Source: Solibacillus sp. R5-41 (GTDB taxonomy: Bacteria; Bacillota; Bacilli; Bacillales_A; Planococcaceae). Taken from it: DNA of 64,000 nucleotides. The notes beneath the pieces are model-generated. The model saw only the letters and a program-made list of their open reading frames with translations, did no database searches and was not told the origin of the DNA. A program made the position numbers and the translations under genes. The stretch covers positions 3,650,001-3,714,000 of the forward strand of contig NZ_CP024123.1 of assembly GCF_002736105.1 (NCBI RefSeq), in the 5' to 3' direction. This document shows, in pieces, positions 1-64,000 of the stretch. Each line of letters opens with the position of its first letter. Position 1 is the first letter of the stretch.

Positions 1-290
1 ATAACCGGACCAATTCCCGCTTGTATTTTCACATCAACACCAATACCAGGTAATGGTGTCACAATATCTTTATATAAAATCGCTGCATCTACATCATATT
101 GTTCAACAGGTAGACGTGTGACATAAGCACATAGCTCAGGTTGCATCGTAATTTCTTCCAATGAATATTTTGCTTTGATTTCACGATATTCTGGCTGTGA
201 ACGACCTGCTTGGCGCATAAACCAAACCGGAGTATGTTCTACTTCCTCCCCGCGAGCAGCACGTAATAACGTATCATTAAATTTAGTCAT
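1..290 (-). CDS. hemE: Uroporphyrinogen decarboxylase, N-terminal part (cut by window edge)
   Basis: About 96 N-terminal codons of HemE, which decarboxylates uroporphyrinogen III to coproporphyrinogen III in haem synthesis. The translation opens [15 protein letters not shown] and carries the family signature [16 protein letters not shown], the substrate-binding Arg region. The ATG at 290 is preceded on the minus strand by an AAGGGG-type ribosome binding site. The C-terminal two thirds lie outside the window. It is divergent from hmoB, the same arrangement as in B. subtilis, so haem synthesis and haem breakdown genes share this intergenic region. Confidence 0.95.
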
Positions 291-439
291 AAACTCATCC
301 AAACCCCTTCAGATTTATAATTTAATTTTCTTTCTCTATAATGTCAGTGATATCCATTATCGACTATAAACTGTTCGTTTAGTATTGTATAGTTTTCTCA
401 TACAAATGTCATAAAATTGTTCTTTCTAACCCCCTCTTT

Positions 440-468
440 TTGACAAATAGGTTGAACTTCAATATAAA
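440..468 (+). promoter_or_regulatory. SigA-type promoter of hmoB
   Basis: TTGACA at 440-445, a 17-nt spacer and TATAAA at 463-468. Transcription would begin near 475, downstream of the ATG at 468. This rules out that ATG and supports the TTG at 501 as the hmoB start. Confidence 0.7.
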
Positions 469-500
469 TGGAACTATTAGAGCAAAAGGAGGTTGTCATA

Positions 501-1007
501 TTGAATTTTTATATCACATCTGGAACACCTGATTTTATGGAAAAATTAATTGCTAAAAATCACAAAGAATCCCTCATTTTATTACATGGAAATGGGAATT
601 CAGTTGTCCTTCATGAAAGTCCCAAAAAATCTTTTTTTGCCGTCCCACGTAATTTTGAGGTGCTGGATCAAAAAGGGCAATTCGAACAAAAAGGTTATTT
701 TACTTTTTACAATATGCCGATTTTGTCAGATGGTCGACCTGTTTTCGAGAACGCAGTATCGGATGTCATTACGTCGCTGAAAACAGATAGTACGGTCATC
801 GCCTATCGTTTTTTACGTCCAATTAAAGCCGATACGTATTTGCTCATCATCCAGTGGGTAGGTCCTGCGTCATTTGATGTTTGGAAAAATGGCCAAAATT
901 ATAAAGCGAAAATCGCACCTATTTTAGAAGGGAAAGCTTCGGTCATCCAATCCATGTTCGACACGTCATTTTATATGACGACTTACAGCGCTACACCAAA
1001 AGATTAG
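501..1007 (+). CDS. hmoB: Haem-degrading monooxygenase, HmoB/YhgC type
   Basis: A 168-residue protein related to B. subtilis HmoB (166 aa) and to staphylococcal TRAP-like proteins. These have an antibiotic-biosynthesis-monooxygenase (ABM) fold in the C-terminal half that degrades haem and releases iron. Here the ABM half covers about residues 70-165 (YRFLRPIKADTYLLIIQWVG). The TTG at 501 is chosen as start because AAAGGAGG (485-492) sits 8 nt upstream and the promoter -10 overlaps the earlier ATG at 468. The gene stands divergent from hemE, as in B. subtilis. I did not verify the catalytic residues. Family assignment rests on overall resemblance and synteny. Confidence 0.85.
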   Translation: MNFYITSGTPDFMEKLIAKNHKESLILLHGNGNSVVLHESPKKSFFAVPRNFEVLDQKGQFEQKGYFTFYNMPILSDGRPVFENAVSDVITSLKTDSTVIAYRFLRPIKADTYLLIIQWVGPASFDVWKNGQNYKAKIAPILEGKASVIQSMFDTSFYMTTYSATPKD

Positions 1008-1074
1008 CGCTGCGAATGTATGCTTTTTATTATGGATTCTGATAATCTTCTGTAGAAGTAATTTTTCTAATACG

Positions 1075-1260
1075 GATTCTAAAAAAGTGCCTGCATGTTT
1101 TGTCTGGCTAAGCACATGAGCCTCACAGCTTTGTGCAAGGCCAGCCTTTATAAAATGTATCCTAATGGAGCTTTCTGAATTTATTGCGCCGCTACCGTGG
1201 GAAGCAGTGAATTCTTAGGTAGATTCCCCTTACATTGACTTACATTTTTTATTGCAAGGA
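1075..1260 (+). repeat. Mosaic intergenic repeat, module C copy 1
   Basis: Contains the block GGCTAAGCACATGAG, then GTGCAAGGCCAGCC and a tail around AGCTTTCTGAATTTATTG leading to GCGCCGC. The same blocks recur in order at 2493-2770 and, inverted, at 33990-34170. No gene is present. This copy lacks the long palindrome seen in the other two, having only a short junction (CACAGCTTTGTGCAAGG). Confidence 0.75.
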
Positions 1261-1296
1261 CAGATTTTGGTATTGACCCCGAATTTCATATGTATA

Positions 1297-1327
1297 AAAA
1301 GCTACGATTGAGTTTCGTAGCTTTTTT
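1297..1327 (+). terminator. Intrinsic terminator hairpin before the chromate transporter genes
   Basis: Stem AAGCTACGA/TCGTAGCTT with a 5-6 nt loop, flanked by A-run and T-run so it could work on both strands. It isolates the chr genes from upstream transcription. Confidence 0.7.
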
Positions 1328-1387
1328 ATATAAAATTAGTATTTACAGAATATTTAGATATACAAAGTTTTTAAGGAGGGTTGTTAC

Positions 1388-1939
1388 TTGCATATACAGC
1401 TTCAAATATTTATTGCTTTTTTCAGATCTGGAATTTTAGGTTTCGGTGGTGGTCCAACGACGATTCCGCTCGTACATAAGGAAGTCGTAACGAAATTTGA
1501 ATGGATGACGGATGAAGAGTTTTCAGATGTCATTTCTATTGGCAATACATTACCTGGACCAGTTGCTACTAAAATGGCTGGCTATATCGGCTATAGAATT
1601 GGTGGGTGGCTTGGACTCGCTACCGCATTGATTGCAACTGTACTGCCTACTGTTGTTCTCATGATTATTTTGCTCGGCTCGTTAAATCAATTTAACGACT
1701 CCAAATTTGTTAATGGCATGACTAATGGTGTTATTCCGATTGTAGCGGTCATGATGGGTGCTCTCACTTGGGACTTTATGAAAAAAGCAAAAACTTCCCT
1801 CGGCATAAAAATTGCGGGCTTAATTTTTATTGTGAGCTTTGTCGCGATGGTTCCACTGAATATTCACCCAGGAATTGTCATTTCCATTTTACTTATTTTA
1901 GCTTTCGCATTACCTGTTAAAGGAGAAAAAGCATCATGA
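1388..1939 (+). CDS. Chromate transporter, N-terminal half-size subunit (ChrA/CHR family)
   Basis: A 183-aa membrane protein of the short-chain CHR family, equivalent to one half of a full-length ChrA. It carries the diagnostic GFGGGPTTIPL near residues 18-28 and NTLPGPVATKMAGYIGY near residues 52-68, followed by four hydrophobic segments. TTG start with AAGGAGGG 7 nt upstream. Its stop overlaps the ATG of the next gene (ATGA), so the two are translationally coupled. Half-size pairs of this type (YwrA/YwrB in B. subtilis) work as heterodimers that export chromate. The substrate here is inferred from family. Confidence 0.88.
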   Translation: MHIQLQIFIAFFRSGILGFGGGPTTIPLVHKEVVTKFEWMTDEEFSDVISIGNTLPGPVATKMAGYIGYRIGGWLGLATALIATVLPTVVLMIILLGSLNQFNDSKFVNGMTNGVIPIVAVMMGALTWDFMKKAKTSLGIKIAGLIFIVSFVAMVPLNIHPGIVISILLILAFALPVKGEKAS

Positions 1940-2463
1940 CGTATTTCCATTTATTTTTAGCTTTTTTCTTCCCAAATATACTGGGATATGGTGGAGGACC
2001 ATCTGCCATCCCTTTAATTGAGCACGAAGTTGTTACAAAATATGGCTGGATGACAAATTCAGAGTTTAGTGAATTATTAGCACTGGCTAATTCTTTACCT
2101 GGTCCAATAGCAACTAAAATGGCTGGCTATATTGGTTATTCTGTTGCAGGTGTTACAGGTAGTATTATTGCGCTCTTTGCGACGATTGCCCCTTCTCTAA
2201 TTTTAATGCTTGTTTTATTAAATCTATTATATAAATATCGGCATTCTACTCGTGTAAAGCGCCTATCAAGCTTTGTATTACCGGCGATCGCTGTCCTGTT
2301 ATTGACGCTTACGTTTGATTTTTTGAAAACATCATATAATTTAAACAATATCATCCCCACGGTGTTATTAGTTATTGGTAGTTATTTTGCATTAGAGAAA
2401 TATAAAATTCACCCTGCTTTTGTTATTGTTACTGGGCTACTTATTGGTGGGTTTTTTCTTTAA
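1936..2463 (+). CDS. Chromate transporter, C-terminal half-size subunit (ChrA/CHR family)
   Basis: A 175-aa partner of the preceding gene with the same signatures, GYGGGPSAIPL and NSLPGPIATKMAGYIGY, and a similar membrane profile. It overlaps the upstream stop by 4 nt. The two proteins are paralogous to each other, as expected for the two halves of a ChrA pair with opposite membrane topology. No regulator gene (chrS/chrI type) is adjacent. Confidence 0.88.
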   Translation: MTYFHLFLAFFFPNILGYGGGPSAIPLIEHEVVTKYGWMTNSEFSELLALANSLPGPIATKMAGYIGYSVAGVTGSIIALFATIAPSLILMLVLLNLLYKYRHSTRVKRLSSFVLPAIAVLLLTLTFDFLKTSYNLNNIIPTVLLVIGSYFALEKYKIHPAFVIVTGLLIGGFFL

Positions 2464-2492
2464 ATTTGATAAAAGTGAATTCTAATTCTAAT

Positions 2493-2770
2493 AAAGTATG
2501 TCCTTATTAGGCTAGCTAAGCACATGAGCCGCACAGGTTTGTAGCACAAATCTGTACGGCTCATGTGCTCCGTGCAAGGCCAGGCCAACACGATGTTAAT
2601 CACTCAGGCGTTGCTACAAGACGTGGCGGGTTTAGCCTGAATTCCTCTGTATACGCTTAGGCTTCTAGCTTTCTGGATTGATAGCGCCGCTTCCAGTGCA
2701 AGACGGCGTTTTCTTATGGGATTGCACTTTGGACCGTTGTCAATTTACACTTTTATGAAATCCCCCTTCC
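2493..2770 (+). repeat. Mosaic intergenic repeat, module C with nested module A
   Basis: Module C begins around 2496 and includes a near-perfect palindrome at 2519-2569 (arms AGCACATGAGCCG and CGGCTCATGTGCT). After GTGCAAGGCCA the module C continuity is interrupted at about 2580-2655 by a reverse-oriented module A (GGCCAACACGATGTT, ACTCAGGCGTTGC, AGACGTGGCGGGTTTAGCCTGA). Module C then resumes with TAGCTTTCTGGATTGATAGCGCCGC. The rest up to 2960 is AT-rich with no recognisable gene. Confidence 0.75.
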
Positions 2771-2961
2771 TCAACTTATGATGATAATTTCAACGGAGTT
2801 ACAAGGAAAAAACATATGTTAAGGAAGAAAAACTTAAATTTATTTCTATATTTACTAAAATTTTAATGACGATAAATATATAAATGGAACTTATGAATCC
2901 TACATAAAAATGGGAACCCCCTCAAGCTTAGCTGATAACACTTTGTAAGAATGCAAGTTGA

Positions 2962-3126
2962 TTGGATTTAAGGGGCGACGTTGCGGACATCGCAAAAGAA
3001 ATGATGAATTTCACGAAAGCGAGTATTTTAATGCAAGCAAGCCAATATGCGATGCAGTTGCATATGCAGCAAGCCGATTTTATTTTACAGCTACTCAATA
3101 CAGGCATTCGAAAAAAGAGCCATTAG
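2962..3126 (+). pseudogene. Flagellin C-terminal remnant
   Basis: In the frame starting at 2974 the DNA reads GDVADIAKEMMNFTKASI and then continues with QASQYAMQLHMQQADFILQL before a stop at 3124. This matches the C-terminal D0 helix of bacterial flagellins (DMASEMVNLTKMNILSQASQ in Hag) followed by the LQLL ending. An in-frame TGA at 2959 and the absence of an N-terminal region or ribosome binding site show a decayed fragment rather than a gene. The downstream terminator has been split by the IS. The identification is by eye. Confidence 0.55.
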
Positions 3127-3128
3127 CA
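3111..3128. terminator. Left half of a terminator split by the IS
   Basis: AAAAAAGAGCC-A-TTAGCA here pairs with TGCTAA-C-GGCTCT followed by T-rich DNA at 4415-4434 on the other side of the IS. Together they form a bidirectional intrinsic terminator whose loop received the insertion. Confidence 0.65.
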
Positions 3129-3173
3129 TTTTGGCACTGACTACCCTTTTTGAGACAAGAATAAAACACCCTA

Positions 3174-4013
3174 TTATGCAGCCAATTGACGGTATTGAAC
3201 CGGCGATTGGCTGTTTAGTTTCGTTTGAATACGGATATTATTATAATAAGTAATGTATTCTTCGACAATCTGTATCACACGTGCATTCGTTGTGCGATAG
3301 ATATCGTCGAGATAGAACGTTTCAGACTTTAGCGTGGAATGAAACGATTCGATTGGGGAATTATCAGCTGGCGTGCCTTTGCGGGACATGCTCATGGTAA
3401 TTCCTTTTTCTTTGGCTGCTTTTTGATAAGCATAGGATGTATAAACGGAGCCTTGGTCACTATGCAGAATGCATCCTTCTGGTAGCTTAGGCAATTGATA
3501 GAGCGTATCCAACACAAAATCTGTGTCTTGTTTGATACCAGTAGTTTGTGCCACAATTTCGCCATTGTAGACATCGAGAATACTAGAAAGATACATCATC
3601 GATTGACCAAAAGGCAAGTACGTAATATCCGTGACTAGCTTCTCCATGGGCTTAGATGCTGTAAAATTGCGTGCTAATAAATTCGGTGCGACGTATGCTG
3701 GCTGCCCGGTACGCTTCCGTTTCTTCACCTTTACTTTACATTGCCAACCATATTTTTGCATAACACGCTGCACAGTCTTCCTACAAACTCCTGGGTACAG
3801 ATTAGCAACCTTTCGATAACCATATCGAAATTTATTCTGTTTGCACAAGTCGCCAATCTGCTGATCTCGAATCTCCTTTTGTGTGGATTGATCCACATCC
3901 TTTCTCCAACGATAGTATGACGAGCGACCTAAGCCTAAATGACGACAGATTTCACCAATTGGCATAACATCTTTTAATTCTTCAACTAATTGAAGTACTA
4001 CTTTTGGCGCCAC
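3174..4013 (-). CDS. IS3-family transposase OrfB (DDE catalytic subunit)
   Basis: A 279-aa integrase-core protein. An HTH_21-like N-terminus (about residues 20-75) is followed by the rve domain with the DDE acidic residues: D in VTDITYLPFG, D in LHSDQGSVYTS and E in ADNSPIESFHSTLKSE. It is translated as an OrfAB fusion after a -1 shift in orfA. The stop lies 4 bp inside the left terminal repeat. Nothing indicates inactivation. Confidence 0.93.
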   Translation of the reverse strand: MAPKVVLQLVEELKDVMPIGEICRHLGLGRSSYYRWRKDVDQSTQKEIRDQQIGDLCKQNKFRYGYRKVANLYPGVCRKTVQRVMQKYGWQCKVKVKKRKRTGQPAYVAPNLLARNFTASKPMEKLVTDITYLPFGQSMMYLSSILDVYNGEIVAQTTGIKQDTDFVLDTLYQLPKLPEGCILHSDQGSVYTSYAYQKAAKEKGITMSMSRKGTPADNSPIESFHSTLKSETFYLDDIYRTTNARVIQIVEEYITYYNNIRIQTKLNSQSPVQYRQLAA

Positions 4014-4315
4014 TTCCCTTCCAATTCCGCGTACTTTTTTAAAACTTCAATCTGTTGTTTCAACTCCAGATTCTCTGCCTGTAGCTTGGCTGTCTCGCTT
4101 TCAAATTCCGGTCCTTTGCCGAAGGCATATTGTTTACCAACTGGTTGTTTAAGACGGTGCATTTCACCATTTCGATACCAATGCATCCATCGCTTCAACT
4201 GCGTATAGTTTCGAATGTCCAATTCTTCCATTACTTCTTTTACCGGTACGTTAGCCATTCGCATTTCAATTGCCTTCATTTTCACTTCTACTGGATAACT
4301 GACTCTTGTTCCCAT
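3998..4315 (-). CDS. IS3-family transposase OrfA (HTH subunit)
   Basis: A 105-aa protein with an HTH_Tnp/helix-turn-helix N-terminus (YPVEVKMKAIEMRMANVPVK) and a C-terminal leucine-zipper-like coiled coil (AKLQAENLELKQQIEVLKKY). The ATG at 4315 has GGAGGTG 7 nt upstream. A slippery heptamer A-AAA-AAG lies at 4034-4040 in the zero frame. A -1 slip there opens directly into the orfB frame, the standard way IS3 elements make OrfAB. Confidence 0.9.
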   Translation of the reverse strand: MGTRVSYPVEVKMKAIEMRMANVPVKEVMEELDIRNYTQLKRWMHWYRNGEMHRLKQPVGKQYAFGKGPEFESETAKLQAENLELKQQIEVLKKYAELEGKWRQK

Positions 4316-4414
4316 AGAAAAACACCTCCACATTGATTATTTCAGGTTTAAGCCCCCGTTATTCAATGAAAGGTGTTTTTATTTGTCTCATGTTATTAGG
4401 TCAGTGCCTTTTTT

Positions 4415-4434
4415 TGCTAACGGCTCTCTTTTTA
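4415..4434. terminator. Right half of the IS-split terminator
   Basis: TGCTAACGGCTCTC followed by TTTTTATTTT. It complements 3111-3128 across the IS and lies at the ecsB stop, so ecsB may now lack its original terminator. Confidence 0.6.
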
Positions 4435-5610
4435 TTTTGATAATCTAATTGTTAGCTCACTTACTAGCAATATAACAATCGGGATTATAAAAAATTGCGG
4501 TTGCATCATTGCACAAACCGTTACGATGACAGCCTGTTTCACAGCGAGTAATCGAAGCAATTTCGTAACTGCTTGATTTCTTGTTTCCCGCGGGACTGGA
4601 TACAGCATATCCATACGGAATTCCCCTGCCGATAACAATGCATATTTTAATTGCAAAGTCGTGGCAAATGCTAAAGCTCCAGCGACAATCCATGTTACAA
4701 ATGGAATGTTAACAAACATCGCAATAATCGCTGAAATGGCTGTCAAACGAACCCATAAATAAAAGTGGTCATCTGTTCGAATAAATGTACGGAATACAAG
4801 ATAAGCTTGTGTATTTCCCTTTTTATATGGAATCCATTTATACGCAATATCCAGCCAAGCTCTTCGCTTAATAGACCCTTTCAAATGTGGAACTTCTGTA
4901 AAGTAATTTGCAAAGCGATAAAAGCGCAACATTCGATTTTGCTCAAGCTTAATAAAATGCTCATAAGGCACAGGTTGATTTTTCATTTTTTTATGCAATG
5001 TACCAACGTAATATGCGAGCATAATTAAAAACACAATGGCAAAAATGCCATCTGTCAAAACCGTTTGAATTGCTAAAATAGATATAACCGCTCGAACAAT
5101 TCGGTCCATCAAAATAGCTTGTCCGCGGTTCACATAACGATACGCAAATTCACTTCGGACATTTAAAAATTTCAACAAAGCAACGAACAATACCCCTAGC
5201 CAAATTTGCGACATTGTTAATTCAGTAACTTCTTTTAATAATGGAATCGTTACGATATATACAACTGCTGGTGCTAATAATTGTGACCAAAACGTCCAAT
5301 TTTTCGCCCTTTTAAAATACTGTGGCATTTGTGATTCAAGCGGTAATAAATACACTTGATCCGGTTCTTTTAATAATGTTATAGGACGGCTCAGTGCAAG
5401 CATACAGCCAACAAGGATCGCCACTAGCCACTCAGCAGGAAAATCATTTTGCACAACTTTTAGCCATTCGCTATATTGATAGCCCCCTGCGCCAATTATA
5501 AAGACAAAGACAATCGCAATATGCCCCGTAAATACGAAACGCATATACTTCATAACTTCGCCTATATAATGCTCAAACCGCTTCGTCCAAACACTATGCA
5601 TGCTGTTCAT
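4432..5610 (-). CDS. ecsB: ABC transporter permease EcsB
   Basis: A 392-aa multi-spanning membrane protein (about 9-10 hydrophobic segments) of the EcsB family, the permease partner of EcsA. In B. subtilis the Ecs transporter affects secretion, competence, biofilm formation and site-2 protease RasP activity. The exported substrate is not firmly known. The ATG at 5610 follows AAGGAG by 9 nt and overlaps the ecsA 3' end by 17 nt. No ecsC follows. An IS instead lies immediately beyond the stop. Confidence 0.9.
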   Translation of the reverse strand: MNSMHSVWTKRFEHYIGEVMKYMRFVFTGHIAIVFVFIIGAGGYQYSEWLKVVQNDFPAEWLVAILVGCMLALSRPITLLKEPDQVYLLPLESQMPQYFKRAKNWTFWSQLLAPAVVYIVTIPLLKEVTELTMSQIWLGVLFVALLKFLNVRSEFAYRYVNRGQAILMDRIVRAVISILAIQTVLTDGIFAIVFLIMLAYYVGTLHKKMKNQPVPYEHFIKLEQNRMLRFYRFANYFTEVPHLKGSIKRRAWLDIAYKWIPYKKGNTQAYLVFRTFIRTDDHFYLWVRLTAISAIIAMFVNIPFVTWIVAGALAFATTLQLKYALLSAGEFRMDMLYPVPRETRNQAVTKLLRLLAVKQAVIVTVCAMMQPQFFIIPIVILLVSELTIRLSK

Positions 5611-6343
5611 TGTCTTGCTCCTTAGTCATCGCAATATATAAATCATCAAGGGTTGCAGTAGGCATTTGAAATGCTTTACGTAAATCGTCCATCGTACCTT
5701 GTGCACGAACACGTCCCTCATGAAGTAAAATAATGCGGTCACAATGCTTTTCTGCTGTCGATAAAATATGCGTCGACATTAAAATAGCGGCCCCAGCACG
5801 TTTTTTCGCGTCCATTTGATCTAACAACGATTGAATGCCAAGCGGATCAAGTCCGACAAATGGTTCATCAATAATGTACAGACTCGGATTGACTAAAAAC
5901 GCACACATAATCATCACTTTTTGACGCATACCTTTTGAAAAATGCGATGGGAACCAGTTTAATCGTTTTTCCATACGGAACTCTTTCAGCAGTACCTCAG
6001 ATCGTTCGGCTAATGTCTTTTCATCTAAACCGTAAGCCATTGCTGTCAATTCTAGGTGCTCTTTTAATGTTAATTCTTCATACAATACGGGCGTTTCAGG
6101 AATATAAGAAAAACTCGAACGGTATTTATCCATGTTTTCCTTTAGTGTCACACCATTTAAACGAATTTCGCCTGCTCGCGGCAATAATGTACCGATAATA
6201 TGTTTAATCGTCGTACTTTTCCCCGCTCCGTTTAAACCAATTAATCCAACCAATTCCCCTTTGTTCATTTCAAAAGATAAATCTTGAATTACAGGCTTAC
6301 GCGTATATCCACCTGTTACATTTTGTACGTGTAAAATTGTCAC
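5594..6343 (-). CDS. ecsA: ABC transporter ATP-binding protein EcsA
   Basis: A 249-aa ATPase with Walker A GLNGAGKS (about residues 36-43), signature SKGMRQK and Walker B LYIIDEP followed by FVGLD. Of two GTG codons, 6343 is preferred. GAGGAG lies 8 nt upstream of it, whereas the GTG at 6352 overlaps that ribosome binding site. It is the first gene of the ecsAB operon, divergent from hit, as in B. subtilis. Confidence 0.93.
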   Translation of the reverse strand: MTILHVQNVTGGYTRKPVIQDLSFEMNKGELVGLIGLNGAGKSTTIKHIIGTLLPRAGEIRLNGVTLKENMDKYRSSFSYIPETPVLYEELTLKEHLELTAMAYGLDEKTLAERSEVLLKEFRMEKRLNWFPSHFSKGMRQKVMIMCAFLVNPSLYIIDEPFVGLDPLGIQSLLDQMDAKKRAGAAILMSTHILSTAEKHCDRIILLHEGRVRAQGTMDDLRKAFQMPTATLDDLYIAMTKEQDNEQHA

Positions 6344-6448
6344 AGTCGTCACTCCTCTTTATATAATGTAGTTTATCAAAAAAGCCACAAATATTCAGTT
6401 CACATATGGTAAAATAGAGAAAATCTTTCTTAAAAGGAGTCGAGCTCG

Positions 6449-6868
6449 ATGAGTGATTGCCTATTTTGTAAAATTATTAACGGTCAAATACCAAGCTTAA
6501 AAGTATATGAAGATGATCATGTATACGCGTTCATGGACATTATGCCATTAACGAAGGGCCACACATTATTAATTCCTAAAACGCACTGCAAAGATTTATT
6601 TGAAATGCCTGAAGAAGTGGCTCGTAATTTATATGCAGCGGCACCAAAAGTCGCCAATGCTATTAAAGCAGCGTTTAACCCAACTGGCATGAATACTATG
6701 AACAATAATGGTGAATCAGCTGGACAAACCGTATTCCATTACCATCTGCATCTCATTCCACGCTATGATGAAAAAGATGGTTTAAAAGTAGAATGGAATA
6801 GTAGACAAGCTGAATTCCCTACTGAAATTTTAACAGAAATTGCTGGGCAAATTAGAGAAAATTTATAA
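6449..6868 (+). CDS. hit: HIT family nucleotide hydrolase
   Basis: A 139-aa histidine-triad protein. The catalytic motif HYHLHLIP gives H97, H99 and H101, and an N-terminal CLFCKI pair may bind zinc. HIT proteins of this branch hydrolyse adenosine phosphoramidates or dinucleoside polyphosphates in the cytosol. ATG with AAAAGGAG 10 nt upstream. Its position next to ecsA matches B. subtilis hit (yhaE). Confidence 0.93.
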   Translation: MSDCLFCKIINGQIPSLKVYEDDHVYAFMDIMPLTKGHTLLIPKTHCKDLFEMPEEVARNLYAAAPKVANAIKAAFNPTGMNTMNNNGESAGQTVFHYHLHLIPRYDEKDGLKVEWNSRQAEFPTEILTEIAGQIRENL

Positions 6869-6891
6869 ATTCTAGACTTTACTAGTTTCTT

Positions 6892-6925
6892 AATAGGATT
6901 ACAAATATCATCCTATTGCAATTTT
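6892..6925 (+). terminator. Weak hairpin after hit
   Basis: Stem AATAGGAT/ATCCTATT followed by GCAATTTTC. The T-tract is poor, so partial read-through into trpP is possible. Confidence 0.35.
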
Positions 6926-6971
6926 CATAGTTTTTGCGTACAATCATGAATAAGTTTTCGCTAATGGCAAT

Positions 6972-7022
6972 GAGTGCACATTAGGAGAACCAAATTAGCT
7001 TAGAAAAGTTAGAGGAGACGAG
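6972..7022 (+). promoter_or_regulatory. TRAP-binding triplet array over the trpP ribosome binding site
   Basis: Eight (G/T)AG triplets precede the ATG: 6972, 6982, 6985, 6996, 7001, 7010, 7015 and 7020. Several are spaced by exactly 2 nt, the preferred spacing of the tryptophan-activated RNA-binding protein. The last two triplets include the AGAGGAG ribosome binding site. In B. subtilis TRAP blocks trpP (yhaG) translation this way. The array is seen in the DNA; TRAP's presence in this strain is inferred. Confidence 0.65.
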
Positions 7023-7026
7023 ACAG

Positions 7027-7560
7027 ATGAATACAAAAAATTTAGTTTTAATGGCGCTTTTAATTGGAATTGGGACGGCACTATATGTTGTGATCCCAGG
7101 ATTCGTACAAGGCATGAAACCAGATTTCATTTTGACGATGATGTTTATTGGGATTTTACTTTTCCCAACACTTAAGGAAACTTTCTTACTCGGATTAAGT
7201 GCTGGCGTTCTTTCGGGACTATTTACTACTTTCCCTGCTGGGTTCTTACCGAATATTATTGATAAATCCGTAACAGCATTTGTATTTTTAGCAATAGTAT
7301 TAGTGCTTAAAAAGCTGACTACAAATATGGTCGTAACAACGATTTCTGTTGGAATTGGTACATTAATTTCAGGCACAATTTTCTTATCTGTTGCATTATT
7401 TGCAATGGGGACAGATGTAGGTGCGCCTTTCTTAATTTTATTTTCAAGTGTTGTATTACCAGCAGTTGCATTCAACGCTGGGGCGTTTATTGTCATTTAC
7501 CCTATCATCCAAAAATTAGTGAAGCGTTCAAACTTCAAAACTTCTTTATCAAATGCATAA
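7027..7560 (+). CDS. trpP: Tryptophan transporter TrpP
   Basis: A 177-aa membrane protein with about five hydrophobic helices. It resembles B. subtilis TrpP (YhaG) in length, sequence (GFVQGMKPDFILTMMFIGIL, FPAGFLPNIIDK) and position after hit. It imports tryptophan. The leader carries a TRAP-type triplet array over the ribosome binding site. A strong terminator follows, so it is probably monocistronic. Confidence 0.9.
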   Translation: MNTKNLVLMALLIGIGTALYVVIPGFVQGMKPDFILTMMFIGILLFPTLKETFLLGLSAGVLSGLFTTFPAGFLPNIIDKSVTAFVFLAIVLVLKKLTTNMVVTTISVGIGTLISGTIFLSVALFAMGTDVGAPFLILFSSVVLPAVAFNAGAFIVIYPIIQKLVKRSNFKTSLSNA

Positions 7561-7565
7561 TTATT

Positions 7566-7608
7566 GAAGCTACGTAGCTATAAATTAATAGCTACGTAGC
7601 TTCTTTTT
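7566..7608 (+). terminator. Terminator of trpP
   Basis: A 15-bp stem GAAGCTACGTAGCTA/TAGCTACGTAGCTTC, AT loop, then TTTTT. Confidence 0.9.
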
Positions 7609-7695
7609 CATTTGCTCATTTCATGGTTTAATATAAGTAGTTTATGGAAATTAATTAAGGTAAATGTCCAAATTAATAGGAAAGGAAGAATCATA

Positions 7696-8085
7696 ATGAA
7701 TACAAAAACATTTTTAATCGGTTTGTCTGCTGGATTAGTTGGAGGAGCGGCGGCTATATTATTATCCACTCCCCAATCTGGTACACAGCTTCGCCAAAAT
7801 ATCACAACGAATTTAGCAAGCGCAAAATTAAAACTATCCGATCTAACATCTGAAATTATCAATGTGAAAAAATCGCTAACAACACTCACTTCAGAAGCAC
7901 AAAATAACATGCCTAGTATAATAAATGATTTAAAGGTAAGTCTGACCGAGTTCAAACAAGAAATCGAACCAGAAACATTAACTTTAAAACAAGAAATTGA
8001 GAAATTACAGAATTCTATTAGTGAAATCGAGAAAATTATCCCTTCAGACAAAAATGAACCTCAGTCAGACGTATTGAATTCATAG
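7696..8085 (+). CDS. yhaH: YhaH-like YtxH-family membrane-anchored protein
   Basis: A 129-aa protein with an N-terminal glycine/alanine-rich membrane segment (LIGLSAGLVGGAAAILL) followed by a long amphipathic, coiled-coil-like tail (residues 25-120). This is typical of YtxH/GvpP-domain stress proteins. The ATG at 7696 has AAAGGAAG upstream; an earlier in-frame ATG at 7612 lies inside the trpP terminator region and is rejected. Its place between trpP and scoC is that of B. subtilis yhaH. Function unknown. Confidence 0.75.
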   Translation: MNTKTFLIGLSAGLVGGAAAILLSTPQSGTQLRQNITTNLASAKLKLSDLTSEIINVKKSLTTLTSEAQNNMPSIINDLKVSLTEFKQEIEPETLTLKQEIEKLQNSISEIEKIIPSDKNEPQSDVLNS

Positions 8086-8254
8086 GTAATAAAACCTACT
8101 ATTTTTTACTTTTTATTCAAATTAAATAACTATAATATCTTTTTTTAACATTTTTTAGCCAATTGTTAATTATTTAATTTTTCTAACTTTAAACTTTATT
8201 CTTTTATTGCTATAATATTTTCAAAACATATAATGAAAGAAGAAGGTGATTGCT

Positions 8255-8803
8255 TTGTCTGATGAATTATACACACAGAAAGAGGCTATGTTATATAGCC
8301 AACGTATTGCACAGTTATCTAAAGCTCTTTGGAAAGCTGTTGAAAAGGATTGGCAAACATGGATTAAGCCTTTCGATTTAAATATTAATGAACATCATAT
8401 TTTATGGATTTCATATCATTTAAAAGGTGCCTCCATTTCTGATGTTGCTAAATTCGGAGTCATGCATGTATCGACTGCTTTCAACTTTTCAAAAAAATTA
8501 GAAGAGCGTGGTTTATTAACATTTTCAAAGCGTGATGATGATAAACGTAATACTTACGTAGAGCTTACACCTAAAGGCTCTGAGCTGATTTTACGTATGT
8601 ATGAACATTACCATGATACAGAACATTCGATATTAGAAGGTTCATTACCTTTAAAAGAGATTTACGGGAGATTCCCTGAGTTTTTAGATGTCATGGCTGT
8701 TATTCGTAATATTTACGGCGAGGATTTTATCGAAATTTTCGAACGCTCCTTCCAAGATTTTAAAGATACCTTTAAAGAAGTGAAACATACTGCCTCTATT
8801 TAA
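8255..8803 (+). CDS. scoC: Transition-state regulator Hpr/ScoC (MarR family)
   Basis: A 182-aa winged-helix repressor of proteases, sporulation and peptide-transport genes in Bacillus. The MarR-type DNA-binding region spans about residues 45-110 ([20 protein letters not shown], then KKLEERGLL and a [13 protein letters not shown] wing). The TTG at 8255 is preferred because AAGGTGAT precedes it by 4 nt. The GTG at 8246 lies inside that ribosome binding site. Located upstream of prsA as in B. subtilis. Confidence 0.93.
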
Positions 8804-8812
8804 TGGAAGAGA

Positions 8813-8842
8813 AAAAGGGTGTATTCATACACTCTTTTTTTC
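8813..8842 (+). terminator. Terminator of scoC
   Basis: AAAAAGGGTGTA and TACACTCTTTTTTT around a TTCA loop. Confidence 0.8.
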
Positions 8843-8962
8843 GTTAAGGTAAATTATACGACTGTCTCTACTTTATGTAGTATGATGAGAAAACATACAC
8901 ATGCGTTTACACTAGAATTACTTTTTATTCAGTTTATTACGCAACCTATTAGGAGGATATTC

Positions 8963-9505
8963 GTGCACTGTTGGAAAACAATTAATATTGAGCGTGATTA
9001 TGGTACAGCAAGACTATATATATTGTCTTGCATTGTTTTTGTTTTAGTGTTTTGTTTTTCATATATAACTTTAAGCTTTCAATTTATGTCTCGACATGAA
9101 GACCATTACTTATGGTTGATCATATTTTTCACCCCATTCATCTATCCTATTCATAAAGCGATTCACTATTTCGTTTTATTTAAATACAGAAACTCGATTG
9201 TTTTTAGATTTAAAATACGATACATTTTCATCCCGATTGTTCATATGCAATTGCAACAGAGCATTCCTAAAAAGTTATATATATTTACATTACTTACACC
9301 GTTTATTTTATTTAACACCATTCTTTTTATTGGGGGCCTATACATTCCACAATATGCCCATTATTTTAGCTTTTTACTGGCTTTTCATTGTAGTGTTTGT
9401 TTAATGGATATTTTATATGTCAAACATTTATTGTCCGCACCAAAGAATGCTATAATTGAGGAAACACCTAGAGGTTATGAAATTCTTGTACCATTAAATT
9501 TATAG
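8963..9505 (+). CDS. DUF3267-like membrane protein (degenerate zincin)
   Basis: A 180-aa protein with four to five membrane segments that resembles the DUF3267 putative zincin-peptidase family. The family pattern is a helix with HExxH, a PLSRKQ-like loop, an H-x-S-x-C-x-x-D helix and a PKNAxVEDTxxGxEI tail. Here they appear as HKAIH (64-68), IPKKLYIFTLLTPF, HCSVCLMD and PKNAIIEETPRGYEILV. The catalytic Glu of HExxH is Lys, so it may not be a protease. GTG start with AGGAGG 6 nt upstream; the upstream in-frame codons from 8819 lie in the scoC terminator. Confidence 0.6.
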   Translation: MHCWKTINIERDYGTARLYILSCIVFVLVFCFSYITLSFQFMSRHEDHYLWLIIFFTPFIYPIHKAIHYFVLFKYRNSIVFRFKIRYIFIPIVHMQLQQSIPKKLYIFTLLTPFILFNTILFIGGLYIPQYAHYFSFLLAFHCSVCLMDILYVKHLLSAPKNAIIEETPRGYEILVPLNL

Positions 9506-9555
9506 TTAGTCTTTAATGCAAATTTTTTATTCAAGTTGTAAGGGGGAGGAATAAA

Positions 9556-9741
9556 TTGCTATTACTCATTGTCATTCTATTTTCGATTTTATACTTATTC
9601 CAAATTAATCGGATGACAGCTGCTCTTTGTATTCAAAAAGAAATCCCTGAAGAAAAGCAGCCAAAAATATTCCGAACAATCAATGTACTGATTACGATTT
9701 TATTGATTAGCCTATATGTAGAAGTATTAATAGCTGTATAA
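9556..9741 (+). CDS. Small two-helix membrane protein, unknown
   Basis: 61 residues with hydrophobic segments at about 1-15 and 41-60 separated by a charged loop (QKEIPEEKQPKIFR). TTG start with AAGGGGGAGGA about 6 nt upstream. It lies 50 bp after the DUF3267-like gene and could share its transcript. I recognise no family. Confidence 0.55.
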   Translation: MLLLIVILFSILYLFQINRMTAALCIQKEIPEEKQPKIFRTINVLITILLISLYVEVLIAV

Positions 9742-9749
9742 TAATCAAT

Positions 9750-9905
9750 TACACCTTGGCTAACTCTTGTCCATATTTTAAATTGTGCTTAGGCCTGCAC
9801 GATGCAGGTCAGTTAGCCTTTGTCTCATTGATGCGACGAACTTAGGCTAACATCCTAAACTAACTCACATTAAAATCTGTGACATCCGTCGCGGCATTTT
9901 TTTCA
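9750..9905 (-). repeat. Mosaic intergenic repeat, modules B and A (inverted)
   Basis: On the minus strand it reads GGATGTCACAGATTTTA (module B start, 9880-9897) followed by a diverged module A (AGGCTAACTGACC, TGCATCGTGCAGGCCT, 9790-9850). The order B-A is the reverse of that at 21373-21521. No gene is present. Confidence 0.6.
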
Positions 9906-9931
9906 TTCAGCGTTTTTTTCTGAATAAAAAT

Positions 9932-9968
9932 AAAAAAGGTGCACACGCTAAAGCGGGCACCTTTTTTT
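9932..9968. terminator. Bidirectional terminator
   Basis: AAAAAAGGTGC, inner CGCT/AGCG, then GCACCTTTTTTT. It could end the yjcZ-type gene on the minus strand or the upstream plus-strand genes. Confidence 0.75.
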
Positions 9969-10068
9969 ACTTCTCTCATTTACCAATGTAAATTAAAATG
10001 GTCATTCCTCAACTTTTTTCAAATTAATGGAACCAACATACATTTGCTATATCTATCCATTTTTTAGA

Positions 10069-10167
10069 TTAGTAAATAAACGCTGCACCTACGATGATCA
10101 ATAAAATGAACAATACGACTAATAGTGCAAAGCCTGAGCCAGAACCATTATAGCCTCCGCCACCCAT
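10069..10167 (-). CDS. YjcZ-family small sporulation protein
   Basis: A 32-aa peptide, MGGGGYNGSGSGFALLVVLF and then a hydrophobic helix ending GAAFIY. This is the classic YjcZ/SscA architecture: a Gly/Tyr-rich head plus one membrane helix. GGGAGGTGA lies just upstream of the ATG. Family members are made late in sporulation and affect coat assembly or germination. The role here is inferred from family. Confidence 0.85.
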   Translation of the reverse strand: MGGGGYNGSGSGFALLVVLFILLIIVGAAFIY

Positions 10168-10309
10168 CACGTCACCTCCCATCTATCATCTATCGTATGC
10201 ACCTTGCTTGGTAAAACTTAGGCCATTACTGTATGCAACCATTTTGTTTTTAATTCGTTTATGTTATAGTAACTAATGCATTCAAAGAAAGTTAGGAGCG
10301 TAATAAAAA

Positions 10310-11158
10310 ATGAAAAAATCACTTTTTGCATTAACATTAGCTGCATCAATCGGTTTAGCTGCATGTAGTAATCCTGGCGATGAGGTAATTGTCTCGACAA
10401 ATGTTGGCGACATTACTCAAGAAGACTTTTACAATCAAATTAAAGATATCGCTGGTGATGAATTATTACAACAAGTAGTAATTGAGAAGATTTTAAACGA
10501 GAAATATAAAGTAACTGAAGAAGAAATTGAAAAAGAGTTCAAAGCTGTTAAAGAACAACTTGGCGATGGCTTAGACGCCGCTTTAGCGCAAAGTAATTTA
10601 ACTGAAGAAGGCTTAAAAACAAATATCCGCTTCAGCCTTTTACAACAAAAAGCAGTTGCTGATGTTGAAGTAACGGATGAAGAAATTCAATCATATTATG
10701 ACCAAGCTAAACAAGAGTTAAATGCTCGTCATATTTTAGTGGAAGATGAGGCAACAGCTAAAGAAGTTGCTAAAAAATTAAACGCTGGTGAGGATTTTGC
10801 TGCAGTAGCAAAAGAATATTCAAAAGACCCAGGTTCAGCTGAAAAAGGCGGCGAATTAGGCTGGTTTACAGTTGGAAAAATGGTTCCTGAATTCAATGAC
10901 GCTGCTTATGCACTTGAAGTGAATAAAATTAGTGAACCAGTTAAAACACAGCATGGTTTCCACATCATCCAAGTAACTGAGAAGCGCGATGTAAAGGATT
11001 TTGGAACTTTAGAAGAGAAGAAAGAAGAAATCCGTGAATCAATCGCAGCTTCTAAAGGCGACTGGGCTACAACATTGGATAAGTTACTTAAAGAAGCAGA
11101 TATTGAAGTAAAAGATGCTGACTTGAAAAACGCTTTCAAAGACATGAGCGCTGAATAA
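10310..11158 (+). CDS. prsA: Foldase lipoprotein PrsA (peptidyl-prolyl isomerase)
   Basis: A 282-aa extracytoplasmic foldase. The signal peptide has a lipobox ending LAAC (Cys20), so it is lipid-anchored on the outer face of the membrane. The parvulin (PPIC) domain covers about residues 138-230 (ARHILVEDEATA, GGELGWFTVGKMVPEF, VKTQHGFHIIQV). It is flanked by the helical NC domain typical of PrsA. It folds secreted proteins. GGAG upstream of the ATG. Its location after scoC matches B. subtilis, where ScoC represses secreted proteases. Confidence 0.96.
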   Translation: MKKSLFALTLAASIGLAACSNPGDEVIVSTNVGDITQEDFYNQIKDIAGDELLQQVVIEKILNEKYKVTEEEIEKEFKAVKEQLGDGLDAALAQSNLTEEGLKTNIRFSLLQQKAVADVEVTDEEIQSYYDQAKQELNARHILVEDEATAKEVAKKLNAGEDFAAVAKEYSKDPGSAEKGGELGWFTVGKMVPEFNDAAYALEVNKISEPVKTQHGFHIIQVTEKRDVKDFGTLEEKKEEIRESIAASKGDWATTLDKLLKEADIEVKDADLKNAFKDMSAE

Positions 11159-11259
11159 ATTTCACTTCTTTCATCAGCAGTCTCCACCTCTATAGGTGTC
11201 GATTTGAATACGGAATTTAGTTTCTAATCCAAATATTAGCTGAGAGAAGTTAAGTCCCT

Positions 11260-11334
11260 GGCAGATGTCACAGAATCTGATTTGTGCGTACACAAATCAG
11301 ATTCCGGACGCAATTATGCCTAGGCATAATTGAT
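11260..11334 (+). repeat. Mosaic intergenic repeat, module B copy
   Basis: GGCAGATGTCACAGAATCTG, a palindromic centre (CTGATTTGTG/CACAAATCAG), then CGGACGCAATTATGCC and AGGCATAATTGAT. It sits directly before the prsA terminator. Same module as 21437-21521 and 52033-52117. Confidence 0.75.
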
Positions 11335-11374
11335 AAAAAAAAAAGCACAGCAAATATTGCTGTGTCTTTTTTTA
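11335..11374. terminator. Terminator between prsA and the PhnA-like gene
   Basis: Stem AAAGCACAGCAA/TTGCTGTGTCTTT, with A- and T-runs serving both convergent genes. Confidence 0.85.
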
Positions 11375-11385
11375 TGAATTTCTCT

Positions 11386-11721
11386 TTAGTTTTTCTTCAC
11401 AAATTCTGATTTTAACTTCATTGCACCGAAACCATCAATTTTACAATCAATGTTGTGATCGCCTTCTACTAGGCGGATGCTCTTCACACGTGTACCAATT
11501 TTAAGTGTAGATGAACTACCTTTTACCTTTAAATCTTTAATAACCGTTACAGTGTCACCATCTGCTAATAAATTTCCGTTAGCGTCACGAACTACTAGCC
11601 CTTCTTCAATGGCTTCTTCTGTTTGTGACCATTCATGTGCACATTCTGGACAAACGAACATTTGTCCATCTTCATACGTATATTCTGAGCCGCAATTCGG
11701 GCAATTTGGTAATTTCTCCAT
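11386..11721 (-). CDS. PhnA/YjdM-family zinc-ribbon protein
   Basis: A 111-aa cytosolic protein with an N-terminal zinc ribbon ([21 protein letters not shown]) and a C-terminal PhnA SH3-like domain ([20 protein letters not shown]). Despite the old label alkylphosphonate uptake, the family has no firm transport role. The ATG at 11721 is used because GGAGG is 8 nt upstream; the in-frame GTG at 11736 overlaps it. Confidence 0.9.
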
Positions 11722-11837
11722 TATCCTAACCTCCACTCAATGATTACTCTATACTGTCATACTTACAAAACGAAAACAAGCCAATGCTGCTTAAGGTACT
11801 TATTTCACTCACAACTCATTATGATTAAGCTGTTTTT

Positions 11838-11905
11838 GGGCTACCACAATATTGGTCACAAAGGCATATTCACAGGAAATGACAGCTTCAGCCTTCGTTC
11901 CTCTT
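11838..11905 (-). repeat. Mosaic repeat, diverged module A overlapping a gene end
   Basis: The plus strand reads GGGCTACCACAATATTGGTC, then ACAAAGGCATATTCACAGGA and TTCAGCCTTCGTTCCT. It aligns with GGGCTAACACGACGTTGGTC and the following bases at 33626-33690. It overlaps the last codons of the formate/nitrite transporter gene. Confidence 0.6.
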
Positions 11906-12664
11906 CCCTTGCTCAGCCAGCCATAATCCTAACCCTAAAACGACTGCACCTCCCACGATATTTCCAGCAGTGACCGGCACTAAATTATGAATGGCACCGC
12001 TAAGGGTGATTGTCTCTCCATGTGGGATAAAAAATGCTAACGTAAACAAAGTCATGTTTGCGATACTGTGCTCAAAGCCCGACATAATAAACGGGAAAAT
12101 ACAACAAAAGATAATCATAATTTTAGCAGCTTCACTTTTTAAGCGGTAAGTGCACCAAACTGCTATACAAACAAGTGTGTTACATAAAATACCTCGAAAA
12201 AAAAGTTCCGTCGCAGGGGCAGACATTTTTGCCGTTGTAACTTTTTCGACAAAATTGGCGGTCTCCCCTACTGCCATGCCGGACATAAAAAATAGCCACG
12301 CACAAAAAATAGAACCTATAAAATTTCCAACATAACTATATGACCATACATTGATTAAATCCAGTATGCTCGTCCTTTTTTCTAACGTTCCAATAGCCAT
12401 GACCAAATTATTTCCTGTAAATAAATCCGTTCCACTAAGCGTCACCATACAAAGCGCTACACCAAATGCCAATCCTTGAATAATCTTCATGCTCGGTACA
12501 TTGGTAGGTGATAGCAATCCTCCAATTACAATGAATGTGATAATGCCAAACCCAATGAATAGGCCCCCATAAAATGCGAGTATTAAAAATCCTAATTTTG
12601 ACGTACGAACCATTTGTGTTTTTTTCTCAGCTACTGTTGCAATAGCTTGAAATGTTTCAGTCAT
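11888..12664 (-). CDS. Formate/nitrite transporter family (FNT) channel
   Basis: A 258-aa, six-helix pentameric channel protein of the FocA/NirC family. The signatures are LSGTDLFTGNN in the first repeat and SGFEHSIANM in the second, forming the two pore constrictions. It would move formate, nitrite or another small anion; the substrate cannot be read from sequence. ATG with a GAGGTG-type site upstream. The C-terminal codons (about NEG and the stop) fall within a dispersed repeat. Confidence 0.9.
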   Translation of the reverse strand: MTETFQAIATVAEKKTQMVRTSKLGFLILAFYGGLFIGFGIITFIVIGGLLSPTNVPSMKIIQGLAFGVALCMVTLSGTDLFTGNNLVMAIGTLEKRTSILDLINVWSYSYVGNFIGSIFCAWLFFMSGMAVGETANFVEKVTTAKMSAPATELFFRGILCNTLVCIAVWCTYRLKSEAAKIMIIFCCIFPFIMSGFEHSIANMTLFTLAFFIPHGETITLSGAIHNLVPVTAGNIVGGAVVLGLGLWLAEQGKRNEG

Positions 12665-12982
12665 TTGACCACCTCATAATTACGATGTATTCATCAAAAT
12701 TATAACAAGATAATCCCATAATGTATGCATTTCATTTCCAGTGTGAAATATATGAATATTCACCTTTTCGCCATTTTTTAAATTATTTTTAAAATTCATA
12801 GGATTATTCACTCCCAAAACACGAACATTTCATTTTATATATGTACATAAATTCGTATATTTAACATTCTTTCTTCTCTTTTTTGTGCTTTCTAAAAATA
12901 CTTTCAAGAATTTTCCCACACATTCATGAAAAGAGTATATTATCAAGGTAGGTAAATATTAATTACACAAGGAGTGTTTCAA

Positions 12983-14080
12983 TTGACATTAACAACTAAT
13001 CGCGCATATAACTTTAATGCAGGTCCATCTGCATTACCACTTGAAGTATTACAAAAAGCCCAGGCAGAGCTTGTTGATTTTAAAGGTACAGGCATGTCTG
13101 TAATGGAGTTAAGCCACCGTAGCGCTACATTTGAAGCGGTACATAACGAGGCAATTGCTCGCTTACGCAAAATTTATGACATTCCAGAAAACTATGAAGT
13201 GCTATTCCTACAAGGTGGAGCAAGCCTTCAATTTACAATGATTCCTATGAACTTCCTAACTCAAAATCAAAAAGCCAGCTATATTCAAACAGGGGCTTGG
13301 TCAGAAAAAGCTTTCAAAGAAGCAAAATTTTTCGGTACACCGGTTGAAGCAGCTAGTACAAAAGAAAATAATTATAAAAACATACCAACAATTGAAGAAA
13401 TTCAAGTAGAACAAGATGCAGCATATGTTCACCTAACTTCAAACAATACAATTTTCGGTACACAGTGGAAAGCATTCCCTAAAACGGGTGATGTACCATT
13501 AATCGCAGATATGTCTTCTGATATTTTATCTAAAAAAGTGGACGTTTCAAATTTCGCGATGATTTATGCGGGCGCTCAAAAAAACCTAGGTCCTTCTGGT
13601 GTAACAGTTGTTATTATCCGTAAAGATTTCCTTGAAAAAGCAAACCCTAACATCCCAACAATGTTAAAATACGATACGCATGTTACTAACAATTCTTTAT
13701 ACAATACACCACCAACATTCGGTATTTATATGCTTGGTGAAGTGTTGAAATGGGTAGAAGAACAAGGCGGGTTAGAAGTACTCGAAAAACGCAATGAAGA
13801 AAAAGCCCAATTAATTTACGACGCAATCGATCATTCAAACGGATTCTATTATGGTCATGCAACGGAAGAATCTCGTTCATTAATGAATATTACATTCCGT
13901 GTAGCAGATGAAGCTTTAGAAAAGAAATTCTTAGCTGAAGCAAAAGAAGCTGGATTTGTTGGATTAAACGGTCACCGTTCAGTAGGCGGCTGCCGCGCAT
14001 CTGCATACAATTCTGTACCAGTAGAAACTTGCCAAGCATTAGCAGACTTCATGGTAAAATTCCAACAAGATAACCAATAA
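12983..14080 (+). CDS. serC: Phosphoserine aminotransferase
   Basis: A 365-aa PLP-dependent class V aminotransferase converting 3-phosphohydroxypyruvate to phosphoserine, step 2 of serine synthesis. It has the N-terminal YNFNAGPSALP, substrate loop HRS, PLP-lysine region YAGAQKNLGPSG, and C-terminal GHRSVGGCRASAYN. TTG start at 12983 with AAGGAG 8 nt upstream; the GTG at 12974 overlaps that site. serA lies 5.4 kb away in the same direction as a separate T-box unit. Confidence 0.96.
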   Translation: MTLTTNRAYNFNAGPSALPLEVLQKAQAELVDFKGTGMSVMELSHRSATFEAVHNEAIARLRKIYDIPENYEVLFLQGGASLQFTMIPMNFLTQNQKASYIQTGAWSEKAFKEAKFFGTPVEAASTKENNYKNIPTIEEIQVEQDAAYVHLTSNNTIFGTQWKAFPKTGDVPLIADMSSDILSKKVDVSNFAMIYAGAQKNLGPSGVTVVIIRKDFLEKANPNIPTMLKYDTHVTNNSLYNTPPTFGIYMLGEVLKWVEEQGGLEVLEKRNEEKAQLIYDAIDHSNGFYYGHATEESRSLMNITFRVADEALEKKFLAEAKEAGFVGLNGHRSVGGCRASAYNSVPVETCQALADFMVKFQQDNQ

Positions 14081-14090
14081 TCAAATGTGA

Positions 14091-14130
14091 AAAGGACATC
14101 CACGCATATAAATCGTGGATGTCCTTTTTT
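14091..14130 (+). terminator. Terminator of serC
   Basis: A 14-bp stem AAAGGACATCCACG/CGTGGATGTCCTTT followed by T-run. Confidence 0.93.
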
Positions 14131-14136
14131 AGCTTG

Positions 14137-14187
14137 CTGACTGCCTCTACTACTTCAGCTTGGGTTTGAACCCCTGCTGAATCAAGT
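14137..14187 (-). repeat. Mosaic repeat, module D (inverted)
   Basis: On the minus strand: ATTCAGCAGGGGTTCAAACC, then CAAGCTGAAGTAGTAGAGGC. It resembles 21332-21372 and 19308-19345. It abuts the yhaM stop codon. Confidence 0.55.
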
Positions 14188-15122
14188 TAAATCGTCGGTT
14201 TATAAAACGAACGGTTATCTAATGGGAATAAGCGCTCTGTAAATTCGCCTGGCTTCGCTTTATCGAGCGCACGCGTCAGCATATTCATTTTCGCATCAAT
14301 ATTATCAATATAATGTAAAATTTCCGCTTCCTGAATCATTGGCTTTTTCGGGCTACCCCATTCTTCTTTCCCATGGTGAGAAAGCACTAAATGTTGAAGT
14401 AACATTACTTCTTCGCCTTCAATTTTCAGTTCTGTTGCAGTTAGTCCAATCTCATTGACCATAATAGAAATATGCCCCAACAAGTTCCCTTCCACTGTGT
14501 AGGCAGTGCCAACAGGTCCAGATAACTCAATCACTTTACCGATATCATGTAAAATGACTCCCGCATATAATAAATCACGGTTCAATGTCGGATATAAGTC
14601 ACAAATTGCACTACTTAATTTCAACATTGATACAACATGATCAATTAAACCCGATGCATAATCATGATGATTTTTTGTAGCAGCAGGGAAAATGATTAAA
14701 CTGTCGTAATGCTTTTTCATAATATGACGTGTTATACGTGAAATATTTGGGTTTTGAATTTGAAAAAAGAATTGTGTTAGCTGCTCGTATAATTCCTCTT
14801 TCGGAACTGCTGAGGTTGGCAATAAATCACTAATTTGAACACCTTCATCTTCTCTTACAGGGCGAATTTGTTTAATTCTAAGCTGGTTTTTCCCACGGTA
14901 ATCATGAATTTCACCGCCTACTTTTACGATGATTTGTGCGCGGTATAAATTTTCATGCTCTTCATTTGTGTCCCAAAGCTTGGCCTCAATATCTCCACTA
15001 CGATCTTGCAAAATAAGAGACATAAATGGCTTTCCAACCGTCGTGACTCCTTTTTTTGCCTCTTTAATTAATAAAAATTGGTCAACTTGTTCACCAGGCT
15101 GGAGTTTTGTAATTTCATTCAC
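14187..15122 (-). CDS. yhaM: 3'-5' exoribonuclease YhaM
   Basis: A 311-aa enzyme with an N-terminal OB-fold (residues 15-90) and an HD phosphohydrolase domain ([36 protein letters not shown]) typical of YhaM/CBF1. It trims RNA and single-stranded DNA 3' ends in the presence of metal. The GTG at 15122 is preferred: AAGGAG is 9 nt upstream, whereas the TTG at 15128 is only 3 nt away. Confidence 0.94.
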
Positions 15123-15319
15123 AAGCAATCGCTCCTTTATACTCTATTACTATTTATTGTAACATGCTTTCTACTTAGTTTACGATAAATTACACTAAAA
15201 CTCCGCACATGGACATGCCATAAATTCTACTTTTTTTACTAATTCTTGTATATTGCTCGTGAATTATCAAATAATTTCGTGTATAATAAATCCTATCTTG
15301 CTTAAAAAGGGTGGTTTAC

Positions 15320-15505
15320 ATGGAAAATTATCGTTTTACTGCATTTGAAAAAACTGGAGAAACTTTATTTGATGAAGTATGGACTTTTGCAAACGATGAA
15401 ACTGCAAAAATTGAAGGACAGAAACAGATTGACGATAATGGCGTTACTGAAAAAACGCATCGTTTAGTTAATTCAGCGGGCAAGTTAATTTTATTCCACG
15501 TTTAA
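15320..15505 (+). CDS. yhzD: YhzD-family small protein
   Basis: A 61-aa cytosolic protein of the YhzD family, with pattern YRFTAFEKTGETLFDE, NDETAKIEGQ, and THRLVNSAGKLILFH. The ATG at 15320 is preceded by AAAGGGTGG. It is divergent from yhaM, as in B. subtilis. Function unknown. Confidence 0.85.
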   Translation: MENYRFTAFEKTGETLFDEVWTFANDETAKIEGQKQIDDNGVTEKTHRLVNSAGKLILFHV

Positions 15506-15560
15506 ACGAAATTAATTACATTTCGGCATAATTGATTAGTGAATTAAGGAGAACATTACT

Positions 15561-16097
15561 ATGAAATTAGAAAGCGAGAGAATATATTTAAGGTCTCTTT
15601 GCTCATTAGATGCACCCATTATGTATGAAAACTCACTGGATGAAGAAATACGTTATATGACTGGAACGAAGCTTAATTTTTCATTGGAGCAAATTAAGGC
15701 TCATATCGAAAATATAAATAATGATTCAAGTCGCTATGATTTCGCTATTTGTTTAAAAGACACGGACGAAATGATTGGAGAATTATCAATTTCCGAGATT
15801 GATAAGGAGAATAAAAAGGCAGGATTCAGAATATCAATGGCCTCCATTTTATTAACCGGAAAAGGTTATGGAACTGAAGCGATCAATCTAGTTCTAAGTT
15901 TTGTTTTTGAACAACTCCAATTAAATCGTTTACAGTTAGAGGTATTTAGTCATAATTTACGTGGTATAAGAGCTTATGAAAAAGTGGGTTTTAAAAAAGA
16001 AGGTATCTTACGCCAATCTTTATACTACAATGATGCATACTCGGATGAAATTATTATGGCAGTACTTAAAAGTGATTATGATAATAGGTCACTGTAA
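15561..16097 (+). CDS. GNAT acetyltransferase, RimJ/RimL type
   Basis: A 178-aa acetyl-CoA-dependent N-acetyltransferase. The acetyl-CoA loop is in LTGKGYGTEAINLVLSFVFE and the C-terminal NLRGIRAYEKVGFKKEGILR is typical of the RimJ/RimL/SpeG group. AAGGAG lies upstream of the ATG. The substrate cannot be predicted; these enzymes acetylate ribosomal protein N-termini, polyamines or antibiotics. Confidence 0.88.
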   Translation: MKLESERIYLRSLCSLDAPIMYENSLDEEIRYMTGTKLNFSLEQIKAHIENINNDSSRYDFAICLKDTDEMIGELSISEIDKENKKAGFRISMASILLTGKGYGTEAINLVLSFVFEQLQLNRLQLEVFSHNLRGIRAYEKVGFKKEGILRQSLYYNDAYSDEIIMAVLKSDYDNRSL

Positions 16098-16135
16098 CAA
16101 ATTCAAACTTAATTTTTTTGACTTACTACAAAATA

Positions 16136-16172
16136 AAGTATCTCGTGTGTTTAAACGAGATACTTTTTTTTT
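16136..16172. terminator. Terminator between GNAT gene and enoyl-CoA hydratase gene
   Basis: AAAGTATCTCGT/ACGAGATACTTT with long T-run; convergent genes on both sides. Confidence 0.88.
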
Positions 16173-16953
16173 ATTTCCCTAAAAATACAGGTGTTCTTTT
16201 TTCAACAAAGGCTTTAATTCCTTCAAGATGGTCCACAGTTTGGCGCATTTTTCCCTGTCCTAGTGCTTCACCTTGTAAAATGAACTCAAGTTCTGATAAA
16301 TTAGCCTGATGTAAAATTCCCTTCGTCTCAATCATAGCTAAAATCGGTGAGGCTAATAATTTTCCAACGAGCTGATCAACAGCAACTGCCGCCATCCCCT
16401 CCGCTACATTATGATCAATTAAACCGAGTGCAAGTGCTTCTTCTCCATTATGCACTTTTCCTTCCCAAATCATTTGCTTTGCTTGCACCGTACCTAAACG
16501 TTCCTTCATAAAGAAATGACCCGCTCCATCCGGAATTAAGCCAATCCCAATGAAGTTCATCGCGATTTTACTCGGTTGCTCTGCCACGATAATATCGCTA
16601 CCTAAAGCTAAACTTAAACCAAGCCCCGCCGCAGCTCCATGAATTTGTGCAATCGTAATCATCGGTAACGTATAGTAAGCTTTTACAAGTCGTGTAATTG
16701 TATCCATAATCAATCCAAAATCAGAAAAATCTTCTGACGCAACCATCATTTTTACGTCTCCACCTGCTGAAAAGACCTTGCCTTCCCCTTTAACAACAAG
16801 GATTTGCACATCCTTTTCGTTATGTAGCGATTCAAAGCATTCGGCTAATTCTCGCATCATCGTAAAATCCATGGCATTCATTGCTTGTGGTCGATTTAAA
16901 GATAAAGTTGCTTTTCGTTCTGCTATTTCAAGTTGAATTGTTTTGTAACTCAT
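16171..16953 (-). CDS. Enoyl-CoA hydratase/isomerase (YhaR-like)
   Basis: A 260-aa crotonase-fold enzyme. It has the CoA-binding LNRPQAMNAMD, the oxyanion-hole FSAGGDVKMM and HGAAAGLGLSLALGSDIIVA. It hydrates enoyl-CoA or isomerises it in fatty-acid oxidation. The ATG at 16953 is chosen over 16983 because AAAGGGGTG lies just upstream. A palindrome resembling fatty-acid repressor operators lies in its leader (16972-16987). B. subtilis yhaR is the likely counterpart. Confidence 0.9.
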   Translation of the reverse strand: MSYKTIQLEIAERKATLSLNRPQAMNAMDFTMMRELAECFESLHNEKDVQILVVKGEGKVFSAGGDVKMMVASEDFSDFGLIMDTITRLVKAYYTLPMITIAQIHGAAAGLGLSLALGSDIIVAEQPSKIAMNFIGIGLIPDGAGHFFMKERLGTVQAKQMIWEGKVHNGEEALALGLIDHNVAEGMAAVAVDQLVGKLLASPILAMIETKGILHQANLSELEFILQGEALGQGKMRQTVDHLEGIKAFVEKRTPVFLGK

Positions 16954-16971
16954 AACATACACCCCTTTTTT

Positions 16972-16987
16972 ATGAATAACCATTCAT
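16972..16987. promoter_or_regulatory. FadR-like operator palindrome
   Basis: ATGAAT-N4-ATTCAT. On the minus strand the first six bases and the TA-N-TCAT part agree with the Bacillus FadR consensus TGAATGAMTANTCATTCA. It sits in the promoter region of the enoyl-CoA hydratase gene. By-eye match only. Confidence 0.4.
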
Positions 16988-17012
16988 TTCGACATGTAAA
17001 TAGAAAAGTCCT

Positions 17013-18659
17013 TTATTTACTCAAATATTTTCCAACTTGTAATCCTGTAAATAAACATCCACCTACGAAAGTTCCTTCTAATGAGCGATATCCATGAACT
17101 CCCCCACCTCCAAAACCACTCACCTCTCCCGCTGCAAATAAGCCCGGAATCGGTTTGCCATAGTCATTCAATACCTGACCATTTAAGTCTGTTTGTAGTC
17201 CACCTAATGTTTTTCTCGTTAAAATATTTAATCTCACAGCAATAAGCGGTCCTGCTGTTGGATCTAACATTTTATGGGGCTTTGCTGCTCGAATTAATTT
17301 ATCTCCTAAATAATTGCGTGCACCGTGAATAGCTGTCACTTGTGCATCTTTAGAAAATTTATTCTCAATTTCTCGATCACGGGCTAAAATTTGGTCTTTA
17401 ATATGCATAAAGTCTAATAATTTATTCCCTACTAAGCGATTCATCGCGTCTACAAGGTCCTTTAAGCCGTGTGCAATGACGAAATCCTCCCCATTTTCCT
17501 TAAAAGCTTGAACGGGCGCTGGTGGCCCTGGCAACATGCGTTTTAAAATTTGAGGGATGCTTTTATTCGTTAAATCTGGATTTTGCTCTGAACCAGATAG
17601 GGCAAATTCCTTTTCAATCATTTTTTCTGTTAAAATAAACCAAGAATAATCATAACCAGTTTTTTGAATCGCTTCTAATGTGCTTAACGTATCAAATCCA
17701 GGAAAATTTGGTGCAGAAAAGCGTTTTCCTGTTGCATCAAACCACATCGAGGATGGTCCAGGTAAAATACGAATCCCATGATTTTTCCATATTGGGTCCC
17801 AGTTGCGTAACCCTTCTGTGTAGTGCCACATTCGGTCTCGATTTACTACGCGCCCTCCAGCTTGCTCTGTGATTTGTAGCATGTGCCCATCAACATACGC
17901 TGGGACACCTGAAATCATCGTTTTAGGGGGTGTTCCTAATCGAGATGGCCAATTTTTCTTCACAAGTTCTAAATTCGCACCAATACCACCACTCGCAATA
18001 ATTACGGCATCTGCGTAGTACTCAAATGCGCCAATCGCTTCTCGAGAACTTTCTTCCCCTCGTCGAATAACAGTCGTTTCTAAAACATTTCCTCGCACCC
18101 CAGAAATGGTATTTCCGTCTATTATAAGCTCCGTTACTTGATGGCGAGGCATATAGTCAACTCGCCCACTGGACGCTGCTTTTAATATTTTTTCTGCAAA
18201 CGGCTCTACTATCGCTGGTCCTGTTCCCCAAACAATATGGAAGCGAGGAACAGAATTTCCATGTCCTCCTGCTAATGCGCCACCACGCTCTGCCCAACCA
18301 ACTACAGGGAAAAACTGAATCCCTAGGGATTTCAACCAATCATATTTTTCACCAGAGGCAAAATCCACGTAAGCTCTTGCCCATTTGTATGCCCAGCTAT
18401 CCTCGTCCTCTAATCGATCAAATCCTGCTGAACCAATCCAATCCTGCCACGCGAGCTCCTTGCTATCTTTAATGCCCATTCTTCGTTGTTCGGGTGAGTC
18501 CACTAAAAATAGCCCACCGAACGACCAAAATGCTTGTCCGCCAATTGAATTTTGAGTTTCTTGATCGACTAGTAATACTTTTTTACCTGCATCAATGAGC
18601 TGACATGCAGCTGTCAGTCCCGCCAAACCTGCACCAACAACTATGACATCATACTTCAT
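17013..18659 (-). CDS. FAD-binding dehydrogenase, KstD/fumarate reductase-like
   Basis: A 548-aa flavoprotein. It has an N-terminal Rossmann fingerprint VVGAGLAGLTAACQLIDAGK ending in VLLVDQ and C-terminal FAD contacts GLFAAGEVSGFGGGGVHGYR. It belongs to the family annotated as FAD-binding dehydrogenase near 3-ketosteroid dehydrogenases. The real substrate is unknown; steroid activity should not be assumed. GGAGGAGGGG is upstream of the ATG. The enoyl-CoA hydratase gene follows by 59 bp, suggesting a lipid or acyl-CoA context. Confidence 0.85.
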   Translation of the reverse strand: MKYDVIVVGAGLAGLTAACQLIDAGKKVLLVDQETQNSIGGQAFWSFGGLFLVDSPEQRRMGIKDSKELAWQDWIGSAGFDRLEDEDSWAYKWARAYVDFASGEKYDWLKSLGIQFFPVVGWAERGGALAGGHGNSVPRFHIVWGTGPAIVEPFAEKILKAASSGRVDYMPRHQVTELIIDGNTISGVRGNVLETTVIRRGEESSREAIGAFEYYADAVIIASGGIGANLELVKKNWPSRLGTPPKTMISGVPAYVDGHMLQITEQAGGRVVNRDRMWHYTEGLRNWDPIWKNHGIRILPGPSSMWFDATGKRFSAPNFPGFDTLSTLEAIQKTGYDYSWFILTEKMIEKEFALSGSEQNPDLTNKSIPQILKRMLPGPPAPVQAFKENGEDFVIAHGLKDLVDAMNRLVGNKLLDFMHIKDQILARDREIENKFSKDAQVTAIHGARNYLGDKLIRAAKPHKMLDPTAGPLIAVRLNILTRKTLGGLQTDLNGQVLNDYGKPIPGLFAAGEVSGFGGGGVHGYRSLEGTFVGGCLFTGLQVGKYLSK

Positions 18660-18845
18660 ACGTTCCCCTCCTCCTTTACGAAAGCATTACTATACACATT
18701 CGTGCAATTTTTGATTTCCCCTTCAAAAACAATATTTTTATAAAAATTTCAAAAAATCATGGCAAACTAGCGAAACCGAATATAAAATGCAAAAAAAACG
18801 ATACGAAACTTTCTGTATATCTATTTAATGCTGTTATACCAACAA

Positions 18846-18859
18846 AGATAACGCTTACA
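18846..18859 (-). promoter_or_regulatory. Candidate CcpA cre site
   Basis: Minus strand TGTAAGCGTTATCT matches the cre consensus TGWAARCGYTWWCA at all but the last base. It lies about 190 bp upstream of the FAD dehydrogenase gene and 110 bp before the serA promoter. Confidence 0.4.
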
Positions 18860-18970
18860 TCAAAAACGCAAAATACGAACAATTGATGTATTATCGCAAG
18901 TAAAAGTTCGGTTTAAAGGTGATTCACTGCTAAAAAAACAGTTTTAAATTAATTAATCAGTGAATTACTG

Positions 18971-19000
18971 TTGACAAAGGTGAACAATCGGTATTATGAT
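18971..19000 (+). promoter_or_regulatory. SigA promoter of the serA T-box leader
   Basis: TTGACA at 18971-18976 and TATGAT at 18995-19000 (18-nt spacer). TATTAT at 18992 is an overlapping alternative with a 15-nt spacer. Confidence 0.6.
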
Positions 19001-19029
19001 GGTATCAAATTTAATTACGAACAACTATT

Positions 19030-19300
19030 GTGATAGAGACATACTTTTCGTTTTGTATAGCAAAGAGAGCTGGTGGGTGGTGTGAACCAGTGTATACGAC
19101 GACAATGTTCCACTCTTGAATAGAATAGCTGAACATTTCAGTAGGTTATTCCGGCCCATGCACGTTACGCATATAGATAAGGTTGCACATAATTTTTCCA
19201 CATATTATGGCAACGAATTAGGGTGGTACCGCGATACTATATTTCCAATAGCCTTTCGCCCCTTACAGTAACATGTAAGGGGTGGAAGGCTTTTTATTTT
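19030..19300 (+). promoter_or_regulatory. Serine-specific T-box riboswitch upstream of serA
   Basis: All T-box landmarks are visible. They are the AGAGAGCTGG stem I base, the distal GGTGTGAACCAG arm, specifier loop GAATAGCTGAAC with AGC (Ser) at 19127-19129, and the T-box AGGGTGGTACCGCG at 19220-19233. A terminator follows (stem AGCCTTTC.CCCCTTAC / GTAAGGGG.GGAAGGCT, T-run at 19291). Uncharged tRNA-Ser would pair with AGC and the T-box bulge to prevent termination. The codon agrees with the downstream serine biosynthesis gene. Confidence 0.92.
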
Positions 19301-19307
19301 ATCCTCG

Positions 19308-19425
19308 TTCAGTGGGTAATTGAACGCCCACTGAATTGTGGAACTCTGGCTAAACTGGAGGAACAAATACTAAAAACGTCACGTCCTACGGCAACGCCTG
19401 AGTGACCTGCATCGTGCAGGCCTTA
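19308..19425 (+). repeat. Mosaic repeat, modules D and A, between T-box and serA
   Basis: Module D (TTCAGTGGG, CCCACTGAA, GGAACTCTGGCTAA) is followed by module A (ACGTCACGTCCTACGGCAAC, GCCTGAGTGACC, TGCATCGTGCAGGCCT). It sits between the T-box terminator and the serA ribosome binding site, adding about 120 nt of structured leader. Confidence 0.7.
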
Positions 19426-19456
19426 ATTAAAACATTTAAAGGGAGAGAATTTTATT

Positions 19457-21079
19457 ATGGTAACAAAATTAAAAGAAACAGAAATGAAAACAATTAATGT
19501 ATTTATCGCGGATCCACTAAGTGAAGATGGAATTTTCCCACTTCGCCAAGAGACTGAATTAGATTTAAACATTATTATTGATACAGGTTTAACACCTGAA
19601 CAATTAGTTTCTAAAATTGCAGATGTAGATGTATTACTTGTTCGTTCTCAAACGACTGTTACGCGTGAAATCATCGAAGGTGCAAAAAATTTAAAGCTAA
19701 TCGGTCGTGCAGGTGTTGGCGTGGATAATATTGATTTAACTGCTGCAACTGAGCACGGGATTATTGTCGTAAACGCTCCAGACGGAAATACAAACTCTGC
19801 TGCTGAGCATACTATTGCCATGATGACTTCACTTGCTCGTTTCATTCCACAAGCATTTAACACATTAAAAAATGGTAAATGGGATCGTAAATCTTATGTA
19901 GGTGTAGAATTAAAAAATAAAACAATGGGCGTTATCGGTATGGGACGTATCGGTGCTGAAGTTGCTTATCGTGCGAAAGGTCAACGTATGAACGTCATTG
20001 CATACGACCCATTCCTAACAGAAGAACGCGCTAAAGAACTTGGCGTAACAAAAGGAACAGTTGATGAAGTTTGTGCAGCTGCTGAATTTATTACAGTGCA
20101 TACACCATTACTACCTGAAACACGTAATATCATTAACAAGGAGCGCTTTGCTATTATGAAAGATGGCGTTCGCATTATTAACTGCGCACGTGGTGGTATT
20201 ATTAACGAGGATGATTTATATGATGCAATCGTTGAAGGTAAAGTAGCTGGAGCTGCACTTGACGTATTCATACAAGAGCCAGCAACAGATCATAAATTAC
20301 TTACATTACCACAAGTAATTGCAACACCACATTTAGGTGCATCTACTGTTGAAGCACAAGAGTCAGTTGCAGTTGACGTGTCAAACGACATTATTAAATT
20401 CTTTAAATCAGGTACGGTTACAAACCCAGTAAACATGCCTTCAATTCCAAAAGAAAAGCTTGCACAAGTGGAGCCATTCTTTGCTTTAGCTGAAAAATTA
20501 GGTAAATTCCTAATTCAAGTTACAGAAGAAAGCATCCAGGAATTAAACATTTCTTACGCTGGTGAGGTAGCAAACTTTGATGTTCGTCCTTTAACAGCGA
20601 ACGCGATTAAAGGCTTATTATCTACAAACCATGGTACACACGTTAACGATGTAAATGCTCGTTACTTAGCTGAACGTATTGGCATGAAAATTAATGAACA
20701 TAAAACGACAACTGCTAAAGGGTTTACAAATTTAATTACAGTTGAAATCGTGACAGATACAGAAAAACATACTGTTGCTGGTACATTATTAAACGGTCTT
20801 GGCGCACGTATTGTTAAAGTAGAAGGCTTTGTTGTTGATGTTGTTCCAAATGGCAATCTTCTTTACATTAAAAATACAGATAAACCTGGTGCAATTGGCC
20901 GCGTAGCTACAAAATTAGCAGAAAAAGAAATTAATATCGCAACAATGCAAGTAGGACGTGACCAAGTTGGTGGATCAGCTGTTATGATGCTTGTAGTTGA
21001 TAATGCCGTAACAACAGAAGATTTAAATTATGTGGCTCAACTCGAAAATATTGATGAAGTAAAAGCAATTACACTTTAA
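19457..21079 (+). CDS. serA: D-3-phosphoglycerate dehydrogenase
   Basis: A 540-aa NAD-dependent enzyme for the first step of serine synthesis. Domains in order: substrate/NAD-binding 2-hydroxyacid dehydrogenase core (GRAGVGVDNID; GMGRIGAEVAYR; catalytic His in IATPHLGAST), an allosteric substrate-binding domain, and a C-terminal ACT domain (KPGAIGRVATKLAEKEINIA) that usually senses serine. The ATG at 19457 has AAAGGGAGA upstream. Expression is controlled by the serine T-box. It completes the pathway with serC upstream. Confidence 0.96.
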   Translation: MVTKLKETEMKTINVFIADPLSEDGIFPLRQETELDLNIIIDTGLTPEQLVSKIADVDVLLVRSQTTVTREIIEGAKNLKLIGRAGVGVDNIDLTAATEHGIIVVNAPDGNTNSAAEHTIAMMTSLARFIPQAFNTLKNGKWDRKSYVGVELKNKTMGVIGMGRIGAEVAYRAKGQRMNVIAYDPFLTEERAKELGVTKGTVDEVCAAAEFITVHTPLLPETRNIINKERFAIMKDGVRIINCARGGIINEDDLYDAIVEGKVAGAALDVFIQEPATDHKLLTLPQVIATPHLGASTVEAQESVAVDVSNDIIKFFKSGTVTNPVNMPSIPKEKLAQVEPFFALAEKLGKFLIQVTEESIQELNISYAGEVANFDVRPLTANAIKGLLSTNHGTHVNDVNARYLAERIGMKINEHKTTTAKGFTNLITVEIVTDTEKHTVAGTLLNGLGARIVKVEGFVVDVVPNGNLLYIKNTDKPGAIGRVATKLAEKEINIATMQVGRDQVGGSAVMMLVVDNAVTTEDLNYVAQLENIDEVKAITL

Positions 21080-21106
21080 GCCTTTTACAGCACTCTAATA
21101 AATAGG

Positions 21107-21148
21107 AAATCACCATTTGACATTTCGTTAAATGGTGATTTTTTTTTC
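21107..21148 (+). terminator. Terminator of serA
   Basis: AAATCACCATTT/AAATGGTGATTT with a 9-T tail. Confidence 0.92.
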
Positions 21149-21331
21149 AATTTTATTCATCCCAACGGCTTCATACTCCCCCTCCCACTTTCATATTGTT
21201 AATATTAAGTATTTTCCGAATATTGATTTGTGTTTACTTAAAGGAATTGTATACTAGTATTATATTTACTAACTTGCTTCAGCAGAATTTCGATACTTCT
21301 ATAAGTGGAGGATGAACGCTAAATATGCACT

Positions 21332-21521
21332 AAATTCAGTGTGGGTTCAACCCTAACTGAAGTAGTAGAACTCAGGCTAATAACACCGCGTCGTGCGGCA
21401 ACGCCTGAGTGACCAACATCGTGTTGGCCTAATGCCCCGGCGGATGTTACAGATTTTTTTAGGTGTTTTTCGAGCGCGCACGAAAAAAATCTGGACACAA
21501 TTATTCCGAGGCGCAATTGAT
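21332..21521 (+). repeat. Mosaic repeat, complete D-A-B copy
   Basis: Module D at 21332-21372 (TTCAGTGTGGGTTCAACCC, CTGAAGTAGTAGAACTC). Module A at 21373-21430 (AGGCTAATAACACCGCGTCG, CAACGCCTGAGTGACC, AACATCGTGTTGGCC). Module B at 21437-21521 (GGCGGATGTTACAGATTTTT, AAAAATCTGGACACAATTAT, GCGCAATTGAT). It is the fullest copy in the window and ends 4 bp before the ribosome binding site of the next gene. Confidence 0.75.
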
Positions 21522-21538
21522 TATAAGGGTGGGTGTTT

Positions 21539-22807
21539 ATGAAAAATCTACAAGTGGTATTACTGTTGGCAGTACTTGTCACAGCATGCGTTACATTCCC
21601 TCAATTGTTTACTAAAGCCGACACAATAAGTGCCATTAAAATGACAACTTCTGATACTGTTGTCTTTGATGAAAGTTTACAAGAAGAAGTGATTACATTA
21701 GATAAAAATAGTGTCGTCACCGTTCTATCTGAGTCAAATGGCTGGGCTAAAATTAACTATACATTTTATACAGGCTATGTTCCGAGCAATTCTTTACAAA
21801 TAGCTACCGTACAGTACATGCTAACAAGCGTTAAATTTGAACCAAATGTTAGACTAATAAATGATCCTCAAGGTGAAGTTATAGGGAATCTCCCTTCAAG
21901 CAGTGTTGTAGAAGTTTATTCTATTGATGAAGCAGGATGGGCATTTGTTCGTTTCGGTGATTTAGCTGGTTTTGTAAATAAAATTGCACTTACAACGCCA
22001 ACAAAAAAACAAATGATTGTTCAAGAGCCAACCGGATTATCCGTTCGTTATAAAGCAAGCCCTTCAAGTAAAGCGATTGGCACTTTACCAAAAAGCACTG
22101 AGGTTACTATGCTATCTACATTTAATGGCTGGGCATTTGTAACGAGCAAATCGTTGTCAGGATATGTTCCGGTTACTGGATTAAAAGAAGCGCCTAAAAA
22201 TACTAGCACAACTAATCCAAAGCCTAGTACAAAACCTAACAACAATTCTAGTAAGAAGCAAATCGCTTTAACATTTGATGATGGACCCAACCCAAAAGTA
22301 ACACCACAAATCGTTCAAACATTAAAAAAATATGATGCAAAAGCGACATTTTTCGTCGTTGGTAAAAACGTTCAGAAATATCCTGATATCGTAAAGGAAG
22401 TTTCTAAAGCAGGGCATGAAATTGGAAATCACACATATGATCATACGAAATTAACGACACTGACTGTAAAGCAAGTAAGCACCCAAATTCAATTAACGGA
22501 CATTGCTGTAAAGGCTGCCATAGATCAATACACGACTGTATTCCGTCCACCTTATGGAGCTTATAATAAAACGATTACGGGCTTACTAGAAGTTCCGAAC
22601 ATCATGTGGTCAATTGATACGCTTGATTGGAAACATCATGACCCTGAAAAAACATTGCAAATCGTAAAAACAAATGCCAAAAGGGATAGCATTGTTTTAA
22701 TGCATGATATTCATCAAGCAACTGCCGATTCATTAGATTCTGTGCTTGATTATTTATCAAAGCAAGGCTATGAATTCGTTACCATTTCAGAGCTATTAGC
22801 GAAATGA
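21539..22807 (+). CDS. SH3b-containing polysaccharide deacetylase
   Basis: A 422-aa secreted or membrane-attached protein. Signal sequence about 1-28, then three bacterial SH3 repeats (about 30-85, 95-150, 160-215, each with a GWA(K/F)(I/V) core) and a low-complexity Ser/Thr/Asn/Pro linker. The C-terminal NodB domain has motifs TFDDGPN, NHTYDHTK and RPPYGAY. Such proteins deacetylate peptidoglycan or related polymers, with SH3b repeats binding the wall. The ATG at 21539 has AAGGGTGGG upstream. It follows a dispersed repeat that forms its 5' leader. Confidence 0.9.
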   Translation: MKNLQVVLLLAVLVTACVTFPQLFTKADTISAIKMTTSDTVVFDESLQEEVITLDKNSVVTVLSESNGWAKINYTFYTGYVPSNSLQIATVQYMLTSVKFEPNVRLINDPQGEVIGNLPSSSVVEVYSIDEAGWAFVRFGDLAGFVNKIALTTPTKKQMIVQEPTGLSVRYKASPSSKAIGTLPKSTEVTMLSTFNGWAFVTSKSLSGYVPVTGLKEAPKNTSTTNPKPSTKPNNNSSKKQIALTFDDGPNPKVTPQIVQTLKKYDAKATFFVVGKNVQKYPDIVKEVSKAGHEIGNHTYDHTKLTTLTVKQVSTQIQLTDIAVKAAIDQYTTVFRPPYGAYNKTITGLLEVPNIMWSIDTLDWKHHDPEKTLQIVKTNAKRDSIVLMHDIHQATADSLDSVLDYLSKQGYEFVTISELLAK

Positions 22808-22984
22808 TGCATGCGGCTGATTTTGGCCTAAAGAGAATAAGGAACAATGCCACGCGCAATTTTATAGACTCAAGCGGCACATATAGCTAGTGCAAGCTTT
22901 TTGCAAGAAAAAATTTTGTTATTAAGCGTAATTGAAAAAGGGTCTTCCTCATAATCCCTTTTAGAGTAAAATTATATGAAATTA

Positions 22985-23023
22985 AAAAGGCAGAAACGTT
23001 CATTTAACAATGTTTCTGCCTTT
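22985..23023 (+). terminator. Terminator after the deacetylase gene
   Basis: AAAGGCAGAAACGTT/AATGTTTCTGCCTTT. The preceding 150 bp (22810-22980) hold nothing I recognise. Confidence 0.75.
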
Positions 23024-23095
23024 CACTTTTTATTCGTTTTTGGCTTTAAAGCCCCTTTTGGGACAGCCCTGTTTTTGATTTTTTCTTGATTATTA

Positions 23096-23476
23096 TTAAG
23101 AAGAAAATTTTTCATTTATATAAGCGAAAGATAAATAGTTATCAATTTCCGTTTCATTCACGTATAAGTCAGAATAGGCATGAATCTCCATACTTTGCGC
23201 TACTACCGCTGCAGCGATAATCGTTACAAACAGACCTGCTACAGCTAATAGCATGGATAGTTTTTGGTGTATCTTTTGCATTTCTGTATTGGATGTTTGT
23301 TTATTTTTCTTTCTGGCAAGTTGTAGAAAACGTACTTCATTTGTTGGTAAGGACAAAATATGTATACATGTTGGACAAAGTTGTGCTACATGCTGATGAA
23401 TTGTATGATTTTCAACGGTTACGGATTGATCCGAACGCCCGCAATTTTCACAAACACAAAGCTGAATCGTAAACAT
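23096..23476 (-). CDS. Zinc-ribbon protein with one C-terminal membrane helix, unknown
   Basis: 126 residues. The N-terminal half has two Cys pairs (CENC and CPTC, plus Cys7 and two His) that look like a metal-binding ribbon. A charged stretch (ARKKNKQTS) precedes a single transmembrane helix at about residues 73-94 and a short acidic outer tail. Good ribosome binding site (GGGAGGGTG) before the ATG. No family recognised; the layout resembles small membrane-anchored regulators such as anti-sigma factors, but there is no sigma gene nearby. Confidence 0.65.
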   Translation of the reverse strand: MFTIQLCVCENCGRSDQSVTVENHTIHQHVAQLCPTCIHILSLPTNEVRFLQLARKKNKQTSNTEMQKIHQKLSMLLAVAGLFVTIIAAAVVAQSMEIHAYSDLYVNETEIDNYLSFAYINEKFSS

Positions 23477-23564
23477 ATCTACACCCTCCCTTTTAAGTAT
23501 ATAAAAGTATTATACTACAAATTATTAGAAAATTCACTGTTTTTAATTTATTCACTCTGCCCAC

Positions 23565-23600
23565 AAAAAAGGAACGTATCCCACAATGCGGATACGTTCC
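23565..23600 (-). terminator. Terminator of the HAD hydrolase gene
   Basis: GGAACGTATCC/GGATACGTTCC followed on the minus strand by TTTTTT. Confidence 0.85.
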
Positions 23601-23622
23601 ATTCATTTTAAGATTACAACTG

Positions 23623-24405
23623 TTAAATAAGCTTTAATAACTCTGTTAATGAAGTTACTTCATACGTAGGCATGACATCTGGATTTTGCGGTTTATTTTC
23701 ACGGTTAATCCAAACATTGCGCATTCCTACACGGGAAGAACCTAAAATATCAGTCATTAAATTATCCCCAACCATAATTCCATCATCTTTTGATACTTGT
23801 GCTTTTTCCATAACAAATTCAAAAATTGAAGCATCTGGTTTGCCTTTACCAAAATCGCCTGAAATAATAATATGGTCAAAATATGGAACGATTTCTGGTG
23901 TAATTTCTAATTTTAAATTTTGTAAGCTTGGGGCCCCATTTGTTAATAATACTAACTGATACTTCCCCTTTAACTCATCTAAAACAGCAAATGTATCTTC
24001 ATAAAAGAAAGGTGCTTTTTTACGTTCTTCTACAAAGCGTTCACCTAGCTCCATACCAAATGCAGGGTCATCAATCCCTAGTGCAGCCAATCCATTTGTC
24101 CACGCTTGTGCACGATATTGCGGCACAATTTCTTTCATTTGCTGGAATTTAGGTGTTGGATCATCGAAAGTTCCCCAAAGGCCTTCAAATGGGTTAATAC
24201 CAATTAAAACAGTGTAATCGAATGTTTCATAGCCCTCATATAATGCTCTTGCTGCTTCACGTACCGCTTCTTCAAACTTTATAGGGTCCACGCTATGTAC
24301 TTCATTTGCATAGTCACATGTTTTTTCAAATGCTGTTTTTACAGATTTTTGATCCCATAATAATGTATCATCTAAATCAAAAATTATCGTTTTAATTGTC
24401 ATCAT
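23623..24405 (-). CDS. HAD-superfamily phosphatase (YjjG/PGPase-like)
   Basis: A 260-aa haloacid dehalogenase-like hydrolase. It has motif [11 protein letters not shown] (nucleophile Asp10, Asp12), motif II LLTNGAP, motif III Lys in [10 protein letters not shown], and motif [14 protein letters not shown]. The helical cap inserted after motif I is of the C1 type seen in nucleotide and phosphoglycolate phosphatases. The substrate is not identifiable from sequence. AGGAGC lies just upstream of two adjacent ATGs. Confidence 0.88.
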
Positions 24406-24512
24406 TACTAGCTCCTAAAATTAATATATTCTAGTACTTATTTTATCATAATAAAGTGAATTATTTTCATGACATTTCGACTTTTCTAAATCTTCCTCAA
24501 TCAATTCCCTAT

Positions 24513-24761
24513 CTATTTAGATTGCCGACGTAGCTGCTTCATTAATTGCTGAATACGGTCTTTTTGGGCGTTGATCTCTTCTTGTAATACCTCAATCAGG
24601 TATTTTTCCCCATCCTCTTGAATGCGTACAATATCCCCTTCTTGCAGTGCTACTAAAATTTCTGTACGTTGGATAAGTAATTTTTCTGTTTCATCTGGAC
24701 GCTTTAAAAAAACGGCATATTCTCCATCAAATCGATCAAGCGTATATTTATGGTAACTCAC
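24513..24761 (-). CDS. DUF3006-family protein
   Basis: An 82-aa protein containing the DUF3006 pattern YTLDRFDGEYAVFLKRP, followed by a beta-rich core (DIVRIQEDGEKYLIEVL) and a C-terminal coiled coil. GTG start at 24761 preceded by AAAGGGG; the frame is open further to an ATG at 24782. It overlaps the 3' end of the metallo-beta-lactamase gene by 14 nt, so the pair is translationally coupled. Function unknown. Confidence 0.8.
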   Translation of the reverse strand: MSYHKYTLDRFDGEYAVFLKRPDETEKLLIQRTEILVALQEGDIVRIQEDGEKYLIEVLQEEINAQKDRIQQLMKQLRRQSK

Positions 24762-25947
24762 TAACAATTTCCCCTTTCGCATTCATTAGATGGGCTGAAT
24801 CCCCTGTATTTAACCAAATTTGCCTTTTAGTCCATTCTAATTCATTTTCACCCGTTTTTGCATCCGAGCCACTCGTAATCGAAATGGATGTTCCAGGGGC
24901 AAGGTCGATATTCGGGAAATTAAATACTTGATTTCCTTCTACTGAAACAAGCTGCCATCCCTGCATATTTACCGCTTCTTTACCCGTGTTTTTTACGACA
25001 ACAACTTCCGCTTGAACATCTTTACTTACTAATTCGACACTTCCAATAACGTTAGGAATCTTAATTTCGCTCGTTGCACCAATACCTGTCCATTGGGATT
25101 GATTGATTTTATACGTATCTCCATCTGTGTTAACAACAATTGTCCCTGCTTCTGCTGTACTATAAATATCACTTCCTACATTTTGTAACGCATCAATAAC
25201 TTCTGCATGTGGATGTCCATATTTATTATTTTGTCCATAGCTTAAAATAGTTGCTAACGGCGAAACCGCATTAACAAAAGTTTGGGAACTACTCGTATTA
25301 GAACCATGATGTCCCGCCTTTAATATCGTCGCCTCTACATCAAGACCGTTTGCTAGCATCTCCTTTTCCATATCAATACCGGCATCTCCTGTTAACAAAA
25401 ATGAAATATTTCCATAAGCGACTCGGAGCACTATGGACGCTTCATTGTTGTCGGCTGCATCTTCATCTGCGCTTAAAACATTCACTGTTACTTCAGAATC
25501 CAATTCAATTAGATCACCCGTCTGTGGAATGGTAAAAGGGATATTTTTCTCATGGATTAACGTTAGCATTTCTTCATACGTATTGGATGTGTGGATTTTT
25601 CCAGAATCCATAAAGTGCTCGACCGGAATTGAATTTAATACCGGAATCAATCCACCAATATGATCAGCATCTGGATGCGTTGCTACGACATAATCTAATT
25701 TTTGTACGCCGTGCACCTCTAAATAGTCAACAACGGTTTTACCCGCACCCTTTACACCAGCATCAACTAACATCGTCTTTCCATTCGGCGATTGAATTAA
25801 AATAGAATCCCCTTGACCAACATCAATAAAATGGACGAGCATTTCCTTACCCGTATATGGTTTTATTTGTTCGTTCGTTTGTGGTGTTTCCTCACAACCT
25901 GCTACTAAAAGTAAAACGGCTACAAGTACTGCTAAAATTTTTTTCAT
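24748..25947 (-). CDS. Secreted ComEC/Rec2-like metallo-beta-lactamase with lamin-tail domain
   Basis: A 399-aa lipoprotein. The signal peptide ends in a VAGC lipobox. The MBL domain (about 40-285) has FIDVGQGDSILIQ, the metal site THPDADHIGG, DAG and GHHGSNTSSS, closely like the C-terminal nuclease-like domain of ComEC. A C-terminal lamin-tail (LTD) domain (about 300-395) reads NTGKEAVNMQGWQL and IWLNTGDSAHLMN. Standalone versions are thought to act on extracellular DNA; this is inference from the family. ATG at 25947 with AAAAGGA upstream. In operon with the DUF3006 gene. Confidence 0.88.
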   Translation of the reverse strand: MKKILAVLVAVLLLVAGCEETPQTNEQIKPYTGKEMLVHFIDVGQGDSILIQSPNGKTMLVDAGVKGAGKTVVDYLEVHGVQKLDYVVATHPDADHIGGLIPVLNSIPVEHFMDSGKIHTSNTYEEMLTLIHEKNIPFTIPQTGDLIELDSEVTVNVLSADEDAADNNEASIVLRVAYGNISFLLTGDAGIDMEKEMLANGLDVEATILKAGHHGSNTSSSQTFVNAVSPLATILSYGQNNKYGHPHAEVIDALQNVGSDIYSTAEAGTIVVNTDGDTYKINQSQWTGIGATSEIKIPNVIGSVELVSKDVQAEVVVVKNTGKEAVNMQGWQLVSVEGNQVFNFPNIDLAPGTSISITSGSDAKTGENELEWTKRQIWLNTGDSAHLMNAKGEIVSELP

Positions 25948-26055
25948 TTTCAATAAATCCTTTTCTTTTTTTCTACTATATAGGTTGATCTAAAGAACAC
26001 CTTCTGTTGCCACTTCAATGTTGGGCATGACGGTAGCACACGTATACATTTCAAT

Positions 26056-26094
26056 AAAAAAGGCTTGTCCCACAATAGAGAACAAACCTTTTTT
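26056..26094 (-). terminator. Terminator of the 26.1-kb membrane-protein gene
   Basis: AAAAAAGGTTTGT/ACAAGCCTTTTTT on the minus strand (one G-T pair). Confidence 0.7.
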
Positions 26095-26473
26095 ATTCAT
26101 TAAAATTGACTGGAATTTCAACTAACACATAATCACCCGTCCACTTTTGTGTGGTTACAATCAAACTTTCCCCTTTTTTTTCAAAGAAGAGTCCACTACC
26201 ATCTTTTTGTTTGAAAATCCAACCATTTTGAATAACCATTTCCTTGATCATTTCATCAGCTACGGATACATTTCGTTCGCTTACAATAAACCATTTTTTT
26301 CCTTTTTCGTTTGATAATTGAACCATTTCTTTATCAGCATCATTTATTTTTTCTAACACTTCTTTTTTGCTCATACTTTCTATTGGGAGTGAAGGATAGT
26401 ATAGTTTATTAAAGAATATAAATGCGCCAAAAAGTATAATGGTCAACCCGATTACTATTATCGACTTTTTCAT
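26093..26473 (-). CDS. Membrane-anchored protein of unknown function
   Basis: 126 residues: an N-terminal membrane anchor (SIIVIGLTIILFGAFIFF), then a soluble extracellular domain with helix SKKEVLEKINDADKE and a C-terminal beta-rich half. No lipobox. ATG with GGAGGTG upstream; monocistronic with its own terminator. No family recognised. Confidence 0.65.
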   Translation of the reverse strand: MKKSIIVIGLTIILFGAFIFFNKLYYPSLPIESMSKKEVLEKINDADKEMVQLSNEKGKKWFIVSERNVSVADEMIKEMVIQNGWIFKQKDGSGLFFEKKGESLIVTTQKWTGDYVLVEIPVNFNE

Positions 26474-26561
26474 AACACACCTCCAACATATATGTTAGCC
26501 AGAGTCAAATATGCGATTTTTAAACTAGCAAAAACGCATATTTGATATTTTTATCCAGATC

Positions 26562-28067
26562 TTAACTTGAATAAATTTCATTTAAAATCGATATTTTTTT
26601 CGCGATGGCCTCTTCAAACGTCAAAATATAAGCAGCAGGGTCCTTTGGATTATGGAATTGTGTAATTTTCCCCGTCTCTGGATGGACGAATTTCGACGAG
26701 GCACCGCACCCAATGCCTAAAATCGTTTGAACTTCCTCCATAATGACGATATTGTAAATCGATTCTTCACTCGGCTTACAGTAGCCAACGTTTTCAAGAT
26801 TGCCTAATATATTTTTTTGACGATATAAATAATAAGGTACATAACCATTTTCAGCTGTCCAATTTGTCGCCATTTCCATCATCTTGCCAACAGTATCGCG
26901 ATCAGCCACTCGATATTTATCTTTATTTCGCGTCATTTCAGAAGCACGCTTAAAGCTTAATGTATGCACAGTTAAACTTTCTGGCTGCATTTTAGCAGAT
27001 TCATCTAATGAATGCTGAAACTCCTCAATACCTTCATTTGGTAAGCCGATAATTAAATCCATATTAATGTTATTCATGCCGGAATTGCGAGATAACCAAA
27101 ACTTTTCAACAGTCTCTTCTACTGTATGATGACGTCCAATGGCTTTTAACGTTTCTTGCGTATAGCTTTGAGGGTTTACTGAAATTCGGTCAATGCCCCA
27201 TTTTTTGAGTACGTCTATTTTTTCCGGTGTAATCGTATCTGGTCGACCTGCTTCAACCGTTATTTCACGAATCGAATCGGTATTTGGGAAAGCTTCAAAC
27301 ATCGTTTTGTAAAGGGCATCCATTTCATGTGCCTCAATCGAAGTAGGTGTTCCTCCACCCCAATAAATTGACGTAATTCGCATATTTTTTTCTGTTAACC
27401 ACTTACCCATTTCACGTAGTTCAATATGCAAGCCATCAATAAATTTATCTACGCGCCCCGCCTTCCGATTTGATTGAATCGCATACGCTGGGAATGTACA
27501 GTAGGCACACATCGTCGGACAGAATGGGACACCGATGTATATAGAAATTTCTTGACCGATTTCATCTAAATCTGGAATGACCTTTAATTGGCGTTCAACA
27601 ATTGCTTCCATTAGTCCAATTTTTTGATCTGAAATTCGGAAATCTTCTTTTAATATGGTTGCAATCTGTGCATTATCCAAGCCCGATTTTCGGTATTTAT
27701 GATATAGTTTCGTCGGACGTATCCCCGTTAAAATACCCCATTGCTGCGTCATGCCAGAATATTGCTCCAATACATCCAACATAACATGAGATAGGGCACG
27801 CTTCATTCGAATATTTTGTTCTTTTTCTGTTCCTTCTGTTGGATAACCAATGGAATATTGGCTAGAATACATTTGTCCCTCAACTTTAAGCGTTGCCGAT
27901 GTACAAATCGTATGTTGCGTATCTGTTGAATGGTCAAATTGCAATGTCATGTCCGAACCTTCATGCTCAAGTTGAATAATCGAATCTTCATAAAATAGAT
28001 TCGCAATATGGTTGAAGACACGATTCCAGTCCTCTTTAAATTGCTCTTTTATATGAATCGCTTTCAT
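26562..28067 (-). CDS. hemZ: Oxygen-independent coproporphyrinogen III oxidase-like radical SAM protein HemZ
   Basis: A 501-aa radical SAM protein. The [4Fe-4S] motif CPTMCAYC gives Cys183, Cys187 and Cys190, followed by WGGGTPTS and the NPQSYTQETLKAIGRHHTVE substrate region. The long N-terminal extension (1-165) is typical of HemZ rather than HemN. It acts in anaerobic haem synthesis, though the exact reaction of HemZ is less certain than HemN's. ATG start. Confidence 0.93.
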   Translation of the reverse strand: MKAIHIKEQFKEDWNRVFNHIANLFYEDSIIQLEHEGSDMTLQFDHSTDTQHTICTSATLKVEGQMYSSQYSIGYPTEGTEKEQNIRMKRALSHVMLDVLEQYSGMTQQWGILTGIRPTKLYHKYRKSGLDNAQIATILKEDFRISDQKIGLMEAIVERQLKVIPDLDEIGQEISIYIGVPFCPTMCAYCTFPAYAIQSNRKAGRVDKFIDGLHIELREMGKWLTEKNMRITSIYWGGGTPTSIEAHEMDALYKTMFEAFPNTDSIREITVEAGRPDTITPEKIDVLKKWGIDRISVNPQSYTQETLKAIGRHHTVEETVEKFWLSRNSGMNNINMDLIIGLPNEGIEEFQHSLDESAKMQPESLTVHTLSFKRASEMTRNKDKYRVADRDTVGKMMEMATNWTAENGYVPYYLYRQKNILGNLENVGYCKPSEESIYNIVIMEEVQTILGIGCGASSKFVHPETGKITQFHNPKDPAAYILTFEEAIAKKISILNEIYSS

Positions 28068-28274
28068 TTATATTCACTACTTTCATTTCGTAAAATCCTC
28101 CCTATTGTATCAAAAAACAGTGTGAATTTGACACTGAATGCTTATGGTAGAAAAATAGTTGCAATTAATCAATATATTTTAACCTAATTTTAACATTTCC
28201 TAATTAGAATATGAATTAAGCTATAAGAATTGCGAAGGGTAAACAATTTATTCAATAAGAGGAGGGTTATGAGT

Positions 28275-28674
28275 ATGTCTTTATTTCAAGAGAAAACAAC
28301 TCAGAATTTCAATAGCATTCTAACTAAAATATCCATTAGCATTTACAAATGATATTAATCAATGTGAAGAACATACTTTTTATATAACCATTCGATTCTG
28401 GTATGCAAACCATTTTGAAATGGGAGAACTCCTTTATTTATTTGATCGCGAGGAGTTTTTCGGTGCCCTCTCTTTGAATAATTTATATGCAAATGTCCAA
28501 CGTTTCTTTGAAGTACATTTCAACCATAAATTGCTTTATACGGATGAAATGCATATTGCACGTTTAGTTGCTGCACACCCAAAATTTCAGGAATACATTC
28601 AACAATACAAAAATAAGTTTCCAAAATATAAACTTACTCTGTTCAATTTAGGAAGTCTTAGCGTGCAAAATTAG
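28275..28674 (+). pseudogene. Unknown protein gene with a one-base frameshift
   Basis: From ATG 28275 (AGGAGGG 8 nt upstream) the frame runs 25 codons and stops at TGA 28350. Removing one A from the run at 28326-28329 continues it as KYPLAFTNDINQCEEHTFYI, then into the downstream frame (MGELLYLFDREEFFGALSLN) to the stop at 28674. That would restore a protein of about 132 aa. A recent mutation, phase variation in the A-run or a sequencing error would all look like this. Family not recognised. Confidence 0.7.
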
Positions 28675-28698
28675 TATAAGTCAATTTCTTTCCTCCAT

Positions 28699-28736
28699 AA
28701 AAAAAGGTTCACACCATGGTGTGAACCCCTTTTTTA
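28699..28736. terminator. Bidirectional terminator between frameshifted gene and yheA
   Basis: AAAAAAAGGTTCACACC/GGTGTGAACCCCTTTTTT. Confidence 0.9.
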
Positions 28737-29078
28737 TAGTCCGTCGTAAAGTGACTGAATTGGTTGTGTAATAATACGGTTTACTTCTTCAATAACAGTA
28801 CTTAATGCCATTTCAGCTTCTAGCATTGCTAAAATTTTCAAATCTTGTTGTGCTAATTGAGCCGTTTTTTGTAGGAAAACATATTCCTCTTCAGAAATCT
28901 CTTCGCCTGTTGCTTGCTTTTGTTGCAGCTTCATTTGCACATCACGGAAGTTTGTAAATAGGGCCGTTGCTGCTTCATCTTCACGAACAGCTTCTACTGC
29001 TTTTTTTAAATTTTCAAACTCTGTTGTTTGACGGAAAGTTGCTTGCAGTTTATTAATATCATCATAAATATTTACCAT
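28734..29078 (-). CDS. yheA: YheA/YmcA-family (UPF0342) protein
   Basis: A 114-aa all-helical cytosolic protein with the family core YDDINKLQATFRQTTEFENL and FRDVQMKLQQKQATGEEISE. It is related to YlbF/YmcA, which form the Y-complex guiding RNase Y; YheA itself is unassigned. It follows yheB by 24 bp, the B. subtilis arrangement. Confidence 0.9.
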   Translation of the reverse strand: MVNIYDDINKLQATFRQTTEFENLKKAVEAVREDEAATALFTNFRDVQMKLQQKQATGEEISEEEYVFLQKTAQLAQQDLKILAMLEAEMALSTVIEEVNRIITQPIQSLYDGL

Positions 29079-29102
29079 TTTATAAATCCTACTCTCTTCA
29101 TT

Positions 29103-30248
29103 TTAATTCGTCAAAAAAACGATAATTGCTTGGATAATTCCGACAAGACCACCGATAATACCACCAAGCCAAGTAATTAGCTTAAGCTCCTTACTAATAA
29201 TACCTAACACGAGCTCCTCCAGCTTTGCTATTGGGAACGTATCGACCTGTTCACGCACGACATCAGCTAAATTTAAACGTTTTAACACATCTTCAATTTT
29301 ACCTTCTGCCGCAAGAAATACTTTATCTAAAACTTTAGGGAGCAGGTCATCTGTTACCCATTGCTTTCCATCTGGCCAGTAATCTTCAATCGTCTTATTT
29401 AAGCGAGATTCAAGTGCTAGCTCACGTTTTGCATAATCTTGAATGCTCGTAACAATCGTATCAAAGTTTACATCTTTCATAAAGTCCATCGCTTCACGAT
29501 TTTTAATTTTTTCCCATTCCACTGTAAAAATACGAACGAGCAGTGCATTCGTGCCTGGTGCTTGTAAAAATTTCACTAGCTCTCGTTGCACTTTATCAAC
29601 TAGTGAATTCGAATCCCCTAAAAACATTTGAACCATGCCACCTAATGATCCTTTAGAAGATAAAAAATCATCGAGCATATTTTTGATTGTTAGCGTTCCT
29701 TCAGGTGATAAAAAATAGTCCTCACCCTTCTCTAAAATTTGAGTCACCGCTTCCTCAATTTTACGATCAAGTACCTGTTCTAAATCAGCAGGTAAAAGCT
29801 CTCGGATCGCTTTTGAAGATAATGTATGCTTTACAGATTCAAACTGATTAAAAATGATGACATCCATTTTTCCTTCTGCTGTTTTTGATAAATGATCGAA
29901 GCCAACAATCTTTAGCCAATCATTTAAAGTTTTATCATTCGTAAAAATTTCCTGTTCCACTTTACTTTGAGCAAAGGTTAACACATTTTCCCGAACTTCT
30001 TTTGATAAAAATTTCTTTTTGATTGTTTCCGGTGTTAATAAATACTCCGAAACCGTTTTGCCAAGCTGAATCGCTAAATCTTCACGGCGCTTTGGAATAA
30101 GCCCTGGTGTTAATGGTAAACGCCATTTTTTAAAATAGATTGGTTTGTACGGACGAAACAGCATTTTAATTGCCATATAGTTTGTTGCTGCTCCAACAAC
30201 TGCCCCTACGACACCTAATAACAATAGCAACGAAATAAAATGACCCAT
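29103..30248 (-). CDS. yheB: YheB, DUF445 (UPF0754) membrane protein
   Basis: A 381-aa protein with an N-terminal membrane helix (LLLLGVVGAVVGAATNYMAI) and GLIPKRREDLAIQLGKTVSE typical of DUF445. A long helical domain and a C-terminal membrane helix (TWLGGIIGGLVGIIQAIIVF) follow. ATG with GAGG upstream. Upstream partner of yheA. Function unknown; membrane-associated and conserved in Bacillales. Confidence 0.9.
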   Translation of the reverse strand: MGHFISLLLLLGVVGAVVGAATNYMAIKMLFRPYKPIYFKKWRLPLTPGLIPKRREDLAIQLGKTVSEYLLTPETIKKKFLSKEVRENVLTFAQSKVEQEIFTNDKTLNDWLKIVGFDHLSKTAEGKMDVIIFNQFESVKHTLSSKAIRELLPADLEQVLDRKIEEAVTQILEKGEDYFLSPEGTLTIKNMLDDFLSSKGSLGGMVQMFLGDSNSLVDKVQRELVKFLQAPGTNALLVRIFTVEWEKIKNREAMDFMKDVNFDTIVTSIQDYAKRELALESRLNKTIEDYWPDGKQWVTDDLLPKVLDKVFLAAEGKIEDVLKRLNLADVVREQVDTFPIAKLEELVLGIISKELKLITWLGGIIGGLVGIIQAIIVFLTN

Positions 30249-30356
30249 CTACCTCACTCTTTCTTTCTTAATAATTTATACTGCCCTATGAAATGTCGTT
30301 GAAATATTGCAACAATGTATCCCTTTCTAGTACGATTAAATAGGGAGGGAAGTTTC

Positions 30357-30566
30357 ATGATACAACATTTTAGCTATAAACCATTATTCGAAAATAGTCA
30401 AATCCCAGGATGGTCTATTCAATTCTTTTTTCAACAGCAGCGTTATCATGCCGAGTATTATAAAGATGGGCGCATTCAATTTATTGGAACGACGCCCAGT
30501 GCTGAACAATTAGCGACTGTCGAAAAGATGATTCATGAACTTATGCTATTTCACGTTTATGAATGA
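30357..30566 (+). CDS. yheE: YheE-family small protein
   Basis: A 69-aa protein resembling YheE/DUF5342: HFSYKPLFENSQIPGWSIQF, YHAEYYKDGRIQF, and MIHELMLFHVYE. The ATG at 30357 has AGGGAGGGAAG upstream. It is divergent from yheB. Function unknown. Confidence 0.82.
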   Translation: MIQHFSYKPLFENSQIPGWSIQFFFQQQRYHAEYYKDGRIQFIGTTPSAEQLATVEKMIHELMLFHVYE

Positions 30567-30649
30567 ATGCCCAGATTGCATTTATTTCACTACCTCTATT
30601 TTGGTGGAATTATCTGCTTAATGAAGATAAATAAATTCTTATTTCCATT

Positions 30650-30690
30650 AAAAAAGGGAACATCTCAATGGTGAGGTGCTCCCTTTTTTT
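30650..30690 (+). terminator. Terminator of yheE
   Basis: AAAAAAGGGA, CTCA/TGAG, TCCCTTTTTTT. From here to 31040 I see only AT-rich non-coding DNA that should contain the next promoter. Confidence 0.82.
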
Positions 30691-31057
30691 ATGCGCGTTC
30701 AAGTTAATAACAAAGGAACCTGCTAAATGGAATTGGCATTTTTGCTGGCATTTTTATTATTTTCAATGCTTTCTCCAAAGGCTTCTTTGCTATTATCTAC
30801 CATTTAACAGTATCATATACAGAAAAATAATTCAATATTGCAAATATTAACTTGTTTAAAAGCATTATTAATAGTTTTTTTCAAAATATTTTAGATTTGT
30901 ATGAACATTATTACTATTCCACTAGTTAAATAGCGATATTTTCCCATAAATCAGAAACAATTTTTACTAAACGCGAATACATAGTTTGTTTTTTTTCTCA
31001 AAATAATTTATCATTGTAGTATTACAAATTTTTAATCTTAGGAGGTGTACTCTTTAT

Positions 31058-31114
31058 TTGCCACGCTCATTTGCGCCGCGAGTAAAGAATATATTTGGAC
31101 GTAGACATAGTTGA
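31058..31114 (+). CDS. Possible 18-codon basic leader peptide overlapping the CNNM gene start
   Basis: TTG at 31058 has a near-consensus AGGAGGTG (31040-31047) 10 nt upstream. It encodes MPRSFAPRVKNIFGRRHS with six basic residues. Its stop (31112-31114) lies 17 nt past the TTG (31095) of the CNNM gene, in a different frame. The CNNM start itself has only a weak AAAG site, so translation may depend on re-initiation after this peptide. No known family. Confidence 0.4.
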   Translation: MPRSFAPRVKNIFGRRHS

Positions 31115-32444
31115 GCTAACCATTAGGTTGACAGCAATTGCTGTCCTAATTGCCGCTACGGCATTTTTTGTTGCAACCGAGTTTGCAATAGTTAAAGTAA
31201 GAACAACAAGAATTGATCAGCTCGTTGCTGATGGTAACAAACAAGCAATACGTGCTAAAAAGGTAATTTCAAATTTAGATGAGTATTTATCGGCTTGTCA
31301 ACTTGGGATTACAATTACCGCTCTTGGACTTGGGTGGCTTGGAGAACCTACAATTGAAGTCATTCTTAGCCCCCTATTCGAACTTATTGGTTTAAGCGGT
31401 AGTGTTACATCTGTTCTTTCATTTATTATTGCCTTTTCACTTGTAACATTTATACATGTTGTCGTAGGGGAATTAGCACCAAAAACACTAGCAATTCAAA
31501 AAGCAGAAGCTGTAACATTAAAACTTTCAGGTTCATTAATTTTATTCCACAATATTATGTATCCATTTATTCGTACGTTAAATGGTTCAGCACGCGCATT
31601 AACTGGACTATTCGGCTTGAAAATGGTTTCTGAAAATGAGGTTGCCCACTCAGAGGAAGAGCTTCGTATGATTTTATCAGACAGCTTTAAAGGTGGGGAA
31701 ATCAACCATTCAGAATACGAATATGTAAACAGTATTTTTGAGTTTTCTGATCGGATTGCGAAAGAAATTATGGTACCTCGAACTGAGATTATTAGTATTG
31801 AGCGGGATCAAACGATACGTGAAGTTTTCGAATTGATGGGGATTGAACAATATACACGTTATCCTGTCACAGATGGTGATAAAGACCATGTTATTGGACT
31901 TGTAAACATGAAGCATTTACTAACGGCTTACATTAAAGACCCTACAAATGGCGATAAAAAAGTAGAAGAATATATGCAGCCTGTTATTCGTGTCATTGAA
32001 ACACTCCCGATTAGTGACTTATTATTAAAAATTCAAAGCGAACGCATCCATATGGCCATTTTAATGGATGAATATGGCGGTACTTCTGGTTTAGTAACAA
32101 TTGAAGACATTATCGAGGAAATCGTTGGGGATATTCAAGACGAGTTTGACGATGATGAAATTCCTGATGTACAAGAAATTGCAGAAGACCACTATATTTT
32201 CGATTCTAAAATGTTATTACAAGAAGTAAACGATATTTTAGATATTGATATAGAAGATGATGATATTGATACAATTGGTGGTTGGTTCATGACACAACGC
32301 TTCGATGTTGTGCAAGGAGAAACGCTTACAGAACAAGGCTATCAATTTACCGTTAAAGAATTAGACGGTCACCATATCCTTTACTTGGAAGTATCAAAGC
32401 TATCAGAATCTAATTTATTGGTTGAAGAAGAACAAAGCAAATAA
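31095..32444 (+). CDS. CNNM/CorC-type transporter (hemolysin family, YhdP-like)
   Basis: A 449-aa membrane protein. The N-terminal CNNM (DUF21) domain with four helices covers about 1-200 (AFFVATEFAIVKVR; SACQLGITITALGLGWLGEP; VVGELAPKTLAIQ). A CBS pair covers about 215-335 (EIMVPRTEI; YPVTDGDKDHVIGLV; DEYGGTSGLVTIEDIIEEIV) and a C-terminal CorC_HlyC domain 350-440. Family members export or exchange Mg2+/Co2+. TTG start. The old name hemolysin is misleading. An overlapping leader ORF may control translation. Confidence 0.9.
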   Translation: MDVDIVELTIRLTAIAVLIAATAFFVATEFAIVKVRTTRIDQLVADGNKQAIRAKKVISNLDEYLSACQLGITITALGLGWLGEPTIEVILSPLFELIGLSGSVTSVLSFIIAFSLVTFIHVVVGELAPKTLAIQKAEAVTLKLSGSLILFHNIMYPFIRTLNGSARALTGLFGLKMVSENEVAHSEEELRMILSDSFKGGEINHSEYEYVNSIFEFSDRIAKEIMVPRTEIISIERDQTIREVFELMGIEQYTRYPVTDGDKDHVIGLVNMKHLLTAYIKDPTNGDKKVEEYMQPVIRVIETLPISDLLLKIQSERIHMAILMDEYGGTSGLVTIEDIIEEIVGDIQDEFDDDEIPDVQEIAEDHYIFDSKMLLQEVNDILDIDIEDDDIDTIGGWFMTQRFDVVQGETLTEQGYQFTVKELDGHHILYLEVSKLSESNLLVEEEQSK

Positions 32445-32449
32445 TTGAT

Positions 32450-32484
32450 CGACACTCCTTTTCATTTAAAGGGGTGTCGTTTTA
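32450..32484 (+). terminator. Terminator of the CNNM gene
   Basis: CGACACTCCTTT/AAAGGGGTGTCG (one G-T pair) then TTTT. It overlaps the region just before the CDF gene start. Confidence 0.75.
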
Positions 32485-32517
32485 TGTTGGAAAGAAGTTT
32501 TGCTAGGGGGAAACATT

Positions 32518-33417
32518 TTGGAACTTTATACAAACTTACGCGCAGGTGAAAAAGGGGCATGGCTGTCGATTGGCACCTATATTTTTTTAAGTGCAATGAA
32601 ATTAATTGTCGGTTATGTCGGTACTTCATCCGCGCTGATGGCAGATGGTTTAAATAATACAACAGATATTATCGCATCGATTGCGGTTCTAGTAGGATTA
32701 AGAATTTCTCAAAAGCCACCCGATTCGAATCACCCATACGGACATTTACGAGCAGAAACAGTTGCTTCCCTTGTTGCTTCATTTATTATGATGGGCGTAG
32801 GTTTACAAGTAATTGTAAGTACTATTCAAAACTTGTGGAATCAAACTCATGAAGCACCTTCACTTTTAACGGCTTTTGTCGCTATTTTTAGTGCGGTCAT
32901 TATGTATGGTGTTTATCGCTATAATTTAGCATTAGCCAATCGCATTAAAAGTTCCGCAGTCAAAGCAGCCGCTTATGATAATCGATCCGATGCACTTGTA
33001 AGTATCGGTGCAGCTATCGGTATATTCGGTGCTATTTTTGGCGTTCCCATCCTTGATAAAATTACGGCGTTAATTGTCGGTATCATTATTATTAAAACAG
33101 CAATCGAAATCTTTTGGGAAGCCGTTCAAACATTGACAGATGCATTTGATATTGATGAAGCGGAAACATTATGGAAGCTCATCGAAAATGTTGAGGAAGT
33201 CATCTCTCTTGTCGATTTAAAAGGACGCTCTCATGGCAATATGAGTTTTATCGATGTGACGGTAACTGTAAACCCTCAACTAAATGTTCGGGAAAGTCAT
33301 GCTATTACAGAAAAAATTGAGCACACAGTCAAGCACTTTAACCCTTATTGTATGGTGCTCGTCCATATTGAACCACATGAGCTAGTACAGGCTACCGAGG
33401 AGGATTACCACTTTTAA
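32518..33417 (+). CDS. Cation diffusion facilitator, MneP/MneS-like
   Basis: A 299-aa CDF exporter with six helices. Its metal-site motifs are DGLNNTTD in helix 2 and DNRSD in helix 5, with the HPYGH loop between, and a cytoplasmic C-terminal ferredoxin-like domain (residues 210-290). An asparagine in the first half of the site fits Mn2+-exporting members such as B. subtilis MneP/MneS, but the metal is inferred. The TTG at 32518 is used, with AGGGGG 7 nt upstream. Adjacent to another divalent-cation transporter. Confidence 0.88.
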   Translation: MELYTNLRAGEKGAWLSIGTYIFLSAMKLIVGYVGTSSALMADGLNNTTDIIASIAVLVGLRISQKPPDSNHPYGHLRAETVASLVASFIMMGVGLQVIVSTIQNLWNQTHEAPSLLTAFVAIFSAVIMYGVYRYNLALANRIKSSAVKAAAYDNRSDALVSIGAAIGIFGAIFGVPILDKITALIVGIIIIKTAIEIFWEAVQTLTDAFDIDEAETLWKLIENVEEVISLVDLKGRSHGNMSFIDVTVTVNPQLNVRESHAITEKIEHTVKHFNPYCMVLVHIEPHELVQATEEDYHF

Positions 33418-33430
33418 AATTTAGCAAAAT

Positions 33431-33465
33431 AAAAATGCCCATTGAGCTTCAATTGGGCATTTTTG
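33431..33465 (+). terminator. Terminator of the CDF gene
   Basis: AAAAATGCCCATTGA/TCAATTGGGCATTTTT. Confidence 0.88.
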
Positions 33466-33524
33466 TTTACTATATAAATTGAACTAAAGAATCCCTCTTA
33501 TAAAAATCATCCTAAAAAGGGGGA

Positions 33525-33723
33525 GTTGATTTCCATTCCAGTCCGGACGCTTTCCGCGGACACGGCTCCAACTAACTTGTTTCGAGATGCATCTCGAAAC
33601 AAGTGGATTTTCGGGCTAACACGACGTTGGTCACAAAGGCGTTGTCACAGGACGTGACGGTTTTAGCCTTTGTTCCTTTGCTGCTGTTCCCGCAGGAGTC
33701 GCCTCCCCTTCATTCCAATCAAC
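33525..33723. repeat. Composite Bacillus repeat with GTTGATT ends, carrying an inverted module A
   Basis: The ends are GTTGATT (33525) and AATCAAC (33723). Inner blocks CCGGACGCTTTCCGCGGAC and GCTGTTCCCGCAGGAGTCGC belong to a repeat common in Bacillales. The middle holds a hairpin (CTTGTTTCGAGATG/CATCTCGAAACAAG) and module A inverted (GGGCTAACACGACGTTGGTC, AAGGCGTTGTCACAGGACGT, TTTTAGCCTTTGTTCC). No gene. Confidence 0.75.
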
Positions 33724-33989
33724 TACTTCTATTCAATTTTCCACCAATATAATTCCTAATTATTTTCTTCCTAATATAAAGTTAGTTTCATATTTTCGAA
33801 TCAAATATTGCACTATTAGTTCAACACTAAAATCTGTCTTGTAATATATTCGTACTTGCAACATATACCGATTGAGCTCACTTTTGCAGCATGTTTTGGT
33901 ACTTAAAAGGTTCGGTCATGTGCAAATTTTGTCTGATTCTTTCTCCCCAATTGCTCCAAAAATAGGATGGTTTTTTCCTATCGGGATGA

Positions 33990-34170
33990 AGATTTACTTA
34001 GCATGACGCCGCCTCCCACGGTAGCGGCGCACTAAATTAAGAAAGCTACAGCAGGACAAACTTTAAAAAGGCTGGCCTTGCACAAAGCACAAAGATGAGT
34101 CGTACAGATTTGTGCAACAAAGCTGTGTGACTCATGTGCTTAGCCAGCCAAACAAGCACGTACTTTATTA
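33990..34170 (-). repeat. Mosaic repeat, module C (inverted)
   Basis: On the minus strand it reads TAATAAAGTACGTGCTTGTT, GGCTAAGCACATGAGTCACA, an inverted arm around TGTACGACTCAT, GTGCAAGGCCAGCC, GCTTTCTTAATTTAGTGCGC, and CCGTGGGAGGCGGCG. It matches 1075-1260 and 2493-2770. The stretch 33730-33985 shows nothing recognisable. Confidence 0.75.
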
Positions 34171-34237
34171 GAATGCATAATAGAAAACTACATCAATAGA
34201 ATAGAATCTTTAGTTTAACTTATATATTAAGAATATT

Positions 34238-34885
34238 TTACCCTTCACTAGATGCGGTTAAATTATGCTTTACTGCATAGAGTGCTGCCTGTGTACGGTC
34301 TTGCACTTGAAGTTTTGTGAAAATGTTTGAAATATGCGTTTTGACTGTTTTTTCTGTGACATAAAGAGAAGATGCAATTTCTCGATTGCTTTTGCCTTTT
34401 GTCAATTCTGCTAAAACATCTTGCTCGCGCGGCGTTAACGGATTTAAAATATGTGGTTTATTTTCTTCCTCTCGTAGCCCTTCTTCTAATTGCGTCGATG
34501 CTTCTGGATGCCAAGTATTTTCTCCGCGCATAATTTGGCGAATGGACTCAACTAAATCATCTGGCTCAATGTCCTTTAATTGATAGCCCGATGCCCCTGC
34601 CTCCATTGCTGGTAAAACATGATCTTTATCCGAAAAACTCGTCAGCATTAGCACTTCTATTTTTGGCCATTTCTTTTTAATGCGCTTTGTTGCTTGAATG
34701 CCATCCATTTCTGGCATGACTAGATCCATTAATACGATATCTGGCTTTAATTGTTCAACAAGCTCTACTGCCTCCAACCCATTCTTTGCCTCTCCAATCA
34801 CTTCAATATCTTTTTGTGTTTTTAAAAAAAAGAGTAATCCTCTGCGAACAACGTGATGATCATCTGCAATTAACACTCGAATCAT
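34238..34885 (-). CDS. NarL/LuxR-family response regulator (YhcZ/AirR-like)
   Basis: A 215-aa regulator. The receiver domain has acidic pocket D8/D9, phospho-acceptor Asp54 (VLMDLVMPEMDG), Thr/Ser83 and Lys105. A C-terminal LuxR helix-turn-helix (LTPREQDVLAELTKGKSNRE, VTEKTVKTHISNIFTKL) binds DNA. ATG start 12 bp after the kinase stop, so the two are an operon. The counterpart is B. subtilis YhcZ and staphylococcal AirR. Confidence 0.92.
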   Translation of the reverse strand: MIRVLIADDHHVVRRGLLFFLKTQKDIEVIGEAKNGLEAVELVEQLKPDIVLMDLVMPEMDGIQATKRIKKKWPKIEVLMLTSFSDKDHVLPAMEAGASGYQLKDIEPDDLVESIRQIMRGENTWHPEASTQLEEGLREEENKPHILNPLTPREQDVLAELTKGKSNREIASSLYVTEKTVKTHISNIFTKLQVQDRTQAALYAVKHNLTASSEG

Positions 34886-34897
34886 AATAAATTCCCC

Positions 34898-36010
34898 CTA
34901 GTATGGTAAACGGATTAAAAGCTCAGTACCCTTTCCAATTTCACTGACCCAATCAGCTGTGCCACCAACTGCATTAGCTCGGTCTTTAATTGATTGTAGT
35001 CCTAGTGATGGTATTTCATTGTGAGCTTCCATATAAAAACCGCGCCCTTTATCTTTCACGACAAGCAATACATCTGTTGCTGTAACGGTTACATAAAGCT
35101 GTGCTGACATCACACCAGAATGACGACGAACATTATTTAGCGCTTCCTGTGTAGTGCGAAATAAAGTTTCTTCTACACGCGACGGAAATTGAATGACACC
35201 TGACACATTAACAGAAAGATGAAGACCGAGCATATCTGCATAAATTTTGATTGCTTCTATTAATCCACTTTCTAACCCTCTAGGTCGTAGTTGCCAAATC
35301 AATGCACGCATTTCCGTTAGTGCCTCTTGTGTCAGTTGCTGAATATCTTTAAATGTTTCTTTAATTTCCACTTGTTCACTCATTTCGATGCCAGCTCGAG
35401 CGGTTAAAGTAACTGAAAATAGGAGCTGGTTAACGGAATCATGTAAATCACGTGCGAGACGATTCCGCTCTTGCACAAGGGCAATTTCCTGCTGCTCATT
35501 TGTTAAATAAATTCGTTTTATAGCAGAGCCCATTTGGAATGCAACAGATTCGAGTAAATCCAATTCTTCCTCCGAGAATCGAACGGTATTACGTGATGCG
35601 ACATTTAATAATCCAAAACGTTCTTGTCCAGATTGCAATGTCACCGTTGCATGATGCGTAATATTATCGTTGTCACCTATGTTCGCTTCAATCGCACTTT
35701 CAATTCGTTGACATTCTATAATATTGGAAGCCTTTTCGAGCTCATTGTTTCGGTAGCGCGAAACACACCAGCAACCACCTCGTTTTAAATGCTGACACTC
35801 ATTAAATGCTAATGCATCGGGTAAATTTTGTTTTACTATAAGCTCGGGTTTTCCTTTTTTATCTATAAAGAATATCCAACCTGTATCAAATTTCGTTCCG
35901 CTTAAAAATTTGGACAATGCACCATTTAGCATCGGAATCATTTCTGTTTCGTCATTTAATAATTCTGCGATTTCTTTTAAAATAGTAATATTTGAATGAT
36001 CATTATTCAC
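34898..36010 (-). CDS. GAF-domain redox sensor histidine kinase (YhcY/AirS-like)
   Basis: A 370-aa soluble kinase with no membrane segments. The GAF domain (about 25-168) contains four cysteines, C72, C80, C82 and C100 (ECQHLKRGGCWCV; NIIECQRIE). In S. aureus AirS an equivalent four-cysteine GAF carries a [2Fe-2S] cluster sensing oxygen and redox state. HisKA_3 with phospho-acceptor His190 (LARDLHDSVNQLLF), then an HATPase domain (TTQEALNNVRRHS; KDKGRGF; GLQSIKDRA). It signals to the adjacent LuxR regulator. Fe-S binding here is inferred from residue conservation. Confidence 0.9.
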   Translation of the reverse strand: MNNDHSNITILKEIAELLNDETEMIPMLNGALSKFLSGTKFDTGWIFFIDKKGKPELIVKQNLPDALAFNECQHLKRGGCWCVSRYRNNELEKASNIIECQRIESAIEANIGDNDNITHHATVTLQSGQERFGLLNVASRNTVRFSEEELDLLESVAFQMGSAIKRIYLTNEQQEIALVQERNRLARDLHDSVNQLLFSVTLTARAGIEMSEQVEIKETFKDIQQLTQEALTEMRALIWQLRPRGLESGLIEAIKIYADMLGLHLSVNVSGVIQFPSRVEETLFRTTQEALNNVRRHSGVMSAQLYVTVTATDVLLVVKDKGRGFYMEAHNEIPSLGLQSIKDRANAVGGTADWVSEIGKGTELLIRLPY

Positions 36011-36154
36011 TTCGCATTCCGCCCTTTATTCTATTTCCTTTATCATAACATTGAGCATTTCTTTGATGCATTGCTTTCTTCCTCATACTTTTGGATGAAT
36101 CTTACTTTAATTTGTTTCCTACATATAGCATTAGTACTTACTCAACACGCATAA

Positions 36155-36188
36155 GAGGGCATTTTCTCTGAAATCAAAATGCCCTTTT
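36155..36188 (-). terminator. Terminator of yhcX
   Basis: AGGGCATTTT/AAAATGCCCT just beyond the yhcX stop. Confidence 0.65.
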
Positions 36189-36201
36189 ACGTCGTTAATA
36201 T

Positions 36202-37743
36202 TTATTTCAAATAATCCACGCGGTACACATCATGGCGGCGGTCTTTTAAATGCTTGACTGTACCGTCTTGGCGTTGGCGGCGTAAAATTTCTAAATCCAC
36301 ATCTCCAATGAGCACCATTTCTAAATTAGGACTCGTCTCTCCCACGATACCATCACGGGCAAATTCAAAATCACTCGGTGCAAAAATACCTGATTGTGCA
36401 TATTGAATATCCATATTTTTCGTTTCTGGTAAATTTCCAACTGTCCCCGATATGACCGTATAAATTTGATTTTCAACCGCGCGTGCCTGAGCACAATAGC
36501 GTACGCGTAAATACCCTTGACGATCTTCCGTACAAAACGGAGTGAAAATAATATTGGCCCCCATATCCGTTGCAATTCGAGCAAGTTCTGGAAACTCAAT
36601 ATCATAGCAAATTTGAATCGCTATTTTCCCGCAATCTGTATCAAACACTTCTACCCGATCACCACTACTAATCCCCCACCATTTCCGTTCATTCGGTGTA
36701 ATATGCACTTTATATTGCTTTTCAATTGTTCCATCCCTTCTAAATAAATAGGCAATATTATAAATTTCTTCATCCTCTTCCTCTACAAAATGAGAACCCC
36801 CAATAATGTTTACGTTGTAACGCACAGCTAAATTTGTAAAAAGTTCGATATATTGTGGTGTATATTTTGTCAGCTTTCGTACTGCTTGTGAGGGTGACTT
36901 TTCATTTAATAGGCTCATTAATTGCGTTGTAAAGATTTCTGGGAATACGACAAAATCAGAACCTGCATCTGAGCCCACATCCACGAAATATTCGCACTGC
37001 TTTGCAAAATCATCAAAAGATTCAATCTTACGCATCATGTATTGCACGACACAAATACGGACAGGATAGCTCGTTTTAAAATGGCGCTTTGACTGCGGCC
37101 TGTAATCGACATTATTCCATTCCATTAACGTCGCATATTTCCCTGACGCTACATCATCGCTCAAATAATTTTGATTAATACGCATTAAAATAAAATCATT
37201 CATCATTTGGAATGTTAATACAGGATCATATATTTTGTGCCGGCTTACCGCATCTACATATTCACGAGGACTCAATTCTTCTTTATGAATGTGATAATTC
37301 GGGATTCGCCCTCCGATAATGATGGATTTTAAATTAAGGGTCCGTGCCAGTTCCTTCCTTGCCTCATATAAACGTTGCCCAATTTTCATCCGACGATATT
37401 CGGGATGGACCATTACCTCAATCCCATATAAGTTATAGCCAATCGGGTCATGATTCGTAATAAAGCCATTATTCGTGATGTCGTTCCATGTATGACGATC
37501 ATCGTATTCATCAAAATTAATTCGTAAGGCCGAGCAAGAACCAATTACCTTCCCGTCCAGCTCTGCGATAATTTGCCCTTCTGGAAAAATTGTTAAATGG
37601 CTGTGTAAATGAGCACGTTGCCATGGCTCCATTCCAGGAAAGGAAAGTCGCTGAATTTCTAAAATCGCATCAATATCCTCAAGCGTCATATTGCGAATAA
37701 TCATTGGTTTTTCAAACTTTTCAATGTCTAACGCATCTGTCAT
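36202..37743 (-). CDS. yhcX: YhcX: GNAT domain fused to nitrilase-family amidohydrolase
   Basis: A 513-aa bifunctional protein. The N-terminal GNAT domain (about 12-195) has acetyl-CoA loop RRMKIGQRLYEARK. The C-terminal carbon-nitrogen hydrolase (about 225-510) has the Glu-Lys-Cys triad in FPEIFT, YKVHITPNE and IQICYDIEFPE. The fusion and its place beside the yhcYZ two-component pair match B. subtilis yhcX. The amide substrate is unknown; acetylation and amide hydrolysis may act on one metabolite. Confidence 0.92.
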   Translation of the reverse strand: MTDALDIEKFEKPMIIRNMTLEDIDAILEIQRLSFPGMEPWQRAHLHSHLTIFPEGQIIAELDGKVIGSCSALRINFDEYDDRHTWNDITNNGFITNHDPIGYNLYGIEVMVHPEYRRMKIGQRLYEARKELARTLNLKSIIIGGRIPNYHIHKEELSPREYVDAVSRHKIYDPVLTFQMMNDFILMRINQNYLSDDVASGKYATLMEWNNVDYRPQSKRHFKTSYPVRICVVQYMMRKIESFDDFAKQCEYFVDVGSDAGSDFVVFPEIFTTQLMSLLNEKSPSQAVRKLTKYTPQYIELFTNLAVRYNVNIIGGSHFVEEEDEEIYNIAYLFRRDGTIEKQYKVHITPNERKWWGISSGDRVEVFDTDCGKIAIQICYDIEFPELARIATDMGANIIFTPFCTEDRQGYLRVRYCAQARAVENQIYTVISGTVGNLPETKNMDIQYAQSGIFAPSDFEFARDGIVGETSPNLEMVLIGDVDLEILRRQRQDGTVKHLKDRRHDVYRVDYLK

Positions 37744-37872
37744 AAAATATCTCTCCTTCTCATTTGTAAAAAGATCTCTTTGTTATTTATACCCACTAAT
37801 CGTAACAATTTACTTCTTTTCGAATTCAAACTATAATAAAATAGGGTTAAATTTATTATTAGGAGTCTGTTT

Positions 37873-38298
37873 ATGACAAAAAAACTAGAAAATGCCCTAT
37901 TGATGATATGGGTTGTTGCATTAATGGCTACACTTGGCTCACTCTATTTTTCTGAAATTCGAAGCTATGAACCTTGTGAACTTTGTTGGTATCAACGCAT
38001 TATTATGTATCCAATCGTCCTTATTTCTACGATTGCTATTATCCAAAAAAATGCTCGAATCGCTTTAACTACAGCTATATTTGCATGTATTGGCGCTGCA
38101 ACGTCTTTATATCACTACGGCTTACAAAAGCTTACATTCCTGCAAGATAGTGCACCTGCATGCGGACGCGTTCCATGTACAGGTCAGTATATAAACTGGT
38201 TTGGCTTTATAACCATTCCATTTTTAGCGCTAACTGCTTTCGTATTGATCGCAGCAATCAGTTTTTATATGCTAAAAGTTATTAAGGAGGAAAAATAA
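37873..38298 (+). CDS. bdbC: Disulfide bond formation protein BdbC (DsbB family)
   Basis: A 141-aa four-helix membrane protein that reoxidises a thiol oxidase using quinone. First cysteine pair CELC (C35, C38) follows helix 1, and second pair C97 and C102 (ACGRVPC) lies in the second periplasm-side loop. Length and motifs match BdbC (138 aa). Its stop is next to the start of the thioredoxin-fold partner, so the two form an operon. Confidence 0.93.
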   Translation: MTKKLENALLMIWVVALMATLGSLYFSEIRSYEPCELCWYQRIIMYPIVLISTIAIIQKNARIALTTAIFACIGAATSLYHYGLQKLTFLQDSAPACGRVPCTGQYINWFGFITIPFLALTAFVLIAAISFYMLKVIKEEK

Positions 38299-38299
38299 T

Positions 38300-38770
38300 A
38301 TGAAAAAATTAGCCCTTTTCGGCGGGATTATCGTTATTTTATTCGTTGCCATTATTATCTTGACAAATAAATCAAACGAAGCAAAATTAGAAGGTAATCC
38401 ATACGGAACAAAAGATTTAAAACAATCCACAATTGATCAATTAAGTGATAAAAACTATCAAAATATTATTTTACCGGATGAATTGGCTAAAAAAATCGAG
38501 TCTGGTGAAGGCGTGGTCGGCTACTTCTTTAGTCCGGAATGTTCACACTGTAAAAACTATACGCCTAAACTAATGCCAATCGCTAAAAAGCTAGACGTCA
38601 AAGTCAATCAATTAAACGTGCTTGAATACCCAGAACAATGGGACAAATATGCACTTGAAGCAACACCAACATTAATTTACTTTGAAGATGGTAAAGAAGT
38701 TGCCCGTTTAACAGGTGATGCACCAGATGAAACAACAAATCAATTTTTCAACGATGTTATTTTAAAATAA
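38300..38770 (+). CDS. Membrane-anchored thioredoxin-fold thiol oxidoreductase (BdbA-like)
   Basis: A 156-aa protein. An N-terminal anchor (LALFGGIIVILFVAIIILT) is followed by a thioredoxin domain with active site CSHC (C81, C84) and cis-Pro in ATPTLIYFEDG. The Ser-His dipeptide between the cysteines is oxidase-leaning (DsbA has PH). AAGGAGG precedes the ATG inside the end of bdbC. It is the likely redox partner of BdbC for forming disulfides outside the membrane. Confidence 0.85.
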   Translation: MKKLALFGGIIVILFVAIIILTNKSNEAKLEGNPYGTKDLKQSTIDQLSDKNYQNIILPDELAKKIESGEGVVGYFFSPECSHCKNYTPKLMPIAKKLDVKVNQLNVLEYPEQWDKYALEATPTLIYFEDGKEVARLTGDAPDETTNQFFNDVILK

Positions 38771-38778
38771 TGAAATAA

Positions 38779-38812
38779 GAAAAATCGTGTTCTTGATCGA
38801 GCACGATTTTTC
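38779..38812 (+). terminator. Hairpin between the bdb genes and the pseudouridine synthase gene
   Basis: AAAAATCGTG/CACGATTTTT ending 2-3 nt before the next ribosome binding site. It could terminate or attenuate. Confidence 0.6.
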
Positions 38813-38829
38813 ATTTGGAGGAAATATAT

Positions 38830-39663
38830 ATGTTCACATATGAAGTTGTACAAGAAGGACTTACGGTAGAAGATTTACTACGCTCAAATTGGCGTTTAGG
38901 GAAAAAAATCGTTCATGAGCTACGCATGGCAAAGGCTGTAACTGTAAATGGTGAGCCGATTTTATGGAAAGATCCTTTAAAAGAAGGCACGATTTTAAAT
39001 TTCGCATTTGAAATGCCAACATCAAACTATATACCGACTGATAGCTGCGATGTTACGATTCGCTATGAAGATGAGCATTGCTTAATCGTTTCGAAACCTA
39101 AAGGAATGGCGACACACCCTAATGAGGCAACAGACCGCAATACATGTATGAACCATGTTATGAAGCATATTCAAGATCAAGGTGGACAATATGCCGAACA
39201 CGTACATCGTCTAGATCAAGGTACGAAAGGTTTACTACTCATTGCAAAACATCCTATTGCAAAATCAATTTTCGACCGCATGATTGAAGAAAAGACAATA
39301 ACTCGCACATACGCTGCAGAAGTACAGGGCAATATTCGTTCGGACAGTGGTAAAATCAATGCATCCATTGGTAAAGACCGTCATCATAGCTCACGCCGTG
39401 TTGTTTCAGATAGCGGACAGCATGCCGTTACGCACTATGAAGTGATTAATCGCTATAAAGGCACTTGCGTTGTTCACTTAGTATTAGAAACAGGTCGCAC
39501 GCATCAAATCCGTGTGCATATGGCGCATTTAGGTCACCCTATTGTTGGCGACATCATGTACGGTGCACGTGAAATAAGCTCTGGCGGTTACGAGCTTCAT
39601 GCCATCCAACTTGAATTTGATCATCCGTTTTTAAATAAACTCATTGTTGTAAAAGACGTTTAA
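38830..39663 (+). CDS. RluA-family RNA pseudouridine synthase (YhcT-like)
   Basis: A 277-aa enzyme with catalytic motif HVHRLDQGTKGLLLIAK (Asp), binding loop SKPKGMATHPN, and C-terminal ETGRTHQIRVHMAHLGHPIV of RluA/RluD enzymes. An S4-like N-terminal region (RSNWRLGKKIVHEL) is present. It converts uridine to pseudouridine in rRNA or tRNA; the target site is unknown. The ATG at 38830 has TGGAGGAAA upstream; the ATG at 38815 has none. Confidence 0.9.
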   Translation: MFTYEVVQEGLTVEDLLRSNWRLGKKIVHELRMAKAVTVNGEPILWKDPLKEGTILNFAFEMPTSNYIPTDSCDVTIRYEDEHCLIVSKPKGMATHPNEATDRNTCMNHVMKHIQDQGGQYAEHVHRLDQGTKGLLLIAKHPIAKSIFDRMIEEKTITRTYAAEVQGNIRSDSGKINASIGKDRHHSSRRVVSDSGQHAVTHYEVINRYKGTCVVHLVLETGRTHQIRVHMAHLGHPIVGDIMYGAREISSGGYELHAIQLEFDHPFLNKLIVVKDV

Positions 39664-39668
39664 GTATG

Positions 39669-39707
39669 AAAAGAGGGAATCGCTAATTAAGCGACTCCCT
39701 CTTTTTT
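39669..39707. terminator. Terminator between the pseudouridine synthase and PH-like genes
   Basis: AAAGAGGGA-TCGCT / AGCGA-TCCCTCTTT with T-run; genes converge here. Confidence 0.82.
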
Positions 39708-40246
39708 TCACGTTCAATAAATGCTACATCATAGCTCACTGCGGCATTATATAATTTTTGTTGCTCATCAGTCGTATATTGACCATTTTGCTCTATGACA
39801 AACTGCGTCCCATCGCGCATCGTAAATGTATACGAGCCAAAATCCCCTACTACATATTCATAAACGACTTCTTCAACATTTTCCCAAGCATAAACGCCCT
39901 TTTGCTCGTATTTTTTTATTACAATTTGCTCATTACTAATTAAATAATAACTCATTGACGAAATGTATAAAGTTGCGAATCCACCTATTAGGAAAAAGGC
40001 AAACAAGCTATACGTCACTTTATTGCGTTTAATAATCGGAATAATACATGCAATGATAAGTAAAATGCAGGCGATTATTATCCAGTAAAAATTATTTGGA
40101 TTTGGATATAACACAATTCTTGCTGGATCAAAGTAAATGGTTTGCACAATGAATATTGGAAATAGCAAAACTAATAGCGGTGCGCTGATAACGACAAAAA
40201 CTGCAGCAATTATAAAAAATAACTTTGGCGAAAAATCCTTGAACAT
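39683..40246 (-). CDS. Membrane protein with PH-like C-terminal domain, unknown
   Basis: A 187-aa protein with three or four hydrophobic helices (about 6-28, 46-66, 72-92) and a C-terminal soluble region (SNEQIVIKKYEQKGVYAWEN; TFTMRDGTQFVIEQNG) like bacterial PH/YcxB-type folds. ATG at 40246 with GGGGGGA upstream. Its end overlaps the terminator. No specific function recognised. Confidence 0.6.
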   Translation of the reverse strand: MFKDFSPKLFFIIAAVFVVISAPLLVLLFPIFIVQTIYFDPARIVLYPNPNNFYWIIIACILLIIACIIPIIKRNKVTYSLFAFFLIGGFATLYISSMSYYLISNEQIVIKKYEQKGVYAWENVEEVVYEYVVGDFGSYTFTMRDGTQFVIEQNGQYTTDEQQKLYNAAVSYDVAFIEREKKRESLN

Positions 40247-40313
40247 CAAAATCCCCCCCTCGTATAATTTATATACGATCAAGAGGAACGGGAAGATTCA
40301 AAAAATTCTAAAA

Positions 40314-41144
40314 TTAAAAGTCGAATTTAAAGTTGTCTGGATTTTGACCGAATCGTTCATCGCGATTAAGCGCATCCAATTGTGCCATCGTTTCATTTGA
40401 TAATTCAAAATGGAATAGTTCTGTATTTTCTTTAATACGTGATGGTGTCACGGATTTTGGAATGATGATTACATCATGTTGCAAATGCCAACGTAAAATC
40501 ACTTGCGCTGGTGTCACTTCATACTGTTTAGCAATCGCTTGAATCGTTGCATCATTCAATACATTTCCTCGCCCTAGCGGTGACCATGCCGTTACTGCAA
40601 TATTTTGTTCCTTACAAAACGTTCGTAATGGCGCTTGAGTTAAATATGGATGCAACTCAATTTGATTGACCATTGGTGCCACATTTGCATTATTTAACAA
40701 TGCCTGTAAATGATGCTCGTGATGATTTGATACACCCGGTACACGAATTAACTTTTCATCATACAAACGCTCAATCGCACGATACGTATCTTCAAATTTA
40801 TCCAAAACAGGCCAATGCGTTAAATAAAGATCGACATAATCCATATTTAATTTTTTTAATGATGTTTCAAATGCTCGTAACGTATTGTCATAGCCTTGAT
40901 CACTATTCCATACTTTTGTCGTCACAAAAATTTCGTCACGTGCAATATTAGAATTACGAATCGCCTCTCCTACCTCTTCCTCATTGTAGTAAAGTGCTGC
41001 CGTATCAATTGCACGATAGCCTAGATGAAGCGCCGTTGTAATTGCTTGTACTGCTTCTTCCTTGTCCGTCATTTTAAATACGCCTAGCCCTACAAGTGGC
41101 ATTTCCACATCATTAGCAAGTGTGCGTTTCGATTGTAAATTCAT
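40314..41144 (-). CDS. Aldo/keto reductase (YvgN/YtbE-like)
   Basis: A 276-aa NADPH-dependent reductase with the catalytic tetrad Asp47, Tyr52 (AIDTAALYYNEEEVG), Lys77 (TTKVW) and His110 (LTHWP), and the NADPH loop IIPKSVTPSRIKEN. AKR5-type Bacillus homologues reduce methylglyoxal and other aldehydes. The usual GVSNF is GVSNHHEHH here. Monocistronic. Confidence 0.92.
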   Translation of the reverse strand: MNLQSKRTLANDVEMPLVGLGVFKMTDKEEAVQAITTALHLGYRAIDTAALYYNEEEVGEAIRNSNIARDEIFVTTKVWNSDQGYDNTLRAFETSLKKLNMDYVDLYLTHWPVLDKFEDTYRAIERLYDEKLIRVPGVSNHHEHHLQALLNNANVAPMVNQIELHPYLTQAPLRTFCKEQNIAVTAWSPLGRGNVLNDATIQAIAKQYEVTPAQVILRWHLQHDVIIIPKSVTPSRIKENTELFHFELSNETMAQLDALNRDERFGQNPDNFKFDF

Positions 41145-41227
41145 TTAAATCCCTCCAAAGATTAGAATATTTCCATTATAACCTTTATTTAAACTTCTTT
41201 AAATCGAAGGAAAATAAGCATAATCAC

Positions 41228-41285
41228 TTGCATCTTGGACAAAATACGAATAATATATTAATTGTTTTTTAAAATGTTCGTTTTT
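41228..41285 (+). promoter_or_regulatory. Promoter with PurBox-like pair upstream of purine permease
   Basis: Promoter TTGCAT (41228-41233), 17 nt, TAATAT (41251-41256). A CGAA core at 41247-41250 (AAATACGAATAAT) and an inverted TTCG at 41277-41280 (AATGTTCGTTTT) resemble the PurR PurBox pair AWWWCCGAACWWT in opposite orientation, 26 nt between cores. No guanine riboswitch is visible. Confidence 0.45.
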
Positions 41286-41300
41286 AGAAAGAAGGATTTT

Positions 41301-42602
41301 ATGTTTAAATTAAAGGAAAATAATACAACCGTTAAAACAGAATTATTTGCTGGTTTAACAACATTTTTAACGATGGCTTATATTATCGTGGTCAATCCAA
41401 TTATTTTGTCAGATGCCGGTGTGCCTATTGACCAAGTATTTATGGCGACAATTATTTCAGCAGTAATTGGTACAGTTTGGTTAGCAATTTTTGCAAACTA
41501 TCCGATTGCCATTGCACCTGGTATGGGTTTGAACGCTTATTTTACTTATACGGTCGTACTTTCATCCAATGGGCAAATTGATTATATTACAGCATTTTCA
41601 GCTGTATTTATTGCCGGGATTATTTTCATATTACTGAGTTTAACACCTTTCCGTGAAAAATTAATTTCAGCTATTCCAGAAAACTTAAAGCTGGCGATTA
41701 CGGCTGGGATTGGTTTATTCATCGCGTTTATCGGACTTCGCATGGCTAATATTATTGTAGCAAACGATTCGAATTTAGTGGCTCTTGGTGATTTAAGCTC
41801 TAGCTCAGTATTGCTAGCACTTTTTGGGCTAGCGGTGACAGTCGTTCTTATGGCTTTAAATGTGAATGGGGCTTTATTTATCGGTATGATTGCAACGACC
41901 ATTGTTGCCCTTATGACAGGTCAGCTTCATATTGATAAAGTTGTAGCAGTACCACATTTGCCAGAAGGAATTTTAGTTTGGAACCCGGTTGAAGCATTTA
42001 GTCAGGTTATCCAGTTTGGTTTATATGGCGTTATTTTCTCATTTATTTTAGTTACTTTATTTGATACGACTGGGACAATGATTGGTGTCGCTAAGCAGGC
42101 TGGTATTTTAAAAGATGGCAAGCTTCCTCGCGCTCGCAAAGCATTGCTCGCAGATTCAATCGCTACAACTGCTGGTTCAATGCTAGGAACAAGTCCTACG
42201 ACTGCTTACTTAGAATCAGGAGCTGGTGTGGCTGCTGGTGGCCGTACAGGATTAACTTCATTAACGGTTGCGGTACTTTTTCTTATTGCCTCATTTTTTG
42301 GACCGTTAGTAGCTTCCATTTCTGGCGTTGCAGCAATTACTTCTCCTGCACTAATTATTGTCGGGAGTTTAATGATTGGTGTCGTAAAAAATATTGAATG
42401 GCATAAATTCGAGGAGTCTTTCCCCGCGTTCTTAGTTATTTTAACGATGCCTTTAACAGCAAGTATTTCAACCGGTATTGCGCTTGGCTTCATTTCTTAT
42501 CCATTGCTACAACTCGTTAAAGGACAAGGAAAGAAAGTTCACCCGCTCCTATATATATTTGCAATTTTATTCGTTATTCAACTTGTTTTCATGCCACATT
42601 AA
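41301..42602 (+). CDS. NCS2/AzgA-type purine permease (PbuG/PbuO-like)
   Basis: A 433-aa permease with 12-14 helices. It has the family signatures GLTTFLTMAYIIVVNP, APGMGLNAYFTY and TSPTTAYLESGAGVAAGGRT. Homologues import guanine and hypoxanthine by proton symport. The ATG at 41301 has AAGAAGGA upstream; the frame is open to 41262 but that codon lies next to the PurBox. The regulatory region agrees with a purine role. Confidence 0.9.
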   Translation: MFKLKENNTTVKTELFAGLTTFLTMAYIIVVNPIILSDAGVPIDQVFMATIISAVIGTVWLAIFANYPIAIAPGMGLNAYFTYTVVLSSNGQIDYITAFSAVFIAGIIFILLSLTPFREKLISAIPENLKLAITAGIGLFIAFIGLRMANIIVANDSNLVALGDLSSSSVLLALFGLAVTVVLMALNVNGALFIGMIATTIVALMTGQLHIDKVVAVPHLPEGILVWNPVEAFSQVIQFGLYGVIFSFILVTLFDTTGTMIGVAKQAGILKDGKLPRARKALLADSIATTAGSMLGTSPTTAYLESGAGVAAGGRTGLTSLTVAVLFLIASFFGPLVASISGVAAITSPALIIVGSLMIGVVKNIEWHKFEESFPAFLVILTMPLTASISTGIALGFISYPLLQLVKGQGKKVHPLLYIFAILFVIQLVFMPH

Positions 42603-42637
42603 TTTCAAAAAAAGTACCCGTACACAGGGTCAACTTT

Positions 42638-42672
42638 AAAAACCCTCCAAAAGGAAATTTGGAGGGTTTTTT
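42638..42672 (+). terminator. Terminator of the purine permease gene
   Basis: AAAAACCCTCC/GGAGGGTTTTTT. Confidence 0.92.
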
Positions 42673-42790
42673 GTAGTTTACTAGAAAATATAAGTATATT
42701 TTAGTATAATTAAGTATACAGAAAATTCTTTCATCAGCATGAGGATTACTTTTTCTATTTCACTAACATTGATAGGGGAGTTGGTTAACT

Positions 42791-44404
42791 ATGATGGATA
42801 CGCAGTTAATTTTGACAGGATTTTTAAAACGAGCAGAGCGTTATTTTCCAAACAAGCAAATTATCTCACGTACAAGCCCAACAATAACACATCGCATTGC
42901 CTTTAAAGATTATGTAAAACGAACACGCCGTCTAGCAGATGCACTTAAAAATATCGGTATGACACGTGGTACGAAGGTTGGTACGTTCGGTTGGAACCAC
43001 CACCGTCATTTAGAAGCTTATTTTGCGATTCCATGTAGTGGTGCCATTTTACACACAATTAATATTCGTTTAGCCCCCGAGCATATTGTATACATCATTA
43101 ATCATGCTGAAGATGAAATTTTATTAATTGATGAAGATTTATTCCCGTTAGTTGAACCTGCTTTAGCACACTTAAAATCGGTGAAACATATTATCATAAT
43201 GGGTGATAGTTTAGGTGTACCAACATCTAGTTTCCCAAATGTGCATAACTATGAGCAATTACTTCAGGAGGCAGATGAAAATTTCGAGTTTCCTGAAGAT
43301 ATAGATGAATATTCGCAAGCAGGTATGTGCTATACCTCTGCAACAACAGGCATGCCTAAAGGTGTTGTTTATACACACCGCAGTATTGTACTCCACAGTA
43401 TAGCGCTTGGTCTTGCCGAATCCTTTGCTCTCAAGGAAAATGATGTTGCATTACCTGTAGTACCAATGTTCCATGTAAATGCTTGGGGCTTACCTTTTGC
43501 TGCCATAAACTATGGGGCAAATCTCGTATTACCAGGTCCTATGTTCACACCGGCTTTACTGCTTGATTTAATCGAACAAGAAAAAGTAACGCTTGCTGCA
43601 GGTGTTCCAACAATTTGGCTTGGCGTACTTGCTGAACAAGAAAGACAGGCGCGTGATTTATCTTCTCTTCGCCAAATTATTTCTGGTGGTTCCGCATCAC
43701 CAAAAGGGTTAATCCAAGCATTTATTGAAAAATTAGGTGTTCCTTATGTGAATGCATATGGGATGACTGAAACTTCACCTTTAGTAAGTATGTCTCACCC
43801 AACATCTGAAATGGACAATTACTCAGCCGATGAACTATTAGATTTACGCGTAACGCAAGGTTTAACTTCTTCTTTAATTGAGACGGAAGTCGTAAATGAA
43901 AATGGTCCTGTTCCAAATGATGGTCAAACAATGGGTGAACTACGAATTCGCGGACCGTGGATTGCTTCCGAATATTATAAGGATGAGCGCACAGTTGACT
44001 CATTCCGTGATGGTTGGCTCTATACAGGAGATATCGCCGTCTTAACAAAAGAGGGCTATATTAAAATTACAGATCGTACAAAAGATTTAATTAAATCAGG
44101 CGGCGAATGGATTTCTTCGGTGGATTTAGAGAATGCCCTAATGTCTCATCCTGCCGTTTTTGAAGCAGCAGTTATCGCGGTACCACATCCAAAATGGCAA
44201 GAACGTCCACTTGCATGCGTTGTATTAAAAGAAAATGCACATGCAGGTAAAGACGAATTAATTGCGCATCTTGAAAACGATTTTGCGAAATGGTCCCTAC
44301 CAGATGATGTTGTATTCTTAAAGGAAATTCCTAAAACATCCGTTGGGAAGTTTTTAAAGGCGAAGCTTCGTGAAGACTTAAAAGATTATGAAGTTCCACT
44401 TTGA
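42791..44404 (+). CDS. Medium/long-chain acyl-CoA ligase (AMP-forming)
   Basis: A 537-aa ANL-superfamily enzyme. P-loop YTSATTGMPKGVVYTHRS at about 181-198, core VNAYGMTETSPLVS, adenylate contact GWLYTGDIA, and C-terminal hinge ITDRTKDLIKSGGEWIS with catalytic Lys in KTSVGKFLK. It resembles AlkK/LcfA-like ligases that activate fatty acids for beta-oxidation. ATG with GGGGAGTTGG upstream. The substrate chain length is inferred. Confidence 0.9.
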   Translation: MMDTQLILTGFLKRAERYFPNKQIISRTSPTITHRIAFKDYVKRTRRLADALKNIGMTRGTKVGTFGWNHHRHLEAYFAIPCSGAILHTINIRLAPEHIVYIINHAEDEILLIDEDLFPLVEPALAHLKSVKHIIIMGDSLGVPTSSFPNVHNYEQLLQEADENFEFPEDIDEYSQAGMCYTSATTGMPKGVVYTHRSIVLHSIALGLAESFALKENDVALPVVPMFHVNAWGLPFAAINYGANLVLPGPMFTPALLLDLIEQEKVTLAAGVPTIWLGVLAEQERQARDLSSLRQIISGGSASPKGLIQAFIEKLGVPYVNAYGMTETSPLVSMSHPTSEMDNYSADELLDLRVTQGLTSSLIETEVVNENGPVPNDGQTMGELRIRGPWIASEYYKDERTVDSFRDGWLYTGDIAVLTKEGYIKITDRTKDLIKSGGEWISSVDLENALMSHPAVFEAAVIAVPHPKWQERPLACVVLKENAHAGKDELIAHLENDFAKWSLPDDVVFLKEIPKTSVGKFLKAKLREDLKDYEVPL

Positions 44405-44485
44405 TAAATTCATTAAATGAGTAAAATGATATTCTTTCTTCTATAAATTTTCGTCAAAATTCATATAATATTAACAACAATTTAG

Positions 44486-44518
44486 AATAGCACATTAGCC
44501 ACAAACTAATGTGCTATT
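44486..44518. terminator. Convergent hairpin after the acyl-CoA ligase gene
   Basis: A 13-bp perfect stem AATAGCACATTAG/CTAATGTGCTATT without a direct T-run. It probably separates the two convergent genes. Confidence 0.5.
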
Positions 44519-44523
44519 CTACA

Positions 44524-44694
44524 TCATTTTTTTTCCAATTTCTCTTCATTATCAAATTGCTGCGGATCTGGTATACGATTATGTTCTTCTAATTGTTGCT
44601 CATCTCGCAAATGCTCCATCTGTTTTCCAAGCAATTTTAAATCCTCAAATGTATTAACCATATTTCCATTTACAATTTCGTCCTTGTTTTTCAT
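44524..44694 (-). CDS. Small charged protein, 56 aa, unknown
   Basis: MKNKDEIVNGNMVNTFEDLK, then helical, Glu/Gln-rich sequence with KQMEHLRDEQQLEEHNRIPD. GGGAGGCGG 5 nt upstream of the ATG supports translation. Soluble, very hydrophilic, no family recognised. Divergent from the next small gene. Confidence 0.6.
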   Translation of the reverse strand: MKNKDEIVNGNMVNTFEDLKLLGKQMEHLRDEQQLEEHNRIPDPQQFDNEEKLEKK

Positions 44695-44830
44695 TGAACC
44701 GCCTCCCTTCTATTAATGTTCCCATTTTTTTCTTTTTCGAACCATTTTTGCCACAATATTAGGTAGTAAATCAAAATAGTTTGAGCTATACTGATTAGAG
44801 AAATAGCAAAAACATGAGGAGGTTTCTTCC

Positions 44831-44926
44831 ATGAAATTAATTTTAATTTTAGGTATTTGCGTAGCGTTCTTAACTGCAATCTTTACTGCCGGTTATGATA
44901 GCAAACCATTCTCAAAAGAAAACTAA
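44831..44926 (+). CDS. Small single-helix membrane peptide, 31 aa
   Basis: MKLILILGICVAFLTAIFTA followed by GYDSKPFSKEN. One hydrophobic helix and a short polar tail, AGGAGG 8 nt before the ATG and its own terminator. Such features support a real small membrane protein; family unknown. Confidence 0.6.
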   Translation: MKLILILGICVAFLTAIFTAGYDSKPFSKEN

Positions 44927-44948
44927 TAGTCAATGATTAGTTTTCACT

Positions 44949-44984
44949 AAAGGACAATCGTAACTTATTACGATTGTCTTTTTT
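44949..44984 (+). terminator. Terminator of the small membrane peptide gene
   Basis: GACAATCGTAA/TTACGATTGTC with T-run. Confidence 0.85.
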
Positions 44985-45044
44985 GTTACTAAAATTACAC
45001 GTGGTTTTTTAATTTGATTTTTTTAATCACATATACTATATTAG

Positions 45045-45057
45045 TTACATAAAGTAA
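45045..45057. promoter_or_regulatory. CatR-type operator upstream of catE
   Basis: TTAC-ATAAA-GTAA is an exact TTAC-N5-GTAA site, the motif described for the quinone-sensing MarR/DUF24 repressor CatR at B. subtilis catE. An ACTA-TAT-TAGT dyad (45036-45046), like YodB-family half-sites, overlaps its left edge. Confidence 0.6.
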
Positions 45058-45099
45058 GTTGATTACAAAATACAAGTACAATTAAAAGGAGATTTACTC

Positions 45100-45987
45100 A
45101 TGAGAAAACATTTTCATAAAAAGCCAAACATGTACACATCACATGTCCAATTAAAAGTTTCGAATTTAACACGTTCTATCGAATATTACACAACAATTAT
45201 TGGCTTTAAAGTACTTGAGCAAACTGCCGATATCGCTTATTTAACGGCTGATGGCAAAACAAGTTTAGTCTCTTTAATAGAAATACAAAATGCACAGCCT
45301 TTACGCGAAGGCTTTACAGGACTTTACCACCTTGCTTTACTATTACCTACTCGTAAAGATTTAGGAAACATCGTTCAGCATTTTGTTGAATTAAATGTTC
45401 GTCTTGGCGCATCCGATCATGATGTTTCAGAGGCACTTTATTTAAATGACCCAGATGGCAATGGGATTGAAATTTATGTGGACCGCGACGAATCTGAGTG
45501 GACTTGGAACGAAGATGGTACCGTACAAATGACGACAGATCGTCTTAACTTCCAGCCAATTTTAGCAACAGCAGATGAAAAATGGGATGGACTTCCTCAA
45601 GAAACGGTGATGGGTCACGTTCACCTATCTGTGGCTAATCTTCCACAATCTGAAAATTTTTATACAAATGTATTAGACTATCGTGTTGTTGCACGTTACG
45701 GAGCTCAAGCATTATTTATTTCAACAGGTCAATATCACCATCATTTCGGGTTAAACACATGGCAAAGCGCCAATGGACAAGTACCTACTGCAAACATGGT
45801 TGGCCTCAATTCATTTACAATCGTATTAAATGATGAACAAATTGCCGCAAAAATAAAACAAGAACTTGCAACAAACGGCTATAACACTGAAACGTATGAC
45901 GCCGCGCCAAAATTCGGTGGGCAACAAGCTTTTTCAACCATGGATCCAAACGGTTTACGGATCATCTTCACAATGGATGGTGAGTAG
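45100..45987 (+). CDS. catE: Catechol 2,3-dioxygenase-like VOC protein (CatE)
   Basis: A 295-aa protein with two vicinal-oxygen-chelate modules (about 12-130 and 165-290). Metal ligands are expected in HVQLKV (module 1), GHVHLSV (module 2), and Glu in NGIEIYVD. B. subtilis CatE opens catechol rings for quinone/catechol detoxification; MhqA/E/O are close relatives. The CatR-like operator immediately upstream favours CatE. AAAGGAGA precedes the ATG. The catD partner is absent here. Confidence 0.85.
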   Translation: MRKHFHKKPNMYTSHVQLKVSNLTRSIEYYTTIIGFKVLEQTADIAYLTADGKTSLVSLIEIQNAQPLREGFTGLYHLALLLPTRKDLGNIVQHFVELNVRLGASDHDVSEALYLNDPDGNGIEIYVDRDESEWTWNEDGTVQMTTDRLNFQPILATADEKWDGLPQETVMGHVHLSVANLPQSENFYTNVLDYRVVARYGAQALFISTGQYHHHFGLNTWQSANGQVPTANMVGLNSFTIVLNDEQIAAKIKQELATNGYNTETYDAAPKFGGQQAFSTMDPNGLRIIFTMDGE

Positions 45988-46044
45988 TTGTTCCGACTAT
46001 TCTCTTAAGCCTTGAGCGAAATCAGTTTTTTTCCATAAAATTTC

Positions 46045-46072
46045 TGAAACCTTTTCCTCCATTCGACGTATA
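46045..46072 (+). promoter_or_regulatory. SigW/ECF-type promoter of spo0M
   Basis: TGAAAC (46045-46050), 16-nt spacer, CGTATA (46067-46072). It fits the Bacillus SigW consensus TGAAAC-N16-CGTA exactly in sequence and spacing. Confidence 0.65.
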
Positions 46073-46104
46073 TAATAGTAATTAGACTGATTGGAGGAAT
46101 TCAT

Positions 46105-46872
46105 TTGTCACTTTTTAATAAAGTATTAGCAAGTGTCGGTATCGGCGCAACTACGGTGGATACAAAGCTGCACAAGGTAAACTATACAATTAACGAAAAT
46201 ATTACAGGTGTAGTTGAAATTGTCGGGGGCAATGTTGAGCAACAAATTGATGCGATTTATTTATCCTTATATACGAACTACACGCGTGAAATTAACGATA
46301 CAAAAGTTTCGGAAAACGCATTATTAAAGAATCTTAAAATTAATGAACCCTTTACAATTCAACCAAATGAAAAACGAGAAATCCCATTTTCTTTTGAATT
46401 ACCAGCAGCCATCCCTGTGACAACTGGACAATCCCGTGTTTGGATTCATACAGGCCTAGATATTAAAAATGCGGTTGATCCAACAGATAAAGATTTTATT
46501 GATATTCAGCCTACGCGTCTAGCAAGCAACGTATTATCTGCTATTCAAAATTTAGGCTTCCGTCTTCGCAAAGTAGACAATGAGCAAGCGCCTACCTATT
46601 TACGTAACCGTGCGCCCATTGTACAAGAGTTTGAATTTACACCGACAAATAATACGTATCGCCGGTATCTAGAGGAACTTGAAGTAATCTTCTTAGATCA
46701 AACATCGAAATCCGTTGAAATTTTATTGCAAGTGGATAGACGTGCCCGCGGTTTAGGTAGCTTTTTATCAGAAGCTTTTGATATGGATGAAAGCTTTATT
46801 CGCTTAACATTATTTGAAAACGATAATATCTCAGCAAAAATCTCTCAAGCAATTGAAAATAAAATGCGCTAA
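46105..46872 (+). CDS. spo0M: Sporulation-control protein Spo0M
   Basis: A 255-aa arrestin-like beta-sandwich protein: FNKVLASVGIGATTVDTKLH, then VWIHTGLDIKNAVDPTDKDF, a hallmark of Spo0M. It affects sporulation initiation and cell-envelope functions. TTG start with GGAGG 8 nt upstream. A SigW-like promoter lies 33 bp before the gene, linking it to envelope stress. Confidence 0.93.
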   Translation: MSLFNKVLASVGIGATTVDTKLHKVNYTINENITGVVEIVGGNVEQQIDAIYLSLYTNYTREINDTKVSENALLKNLKINEPFTIQPNEKREIPFSFELPAAIPVTTGQSRVWIHTGLDIKNAVDPTDKDFIDIQPTRLASNVLSAIQNLGFRLRKVDNEQAPTYLRNRAPIVQEFEFTPTNNTYRRYLEELEVIFLDQTSKSVEILLQVDRRARGLGSFLSEAFDMDESFIRLTLFENDNISAKISQAIENKMR

Positions 46873-46877
46873 AACAA

Positions 46878-46919
46878 AAGGCATGAGGAGCAAAAATATT
46901 TGCGCTCCTCATGCCTTCT
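46878..46919. terminator. Terminator between spo0M and trmL
   Basis: AAGGCATGAGGAGC/GCTCCTCATGCCTT, 14 bp, convergent genes. Confidence 0.8.
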
Positions 46920-46923
46920 CTGA

Positions 46924-47397
46924 TTATTTTAACCCTGGATAATTTTGCTGACGTAATGCTTCATAAATTACAATTGCTGCGGTATTAGATAAATTTAACG
47001 AACGTATATGATCACTTTGTGGAATACGTAAACACATATTTGCACGCTGTTCGGCAAAATCTTTCGGTAAGCCTGTCGTTTCTCTGCCAAACATAAAATA
47101 AATATCACGCGTAACATCACTAAAATCATGCGTTGTAAACGGCTCATCGCTATACGTTTCAATTAAATAAACATCGCCATCTTTACTATATTCAATAAAA
47201 TCCTCTAGTGAATCATGGTACACCACATTCACATGCTCCCAATAGTCCAATCCAGCACGTTTCAACATTTTATCATCTGTTGAAAAGCCTAACGGACGGA
47301 TTAAATGAAGTGATGTATTTGTCCCGGCACATGTTCTTGCAATATTTCCCGTATTCGCAGGAATTTCTGGTTGGTATAAAACAATATGATTTGGCAC
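46924..47397 (-). CDS. trmL: tRNA (cytidine/uridine-34) 2'-O-methyltransferase
   Basis: A 157-aa SPOUT-fold (trefoil-knot) enzyme: ALYQPEIPANTGN-like start (VLYQPEIPANTGNIARTCAG), FMFGRETTGLP and the knot motif IRSLNLSNTAAIVIYEALRQ. It methylates the wobble nucleotide of leucine tRNAs using SAM. The B. subtilis counterpart is CspR. It follows queG by 3 bp, so two wobble-base modification genes share an operon. Confidence 0.94.
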   Translation of the reverse strand: MPNHIVLYQPEIPANTGNIARTCAGTNTSLHLIRPLGFSTDDKMLKRAGLDYWEHVNVVYHDSLEDFIEYSKDGDVYLIETYSDEPFTTHDFSDVTRDIYFMFGRETTGLPKDFAEQRANMCLRIPQSDHIRSLNLSNTAAIVIYEALRQQNYPGLK

Positions 47398-47400
47398 TTT

Positions 47401-48549
47401 TTATATCCTTCTTTCTACATTTGTTAACATGGCTAGCCCTTTTTCGATTTCTGCTAGCACTTCTTCGTCTTGCTCTTTTATTTGAGCGGCCAGTAAAGCT
47501 TCATTCGCATCTTCTGACCCAATTTTACCAATTGCCCACGCAGCAGTTCCACGTATAACAGGACGCTCATCTTTTAGCATGAGCTCAATTAAATCGGGCA
47601 CTGCACTTTCTTCCTTAAAATGAGCCAGTGCTATAATCGCGTTTCGTTGAATTGGTTTCTTTCCACGCCAAGAGCCCGATACATGTCCGAACTTCGCTTT
47701 AAATTCTTTATTGGAAATTGATAGTAATGGTTGTAATAACGGCTTTGCCAGCTCTGGATCGGGTGTAAATTCATCGTGAATCCAATTAAGCTTGCCTTTA
47801 TTTTTGGGGCAAACGGTTTGGCAAGTATCACAGCCATACAGCCGGTTCCCAATTTTCGTTCGAAATTCATCCGGTAAAAAGCCTTTTGTTTGCGTTAAAA
47901 AAGCGATACAACGCTGGGAATTTAACTGTCCAGGAGCTACTATGGCACCGGTTGGACAAACATCGATACATAGCGTACATTCCCCACATTCATCTTCCAT
48001 CGGCATATCTGGTGCAAACGGGATATTCGTCATGATTTCGCCTAAGTAAACATATGAGCCGAATTCAGGGGTAATAATCGAACAGTTTTTTCCGCTCCAG
48101 CCAATTCCAGCGCGCTGTGCAACGGCACGATCCACAAGCTCTCCTGTATCAACCATGGATTTTGTCTTCACAGAAGGCACTCTCTCTCGTAGCCAAGCCT
48201 CAATCAATTGAAGCCGTTCGCGTACTGCCGTATGATAATCAACACCCCAAGATGCGCGGCAAAATACGCCTCTGCGCGCTCCCTTTTTCCCTTGAGGGGC
48301 GTCGTTCATTCGCGAAGGATACGCTAGTGCAATTGCCACAATACTTTCTGCTCCGTCCAGTAATTTTAAAGGCACTGTACGAAGTTCTACATCAGACTCC
48401 TCAAAACCCGACTGAAAGCTAAGCTCTTGCTGACGACGCAAACGATTTTTCAATTCATGAAAGGGGGCAGCAGTAGTAAAACCTATTTTATCGACACCGA
48501 TTGATTTAGCATATTCGATTAATTCAGCCTGAAGCTGATGGACTTTCAT
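47401..48549 (-). CDS. queG: Epoxyqueuosine reductase
   Basis: A 382-aa cobalamin- and Fe-S-dependent enzyme for the last step of queuosine synthesis in tRNA. Two [4Fe-4S] motifs: CGECTLCIDVCPTGAI and YGCDTCQTVCPKNKG. N-terminal DUF1730 (VDTGELVDRAVAQRAGIGWS) and C-terminal HEAT-like repeats (VPDLIELMLKDERPVIRGTA). ATG at 48549 with AGGAGA 7 nt upstream. Confidence 0.95.
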   Translation of the reverse strand: MKVHQLQAELIEYAKSIGVDKIGFTTAAPFHELKNRLRRQQELSFQSGFEESDVELRTVPLKLLDGAESIVAIALAYPSRMNDAPQGKKGARRGVFCRASWGVDYHTAVRERLQLIEAWLRERVPSVKTKSMVDTGELVDRAVAQRAGIGWSGKNCSIITPEFGSYVYLGEIMTNIPFAPDMPMEDECGECTLCIDVCPTGAIVAPGQLNSQRCIAFLTQTKGFLPDEFRTKIGNRLYGCDTCQTVCPKNKGKLNWIHDEFTPDPELAKPLLQPLLSISNKEFKAKFGHVSGSWRGKKPIQRNAIIALAHFKEESAVPDLIELMLKDERPVIRGTAAWAIGKIGSEDANEALLAAQIKEQDEEVLAEIEKGLAMLTNVERRI

Positions 48550-48614
48550 TTCATTCTCTCCTAACAAATGGTACAATTAATTAATGAATAATAAACAAAA
48601 AACAGGTGATGTAT

Positions 48615-49304
48615 ATGAATATTTCTATCAATCAATCACTATTCACTATGAATGACCAGTTTAAAATTGGTCTTATTCATTATAACAAAATTGTTGTGGC
48701 AGAATCTCCTCAAATGATTAAAGGACGCACACAGTTATATCAAGAACATTTATTTTTAGACTTGCAAGATAGTCCATTAACCGAACGCCCTGGCATTCAA
48801 GAATGGCGCAAACTTTGGAAGTTTTTTGGTGCAGATCCAAATCGCTACCGTCATTCAGCGGAAAGTCTTATGCGCCGTATCGCAAAACAAAATTATTTAA
48901 CACCTTTTCATTCGGCTGTTGATTTGAATAATTTCTTTTCACTGCAATATGAAATTCCGATTGGTATTTACGACATCGCTACAATTCAAGATCCTATCGA
49001 AATTGCTCTTGGGGATGAAAATACAGGCTATGATGGGTTGAATGGTCGGTATAATGCATTAACAAACATCCTTTACTCAAAAGATAAGCTAGGCGCTTTT
49101 GGCAGTCCGTTTGTTGATTCAAGTCGCACAGCCGTTACCGAAAAAACAACTGATGCGCTCCAAATATTTTATTTGCGACCTTCTTTATCCGTGGATGATT
49201 GTGAGCAGTTACTTGCAACAGCTGGTAAAATGTTTACACAAGTAAATGGAGGAGATTTTAAAGTCTCTCTTCTATCCTTTCACAACCAATCAACTACATA
49301 TTAA
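48615..49304 (+). CDS. B3/B4 tRNA-binding domain protein
   Basis: A 229-aa protein matching the B3/B4 domain of the phenylalanyl-tRNA synthetase beta chain: WRKLWKFFGADPNRYRHSAE, LNNFFSLQYEIPIGIYDIAT, and ILYSKDKLGAFGSP. Standalone forms are common in Bacillales and may edit or bind tRNA; this is not demonstrated. ATG at 48615 with AGGTGAT upstream. Divergent from queG-trmL, another tRNA-related unit. Confidence 0.78.
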   Translation: MNISINQSLFTMNDQFKIGLIHYNKIVVAESPQMIKGRTQLYQEHLFLDLQDSPLTERPGIQEWRKLWKFFGADPNRYRHSAESLMRRIAKQNYLTPFHSAVDLNNFFSLQYEIPIGIYDIATIQDPIEIALGDENTGYDGLNGRYNALTNILYSKDKLGAFGSPFVDSSRTAVTEKTTDALQIFYLRPSLSVDDCEQLLATAGKMFTQVNGGDFKVSLLSFHNQSTTY

Positions 49305-49316
49305 GGAGTGATTTCC

Positions 49317-49826
49317 ATGGCAATCAATTTAGCAGAAGCTGTGAAGCTAAAAAGTATTTTAACTAAAAAAATCCAAGAACTAACTTCCTCTGTTCACCAA
49401 GTGTCCCATACGATTATTGAAAAAGGGGAACAGCCTGTAAAGCCTGAATATACACTTGAAATGATCGAAGCTGAACTAAAGGAGATTCGAAAAGATTCTC
49501 GTAAGCTGGATTCCCTTATATATCGTGCAAATATTGACAACACGATTTTATTTAAAGATGAGGTAATGCCTATTGTGGAAGCAATTGAGCTTGCGATACA
49601 ATTGCGTGCAGAGGCTGCCTTTTGTAAGCAGCTAGGTATGACCGAGAAAGAATCCTATTATCATAGCTCTGGTGAAACAATTCTTTATAATGTTGCACTT
49701 TTTGACCCGATGCATTATCGTAATCAATCAAATGAACTCGAAAAAGAAGCCCATCGTTTATCCAACTTAATTAACGCAAAAAATTATCAAGTTGAAATTG
49801 AATTTGATGATAGCAAATATTTTTAA
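49317..49826 (+). CDS. DIP1984/septicolysin-like family protein
   Basis: A 169-aa helical cytosolic protein: NLAEAVKLKSILTKKIQELT and SLIYRANIDNT, similar to the DIP1984 (septicolysin-named) family of unknown function. ATG at 49317 with AAGGAGTGA upstream. It lies 12 bp after the B3/B4 gene, likely one operon. Confidence 0.55.
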   Translation: MAINLAEAVKLKSILTKKIQELTSSVHQVSHTIIEKGEQPVKPEYTLEMIEAELKEIRKDSRKLDSLIYRANIDNTILFKDEVMPIVEAIELAIQLRAEAAFCKQLGMTEKESYYHSSGETILYNVALFDPMHYRNQSNELEKEAHRLSNLINAKNYQVEIEFDDSKYF

Positions 49827-49831
49827 ACTCT

Positions 49832-50056
49832 ACTCGGTGCGGTGAGACTCCAAACCGAGTAATAACGAGTGTATCCTTTGCCTTTAAAGCAATTAACTAG
49901 TAAAACCAATGACTTATTAACATTTACCTCTGTTACCTTTTACCAATGACCAACTATTGTAAAAGCAAACAACAATTAGATGATGATTTTCCTATATACA
50001 CTCGTTATTGAGAAGGACCTACCCCGCGCTAAATAGTGTGAGGTAGGTCCTTTCTT
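49832..50056 (+). ncRNA. Candidate structured RNA or 3' UTR element
   Basis: Three nested features follow the stop codon. A hairpin ACTCGGT/ACCGAGT lies at 49832-49860. A perfect 14-nt long-range pair, AATAACGAGTGTAT (49861-49874) with ATACACTCGTTATT (49996-50009), encloses a 121-nt G-poor segment. An intrinsic terminator AAGGACCTACC/GGTAGGTCCTT lies at 50013-50052. The enclosed segment has two copies of ACCAATGAC (49905, 49942). No protein is encoded. It could be an sRNA, a 3' UTR fold or a small transposable repeat. Confidence 0.45.
50013..50056. terminator. Terminator between DIP1984-like gene and ldcA
   Basis: AAGGACCTACC/GGTAGGTCCTT followed by TCTTAT; convergent genes. Confidence 0.8.
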
Positions 50057-50148
50057 ATATGCTAAATGTTGATACTTAAATTTTTCGATATAATTAATTA
50101 AGCCTTACAAAGATGTAGTTGACATGGCATCTCCTCCAACAAAATGAT

Positions 50149-51060
50149 TTATTCTACCCCAGGTAAAATACGTAATGTTTTTTCATTTGCGTCTAAAATA
50201 ACATCTACGCCAAGTGGTATTCCTATATTGGGTTCACAGTGACCTATTTGGAAACCTGCTAAAGCGGGTTTGTTCAGCGGCTTTAAATAATGCTCCAACA
50301 ATTGGATGACATCTTCCTCTGTTTCATTTGGACTTGGCAGTTTAAAATTCCCAATGACAAATCCTGCGACTTGCTCTAACTTTCTTGCTAAACGCAAATG
50401 GTTCAACATCCCGTCAATTTGCTCTAATGACTCTCCTATATCTTCTATTAAAAGAATTTTCCCACGCATATCTAGTTCAAATTTCGTACCTAACATACTA
50501 ACAATGCGATTTAAGTTACCACCTATCATTTCGCCTCTAACCGTGCCCTCGACAATTGTATGTAACGGCGAAATTTGTTCATCATACTGAATTTCAATCG
50601 GTGTGAAGAGCTGCTGGAACATTTTTTTCGATAATTCATCTAACTCCCCTTTAGATCTTGCTAACATCGGTCCGTGGAATGTCACTAAGTTTGCATAGTC
50701 ATTGACCGTTGTATGTAGCAGGGTCACATCTGAAAAGCCCCAAATAATTTTCGGATTTTCTTCAATTAATGGGTAGCTAATTTTATCAATAATTCGACCT
50801 AAGCCATAACCACCTTTCACACAAAAAATGGCCTTCACCTCTTTATCTTGAATCATCGCATGTAAATCCTGGACACGCTCCGCATCCGTACCCGCTAAAT
50901 AACCCTCATACGGCTGAATCGTATTTCCAAGCTTATAGCGCAAGCCTAATTCATCTAAAAATGCTAATTGTTGCCCAATCTTCTCCATATTTAAAGGGCT
51001 GCTTAATGCAACAAGCCCTACTGTATCTCCAATTTGTAATCTGGCAGGACGGATTTTCAT
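50149..51060 (-). CDS. ldcA: LD-carboxypeptidase (peptidase S66)
   Basis: A 303-aa enzyme that removes the terminal D-Ala from tetrapeptide stems of muropeptides. The catalytic triad is visible: Ser110 in WGFSDVT, Glu206 in LLIEDIGE and His274 in QIGHCEPN. Also the CVKGGYGLGRIID loop. No signal peptide, so it is cytosolic and recycles peptidoglycan. Similar MccF-type immunity proteins share the fold. ATG with GGAGG upstream. Confidence 0.88.
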   Translation of the reverse strand: MKIRPARLQIGDTVGLVALSSPLNMEKIGQQLAFLDELGLRYKLGNTIQPYEGYLAGTDAERVQDLHAMIQDKEVKAIFCVKGGYGLGRIIDKISYPLIEENPKIIWGFSDVTLLHTTVNDYANLVTFHGPMLARSKGELDELSKKMFQQLFTPIEIQYDEQISPLHTIVEGTVRGEMIGGNLNRIVSMLGTKFELDMRGKILLIEDIGESLEQIDGMLNHLRLARKLEQVAGFVIGNFKLPSPNETEEDVIQLLEHYLKPLNKPALAGFQIGHCEPNIGIPLGVDVILDANEKTLRILPGVE

Positions 51061-51176
51061 AGTTATTGCCTCCTTTTACTTTTATGGCTATTGTATCATA
51101 GCGAATTATGTAAAGTGCGTTGCAAATAACTCATGCAGCCCACTCTACTTAATTGGATATTCTAAAATCGAATTAG

Positions 51177-51208
51177 AAAAGGAGTGCCTCATTCAGCACT
51201 CCTTTTTC
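51177..51208 (-). terminator. Terminator of nagB
   Basis: AAAAGGAGTGC/GCACTCCTTTT. Confidence 0.88.
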
Positions 51209-51215
51209 ACTGTCA

Positions 51216-51950
51216 TTATTTTACGCCTGTATAAATTACTGTAACATCTTTATGATTGTGTAACGCGCTTGCTGGGAAGTCCGTTGTGATTTCACCACTG
51301 CGCAAACGATCAAATGCTTCTTGTTTTGATGCACCTGATATTAATAGCACTACTTTTTTTGCATTCATAATTGTTCGAATCCCCATCGTAATTGCATGCG
51401 TAGGAACATCATCAATTGTATCAAAATAGATTTGATTGGCCTCACGTGTTGATTGTGTCAACTCAACCATATTTGTCTCTAACTCAAACGCTGTACCCGG
51501 CTCATTAAATCCGATATGACCATTAACTCCAATTCCTAATAACTGAATATCAACGCCACCCGCCGCAGCAATTGCAGCATCATATTCTGCAGTAGCTGTC
51601 GCTATTTCTTTTGGGTTGCCCGTTGGCACATGAATATTTTCACGCTTCATATCAATATAATTGAATAAATTCTCATCCATAAAGTAGTGATAACTTGCTT
51701 CATTATTAGGCATAATCCCAATATATTCATCTAAATTAAATGATTTCGCCTCAGCAAATGATAGTTCCCCAGCTTGATACGCTTTTACTAATTCCTTATA
51801 AAAGCCTTCTGGTGTACTACCCGTCGCCATTCCAAAAACACTTGTCTTCACTAGCTTTAATTGCTCTTTAAAAATAGTCGCAGCAATTTTGCTCATTTCT
51901 TCATAATTTGCTGCTTCAATCCACTTCATATTTGTAGTCACACTTGCCAT
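51216..51950 (-). CDS. nagB: Glucosamine-6-phosphate deaminase
   Basis: A 244-aa enzyme converting glucosamine-6-phosphate to fructose-6-phosphate and ammonia. Motifs: GMATGSTPEGFY, SFNLDEYIGI (general base Asp) and GIGVNGHIGFNEPG (catalytic His and Glu). The N-terminus has about seven residues more than usual; the first ATG is kept because GGGAAATAA precedes it. nagA and the nagR regulator are not adjacent. With ldcA it fits cell-wall recycling. Confidence 0.94.
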   Translation of the reverse strand: MASVTTNMKWIEAANYEEMSKIAATIFKEQLKLVKTSVFGMATGSTPEGFYKELVKAYQAGELSFAEAKSFNLDEYIGIMPNNEASYHYFMDENLFNYIDMKRENIHVPTGNPKEIATATAEYDAAIAAAGGVDIQLLGIGVNGHIGFNEPGTAFELETNMVELTQSTREANQIYFDTIDDVPTHAITMGIRTIMNAKKVVLLISGASKQEAFDRLRSGEITTDFPASALHNHKDVTVIYTGVK

Positions 51951-52032
51951 TTATTTCCCAACTTTCTTCATGTTTTATGTAATTTATCTTCGTTTAGTCG
52001 GTGTTCAAACACTCACTAGAAGATAAAGTCTC

Positions 52033-52117
52033 AGGCGGATGTCACAGATTTTGAAGAGAGTTAATTGTGCAAGTACAATTCAAAATCTGGACGCAATTAC
52101 GCCAAGGCGTAATTGAT
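52033..52117 (+). repeat. Mosaic repeat, module B copy
   Basis: GGCGGATGTCACAGATTTTG, an inner AATTGTGC/GTACAATT dyad, CAAAATCTGGACGCAATTAC, and AGGCGTAATTGAT. It lies between nagB and the isd operon. From 52120 to 52360 the DNA is AT-rich with no gene. Confidence 0.75.
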
Positions 52118-52361
52118 ATTGTATTAAAAAAGTCACATATCCATTTTAAATTCAATCTTATTTTCACTATTTTTTTCCTTTAATAACTATCTTAATTTTA
52201 TCGGAAGTTTTCATATTTCGCTACAAAAAGCTATAACAATTATTTCTAACTAGTAAAATGTACAAACTTGTTACTCAATATCCAATAATGCTGTAATTCT
52301 CAAAAAGCCTTTTATTTTGACTATGTTCTAGTAAATAATCTCATTCATAAATTAGGCTCTT

Positions 52362-52436
52362 TGAAAATAATTCTCAATTACTCATTGATATTCTCAATTG
52401 ACTTTGATAGTATTAGTGATATTGAAAATCATTATC
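52362..52436 (+). promoter_or_regulatory. Fur boxes and promoter of the isd operon
   Basis: A 19-bp Fur box at 52418-52436 (GATATTGAAAATCATTATC) matches the consensus GATAATGATAATCATTATC at 17 of 19 positions. A second 7-1-7 type site is at 52362-52376 (TGAAAATAATTCTCA). A -35-like TTGACT is at 52398-52403; the -10 region overlaps the first box. Iron-dependent repression is expected. Confidence 0.8.
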
Positions 52437-52455
52437 AATTAAAGGTGGTATATTT

Positions 52456-53445
52456 ATGAAAAAATTTGCAGGTATCGGTATGGTAGCCGCACTCACTTTG
52501 GCGCTTTATGGCTGTTCAGAGAACGAAGTAGAAAATGTGGGCTCTGCTGAAACAAATACACAAGAACAACAACCGAATGAAAATAATGTAAATAAAACTG
52601 CATTTGAAGATGGTGTAGATGAAAAAGAATTCCAGGAAGCGTTAGCGGCTTTTCCTGAGACGGTACCTAGTAAAATTGTTACAACCTCGGTCCCTTTAAC
52701 AGAAATGCTTCACCTATTAGATATTGTTCCCGTAGGTGTTCCAACTTCAACAAATCCAATTCCAACTGATTTTGACTCAATTACACGAGTGGGTTCACCA
52801 ATGGCTCCAGATTTAGAAGTCATTTCAAATTTACAAACCGAATTAATTGTCGGTGCAGCATCGTTAAAAGATTCTCTTGATAAAGCTTTAGAAGGTATGA
52901 ATTTACCTACAGCTTATTTACCTACCGATTCATATGAAGACTTAAAATTAAGCTTTAAAGTGTTAGGTACTTACTTCGGCAAAGAAAAAGAAATGAATGA
53001 AATATTACAAACGATCGTAGCCAAAGAGCAAGAATTAGAAAAACAGGCCGCTGGTAAAGAACTCCCTTCTGTTATGTTAGTGATCGGTACTTCTGATTCA
53101 TTCATGGTGATGAATGATAAATCTTACTTAGGTAGCCTAGTAGAGCGTCTTGGGGCAGAAAATATTGCGACGTCTATATTAAAGACCGATTCAACATACT
53201 CAACCCTTAATTTAGAAGAAATTGTTGTTGCAGACCCTGATATGATTTTTGTGTTAGCTTCAGGTGATCACGGAGCAAATGAGGATAAATTCAAACAAGA
53301 AATTGCCAATAATAGCGCATGGACACAATTATCTGCCTATAAAAATGATAATATCCATTTCCTTGATTACAGTATTTTCGGGGTAACATCTATTGCCAAT
53401 GTCGACACAGCATTAACAACAATTGCAGATTATTTCTATAAATAG
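52456..53445 (+). CDS. isdE: Haem-binding lipoprotein IsdE
   Basis: A 329-aa substrate-binding lipoprotein (lipobox LYGC, Cys20) of the haem importer. It shares the IsdE pattern of VALTE-like VPLTEMLHLLDI, VGVPTS and VGSPMAPD. Met116 corresponds to the axial haem ligand Met78 of S. aureus IsdE. His272 (SGDHGAN) is a candidate for the second ligand. GGTGG precedes the ATG. First gene of isdE-permease-ATPase-HugZ, under Fur boxes. Confidence 0.9.
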   Translation: MKKFAGIGMVAALTLALYGCSENEVENVGSAETNTQEQQPNENNVNKTAFEDGVDEKEFQEALAAFPETVPSKIVTTSVPLTEMLHLLDIVPVGVPTSTNPIPTDFDSITRVGSPMAPDLEVISNLQTELIVGAASLKDSLDKALEGMNLPTAYLPTDSYEDLKLSFKVLGTYFGKEKEMNEILQTIVAKEQELEKQAAGKELPSVMLVIGTSDSFMVMNDKSYLGSLVERLGAENIATSILKTDSTYSTLNLEEIVVADPDMIFVLASGDHGANEDKFKQEIANNSAWTQLSAYKNDNIHFLDYSIFGVTSIANVDTALTTIADYFYK

Positions 53446-53460
53446 GATGAGGAAGATTTC

Positions 53461-54450
53461 ATGATAAAGTCAACAAGAAGCCGTGCAATTGTTATCATCA
53501 CCTTTGTATTAGCCCTCCTACTAACAATTGTCTCGATTGGATTAGGGAGTGTACATATTTCCATTCCAGATATTTTAAAAACGATCGCGAATGGCCGTGA
53601 AGAGGGAATTTTCACAACAATCATTTGGGATATTCGTCTTCCACGTGTTTTATTAGCACTAATTATTGGAGCCAACATTGCAATTTCAGGAGCACTACTA
53701 CAAGCCGTCATGGGCAATCCACTTGCAGATCCTGGTCTTACTGGAGTAACAAGTGGTGCAGCTGCATTTGTTCTACTTATTATGCTAGCTAAACCAGAAT
53801 ATATCCAGCTGATTCCTGTTGCTGCATTTGTTGGTGGGATTATTGCCGCAAGCATTGTTTACGCACTTGCATGGCGCAAAACTGGGATTACTCCGATTAC
53901 CATTATTTTATCTGGTGTAGCAGTAAATGCTTTATGTGGCGGGATTATTAGCTTTTTATCTATCATGTATAGTGACCGACTTCCTTCAGCTGTCCAATGG
54001 CTAAATGGTAGCCTAGCAGCAAAAGGACATGCCGCACTTCAAATGATATATGTGTACGCCATTATTGGATGGATTTTATCAATATTTGCTATTAGAAAAG
54101 CAAATATTATCCGGTTGGGAGACCAAGTAGCAGTTAATTTAGGGGAAAATGTGACCCGTATTCGTATTGTCCTGTCCATTTTAGCTGTATTTTTAGCGGC
54201 CATTTCAGTAGCAGCCATTGGTATGATTGGTTTTGTTGGTTTAATTGTTCCGCATATGGCGCGTTTATTAGTTGGCTCAGATTATAAATATATGCTGCCA
54301 ATGAGTATGGCTATGGGAGCAATACTTTTATTAATAGCCGATACAGCCGGGCGAACTTTATTTGCCCCACTAGATATTCCAGCAGGGATTATTATGTCTG
54401 TCATTGGTGGTCCTTACTTTTTATATTTAATGAGAAAGAAGGCATTTTAA
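53461..54450 (+). CDS. isdF: Haem ABC transporter permease IsdF (FecCD family)
   Basis: A 329-aa permease with about ten helices and FecCD/BtuC signatures: LPRVLLALIIGANIAISGAL, GNPLADPGLTGVTSGAA, FVGLIVPHMARLLVGSDY, and the ATPase-coupling region. It starts 16 bp after isdE and its stop overlaps the ATPase start by one base (TAATG). Confidence 0.92.
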   Translation: MIKSTRSRAIVIITFVLALLLTIVSIGLGSVHISIPDILKTIANGREEGIFTTIIWDIRLPRVLLALIIGANIAISGALLQAVMGNPLADPGLTGVTSGAAAFVLLIMLAKPEYIQLIPVAAFVGGIIAASIVYALAWRKTGITPITIILSGVAVNALCGGIISFLSIMYSDRLPSAVQWLNGSLAAKGHAALQMIYVYAIIGWILSIFAIRKANIIRLGDQVAVNLGENVTRIRIVLSILAVFLAAISVAAIGMIGFVGLIVPHMARLLVGSDYKYMLPMSMAMGAILLLIADTAGRTLFAPLDIPAGIIMSVIGGPYFLYLMRKKAF

Positions 54451-55232
54451 TGTTAAAAATTGAACAGCTCTCCATTCGTTATGATCAAAAAGAAGTTGTC
54501 CATAATTTTTCATTTGATGTTCAAAAAGGAGAAATATTATCGATTATCGGACCAAATGGCTCTGGTAAATCTACCATTTTAAAAGCCGTTGCCCGTATGC
54601 TTCCATATAGCTCCGGAACCATTATGTTTGATCGAAATAATATGCGTGATTTAGCATCAAAAGAAATCGCAAAGAAAATGTGCATATTAAGTCAGCGTAA
54701 TCAAGCCCCTTCAGATATTACAGTTCGAAATTTAGTAGCCTATGGTCGTTATCCACATAAAAAGTGGTTTGAACGTTTAAACGATGAAGATTACGCGATT
54801 GTCGATTGGGCGCTTGAAAAAACACATTTAACTCATTATCAAGATCAATCCATTGCCGCTTTATCTGGTGGCGAATCTCAGCGTGCTTGGATTGCAATGG
54901 CATTGGCTCAAAAACCCGAGATTTTATTACTAGACGAACCAACAACTTATTTAGATATTGCACACCAGCATGAAATCTTAGAATTAATACGTGAGCTGAA
55001 TCGTGAAACCGGTTTGACTGTTGTTATGGTACTTCATGACCTCAATCAAGCATCTAGCTATAGTGACCGAATTGTCGTTGTTAAAGATGGACATTGTGTA
55101 CAGATCGGGACACCCAATGAAGTCATGACTGAACAAATGATTCAGTCCACTTATAAAATGGAGGCGGAAATTCAACACGTTATTTGGGATTCTGCCCCTC
55201 GAATTCAATTAAAGAATACCGTGAAAAGTTAG
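54450..55232 (+). CDS. Haem/iron ABC transporter ATP-binding protein
   Basis: A 260-aa FecE/FhuC-type ATPase with Walker A GPNGSGKS (about 34-41), Q-loop, signature LSGGESQRAW and Walker B ILLLDEPTTYLD with switch His in VLHDLNQ. Energises haem uptake with the two upstream genes. S. aureus IsdDEF has no dedicated ATPase in its cluster and borrows FhuC; here one is encoded in the operon. Confidence 0.93.
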   Translation: MLKIEQLSIRYDQKEVVHNFSFDVQKGEILSIIGPNGSGKSTILKAVARMLPYSSGTIMFDRNNMRDLASKEIAKKMCILSQRNQAPSDITVRNLVAYGRYPHKKWFERLNDEDYAIVDWALEKTHLTHYQDQSIAALSGGESQRAWIAMALAQKPEILLLDEPTTYLDIAHQHEILELIRELNRETGLTVVMVLHDLNQASSYSDRIVVVKDGHCVQIGTPNEVMTEQMIQSTYKMEAEIQHVIWDSAPRIQLKNTVKS

Positions 55233-55239
55233 GAGAATT

Positions 55240-55740
55240 ATGATGAAAACAACAATTGATTTAATTCAAATCCGCTCAGATTATGAAGCATTTTTACAAC
55301 GAAAAAAAAGCCTAATGTTAAGCTTTGTCACGCCAGAAGGTCAAGCATTTAGTAGCTCAGCAGCATTTGTCCAAGTAAATGGCAAGTTTTATGTTTATGT
55401 AAGCCATATCGCAGACCATTACCAACTCCTAGAGCAAAACGATATAGTGGATGTATTATTTGTAGCAGACGAAGCTGTTACGCAAAATCATTTTGCAACT
55501 GAACGTGCTCGCTGGCAATGTGCCCCTAAAAACTTAGGTAACGAAGGTCATGAAGAAGTATTCGAAGCATTTGATGCCGTACACAGTAAGAAAATGATGC
55601 AACTATTACGCACATTAGATTTCTCACTATTTGAACTAACACCACTCAAAGGGCGCTATGTTGTAGGATTCGGAAAGGCATTTGACATTGATTTTGCCGA
55701 AGATACATTAACACATGTAGTCATTGATAAAAAGAAATAA
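55240..55740 (+). CDS. HugZ-like haem utilisation protein (split-barrel fold)
   Basis: A 166-aa protein of the pyridoxamine-phosphate-oxidase-like split-barrel superfamily: LMLSFVTPEGQAFSSSAAFV, NGKFYVYVSHIADH and RYVVGFGKAFDI near the C-terminus. The last is characteristic of HugZ haem oxygenases. AGGAGAATT precedes the ATG, 8 bp after the ATPase. Placement last in a haem-import operon supports cytosolic haem degradation. It lacks the long N-terminus of Helicobacter HugZ. Confidence 0.82.
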   Translation: MMKTTIDLIQIRSDYEAFLQRKKSLMLSFVTPEGQAFSSSAAFVQVNGKFYVYVSHIADHYQLLEQNDIVDVLFVADEAVTQNHFATERARWQCAPKNLGNEGHEEVFEAFDAVHSKKMMQLLRTLDFSLFELTPLKGRYVVGFGKAFDIDFAEDTLTHVVIDKKK

Positions 55741-55789
55741 CGAGTTGAACAGCTAAAAGTATCGATTAGTTGATAGTTAAGTAACTTCT

Positions 55790-55828
55790 AAGATCTGAGT
55801 TCGGTAATCCACCGAGCTTAGGTCTTTT
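55790..55828 (+). terminator. Terminator of the isd operon
   Basis: AAGATCTGAGTTCGGT/ACCGAGCTTAGGTCTT. Beyond it, 55892-55932 resembles the 3' part of repeat module B (GATTTTGGACG, AGCAATTGAT) in eroded form. Confidence 0.75.
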
Positions 55829-56052
55829 AGTTTTTCCTTCATTGGTTTGTGGTTGTTATAGTGAATTTAGTCTTTATGCATATAACATAGCCGATTTTGG
55901 ACGTAAATTAACACAAGAGAGCAATTGATTGTATAAGCTATAGAAACTCTCTCTACACGCTTCCTATCTCTGAATCTTCAACTCTTGCCCCCTATTGTTT
56001 GAGTGCTTTTATTCACAATGTTTCAGTGGGAAATTGAAATTCGTATTTATTT

Positions 56053-56262
56053 CTACCTCACAAAAAATCCAATAATCACTGCAATAATTAAGATAATTCC
56101 ACCAAAAAATTGTCCTATTCCTGAAGCTTCTCCCATTAACAGTAAATTGAATAAGTTTTTGTTTTTTTGATTTTTTCCAAATAAGCCATCATCTGTTCTC
56201 ATACGATAAATACCCCAAACTACTAAAACTATCCCAAAAATAAGTCCTATAATATACATCAT
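56053..56262 (-). CDS. Small two-helix membrane protein, unknown
   Basis: 69 residues with helices at about 2-18 and 49-68 separated by a polar loop (RMRTDDGLFGKNQKNKN). GGAGGAATTT precedes two ATGs. It follows the XRE gene in the same direction by 48 bp and may belong to that module. Confidence 0.6.
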   Translation of the reverse strand: MMYIIGLIFGIVLVVWGIYRMRTDDGLFGKNQKNKNLFNLLLMGEASGIGQFFGGIILIIAVIIGFFVR

Positions 56263-56310
56263 TTAAATTCCTCCGTTGTTTATTTTATATGTGTATCTTT
56301 ATGAAATGTG

Positions 56311-56514
56311 TTATTTGTCATCCTCATCAAAAATAAAAGTTTCTTCAATTGATAAATTAAAAACTGAAGCTATTTTATATGCAAGTAATACAGATGGATT
56401 ATATTTTTGTTTTTCTAATGAGATGATTGTTCTTGAAGATACACTTACTTTATCAGCTAACTCTTGTTGTGTTATTCCATGTTCTATTCGTAATTCTTTC
56501 ACTCTATTTTCCAT
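56311..56514 (-). CDS. XRE-family regulator (Cro/CI type), module 1
   Basis: A 67-aa single-domain helix-turn-helix protein: KELRIEHGITQQELADKVSV and SSRTIISLEKQKYNPS, ending in an acidic tail. Closely like the YgzD/YozG type of short regulators. It starts 13 bp after the membrane protein gene upstream, with AGGAGG before the ATG. A related regulator lies at 57537-57773. Confidence 0.88.
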   Translation of the reverse strand: MENRVKELRIEHGITQQELADKVSVSSRTIISLEKQKYNPSVLLAYKIASVFNLSIEETFIFDEDDK

Positions 56515-56527
56515 AAATACCTCCTAA

Positions 56528-56926
56528 TTAAAGGACATGAGTATAATATTTTCTAGATCCAAATTCAATAATCATTAAAGATATTAAAATAATAAATAAT
56601 GCAATATTTGTTGGAATTAGCACAAAATTAGTTAAAAACATAAGAATTAAAATTTCGGGTATCAGGATATATAAGGTAAAGCGAGCAACTTTTCCATCAA
56701 TTAAGGCATCTCTTTCGTCATATTCCTTTGCTAATTCTTTTTCTAGTGATTTATTCTTTCGGGATTTAACGATAGAAATTGTTGAGAACAACAAAATTAT
56801 TCCACCTAACAATACTGTGATATAGCCATTATTAAATCCTACTGATGCATCGAGAAGTATTTGAATGAACCCAATTACTATTAATAAGATTGATACTAAA
56901 AGTCGCTGCATGAATAGATTTTTCAA
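56528..56926 (-). CDS. Membrane protein partner of XRE module 1 (DUF2178-like)
   Basis: 132 residues with four predicted helices (about 8-27, 34-51, 82-103, 105-124) and a cytoplasmic loop containing KEYDERDALIDGKVARF. The D-E-R-x3-I motif in the loop is shared with the protein at 57215-57544 and with DUF2178-type proteins coupled to XRE regulators. TTG start with GGAGAGG upstream. First gene of the module, under paired palindromes. Confidence 0.7.
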   Translation of the reverse strand: MKNLFMQRLLVSILLIVIGFIQILLDASVGFNNGYITVLLGGIILLFSTISIVKSRKNKSLEKELAKEYDERDALIDGKVARFTLYILIPEILILMFLTNFVLIPTNIALFIILISLMIIEFGSRKYYTHVL

Positions 56927-56960
56927 ATATACCTCTCCTAATTAACTTATTCTCCTATAG

Positions 56961-56990
56961 TGAAGTTTATTTCACGTGAAGTTTATTTCA
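56961..56990. promoter_or_regulatory. Tandem palindromic operator upstream of XRE module 1
   Basis: Two copies of TGAAGTTTATTTCA (56961-56974, 56977-56990), each an inverted repeat TGAA-N6-TTCA, spaced 16 bp centre to centre. The join forms a perfect palindrome TTCACGTGAA. It lies 35 bp before the module's first start codon. Likely binding site for the XRE protein. Confidence 0.55.
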
Positions 56991-57083
56991 TATTAACTTT
57001 TTTACAAGCCAATCGTCAAGTGGTTAATAATGGCACTTTAAGTGACGAAATATTTCATCATTTGAACCTTTTTAGTTATAAAA

Positions 57084-57180
57084 GTGTCCAACTAACCAGC
57101 TCAGTTAGTTCAAGAAGAAATTGCTATCCTAAAGACAGCGTTGTTCTGCTAAAGCCCCCGTTTGTTTAATAAAAAAAGCT
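57084..57180. repeat. Two degenerate copies of a short motif also found in the IS leader
   Basis: 57084-57120 (CCAACTAACCAGCTCAGTTA then GTTCAAGAAGAAA) and 57148-57175 (GCTAAAGCCCCCGTTTGTTT then AATAAAAAAA). They resemble 60175-60213 and the stretch 4346-4370 inside the IS3 element (GTTTAAGCCCCCGTTATTCA). No gene. Confidence 0.4.
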
Positions 57181-57214
57181 ACCAAAAAGGCAGCTCATTG
57201 TAATTTCTGAATTT

Positions 57215-57544
57215 TTAATTGAAATCTTTTTTGTATAGTCTGAAAGCACTTATTGCACCTACAAGGAATACAATCGCTTGGAATAGTAATAAGAACTGTC
57301 GGAAATTTTGGATATCATTGTCAACTAATGAAATAAACACACCCGTCATTATCAATTGGGTAGAAAACATACTAGACATGATTTTTAAATATATGGCATT
57401 TGTTCTTTCATCTGGTTTACCAAACTTCTTACCCACAAAAAATAGAACCAGCAAAGAACCAATATAAATAAATGTCATAACCCCTACAAAAATATTAAAA
57501 TTTACTACGCTTTCAAGCATCCATCTGTCTAATACATCAATCAT
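57215..57544 (-). CDS. Membrane protein partner of XRE module 2 (DUF2178-like)
   Basis: 109 residues with about four helices and the loop [20 protein letters not shown], sharing the D-E-R motif with module 1. It overlaps the 3' end of the XRE gene by 8 nt, so the two are translationally coupled. Probable sensor or antagonist of the regulator; inference only. Confidence 0.7.
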
Positions 57545-57773
57545 TGTTATCTTCCTCTCCTACATATGAAAATATTTCATTAATATCTACTTCAAAAAAA
57601 TTTGCAATTCTATAGGCTAACACTAAAGATGGTGAGTAATTATTCTTTTCCATAACAAAAATAGTTTGTTTGGAGACTCCAACTGCATCTGCCAGATCCT
57701 TTTGAGACATCCGCTTTAACACTCTAAACTCATATACCTTGTTTACGATTGAATCACCAAAGCTCTCTTTCAC
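57537..57773 (-). CDS. XRE-family regulator, module 2
   Basis: A 78-aa HTH protein: [20 protein letters not shown] and [20 protein letters not shown], an obvious paralogue of the regulator at 56311-56514. GTG start with GGGAGGCGG upstream. About 50 bp before it (57821-57834) GTAAAGTTTAATTA resembles the module 1 operator half GTGAAGTTTATTTC. Gene order is regulator then membrane protein, opposite to module 1. Confidence 0.88.
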
Positions 57774-57970
57774 AAGACCGCCTCCCTATATTTAACATAA
57801 TAAAACATAACTAGAAAAAAGTAAAGTTTAATTATACATTTTCCAGAAAAAATTTTATAAAGTTATGATTTGTATTTATATTTTATAACTAACACTTACT
57901 TTGTTTTGGTATGTCACTACTTGGGAATGATAAAACTTATCTCATATTGGGGAAACTTTTTTATTGTTAT

Positions 57971-57998
57971 CAACTTTTTCTCCCCTTTCACACGTCTA
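57971..57998 (+). promoter_or_regulatory. Possible ECF autoregulatory promoter
   Basis: CAAC followed by T-run at 57971-57979 and CGTCTA at 57993-57998. Elements resemble SigV/SigM promoters, but the 18-nt spacer is longer than the usual 16. Weak support. Confidence 0.3.
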
Positions 57999-58044
57999 GT
58001 AGTTGTATACAATTTGAAAATGTTAAAAAGGAGCTTCTTAGGTC

Positions 58045-58563
58045 ATGAAAACAAGAAATGCATTTCAACATGAAGAAATATTTGTCCAGTTTATTCGCGA
58101 ACAGAAAGAACGTTTTTATTTGCTCGCGTATAACTATACGAAAAATGAACAGGACGCACTTGATGTTGTACAAGACAGTATTCAAAAAGCAATGCTTTCT
58201 CTCGATCGACTAGAAAATGTCGAGTATATGAAAAGCTGGTTTTATAAAATCGTCGTACGTACAGCCATTGATTTTTTACGTAAGCATAAACGCTTACAGG
58301 TGACAGACGATGATACATTGCAATGTTTAACACCTGCACAAGAGGATGTCTACGAAAACGTTGATTTAGAGCATGCGTTAGACGAGTTACCTCAAATGTA
58401 TCGTGAAGTTGTCATTTTACACTATTTTGAAGATTTAAAGCTCGATGATGTAGCTAATATCCTTAACATTAAGTTGAGTACAGCCAAATCTCGCCTTTAT
58501 AAAGCGTTAAAACTCTTAAAAATTCAATTGCAAGATGTGAAAGGAGAAACAGCACATGGATAA
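58045..58563 (+). CDS. ECF sigma factor, SigV-like
   Basis: A 172-aa ECF sigma. Region 2 covers about 15-85 (LAYNYTKNEQDALDVVQDSI; KAMLSLDRLENVEYMKSWFY) and region 4 about 110-160 (LDELPQMYREVVILHYFEDL, VANILNIKLSTAKSRLYKAL). ATG with AAGGAGC upstream. It overlaps by 8 nt the downstream RsiV-like anti-sigma gene, which fixes the subtype. In B. subtilis SigV is activated by lysozyme. Confidence 0.9.
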   Translation: MKTRNAFQHEEIFVQFIREQKERFYLLAYNYTKNEQDALDVVQDSIQKAMLSLDRLENVEYMKSWFYKIVVRTAIDFLRKHKRLQVTDDDTLQCLTPAQEDVYENVDLEHALDELPQMYREVVILHYFEDLKLDDVANILNIKLSTAKSRLYKALKLLKIQLQDVKGETAHG

Positions 58564-59443
58564 AAAATTAAAAGAATTAGAAAAGCAATATAATGAGGTA
58601 CCTATCCCTAAAGAGCTTGATTTTGTAGTGGAAAAAGCACTAAAACAAGGCACAAAGAAAAGAAAAAACCGAGCACCACTTTGGTTACTTGGATCTGCAG
58701 CGGCGGCTATACTTTTTACAGCTAGTTTAAATGCCAGTCCAGCAATGGCACAAAAACTTTCAGAAATCCCTGTTGTTGGTAGCATCGTCAAAGTTTTAAC
58801 ATGGACTGAATATGAAGTAAAAGAAGACACATATGATGCAAGTATTAAAGTACCTTCTATTGAAAACCTAGAAAATAAAGAACTTGCAAATACTTTAAAT
58901 GAAAAATACCGTTCAGAAGGTAAGGAACTTTATGATGCCTTTATTTCTGAGGTTGATTATATAAAGGGACTTGGAGGTGGTCACGCAGGAATAGATAGCG
59001 GTTATGAAATCAAAACAGATAATGACCAAATCCTATCCATTGGCCGTTATACTGTCAATACCGTTGGATCGTCTTCTACAACAATGAACTACGATACAAT
59101 TGATAAACAAAATGAAATTTTAATTACACTACCGATGTTATTTAAAGACGGTAATTATATTAAAACTATCAGCGAAAACATTATTGAACAAATGCGTGAA
59201 CAAGCTGCATCCGACTCAGATAAAAAGTATTGGGTAAAAGGTGGAGGTCTTCCTGATGAAGAAGTAATAGATGGATTTACAACTATTAATGCTGAACAAC
59301 AATTCTATATTTCTGATAAAGGTAAACTTGTTATTTCCTTCGATAAATACGAAGTAGCACAAGGCTATATGGGTATAGTAGAATTCGAAATCCCAACCGA
59401 TGTCCTAAAAAATGATCTTGTAAGTTCTGAATATATTCATTAA
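58556..59443 (+). CDS. RsiV-like membrane anti-sigma factor
   Basis: A 295-aa protein. It has a cytosolic N-terminus (1-40), one helix (about 42-60) followed by an A-x-A site (residues 63-65, AMA) suited to signal peptidase cleavage, then a DUF4179/DUF3298 outer region. RsiV binds lysozyme and is cleaved by signal peptidase and then RasP to free SigV. The oatA gene usually downstream is missing here. The lysozyme role is inferred from family. Confidence 0.85.
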   Translation: MDKKLKELEKQYNEVPIPKELDFVVEKALKQGTKKRKNRAPLWLLGSAAAAILFTASLNASPAMAQKLSEIPVVGSIVKVLTWTEYEVKEDTYDASIKVPSIENLENKELANTLNEKYRSEGKELYDAFISEVDYIKGLGGGHAGIDSGYEIKTDNDQILSIGRYTVNTVGSSSTTMNYDTIDKQNEILITLPMLFKDGNYIKTISENIIEQMREQAASDSDKKYWVKGGGLPDEEVIDGFTTINAEQQFYISDKGKLVISFDKYEVAQGYMGIVEFEIPTDVLKNDLVSSEYIH

Positions 59444-59474
59444 TCATTTCGCTAAAAAGCATAGTCCCAAAATA

Positions 59475-59517
59475 CGAGGGATTTGGCAATTAAATTGTCA
59501 AATACCTCGCTTTTTTA
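59475..59517 (+). terminator. Terminator of the sigma/anti-sigma operon
   Basis: CGAGGGATTTGGCAAT/ATTGTCAAATACCTCG with T-run. Confidence 0.85.
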
Positions 59518-59610
59518 TTTATGAAATACTGTTTCATTAAAGATACTGTTATGACTAATTAGTATAGCAGGCCATTAAATTAAAAAAATAACAGTTTCAG
59601 ATTAATCACT

Positions 59611-60051
59611 TTAAATGTAGCCAACCTTTTCAAGTAACTTTAAAGTTGTATAATTTAGATTAGGAAGTTTGTCTAAAGAGAAATATTTTAATGCTTTGCT
59701 TTCTTCATTTTTCTTAATAGTACCAGTTACACTTGTAGTTTTATAAATCGCGGTTGCATTGTAAATTTCATCCCCATGAGGGAACTTATAATATAATTCT
59801 TTCCCAGAAGCTAATCCAACTAATATCAATTCTTGAGCGATTAATCCTGTTTCTTCAAATAATTCTTTTTGAGCGGTTTCTTCAAAACTATCTCCAATTT
59901 CCATACCGCCACCAGGAAGCCCCCAATCATTTGTATCTGAACGTAATTGTAATAATATTTCATTCTTTTCATTCAAAACAATAATTGCAGACCCTGGTGC
60001 AATTATCGGTCTTGTACCAATGTGTTGTCGTAAAGATTTAATATAATTCAT
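59611..60051 (-). CDS. NUDIX hydrolase
   Basis: A 146-aa pyrophosphohydrolase with the Nudix box G-x5-E-x7-REUxEE-x2-GU as GGGMEIGDSFEETAQKELFE followed by ETG. The N-terminal IAPGSAIIVLNEKNEILLQL is typical of the ADP-ribose/8-oxo-dGTP group. The substrate cannot be told. ATG with a weak GGAAC site upstream. Confidence 0.88.
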   Translation of the reverse strand: MNYIKSLRQHIGTRPIIAPGSAIIVLNEKNEILLQLRSDTNDWGLPGGGMEIGDSFEETAQKELFEETGLIAQELILVGLASGKELYYKFPHGDEIYNATAIYKTTSVTGTIKKNEESKALKYFSLDKLPNLNYTTLKLLEKVGYI

Positions 60052-60059
60052 TATGTTCC

Positions 60060-61017
60060 TTCTTTCTCGAAGAATTTACCAAAGTTTAGCATAAGTTATT
60101 TATTTTACCAAATAGTCGTTTGGTCACATTTCTTAACTTAGCGTTGTAAATCCCCATAATTTTGAAGGTACTCCTTGTTGCACTAAACTGCTACGTTAGT
60201 TCAATAAGAAGTTGAAACACCTTAATATCTCTTTAATATTTTGTATTGGTCATAATTTTTGGAAATACATATACTTAATATCGATCAACGATTATCAAGA
60301 CTAGGGATATTGAACTAGAGTTGAACTCTAGGGCAATATCCCTTTTCTTATCCCTAGAGATAAATGATATATTTGAACAGTTTGTAGACCTACTTATAAC
60401 ACAATTAGGAGAATTTTTTATGTCTAGAAGTAGAAAATATGTGTAGCTTTAAAAAAAATTTCGATTAAAAGAGTACTCCCAGCATGAATTTATAATAGAA
60501 AAAAAACGCCTTTTGATAAAAGCTTGACCAAAATAGGGGTTCTAGTTGTTAAAAGGTAATTATTTCGTAAGCTGGAACTGCAACAAAGGCGCCCGTTTCT
60601 ACAACAATTTTTCAAAAGCAATTTTTACTTCGTCCGAAAATGACCAATAGTGCTGAAAAAAATCGTCTAATTTCTGCATTTATGCTGATGTCGGTCCGTA
60701 AAGCTATTGTCCATTTACGCTTCCTAGTAACATAGTTTCCTCAGCGATGACATCTTACCTAAAGAATTGATAATAGACGCTATGCCACCTGCTACAAGGA
60801 CTGTTTCCCCAACAGTTTAGGCCACTTAGTCATCATAAGTCATAGTAATTGGCACAAATTAAAAAATGATGTTTTTCATGAATAGCTATTAAGTGTATGC
60901 TTTGGATAAGATTTGGATAATGAGCGAGTGGATCTGGATATCTTATATGCCTGCAACATTATCCACTATATTAGAAACCATACTTTCTAAATACTTTGTT
61001 TTTTTCTAAATAATCAG
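60060..61017. other. About 960 bp without an intact gene
   Basis: It holds a short motif at 60175-60213 related to 57084-57120 and a hairpin at 60303-60343 (AGGGATATTG/CAATATCCCT enclosing CTAGAG/CTCTAG, then T-rich). An open but unstarted stretch around 60575-60740 reads TTIFQKQFLLRPKMTNSAEK with no family match. The composition and many short stops suggest eroded sequence. Confidence 0.4.
60303..60348. terminator. Hairpin in the 60-kb intergenic region
   Basis: Nested stems AGGGATATTG/CAATATCCCT and CTAGAG/CTCTAG followed by TTTTC; terminator-like but no gene directly upstream. Confidence 0.5.
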
Positions 61018-62136
61018 CTATTCGTTTATTTTTACTTCTTTCTTTATCGTTCTTTTTCGTATTGCATATACGACTACCATCAAAAGAGGTAAAAAAAGTC
61101 CAATTGATAATGTTAAGGAATTACCCGTCGTACTGTCCCAATGTTGTTGGTACATGACATTAGGATAAATCACGAGAGAAAGGACCACGGCAATCATTCC
61201 TAGTGGTAATGTTAATGGGCGGTAATCTTTCAAATTCAGAATTTGTGCCATCCCTAAAACGGAAGCGTAAAAATAAAGAGTCGATTTAAAATAGAGGGTG
61301 ATAAACCAAAGTGAAGCCATTAATCCTTCAATACGCTGTACAAAATTCCCAATATTTATCCTTTTAGTCAATTCATAACTTGGATATATCTCTCCAGCAG
61401 TTTTATCAACACCAAATACCGAAATACACAAAAATGTAATAACGATGATGACGATGCCGCCTATTAAGTTTCCAATTAAAAAAGATTTTTTAGCTTGTTT
61501 CATTTTGTTAATAAAGGAAGGAAAAATCATTAATAAAAAAATAGCATTTACTGAAGATACTACGACATAAAAAAAGGATGATTGAATGATTTTTTTTGTC
61601 CCCATCTCATATACAGGCTGTATATTTTCAAACTTTATTTCAGGTGAAATAAATACCACTAAAATGAAAAAAATAACAAAGAACACGACAACTAAGATTT
61701 CTGCAGTACGAGCGAAGGTTTCTAATCCAAGACGGACTCCCATCACCACAATCCCCGCCATAAGAATATTAAGGGCTACCATTGGAGTATTTGGCATCAT
61801 ATGGATATTTAAGAATAACCCAAAATAATATAAAAGTTCTGAAGCATAAATAAGAGACGTGAGTACAAACAAAGCAGCAAAGGCTTTCCCTACCCATTTT
61901 CCAAATAGTTTTTCAAGGATTTGGACATAGGTGAGGTGAGGGAACCAAAGAGCTATAGTGATGAATAGCCATACGGCCAATAATCCTATACCCGTACCAA
62001 ATATAGCGGCAAGCCAGGCATCTTGCTTCGCGTTAGTTGCTAATGCTGATGGTACAGTTAAGATGCTCGTACCAATCGTAAATAAAATAACTAATACTAG
62101 AAATTGATACGAATTTATTTTAACGTCTTGCATCAT
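61018..62136 (-). CDS. Spore germination protein GerB (GerAB family)
   Basis: A 372-aa APC-superfamily membrane protein with ten helices: YQFLVLVILFTIGTSILTVP, QDAWLAAIFGTGIGLLAVWL, and the GerAB-typical ending. This subunit binds the nutrient germinant in the inner membrane of the spore. Last gene of the operon; two start ATGs are adjacent. Germinant unknown. Confidence 0.92.
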   Translation of the reverse strand: MMQDVKINSYQFLVLVILFTIGTSILTVPSALATNAKQDAWLAAIFGTGIGLLAVWLFITIALWFPHLTYVQILEKLFGKWVGKAFAALFVLTSLIYASELLYYFGLFLNIHMMPNTPMVALNILMAGIVVMGVRLGLETFARTAEILVVVFFVIFFILVVFISPEIKFENIQPVYEMGTKKIIQSSFFYVVVSSVNAIFLLMIFPSFINKMKQAKKSFLIGNLIGGIVIIVITFLCISVFGVDKTAGEIYPSYELTKRINIGNFVQRIEGLMASLWFITLYFKSTLYFYASVLGMAQILNLKDYRPLTLPLGMIAVVLSLVIYPNVMYQQHWDSTTGNSLTLSIGLFLPLLMVVVYAIRKRTIKKEVKINE

Positions 62137-62169
62137 TTCATATCATACCTTCCCCTATACACTGTTCTT

Positions 62170-62403
62170 TTATTTCAACAAATGAGAAATAACGTCATCA
62201 AGCGGTTTAAAAATAATAGTGAGTAAATCTAGTGGATTTGGAATAGGTTTTTCAAATCCAAGTGTAATACTTAGACCTACCCCAATTGCAAGTAGAATTG
62301 AAAACACCAGTAACTCTTTTTTATATCTTTTTTCCAAGAGAGGTGGAACTTCAATCCACAGAATGGCTGCTGCAATCAGTAGTATTCCTATACTTTTTAT
62401 CAT
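62170..62403 (-). CDS. Small two-helix protein of the germination operon (GerD-type ORF of GerX operons)
   Basis: 77 residues with helices at about 3-20 and 33-50, then NPLDLLTIIFKPLDDVISHL. Small two-helix proteins occur in some ger operons (for example the D genes of gerU and gerVB operons) and tune the receptor's germination response. It lies 2 bp after the GerC gene and 33 bp before GerB. Confidence 0.7.
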   Translation of the reverse strand: MIKSIGILLIAAAILWIEVPPLLEKRYKKELLVFSILLAIGVGLSITLGFEKPIPNPLDLLTIIFKPLDDVISHLLK

Positions 62404-62405
62404 GA

Positions 62406-63596
62406 TTATCTACCCTCTATCTCTTCTAAAAATGAATTACCTACTGTACCCGTATGCACAAGTTTTAGGTCTACTTTAACATTCGCTGTCATCTCAGGGA
62501 ATTCCTCATCCCACTGTTCTTTAATCTTTTTCCATTCTTTCGGATTAGATCGATGAATGGCTTCACCAAATCCAAATATGTCTGACTTATACTGTCTTTG
62601 TACCGTTTCAATGGTCGATTTAATGAGCTCTTCCATCTCTTTTTCAGTATTCTTCTGTAGCTCAACAATTGTTTCTGGGTCATTAAGATTAATTTGACAC
62701 TCTACTTCCCCAACATTTCCTTTTACTTTAATATTGACATCCACTTCAGGCTTACCTTTGTTTATTTTGCCTTTCATTTTAGAATCGAATTGAATAATCT
62801 CTATAGTGGCTTTCCCCTCTTCAGGACAAGATATAGCTGTTACAGTATTTTGCACTTCGTTGACGACGGCATTATACCTTCTGCCGTCTCGTTCAGTTAA
62901 CCAGCCTACTAGTTTATCTTTTTTAAACACCGCTAAACCATCATATTCAATTCGCGCAAAAGGAGTAATCGATTCCACATTCTGTTTGCTTGATCCCATT
63001 TCTTGTTCCCCTGTTACTAGAATCCCTGTTAATACGGCTTCCTTCCCATCACTTATAAGATTGTCTATCAACTCATCTAATTTAAAGCCGTTCGTTGCAG
63101 CCCAAAAAGCTTCTGATGTTTTAAGCGTGTTAAACATTTTATTGGCGGGTATATTTTCAATCGTTGTTGTGACATTCAGTACTTCCCCTGCGGTCCTATC
63201 CTTAGCAATAACAACATAGAAATCAGATCGGAGTTCCCAATCTCTTGACAGAAAATCTAAGGATTCGGCTATACCTTCTTCAGCTAAATCCTCACCAAGC
63301 ACAAGCATTCGAAGATGTCCAGGATATATTTTTCGAGGCGAGATCTTTGTAATTTTTCGAAGGGCTTCATATACCGTTTCTCCGTTCGCCTGAAACAAGA
63401 TGACTGGTGAACGCCCAGTACTTGTTTTCGTCGTTATTTCCGAAGGTACAACCACTTGAGCAGTTACTTGGTATTCATCTTCTACTTTATCGATTCCTAA
63501 TGCCATCGTAATGCCAAGCTCATTTAATTCCCTCCGGTCCCAACACCCCGCAAGGAAGAGGCTAAGAATCAGGAGAACAAACATGCACTTTTTCAT
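62406..63596 (-). CDS. Spore germination lipoprotein GerC (GerAC family)
   Basis: A 396-aa lipoprotein with lipobox LAGC and the immediately following WDRRELNELGITMALGIDKV that defines Ger(x)C proteins. Three domains follow, ending with HRSNPKEWKKIKEQWDEEFP. Third subunit of the germinant receptor. It sits between the GerA and GerB genes rather than last. Confidence 0.94.
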   Translation of the reverse strand: MKKCMFVLLILSLFLAGCWDRRELNELGITMALGIDKVEDEYQVTAQVVVPSEITTKTSTGRSPVILFQANGETVYEALRKITKISPRKIYPGHLRMLVLGEDLAEEGIAESLDFLSRDWELRSDFYVVIAKDRTAGEVLNVTTTIENIPANKMFNTLKTSEAFWAATNGFKLDELIDNLISDGKEAVLTGILVTGEQEMGSSKQNVESITPFARIEYDGLAVFKKDKLVGWLTERDGRRYNAVVNEVQNTVTAISCPEEGKATIEIIQFDSKMKGKINKGKPEVDVNIKVKGNVGEVECQINLNDPETIVELQKNTEKEMEELIKSTIETVQRQYKSDIFGFGEAIHRSNPKEWKKIKEQWDEEFPEMTANVKVDLKLVHTGTVGNSFLEEIEGR

Positions 63597-63618
63597 CTTT
63601 TAAACCCCTTCATACTCC

Positions 63619-64000
63619 TTATTTTTTTGGTGGCTCTGGTTTTGCAGAGGCTGAATCTTGTTGCCTAACGATATTTTGTTGATTGATTAGACGAGGTCGT
63701 GTAAACATATTCCATCTAGGCAAGCGAATAAACGTATCCTTTTGATCGGAAAGATTAAATGGAGCTACTGGAGACATATAAGGCACGCCAAAAGAACGCA
63801 AACTACATAAATGCAGAAGTAAAGCAATTAAACCGATCGTTATTCCTACTAAACCAAAAGAAGCAGCTAATGCCATAAACCCAAAGCGTAGTATCCTGAC
63901 AGAGATAGCTAAGTCGTAAGTTGGAGAAACGAAACTAGAAATGGCGGTTATTGAAACCACGATTACCATCGCAGCAGAGATTATGCCTGCTTCAACCGCT
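63619..64000 (-). CDS. Spore germination protein GerA, C-terminal part (cut by window edge)
   Basis: The C-terminal 126 codons of a GerAA-family subunit, open to the window edge (EAGIISAAMVIVVSITAISS). Recognisable pieces are FVSPTYDLAISVRILRFG, GVPYMSPVAPF and PRWNMFTRPR. The ATG at 63969 is internal, not the start. First gene of the operon GerA-GerC-small ORF-GerB. Confidence 0.92.
   Translation of the reverse strand, partial: AVEAGIISAAMVIVVSITAISSFVSPTYDLAISVRILRFGFMALAASFGLVGITIGLIALLLHLCSLRSFGVPYMSPVAPFNLSDQKDTFIRLPRWNMFTRPRLINQQNIVRQQDSASAKPEPPKK

Follow-up and report, generated by a model that had tools for sequence, protein, structure and literature searches.

Dispersed non-coding repeats of Solibacillus sp. 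R5-41 share RF01690 as a passenger, and one of them appears to have IS200/IS605-like ends

Several intergenic sites in this region of Solibacillus sp. R5-41 carry short palindromic repeats in differing combinations, which raises the question of whether these are one family assembled from exchangeable parts or several different elements. The window considered here is the whole stretch of 64,000 nucleotides, in which a first-pass annotation had placed four recurring blocks, A to D, at 11 positions and had read them as interchangeable modules. Repeats are indeed present at all 11, and A does recur across contexts, but D and B are the two ends of one element, and C and a further repeat, E, are separate from it. 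The reading preferred here, with a probability of about 0.7, is that there are at least three different non-coding repeats with one shared passenger, in which D-B has IS200/IS605-like ends and A rides along.

Block A, which was rightly seen as recurrent, is identified as Rfam RF01690 (Bacillaceae-1 RNA) by a covariance-model score above the gathering threshold. There are five copies in the window (E 1.2e-4 to 2.3e-11), at 2585-2651, 9794-9861 and 33616-33682 on the minus strand and at 19354-19420 and 21361-21427 on the plus strand. A known annotated family accounts for the identity of A but not for the assembly, which is not one known repeat of fixed order. RF01690 may lie near rRNA operons. 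Its discoverers graded it as 'certainly' RNA (PMC2864571 Table 1), one survey lists it with the small-RNA families of highest abundance (PMC9029176), and the available portions of PMC2864571, PMC9029176 and PMC5764928 do not describe it as mobile.

The 4.28-Mb genome contains 99 RF01690 copies above the cut-off, from 150 scored of 532 candidates. Whereas Rfam lists the family among candidate non-coding RNAs, in this genome a dispersed repeat is matched by one or both flanks of 91 of the 99 copies (D-B in 76, C in 6 and E in 9), although 26 of these match on one flank only; 8 match on neither. For the 91, the repeat-matching flank led to rejection of A as a stand-alone RNA gene. The placement of A varies, being between D and B, inside B (about 12 in the same orientation and 8 in the opposite one, judged by eye), in C, and in E. 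About 10 of the 99 copies adjoin or lie within another A; in 4 of these, the host A picks up again further downstream.

D and B are the left and right ends of one element of about 130-250 nt. Their treatment as separate modules was rejected, the order being constant among the copies listed. The model of B, R1, has four matches in the window (E 5.7e-5 to 4.8e-20), the best of which, at 52038, belongs to the sequences used to build the model; the additional signals are two weak reverse-strand echoes and a further one at E 0.46. The D-B element at 9744..9926 on the minus strand is matched by both R1 and RF01690 and carries, within its B hairpin, an A in the same orientation (9794-9861), and a shortened remnant of it is still present in the nearest species, G011. 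At 11165..11334 (plus strand) there is a D-B element with a degenerate left end and a B core at 11264-11334, missing in G011 and in L091-L093, and at 51988..52117 (plus strand) one with a TTTAT-type left end and a B core at 52038-52117, absent from G011. Both had been taken for B alone, at 11260 and 52033, but a D-like left end is present in each, from 11165 and 51988. The D-A-B element at 21273..21523 (plus strand; A 21361-21427, B core 21443-21521) is also absent from G011, as are the 55 bp of a lone D left end, a remnant, at 14132..14186 on the minus strand. At 19303..19424 (plus strand), next to D come a 5' piece of A and then the full A at 19354-19420; an A is common to both genomes here, while D is missing in G011. 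A degenerate A-like stretch at 11833..11902 (minus strand) has 80% identity to 33608-33677 and, up to E 5, matches nothing in Rfam. At that same threshold there are five weak Rfam matches in the window besides T-box and RF01690, two of which (E 2.1 each; 11323-11404 and 9901-9968) overlap or adjoin D-B elements and are far below gathering scores.

The C element at 1012..1281 (plus strand) is of the inverted-repeat type and is absent from the nearest species, which has 4 bp there. A second C, at 2485..2740 (plus strand), has the minus-strand A at 2585-2651 inside it; the matching position in G011 holds a 283-aa flagellin-like open frame. The ends of C are imperfect terminal inverted repeats, TATATAAGTTAAAC against TATATATGTTGAAC in one copy, with TA on both sides at two or three clean sites, the other printed sites being ragged. 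MITEs with a TA duplication are of the Tc1/mariner/IS630 type, and C is like them in its ends and, at the two or three clean sites, in its flanking TA. It differs in that no IS630-type partner with matching ends was found, the genome containing one DDE_3 fragment and no match to the C ends being better than chance. C is therefore not assigned to the IS630 type; it is a separate MITE-like element, perhaps with TA duplication. E is a further dispersed repeat, likewise carrying A. Both occur in a composite at 33475..34224, a single 750-bp stretch absent from G011, with E at about 33527-33715 and C at about 33986-34226 on the minus strand. The block noted at 33525 does have A inside it (33616-33682, minus strand), but its host is E, near the C at 33990. 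Recurrence across the genome is seen for B (47 match rows from 40 scored of 255 candidates) and for C (45 match rows from 40 scored of 71), where some rows are pieces of one copy.

Orthologous sites were compared between 864 kb of this genome and 900 kb of G011. The 58 B copies in the former include 33 absent in G011, 2 shared, 13 with other sequence there and 10 without a call, so that just 2 of the 35 callable positions are common, a figure that omits the 23 copies with other sequence or no call. In the other direction, 22 of the 47 G011 copies are absent here, 3 are shared, 11 face other sequence and 11 are without a call. Of the 61 indels of 90-700 bp, 36 contain a B. That most callable positions differ, with empty and filled sites, supports the earlier suggestion of non-autonomous mobile DNA rather than one MITE.

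The junctions were read by hand in 21 of these 36 indels, and the conclusions drawn rest on those 21. In them a TTAA-like site of the empty allele immediately precedes the element on its 5' side, the tetramer being TTAA in 12, ATAA in 3, TTAT in 3, and CTAA, GTAA and TTAC in 1 each. No duplication is visible at 19 sites, while a short repeat is present on both sides at two, TAA at 3671272 and TTTTT at 585232, and the right join is ragged in about 4. Automated testing of the junctions located both ends in 25 of the 36, with just 5 free of gaps, largely from a misplaced left-end pattern; the pattern-based TTAA/TTAT counts (15/39 D-A-B, 24/69 A-free) were set aside for the same misplacement.

Compensation in the stems, which had been suspected, is borne out for the B hairpin. 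In 22 cores, 97.5% of 484 cells pair and 7 of the 22 pairs change on both sides; neither value is reached in any of 500 shuffles, and slid controls pair at 24-38%. These are 22 of the 24 listed cores, covering B and the right end, two with altered ends having been left out. On the left, at least 10 of 13 arm positions are complementary in 58 of 109 D-B copies, and the one copy examined for hairpin folding has a z of -7.4. The D-B ends are not inverted repeats of each other, the typed consensus ends giving an end-to-end local score of only 13.5. Over the target 5-mer, the left arm and the inner arm of 38 out of 109 copies examined are 70.5% complementary, whereas 2000 shuffles average 60.9% and never exceed 67.4%. 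The inner arm, which would pair with the target, is positioned 3' of the left hairpin, and D-A-B copies lack it. There A replaces it, yet such copies too occupy sites empty in G011. When the D-B left end is compared with three left ends of IS605 type, picked by eye, its scores are reached by 0, 0 and 1 of 2000 shuffles. Orientation bias is weak, at 36/55 here (p 0.03) and 24/37 in G011 (p 0.10).

The TTAA-like sites, usually without duplication, the covarying hairpins and the IS605-type left end make it likely that D-B is IS200/IS605-like, and most likely it moved as a non-autonomous element of this kind. The gene-less D-B would then behave as the termini of an IS200/IS605-family transposon do. 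We infer that a Y1 (HUH) transposase, supplied in trans, would recognise hairpins near both ends on single-stranded DNA, and that the excised element would be joined, with no duplication, directly 3' of a TTAA/TTAT-like site. A would ride inside D-B, C and E, and beside or inside itself, its spread being chiefly through the host elements. The PATEs of the IS200/IS605 family are similar to D-B in being gene-less, with palindromic ends, no inverted repeats and usually no duplication, in their insertion 3' of a short target, and in a left end like that of IS605-type elements. D-B differs in being so numerous (58 B parts within 864 kb) with no TnpA or TnpB found in the genome, in having no autonomous partner found with the same right end, and in carrying RF01690. 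The REP sequences with TnpA-REP are high-copy intergenic palindromes that follow an HUH logic (PMC8266576). D-B is like them in the former respect and would be so in the latter, but the D-B elements are longer and no Y1 protein was found in the R5-41 genome.

Neither a Y1 transposase (TnpA) nor TnpB was found in the R5-41 genome, and the sole Y1 match in G011 (L302) is interrupted by a stop. This would suit D-B copies that are relics of a lost IS605-type element, immobile now, which is possible at a little under even odds, although the copy positions differ between these close species and B is carried by 16 of 16 genus members, 7 of which have no Y1 match. The latter would suggest that the enzyme has been lost repeatedly or is on replicons outside the sequences searched. 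No autonomous partner for D-B was found among the best-matching TnpA and TnpB loci: at 62 such loci of relatives the right end was not found as an element end, and B is present in 2 of them, as a neighbour. When the D-B consensus was searched by plain BLAST against 27 TnpB loci, its left end had no match at a TnpB element end with an E below 0.2; against L279 it gave E 2.8e-4.

The several distinct positions of A across D-B, C and E, and the nesting of A in A, might instead mean that RF01690, about 75 nt long, is mobile in its own right, hopping into palindromic repeats, itself included, in both orientations. This is somewhat unlikely. One orthologous D-B has A here and none in G011, and at 539183 a D-B element is present here where G011 has, exactly there, A without D or B, but the first may be a G011 deletion and the second a remnant. 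Among 27 indels of 45-100 bp difference there is no clean gain of A alone in a shared element. The 15 identical A copies of G063 are in similar E-type repeats, as are those of G029, and there A therefore travels with its host. It is also unlikely that RF01690 is a self-moving, self-nesting and portable cassette, RNA-like and about 75 nt long, which can enter palindromes in three or more unrelated mobile repeats, facing either way, and is selected for aiding host spread or tolerance. The elements could also be structured RNAs retained for a function as processing or termination signals, with insertions incidental. The covarying stems, the 'certainly' grade of RF01690 (PMC2864571) and the 69 of 99 A copies pointing with replication (p 1e-4, assuming the terminus at half the genome), as genes likewise tend to, are consistent with this, but covariation would also be expected of hairpins in a single-strand DNA element, the target sites follow a pattern that points to a recombinase, and the few B positions shared with G011 argue against retention. 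A functional RNA is quite unlikely.

As B elements occur in 36 of the 61 medium indels, they are a main source of intergenic change within the compared regions. That the expected transposase was not found in this genome makes what mobilises such orphan elements a testable question. RF01690, a non-coding RNA gene in Rfam, is here mainly part of dispersed, mostly mobile repeats, and copy counts and proposed functions that rest on this family would have to be revised.

Block A is the Bacillaceae-1 RNA (RF01690), with five Rfam matches in the window, where no gathering-level Rfam matches were found for B, C or D. Genome-wide, RF01690 scores above the cut-off at 99 places, among 150 scored candidates of 532; B gives 47 match rows and C 45, each from 40 scored candidates, with some rows being pieces of one copy. 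RF01690 is present in 80 of 151 relatives and B in 47 of the 151, copy numbers there being lower bounds, as at most 31 candidates were scored per genome.

Among the copies listed, D and B form a single element (D-B), the left end of which bears the D palindrome and often an extra hairpin, TCCTCCACTTCTATAAGTGGTGGATGAATG. Next come GCC..GGCGGATGTCACAG and a long hairpin, and the right end is formed by a further hairpin with terminal GCGTAATTGAT. The sites at window 11260 and 52033, which the first-pass annotation had described as B alone, both have the left end. There are two subtypes, in which the left palindrome differs in both arms (TTTAAC/GTTAAA versus TTTATC/GATAAA). Across 22 B cores there is pairing in 97.5% of 484 cells and change on both sides in 7 of 22 pairs, values reached by none of 500 shuffles, with slid versions of the cores as a control pairing at 24–38%. 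One full copy, folded as DNA, has a z of −7.4.

The R5-41 genome is a single contig of 4.28 Mb, in which the window covers 3,650,001–3,714,000, and SerC from the window is 87–90% identical to SerC of three named Solibacillus genomes. G011, the nearest species compared, has a serA 92% identical, and its long blocks aligned with the window are mostly 82–92% identical. It is without the window elements at 1075, 2493, 11260, 14137, 21332, 33475–34224, and 52033, has a shortened remnant of that at 9750, and retains A at 19308; these calls cover the places quoted in the first-pass annotation other than 11838, two of them lying in 33475–34224, one stretch in which C occurs together with E, a further dispersed repeat. 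In the reverse case, G011 carries a C and there is none at the matching window spot, 8913/8914. Window 19021–19266 is a T-box leader, and the gene downstream of it (19457–21079) is probably SerA-like. The C-A element at 2485–2740 occupies the place of the missing part of a gene, presumably flagellin-like, of which a 3' remnant is left at 2985–3127; the G011 counterpart of this gene is an open frame of 283 aa.

Over the alignment of 864 kb of R5-41 with 900 kb of G011, 33 of 58 R5-41 B copies are absent from G011 (2 shared, 13 with other sequence there, 10 unresolved), as are 22 of 47 G011 copies from R5-41 (3, 11, and 11, respectively). For C, 6 R5-41 copies are absent from G011, none is shared, 6 have other sequence, and 4 are unresolved, the reverse counts being 3, 0, 6, and 1; for A the counts are 17, 2, 9, and 4 for R5-41 copies and 11, 2, 7, and 6 for G011 copies. 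B lies inside 36 of the 61 indels of 90–700 bp. One intergenic spot has two different elements, C at 503820 in R5-41 and D-A-B, a D-B with A inside, at 569228 in G011.

At the clearest junction (R5-41 position 334249), the filled allele in G011 reads CTTAA, the element CTTGATTC...GTAATTGAT, then TATAG, and the empty allele in R5-41 reads TTTAATATAATAG. Junctions were read by hand in 21 of the 36 B-containing indels, and directly 5' of the join the empty allele has TTAA in 12, ATAA in 3, TTAT in 3, and CTAA, GTAA, and TTAC in 1 each. No target duplication is visible at 19 of the 21; short repeats flank both sides at two, TAA at 3671272 (window 21273) and TTTTT at 585232, and the right joins are ragged at about 4. 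An automatic test located both ends in 25 of the 36 and found a gap-free join in 5, this low number arising mostly because its left-end pattern sat wrongly. The claim regarding junctions is thus restricted to the readable sites.

The D-B ends, when compared, are not inverted repeats. IS200/IS605 elements are described, in PMC7290912 and PMC8266576, as being without inverted repeats or duplications and as inserting 3' of a guide-chosen tetra- or pentanucleotide. The D-B left end resembles that adjoining tnpA at locus L279 of a family relative (BLAST E 2.8e-4; local score 67, against at most 45 in 2000 shuffles). It also resembles the left ends of two families of TnpB elements in G011 (score reached by 0 and 1 of 2000 shuffles). 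The IS605-type left ends in the shuffle comparison were chosen by eye. In plain BLAST of D-B against 27 TnpB loci, no match at a TnpB element's left end fell below E 0.2. TTTAT is the start of the G011 TnpB elements; there are 19 TnpB matches in that genome (L308, L316, L325, and others), and the 11 compared fall into two element families. The target-facing arm of D-B, a candidate guide, has complementarity to the target exceeding that of shuffles (38 of 109 copies examined), but the known guide is positioned across the hairpin from this arm, and in D-A-B the arm is replaced by A. Neither a Y1 transposase nor a TnpB was found in the R5-41 genome; across the genus a Y1 match is present in 9 of 16 members and B in all 16. 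Of 62 loci around TnpA/TnpB genes (best matches only), two contain B, which there neighbours an element and does not form its end. An IS200/IS605-like mechanism for D-B is probable (roughly 0.7), with an enzyme not found in the R5-41 genome.

C, a separate element, has imperfect inverted ends in the one copy compared and is flanked by TA on both sides at two or three clean sites; no IS630-type gene matching it was found. E has the pattern GTTGATTTCC...GGAAATCAAC, as judged by eye.

Assigned by at least one matching flank, the 99 RF01690 copies lie in D-B (76), C (6), E (9), or no matching context (8). By eye, about 20 are inside the B hairpin (some 12 in the same orientation and 8 in the opposite one), and roughly 10 come after another A or break into one. 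In two relatives, RF01690 is located in E-type repeats, with 15 identical copies in G063 and 11 copies in G029, which extends the repeat association beyond R5-41. One orthologous D-B has A in R5-41 and none in G011, the G011 copy also being deleted around the site, and at R5-41 position 539183 there is a D-B where G011 has A without D or B. Assuming a terminus at half the genome, 69 of the 99 copies run with replication (p 1e-4), a bias that gene orientation may explain.

It is concluded that the repeats include gene-less mobile ones of at least two kinds, which share A as an RNA-like passenger.
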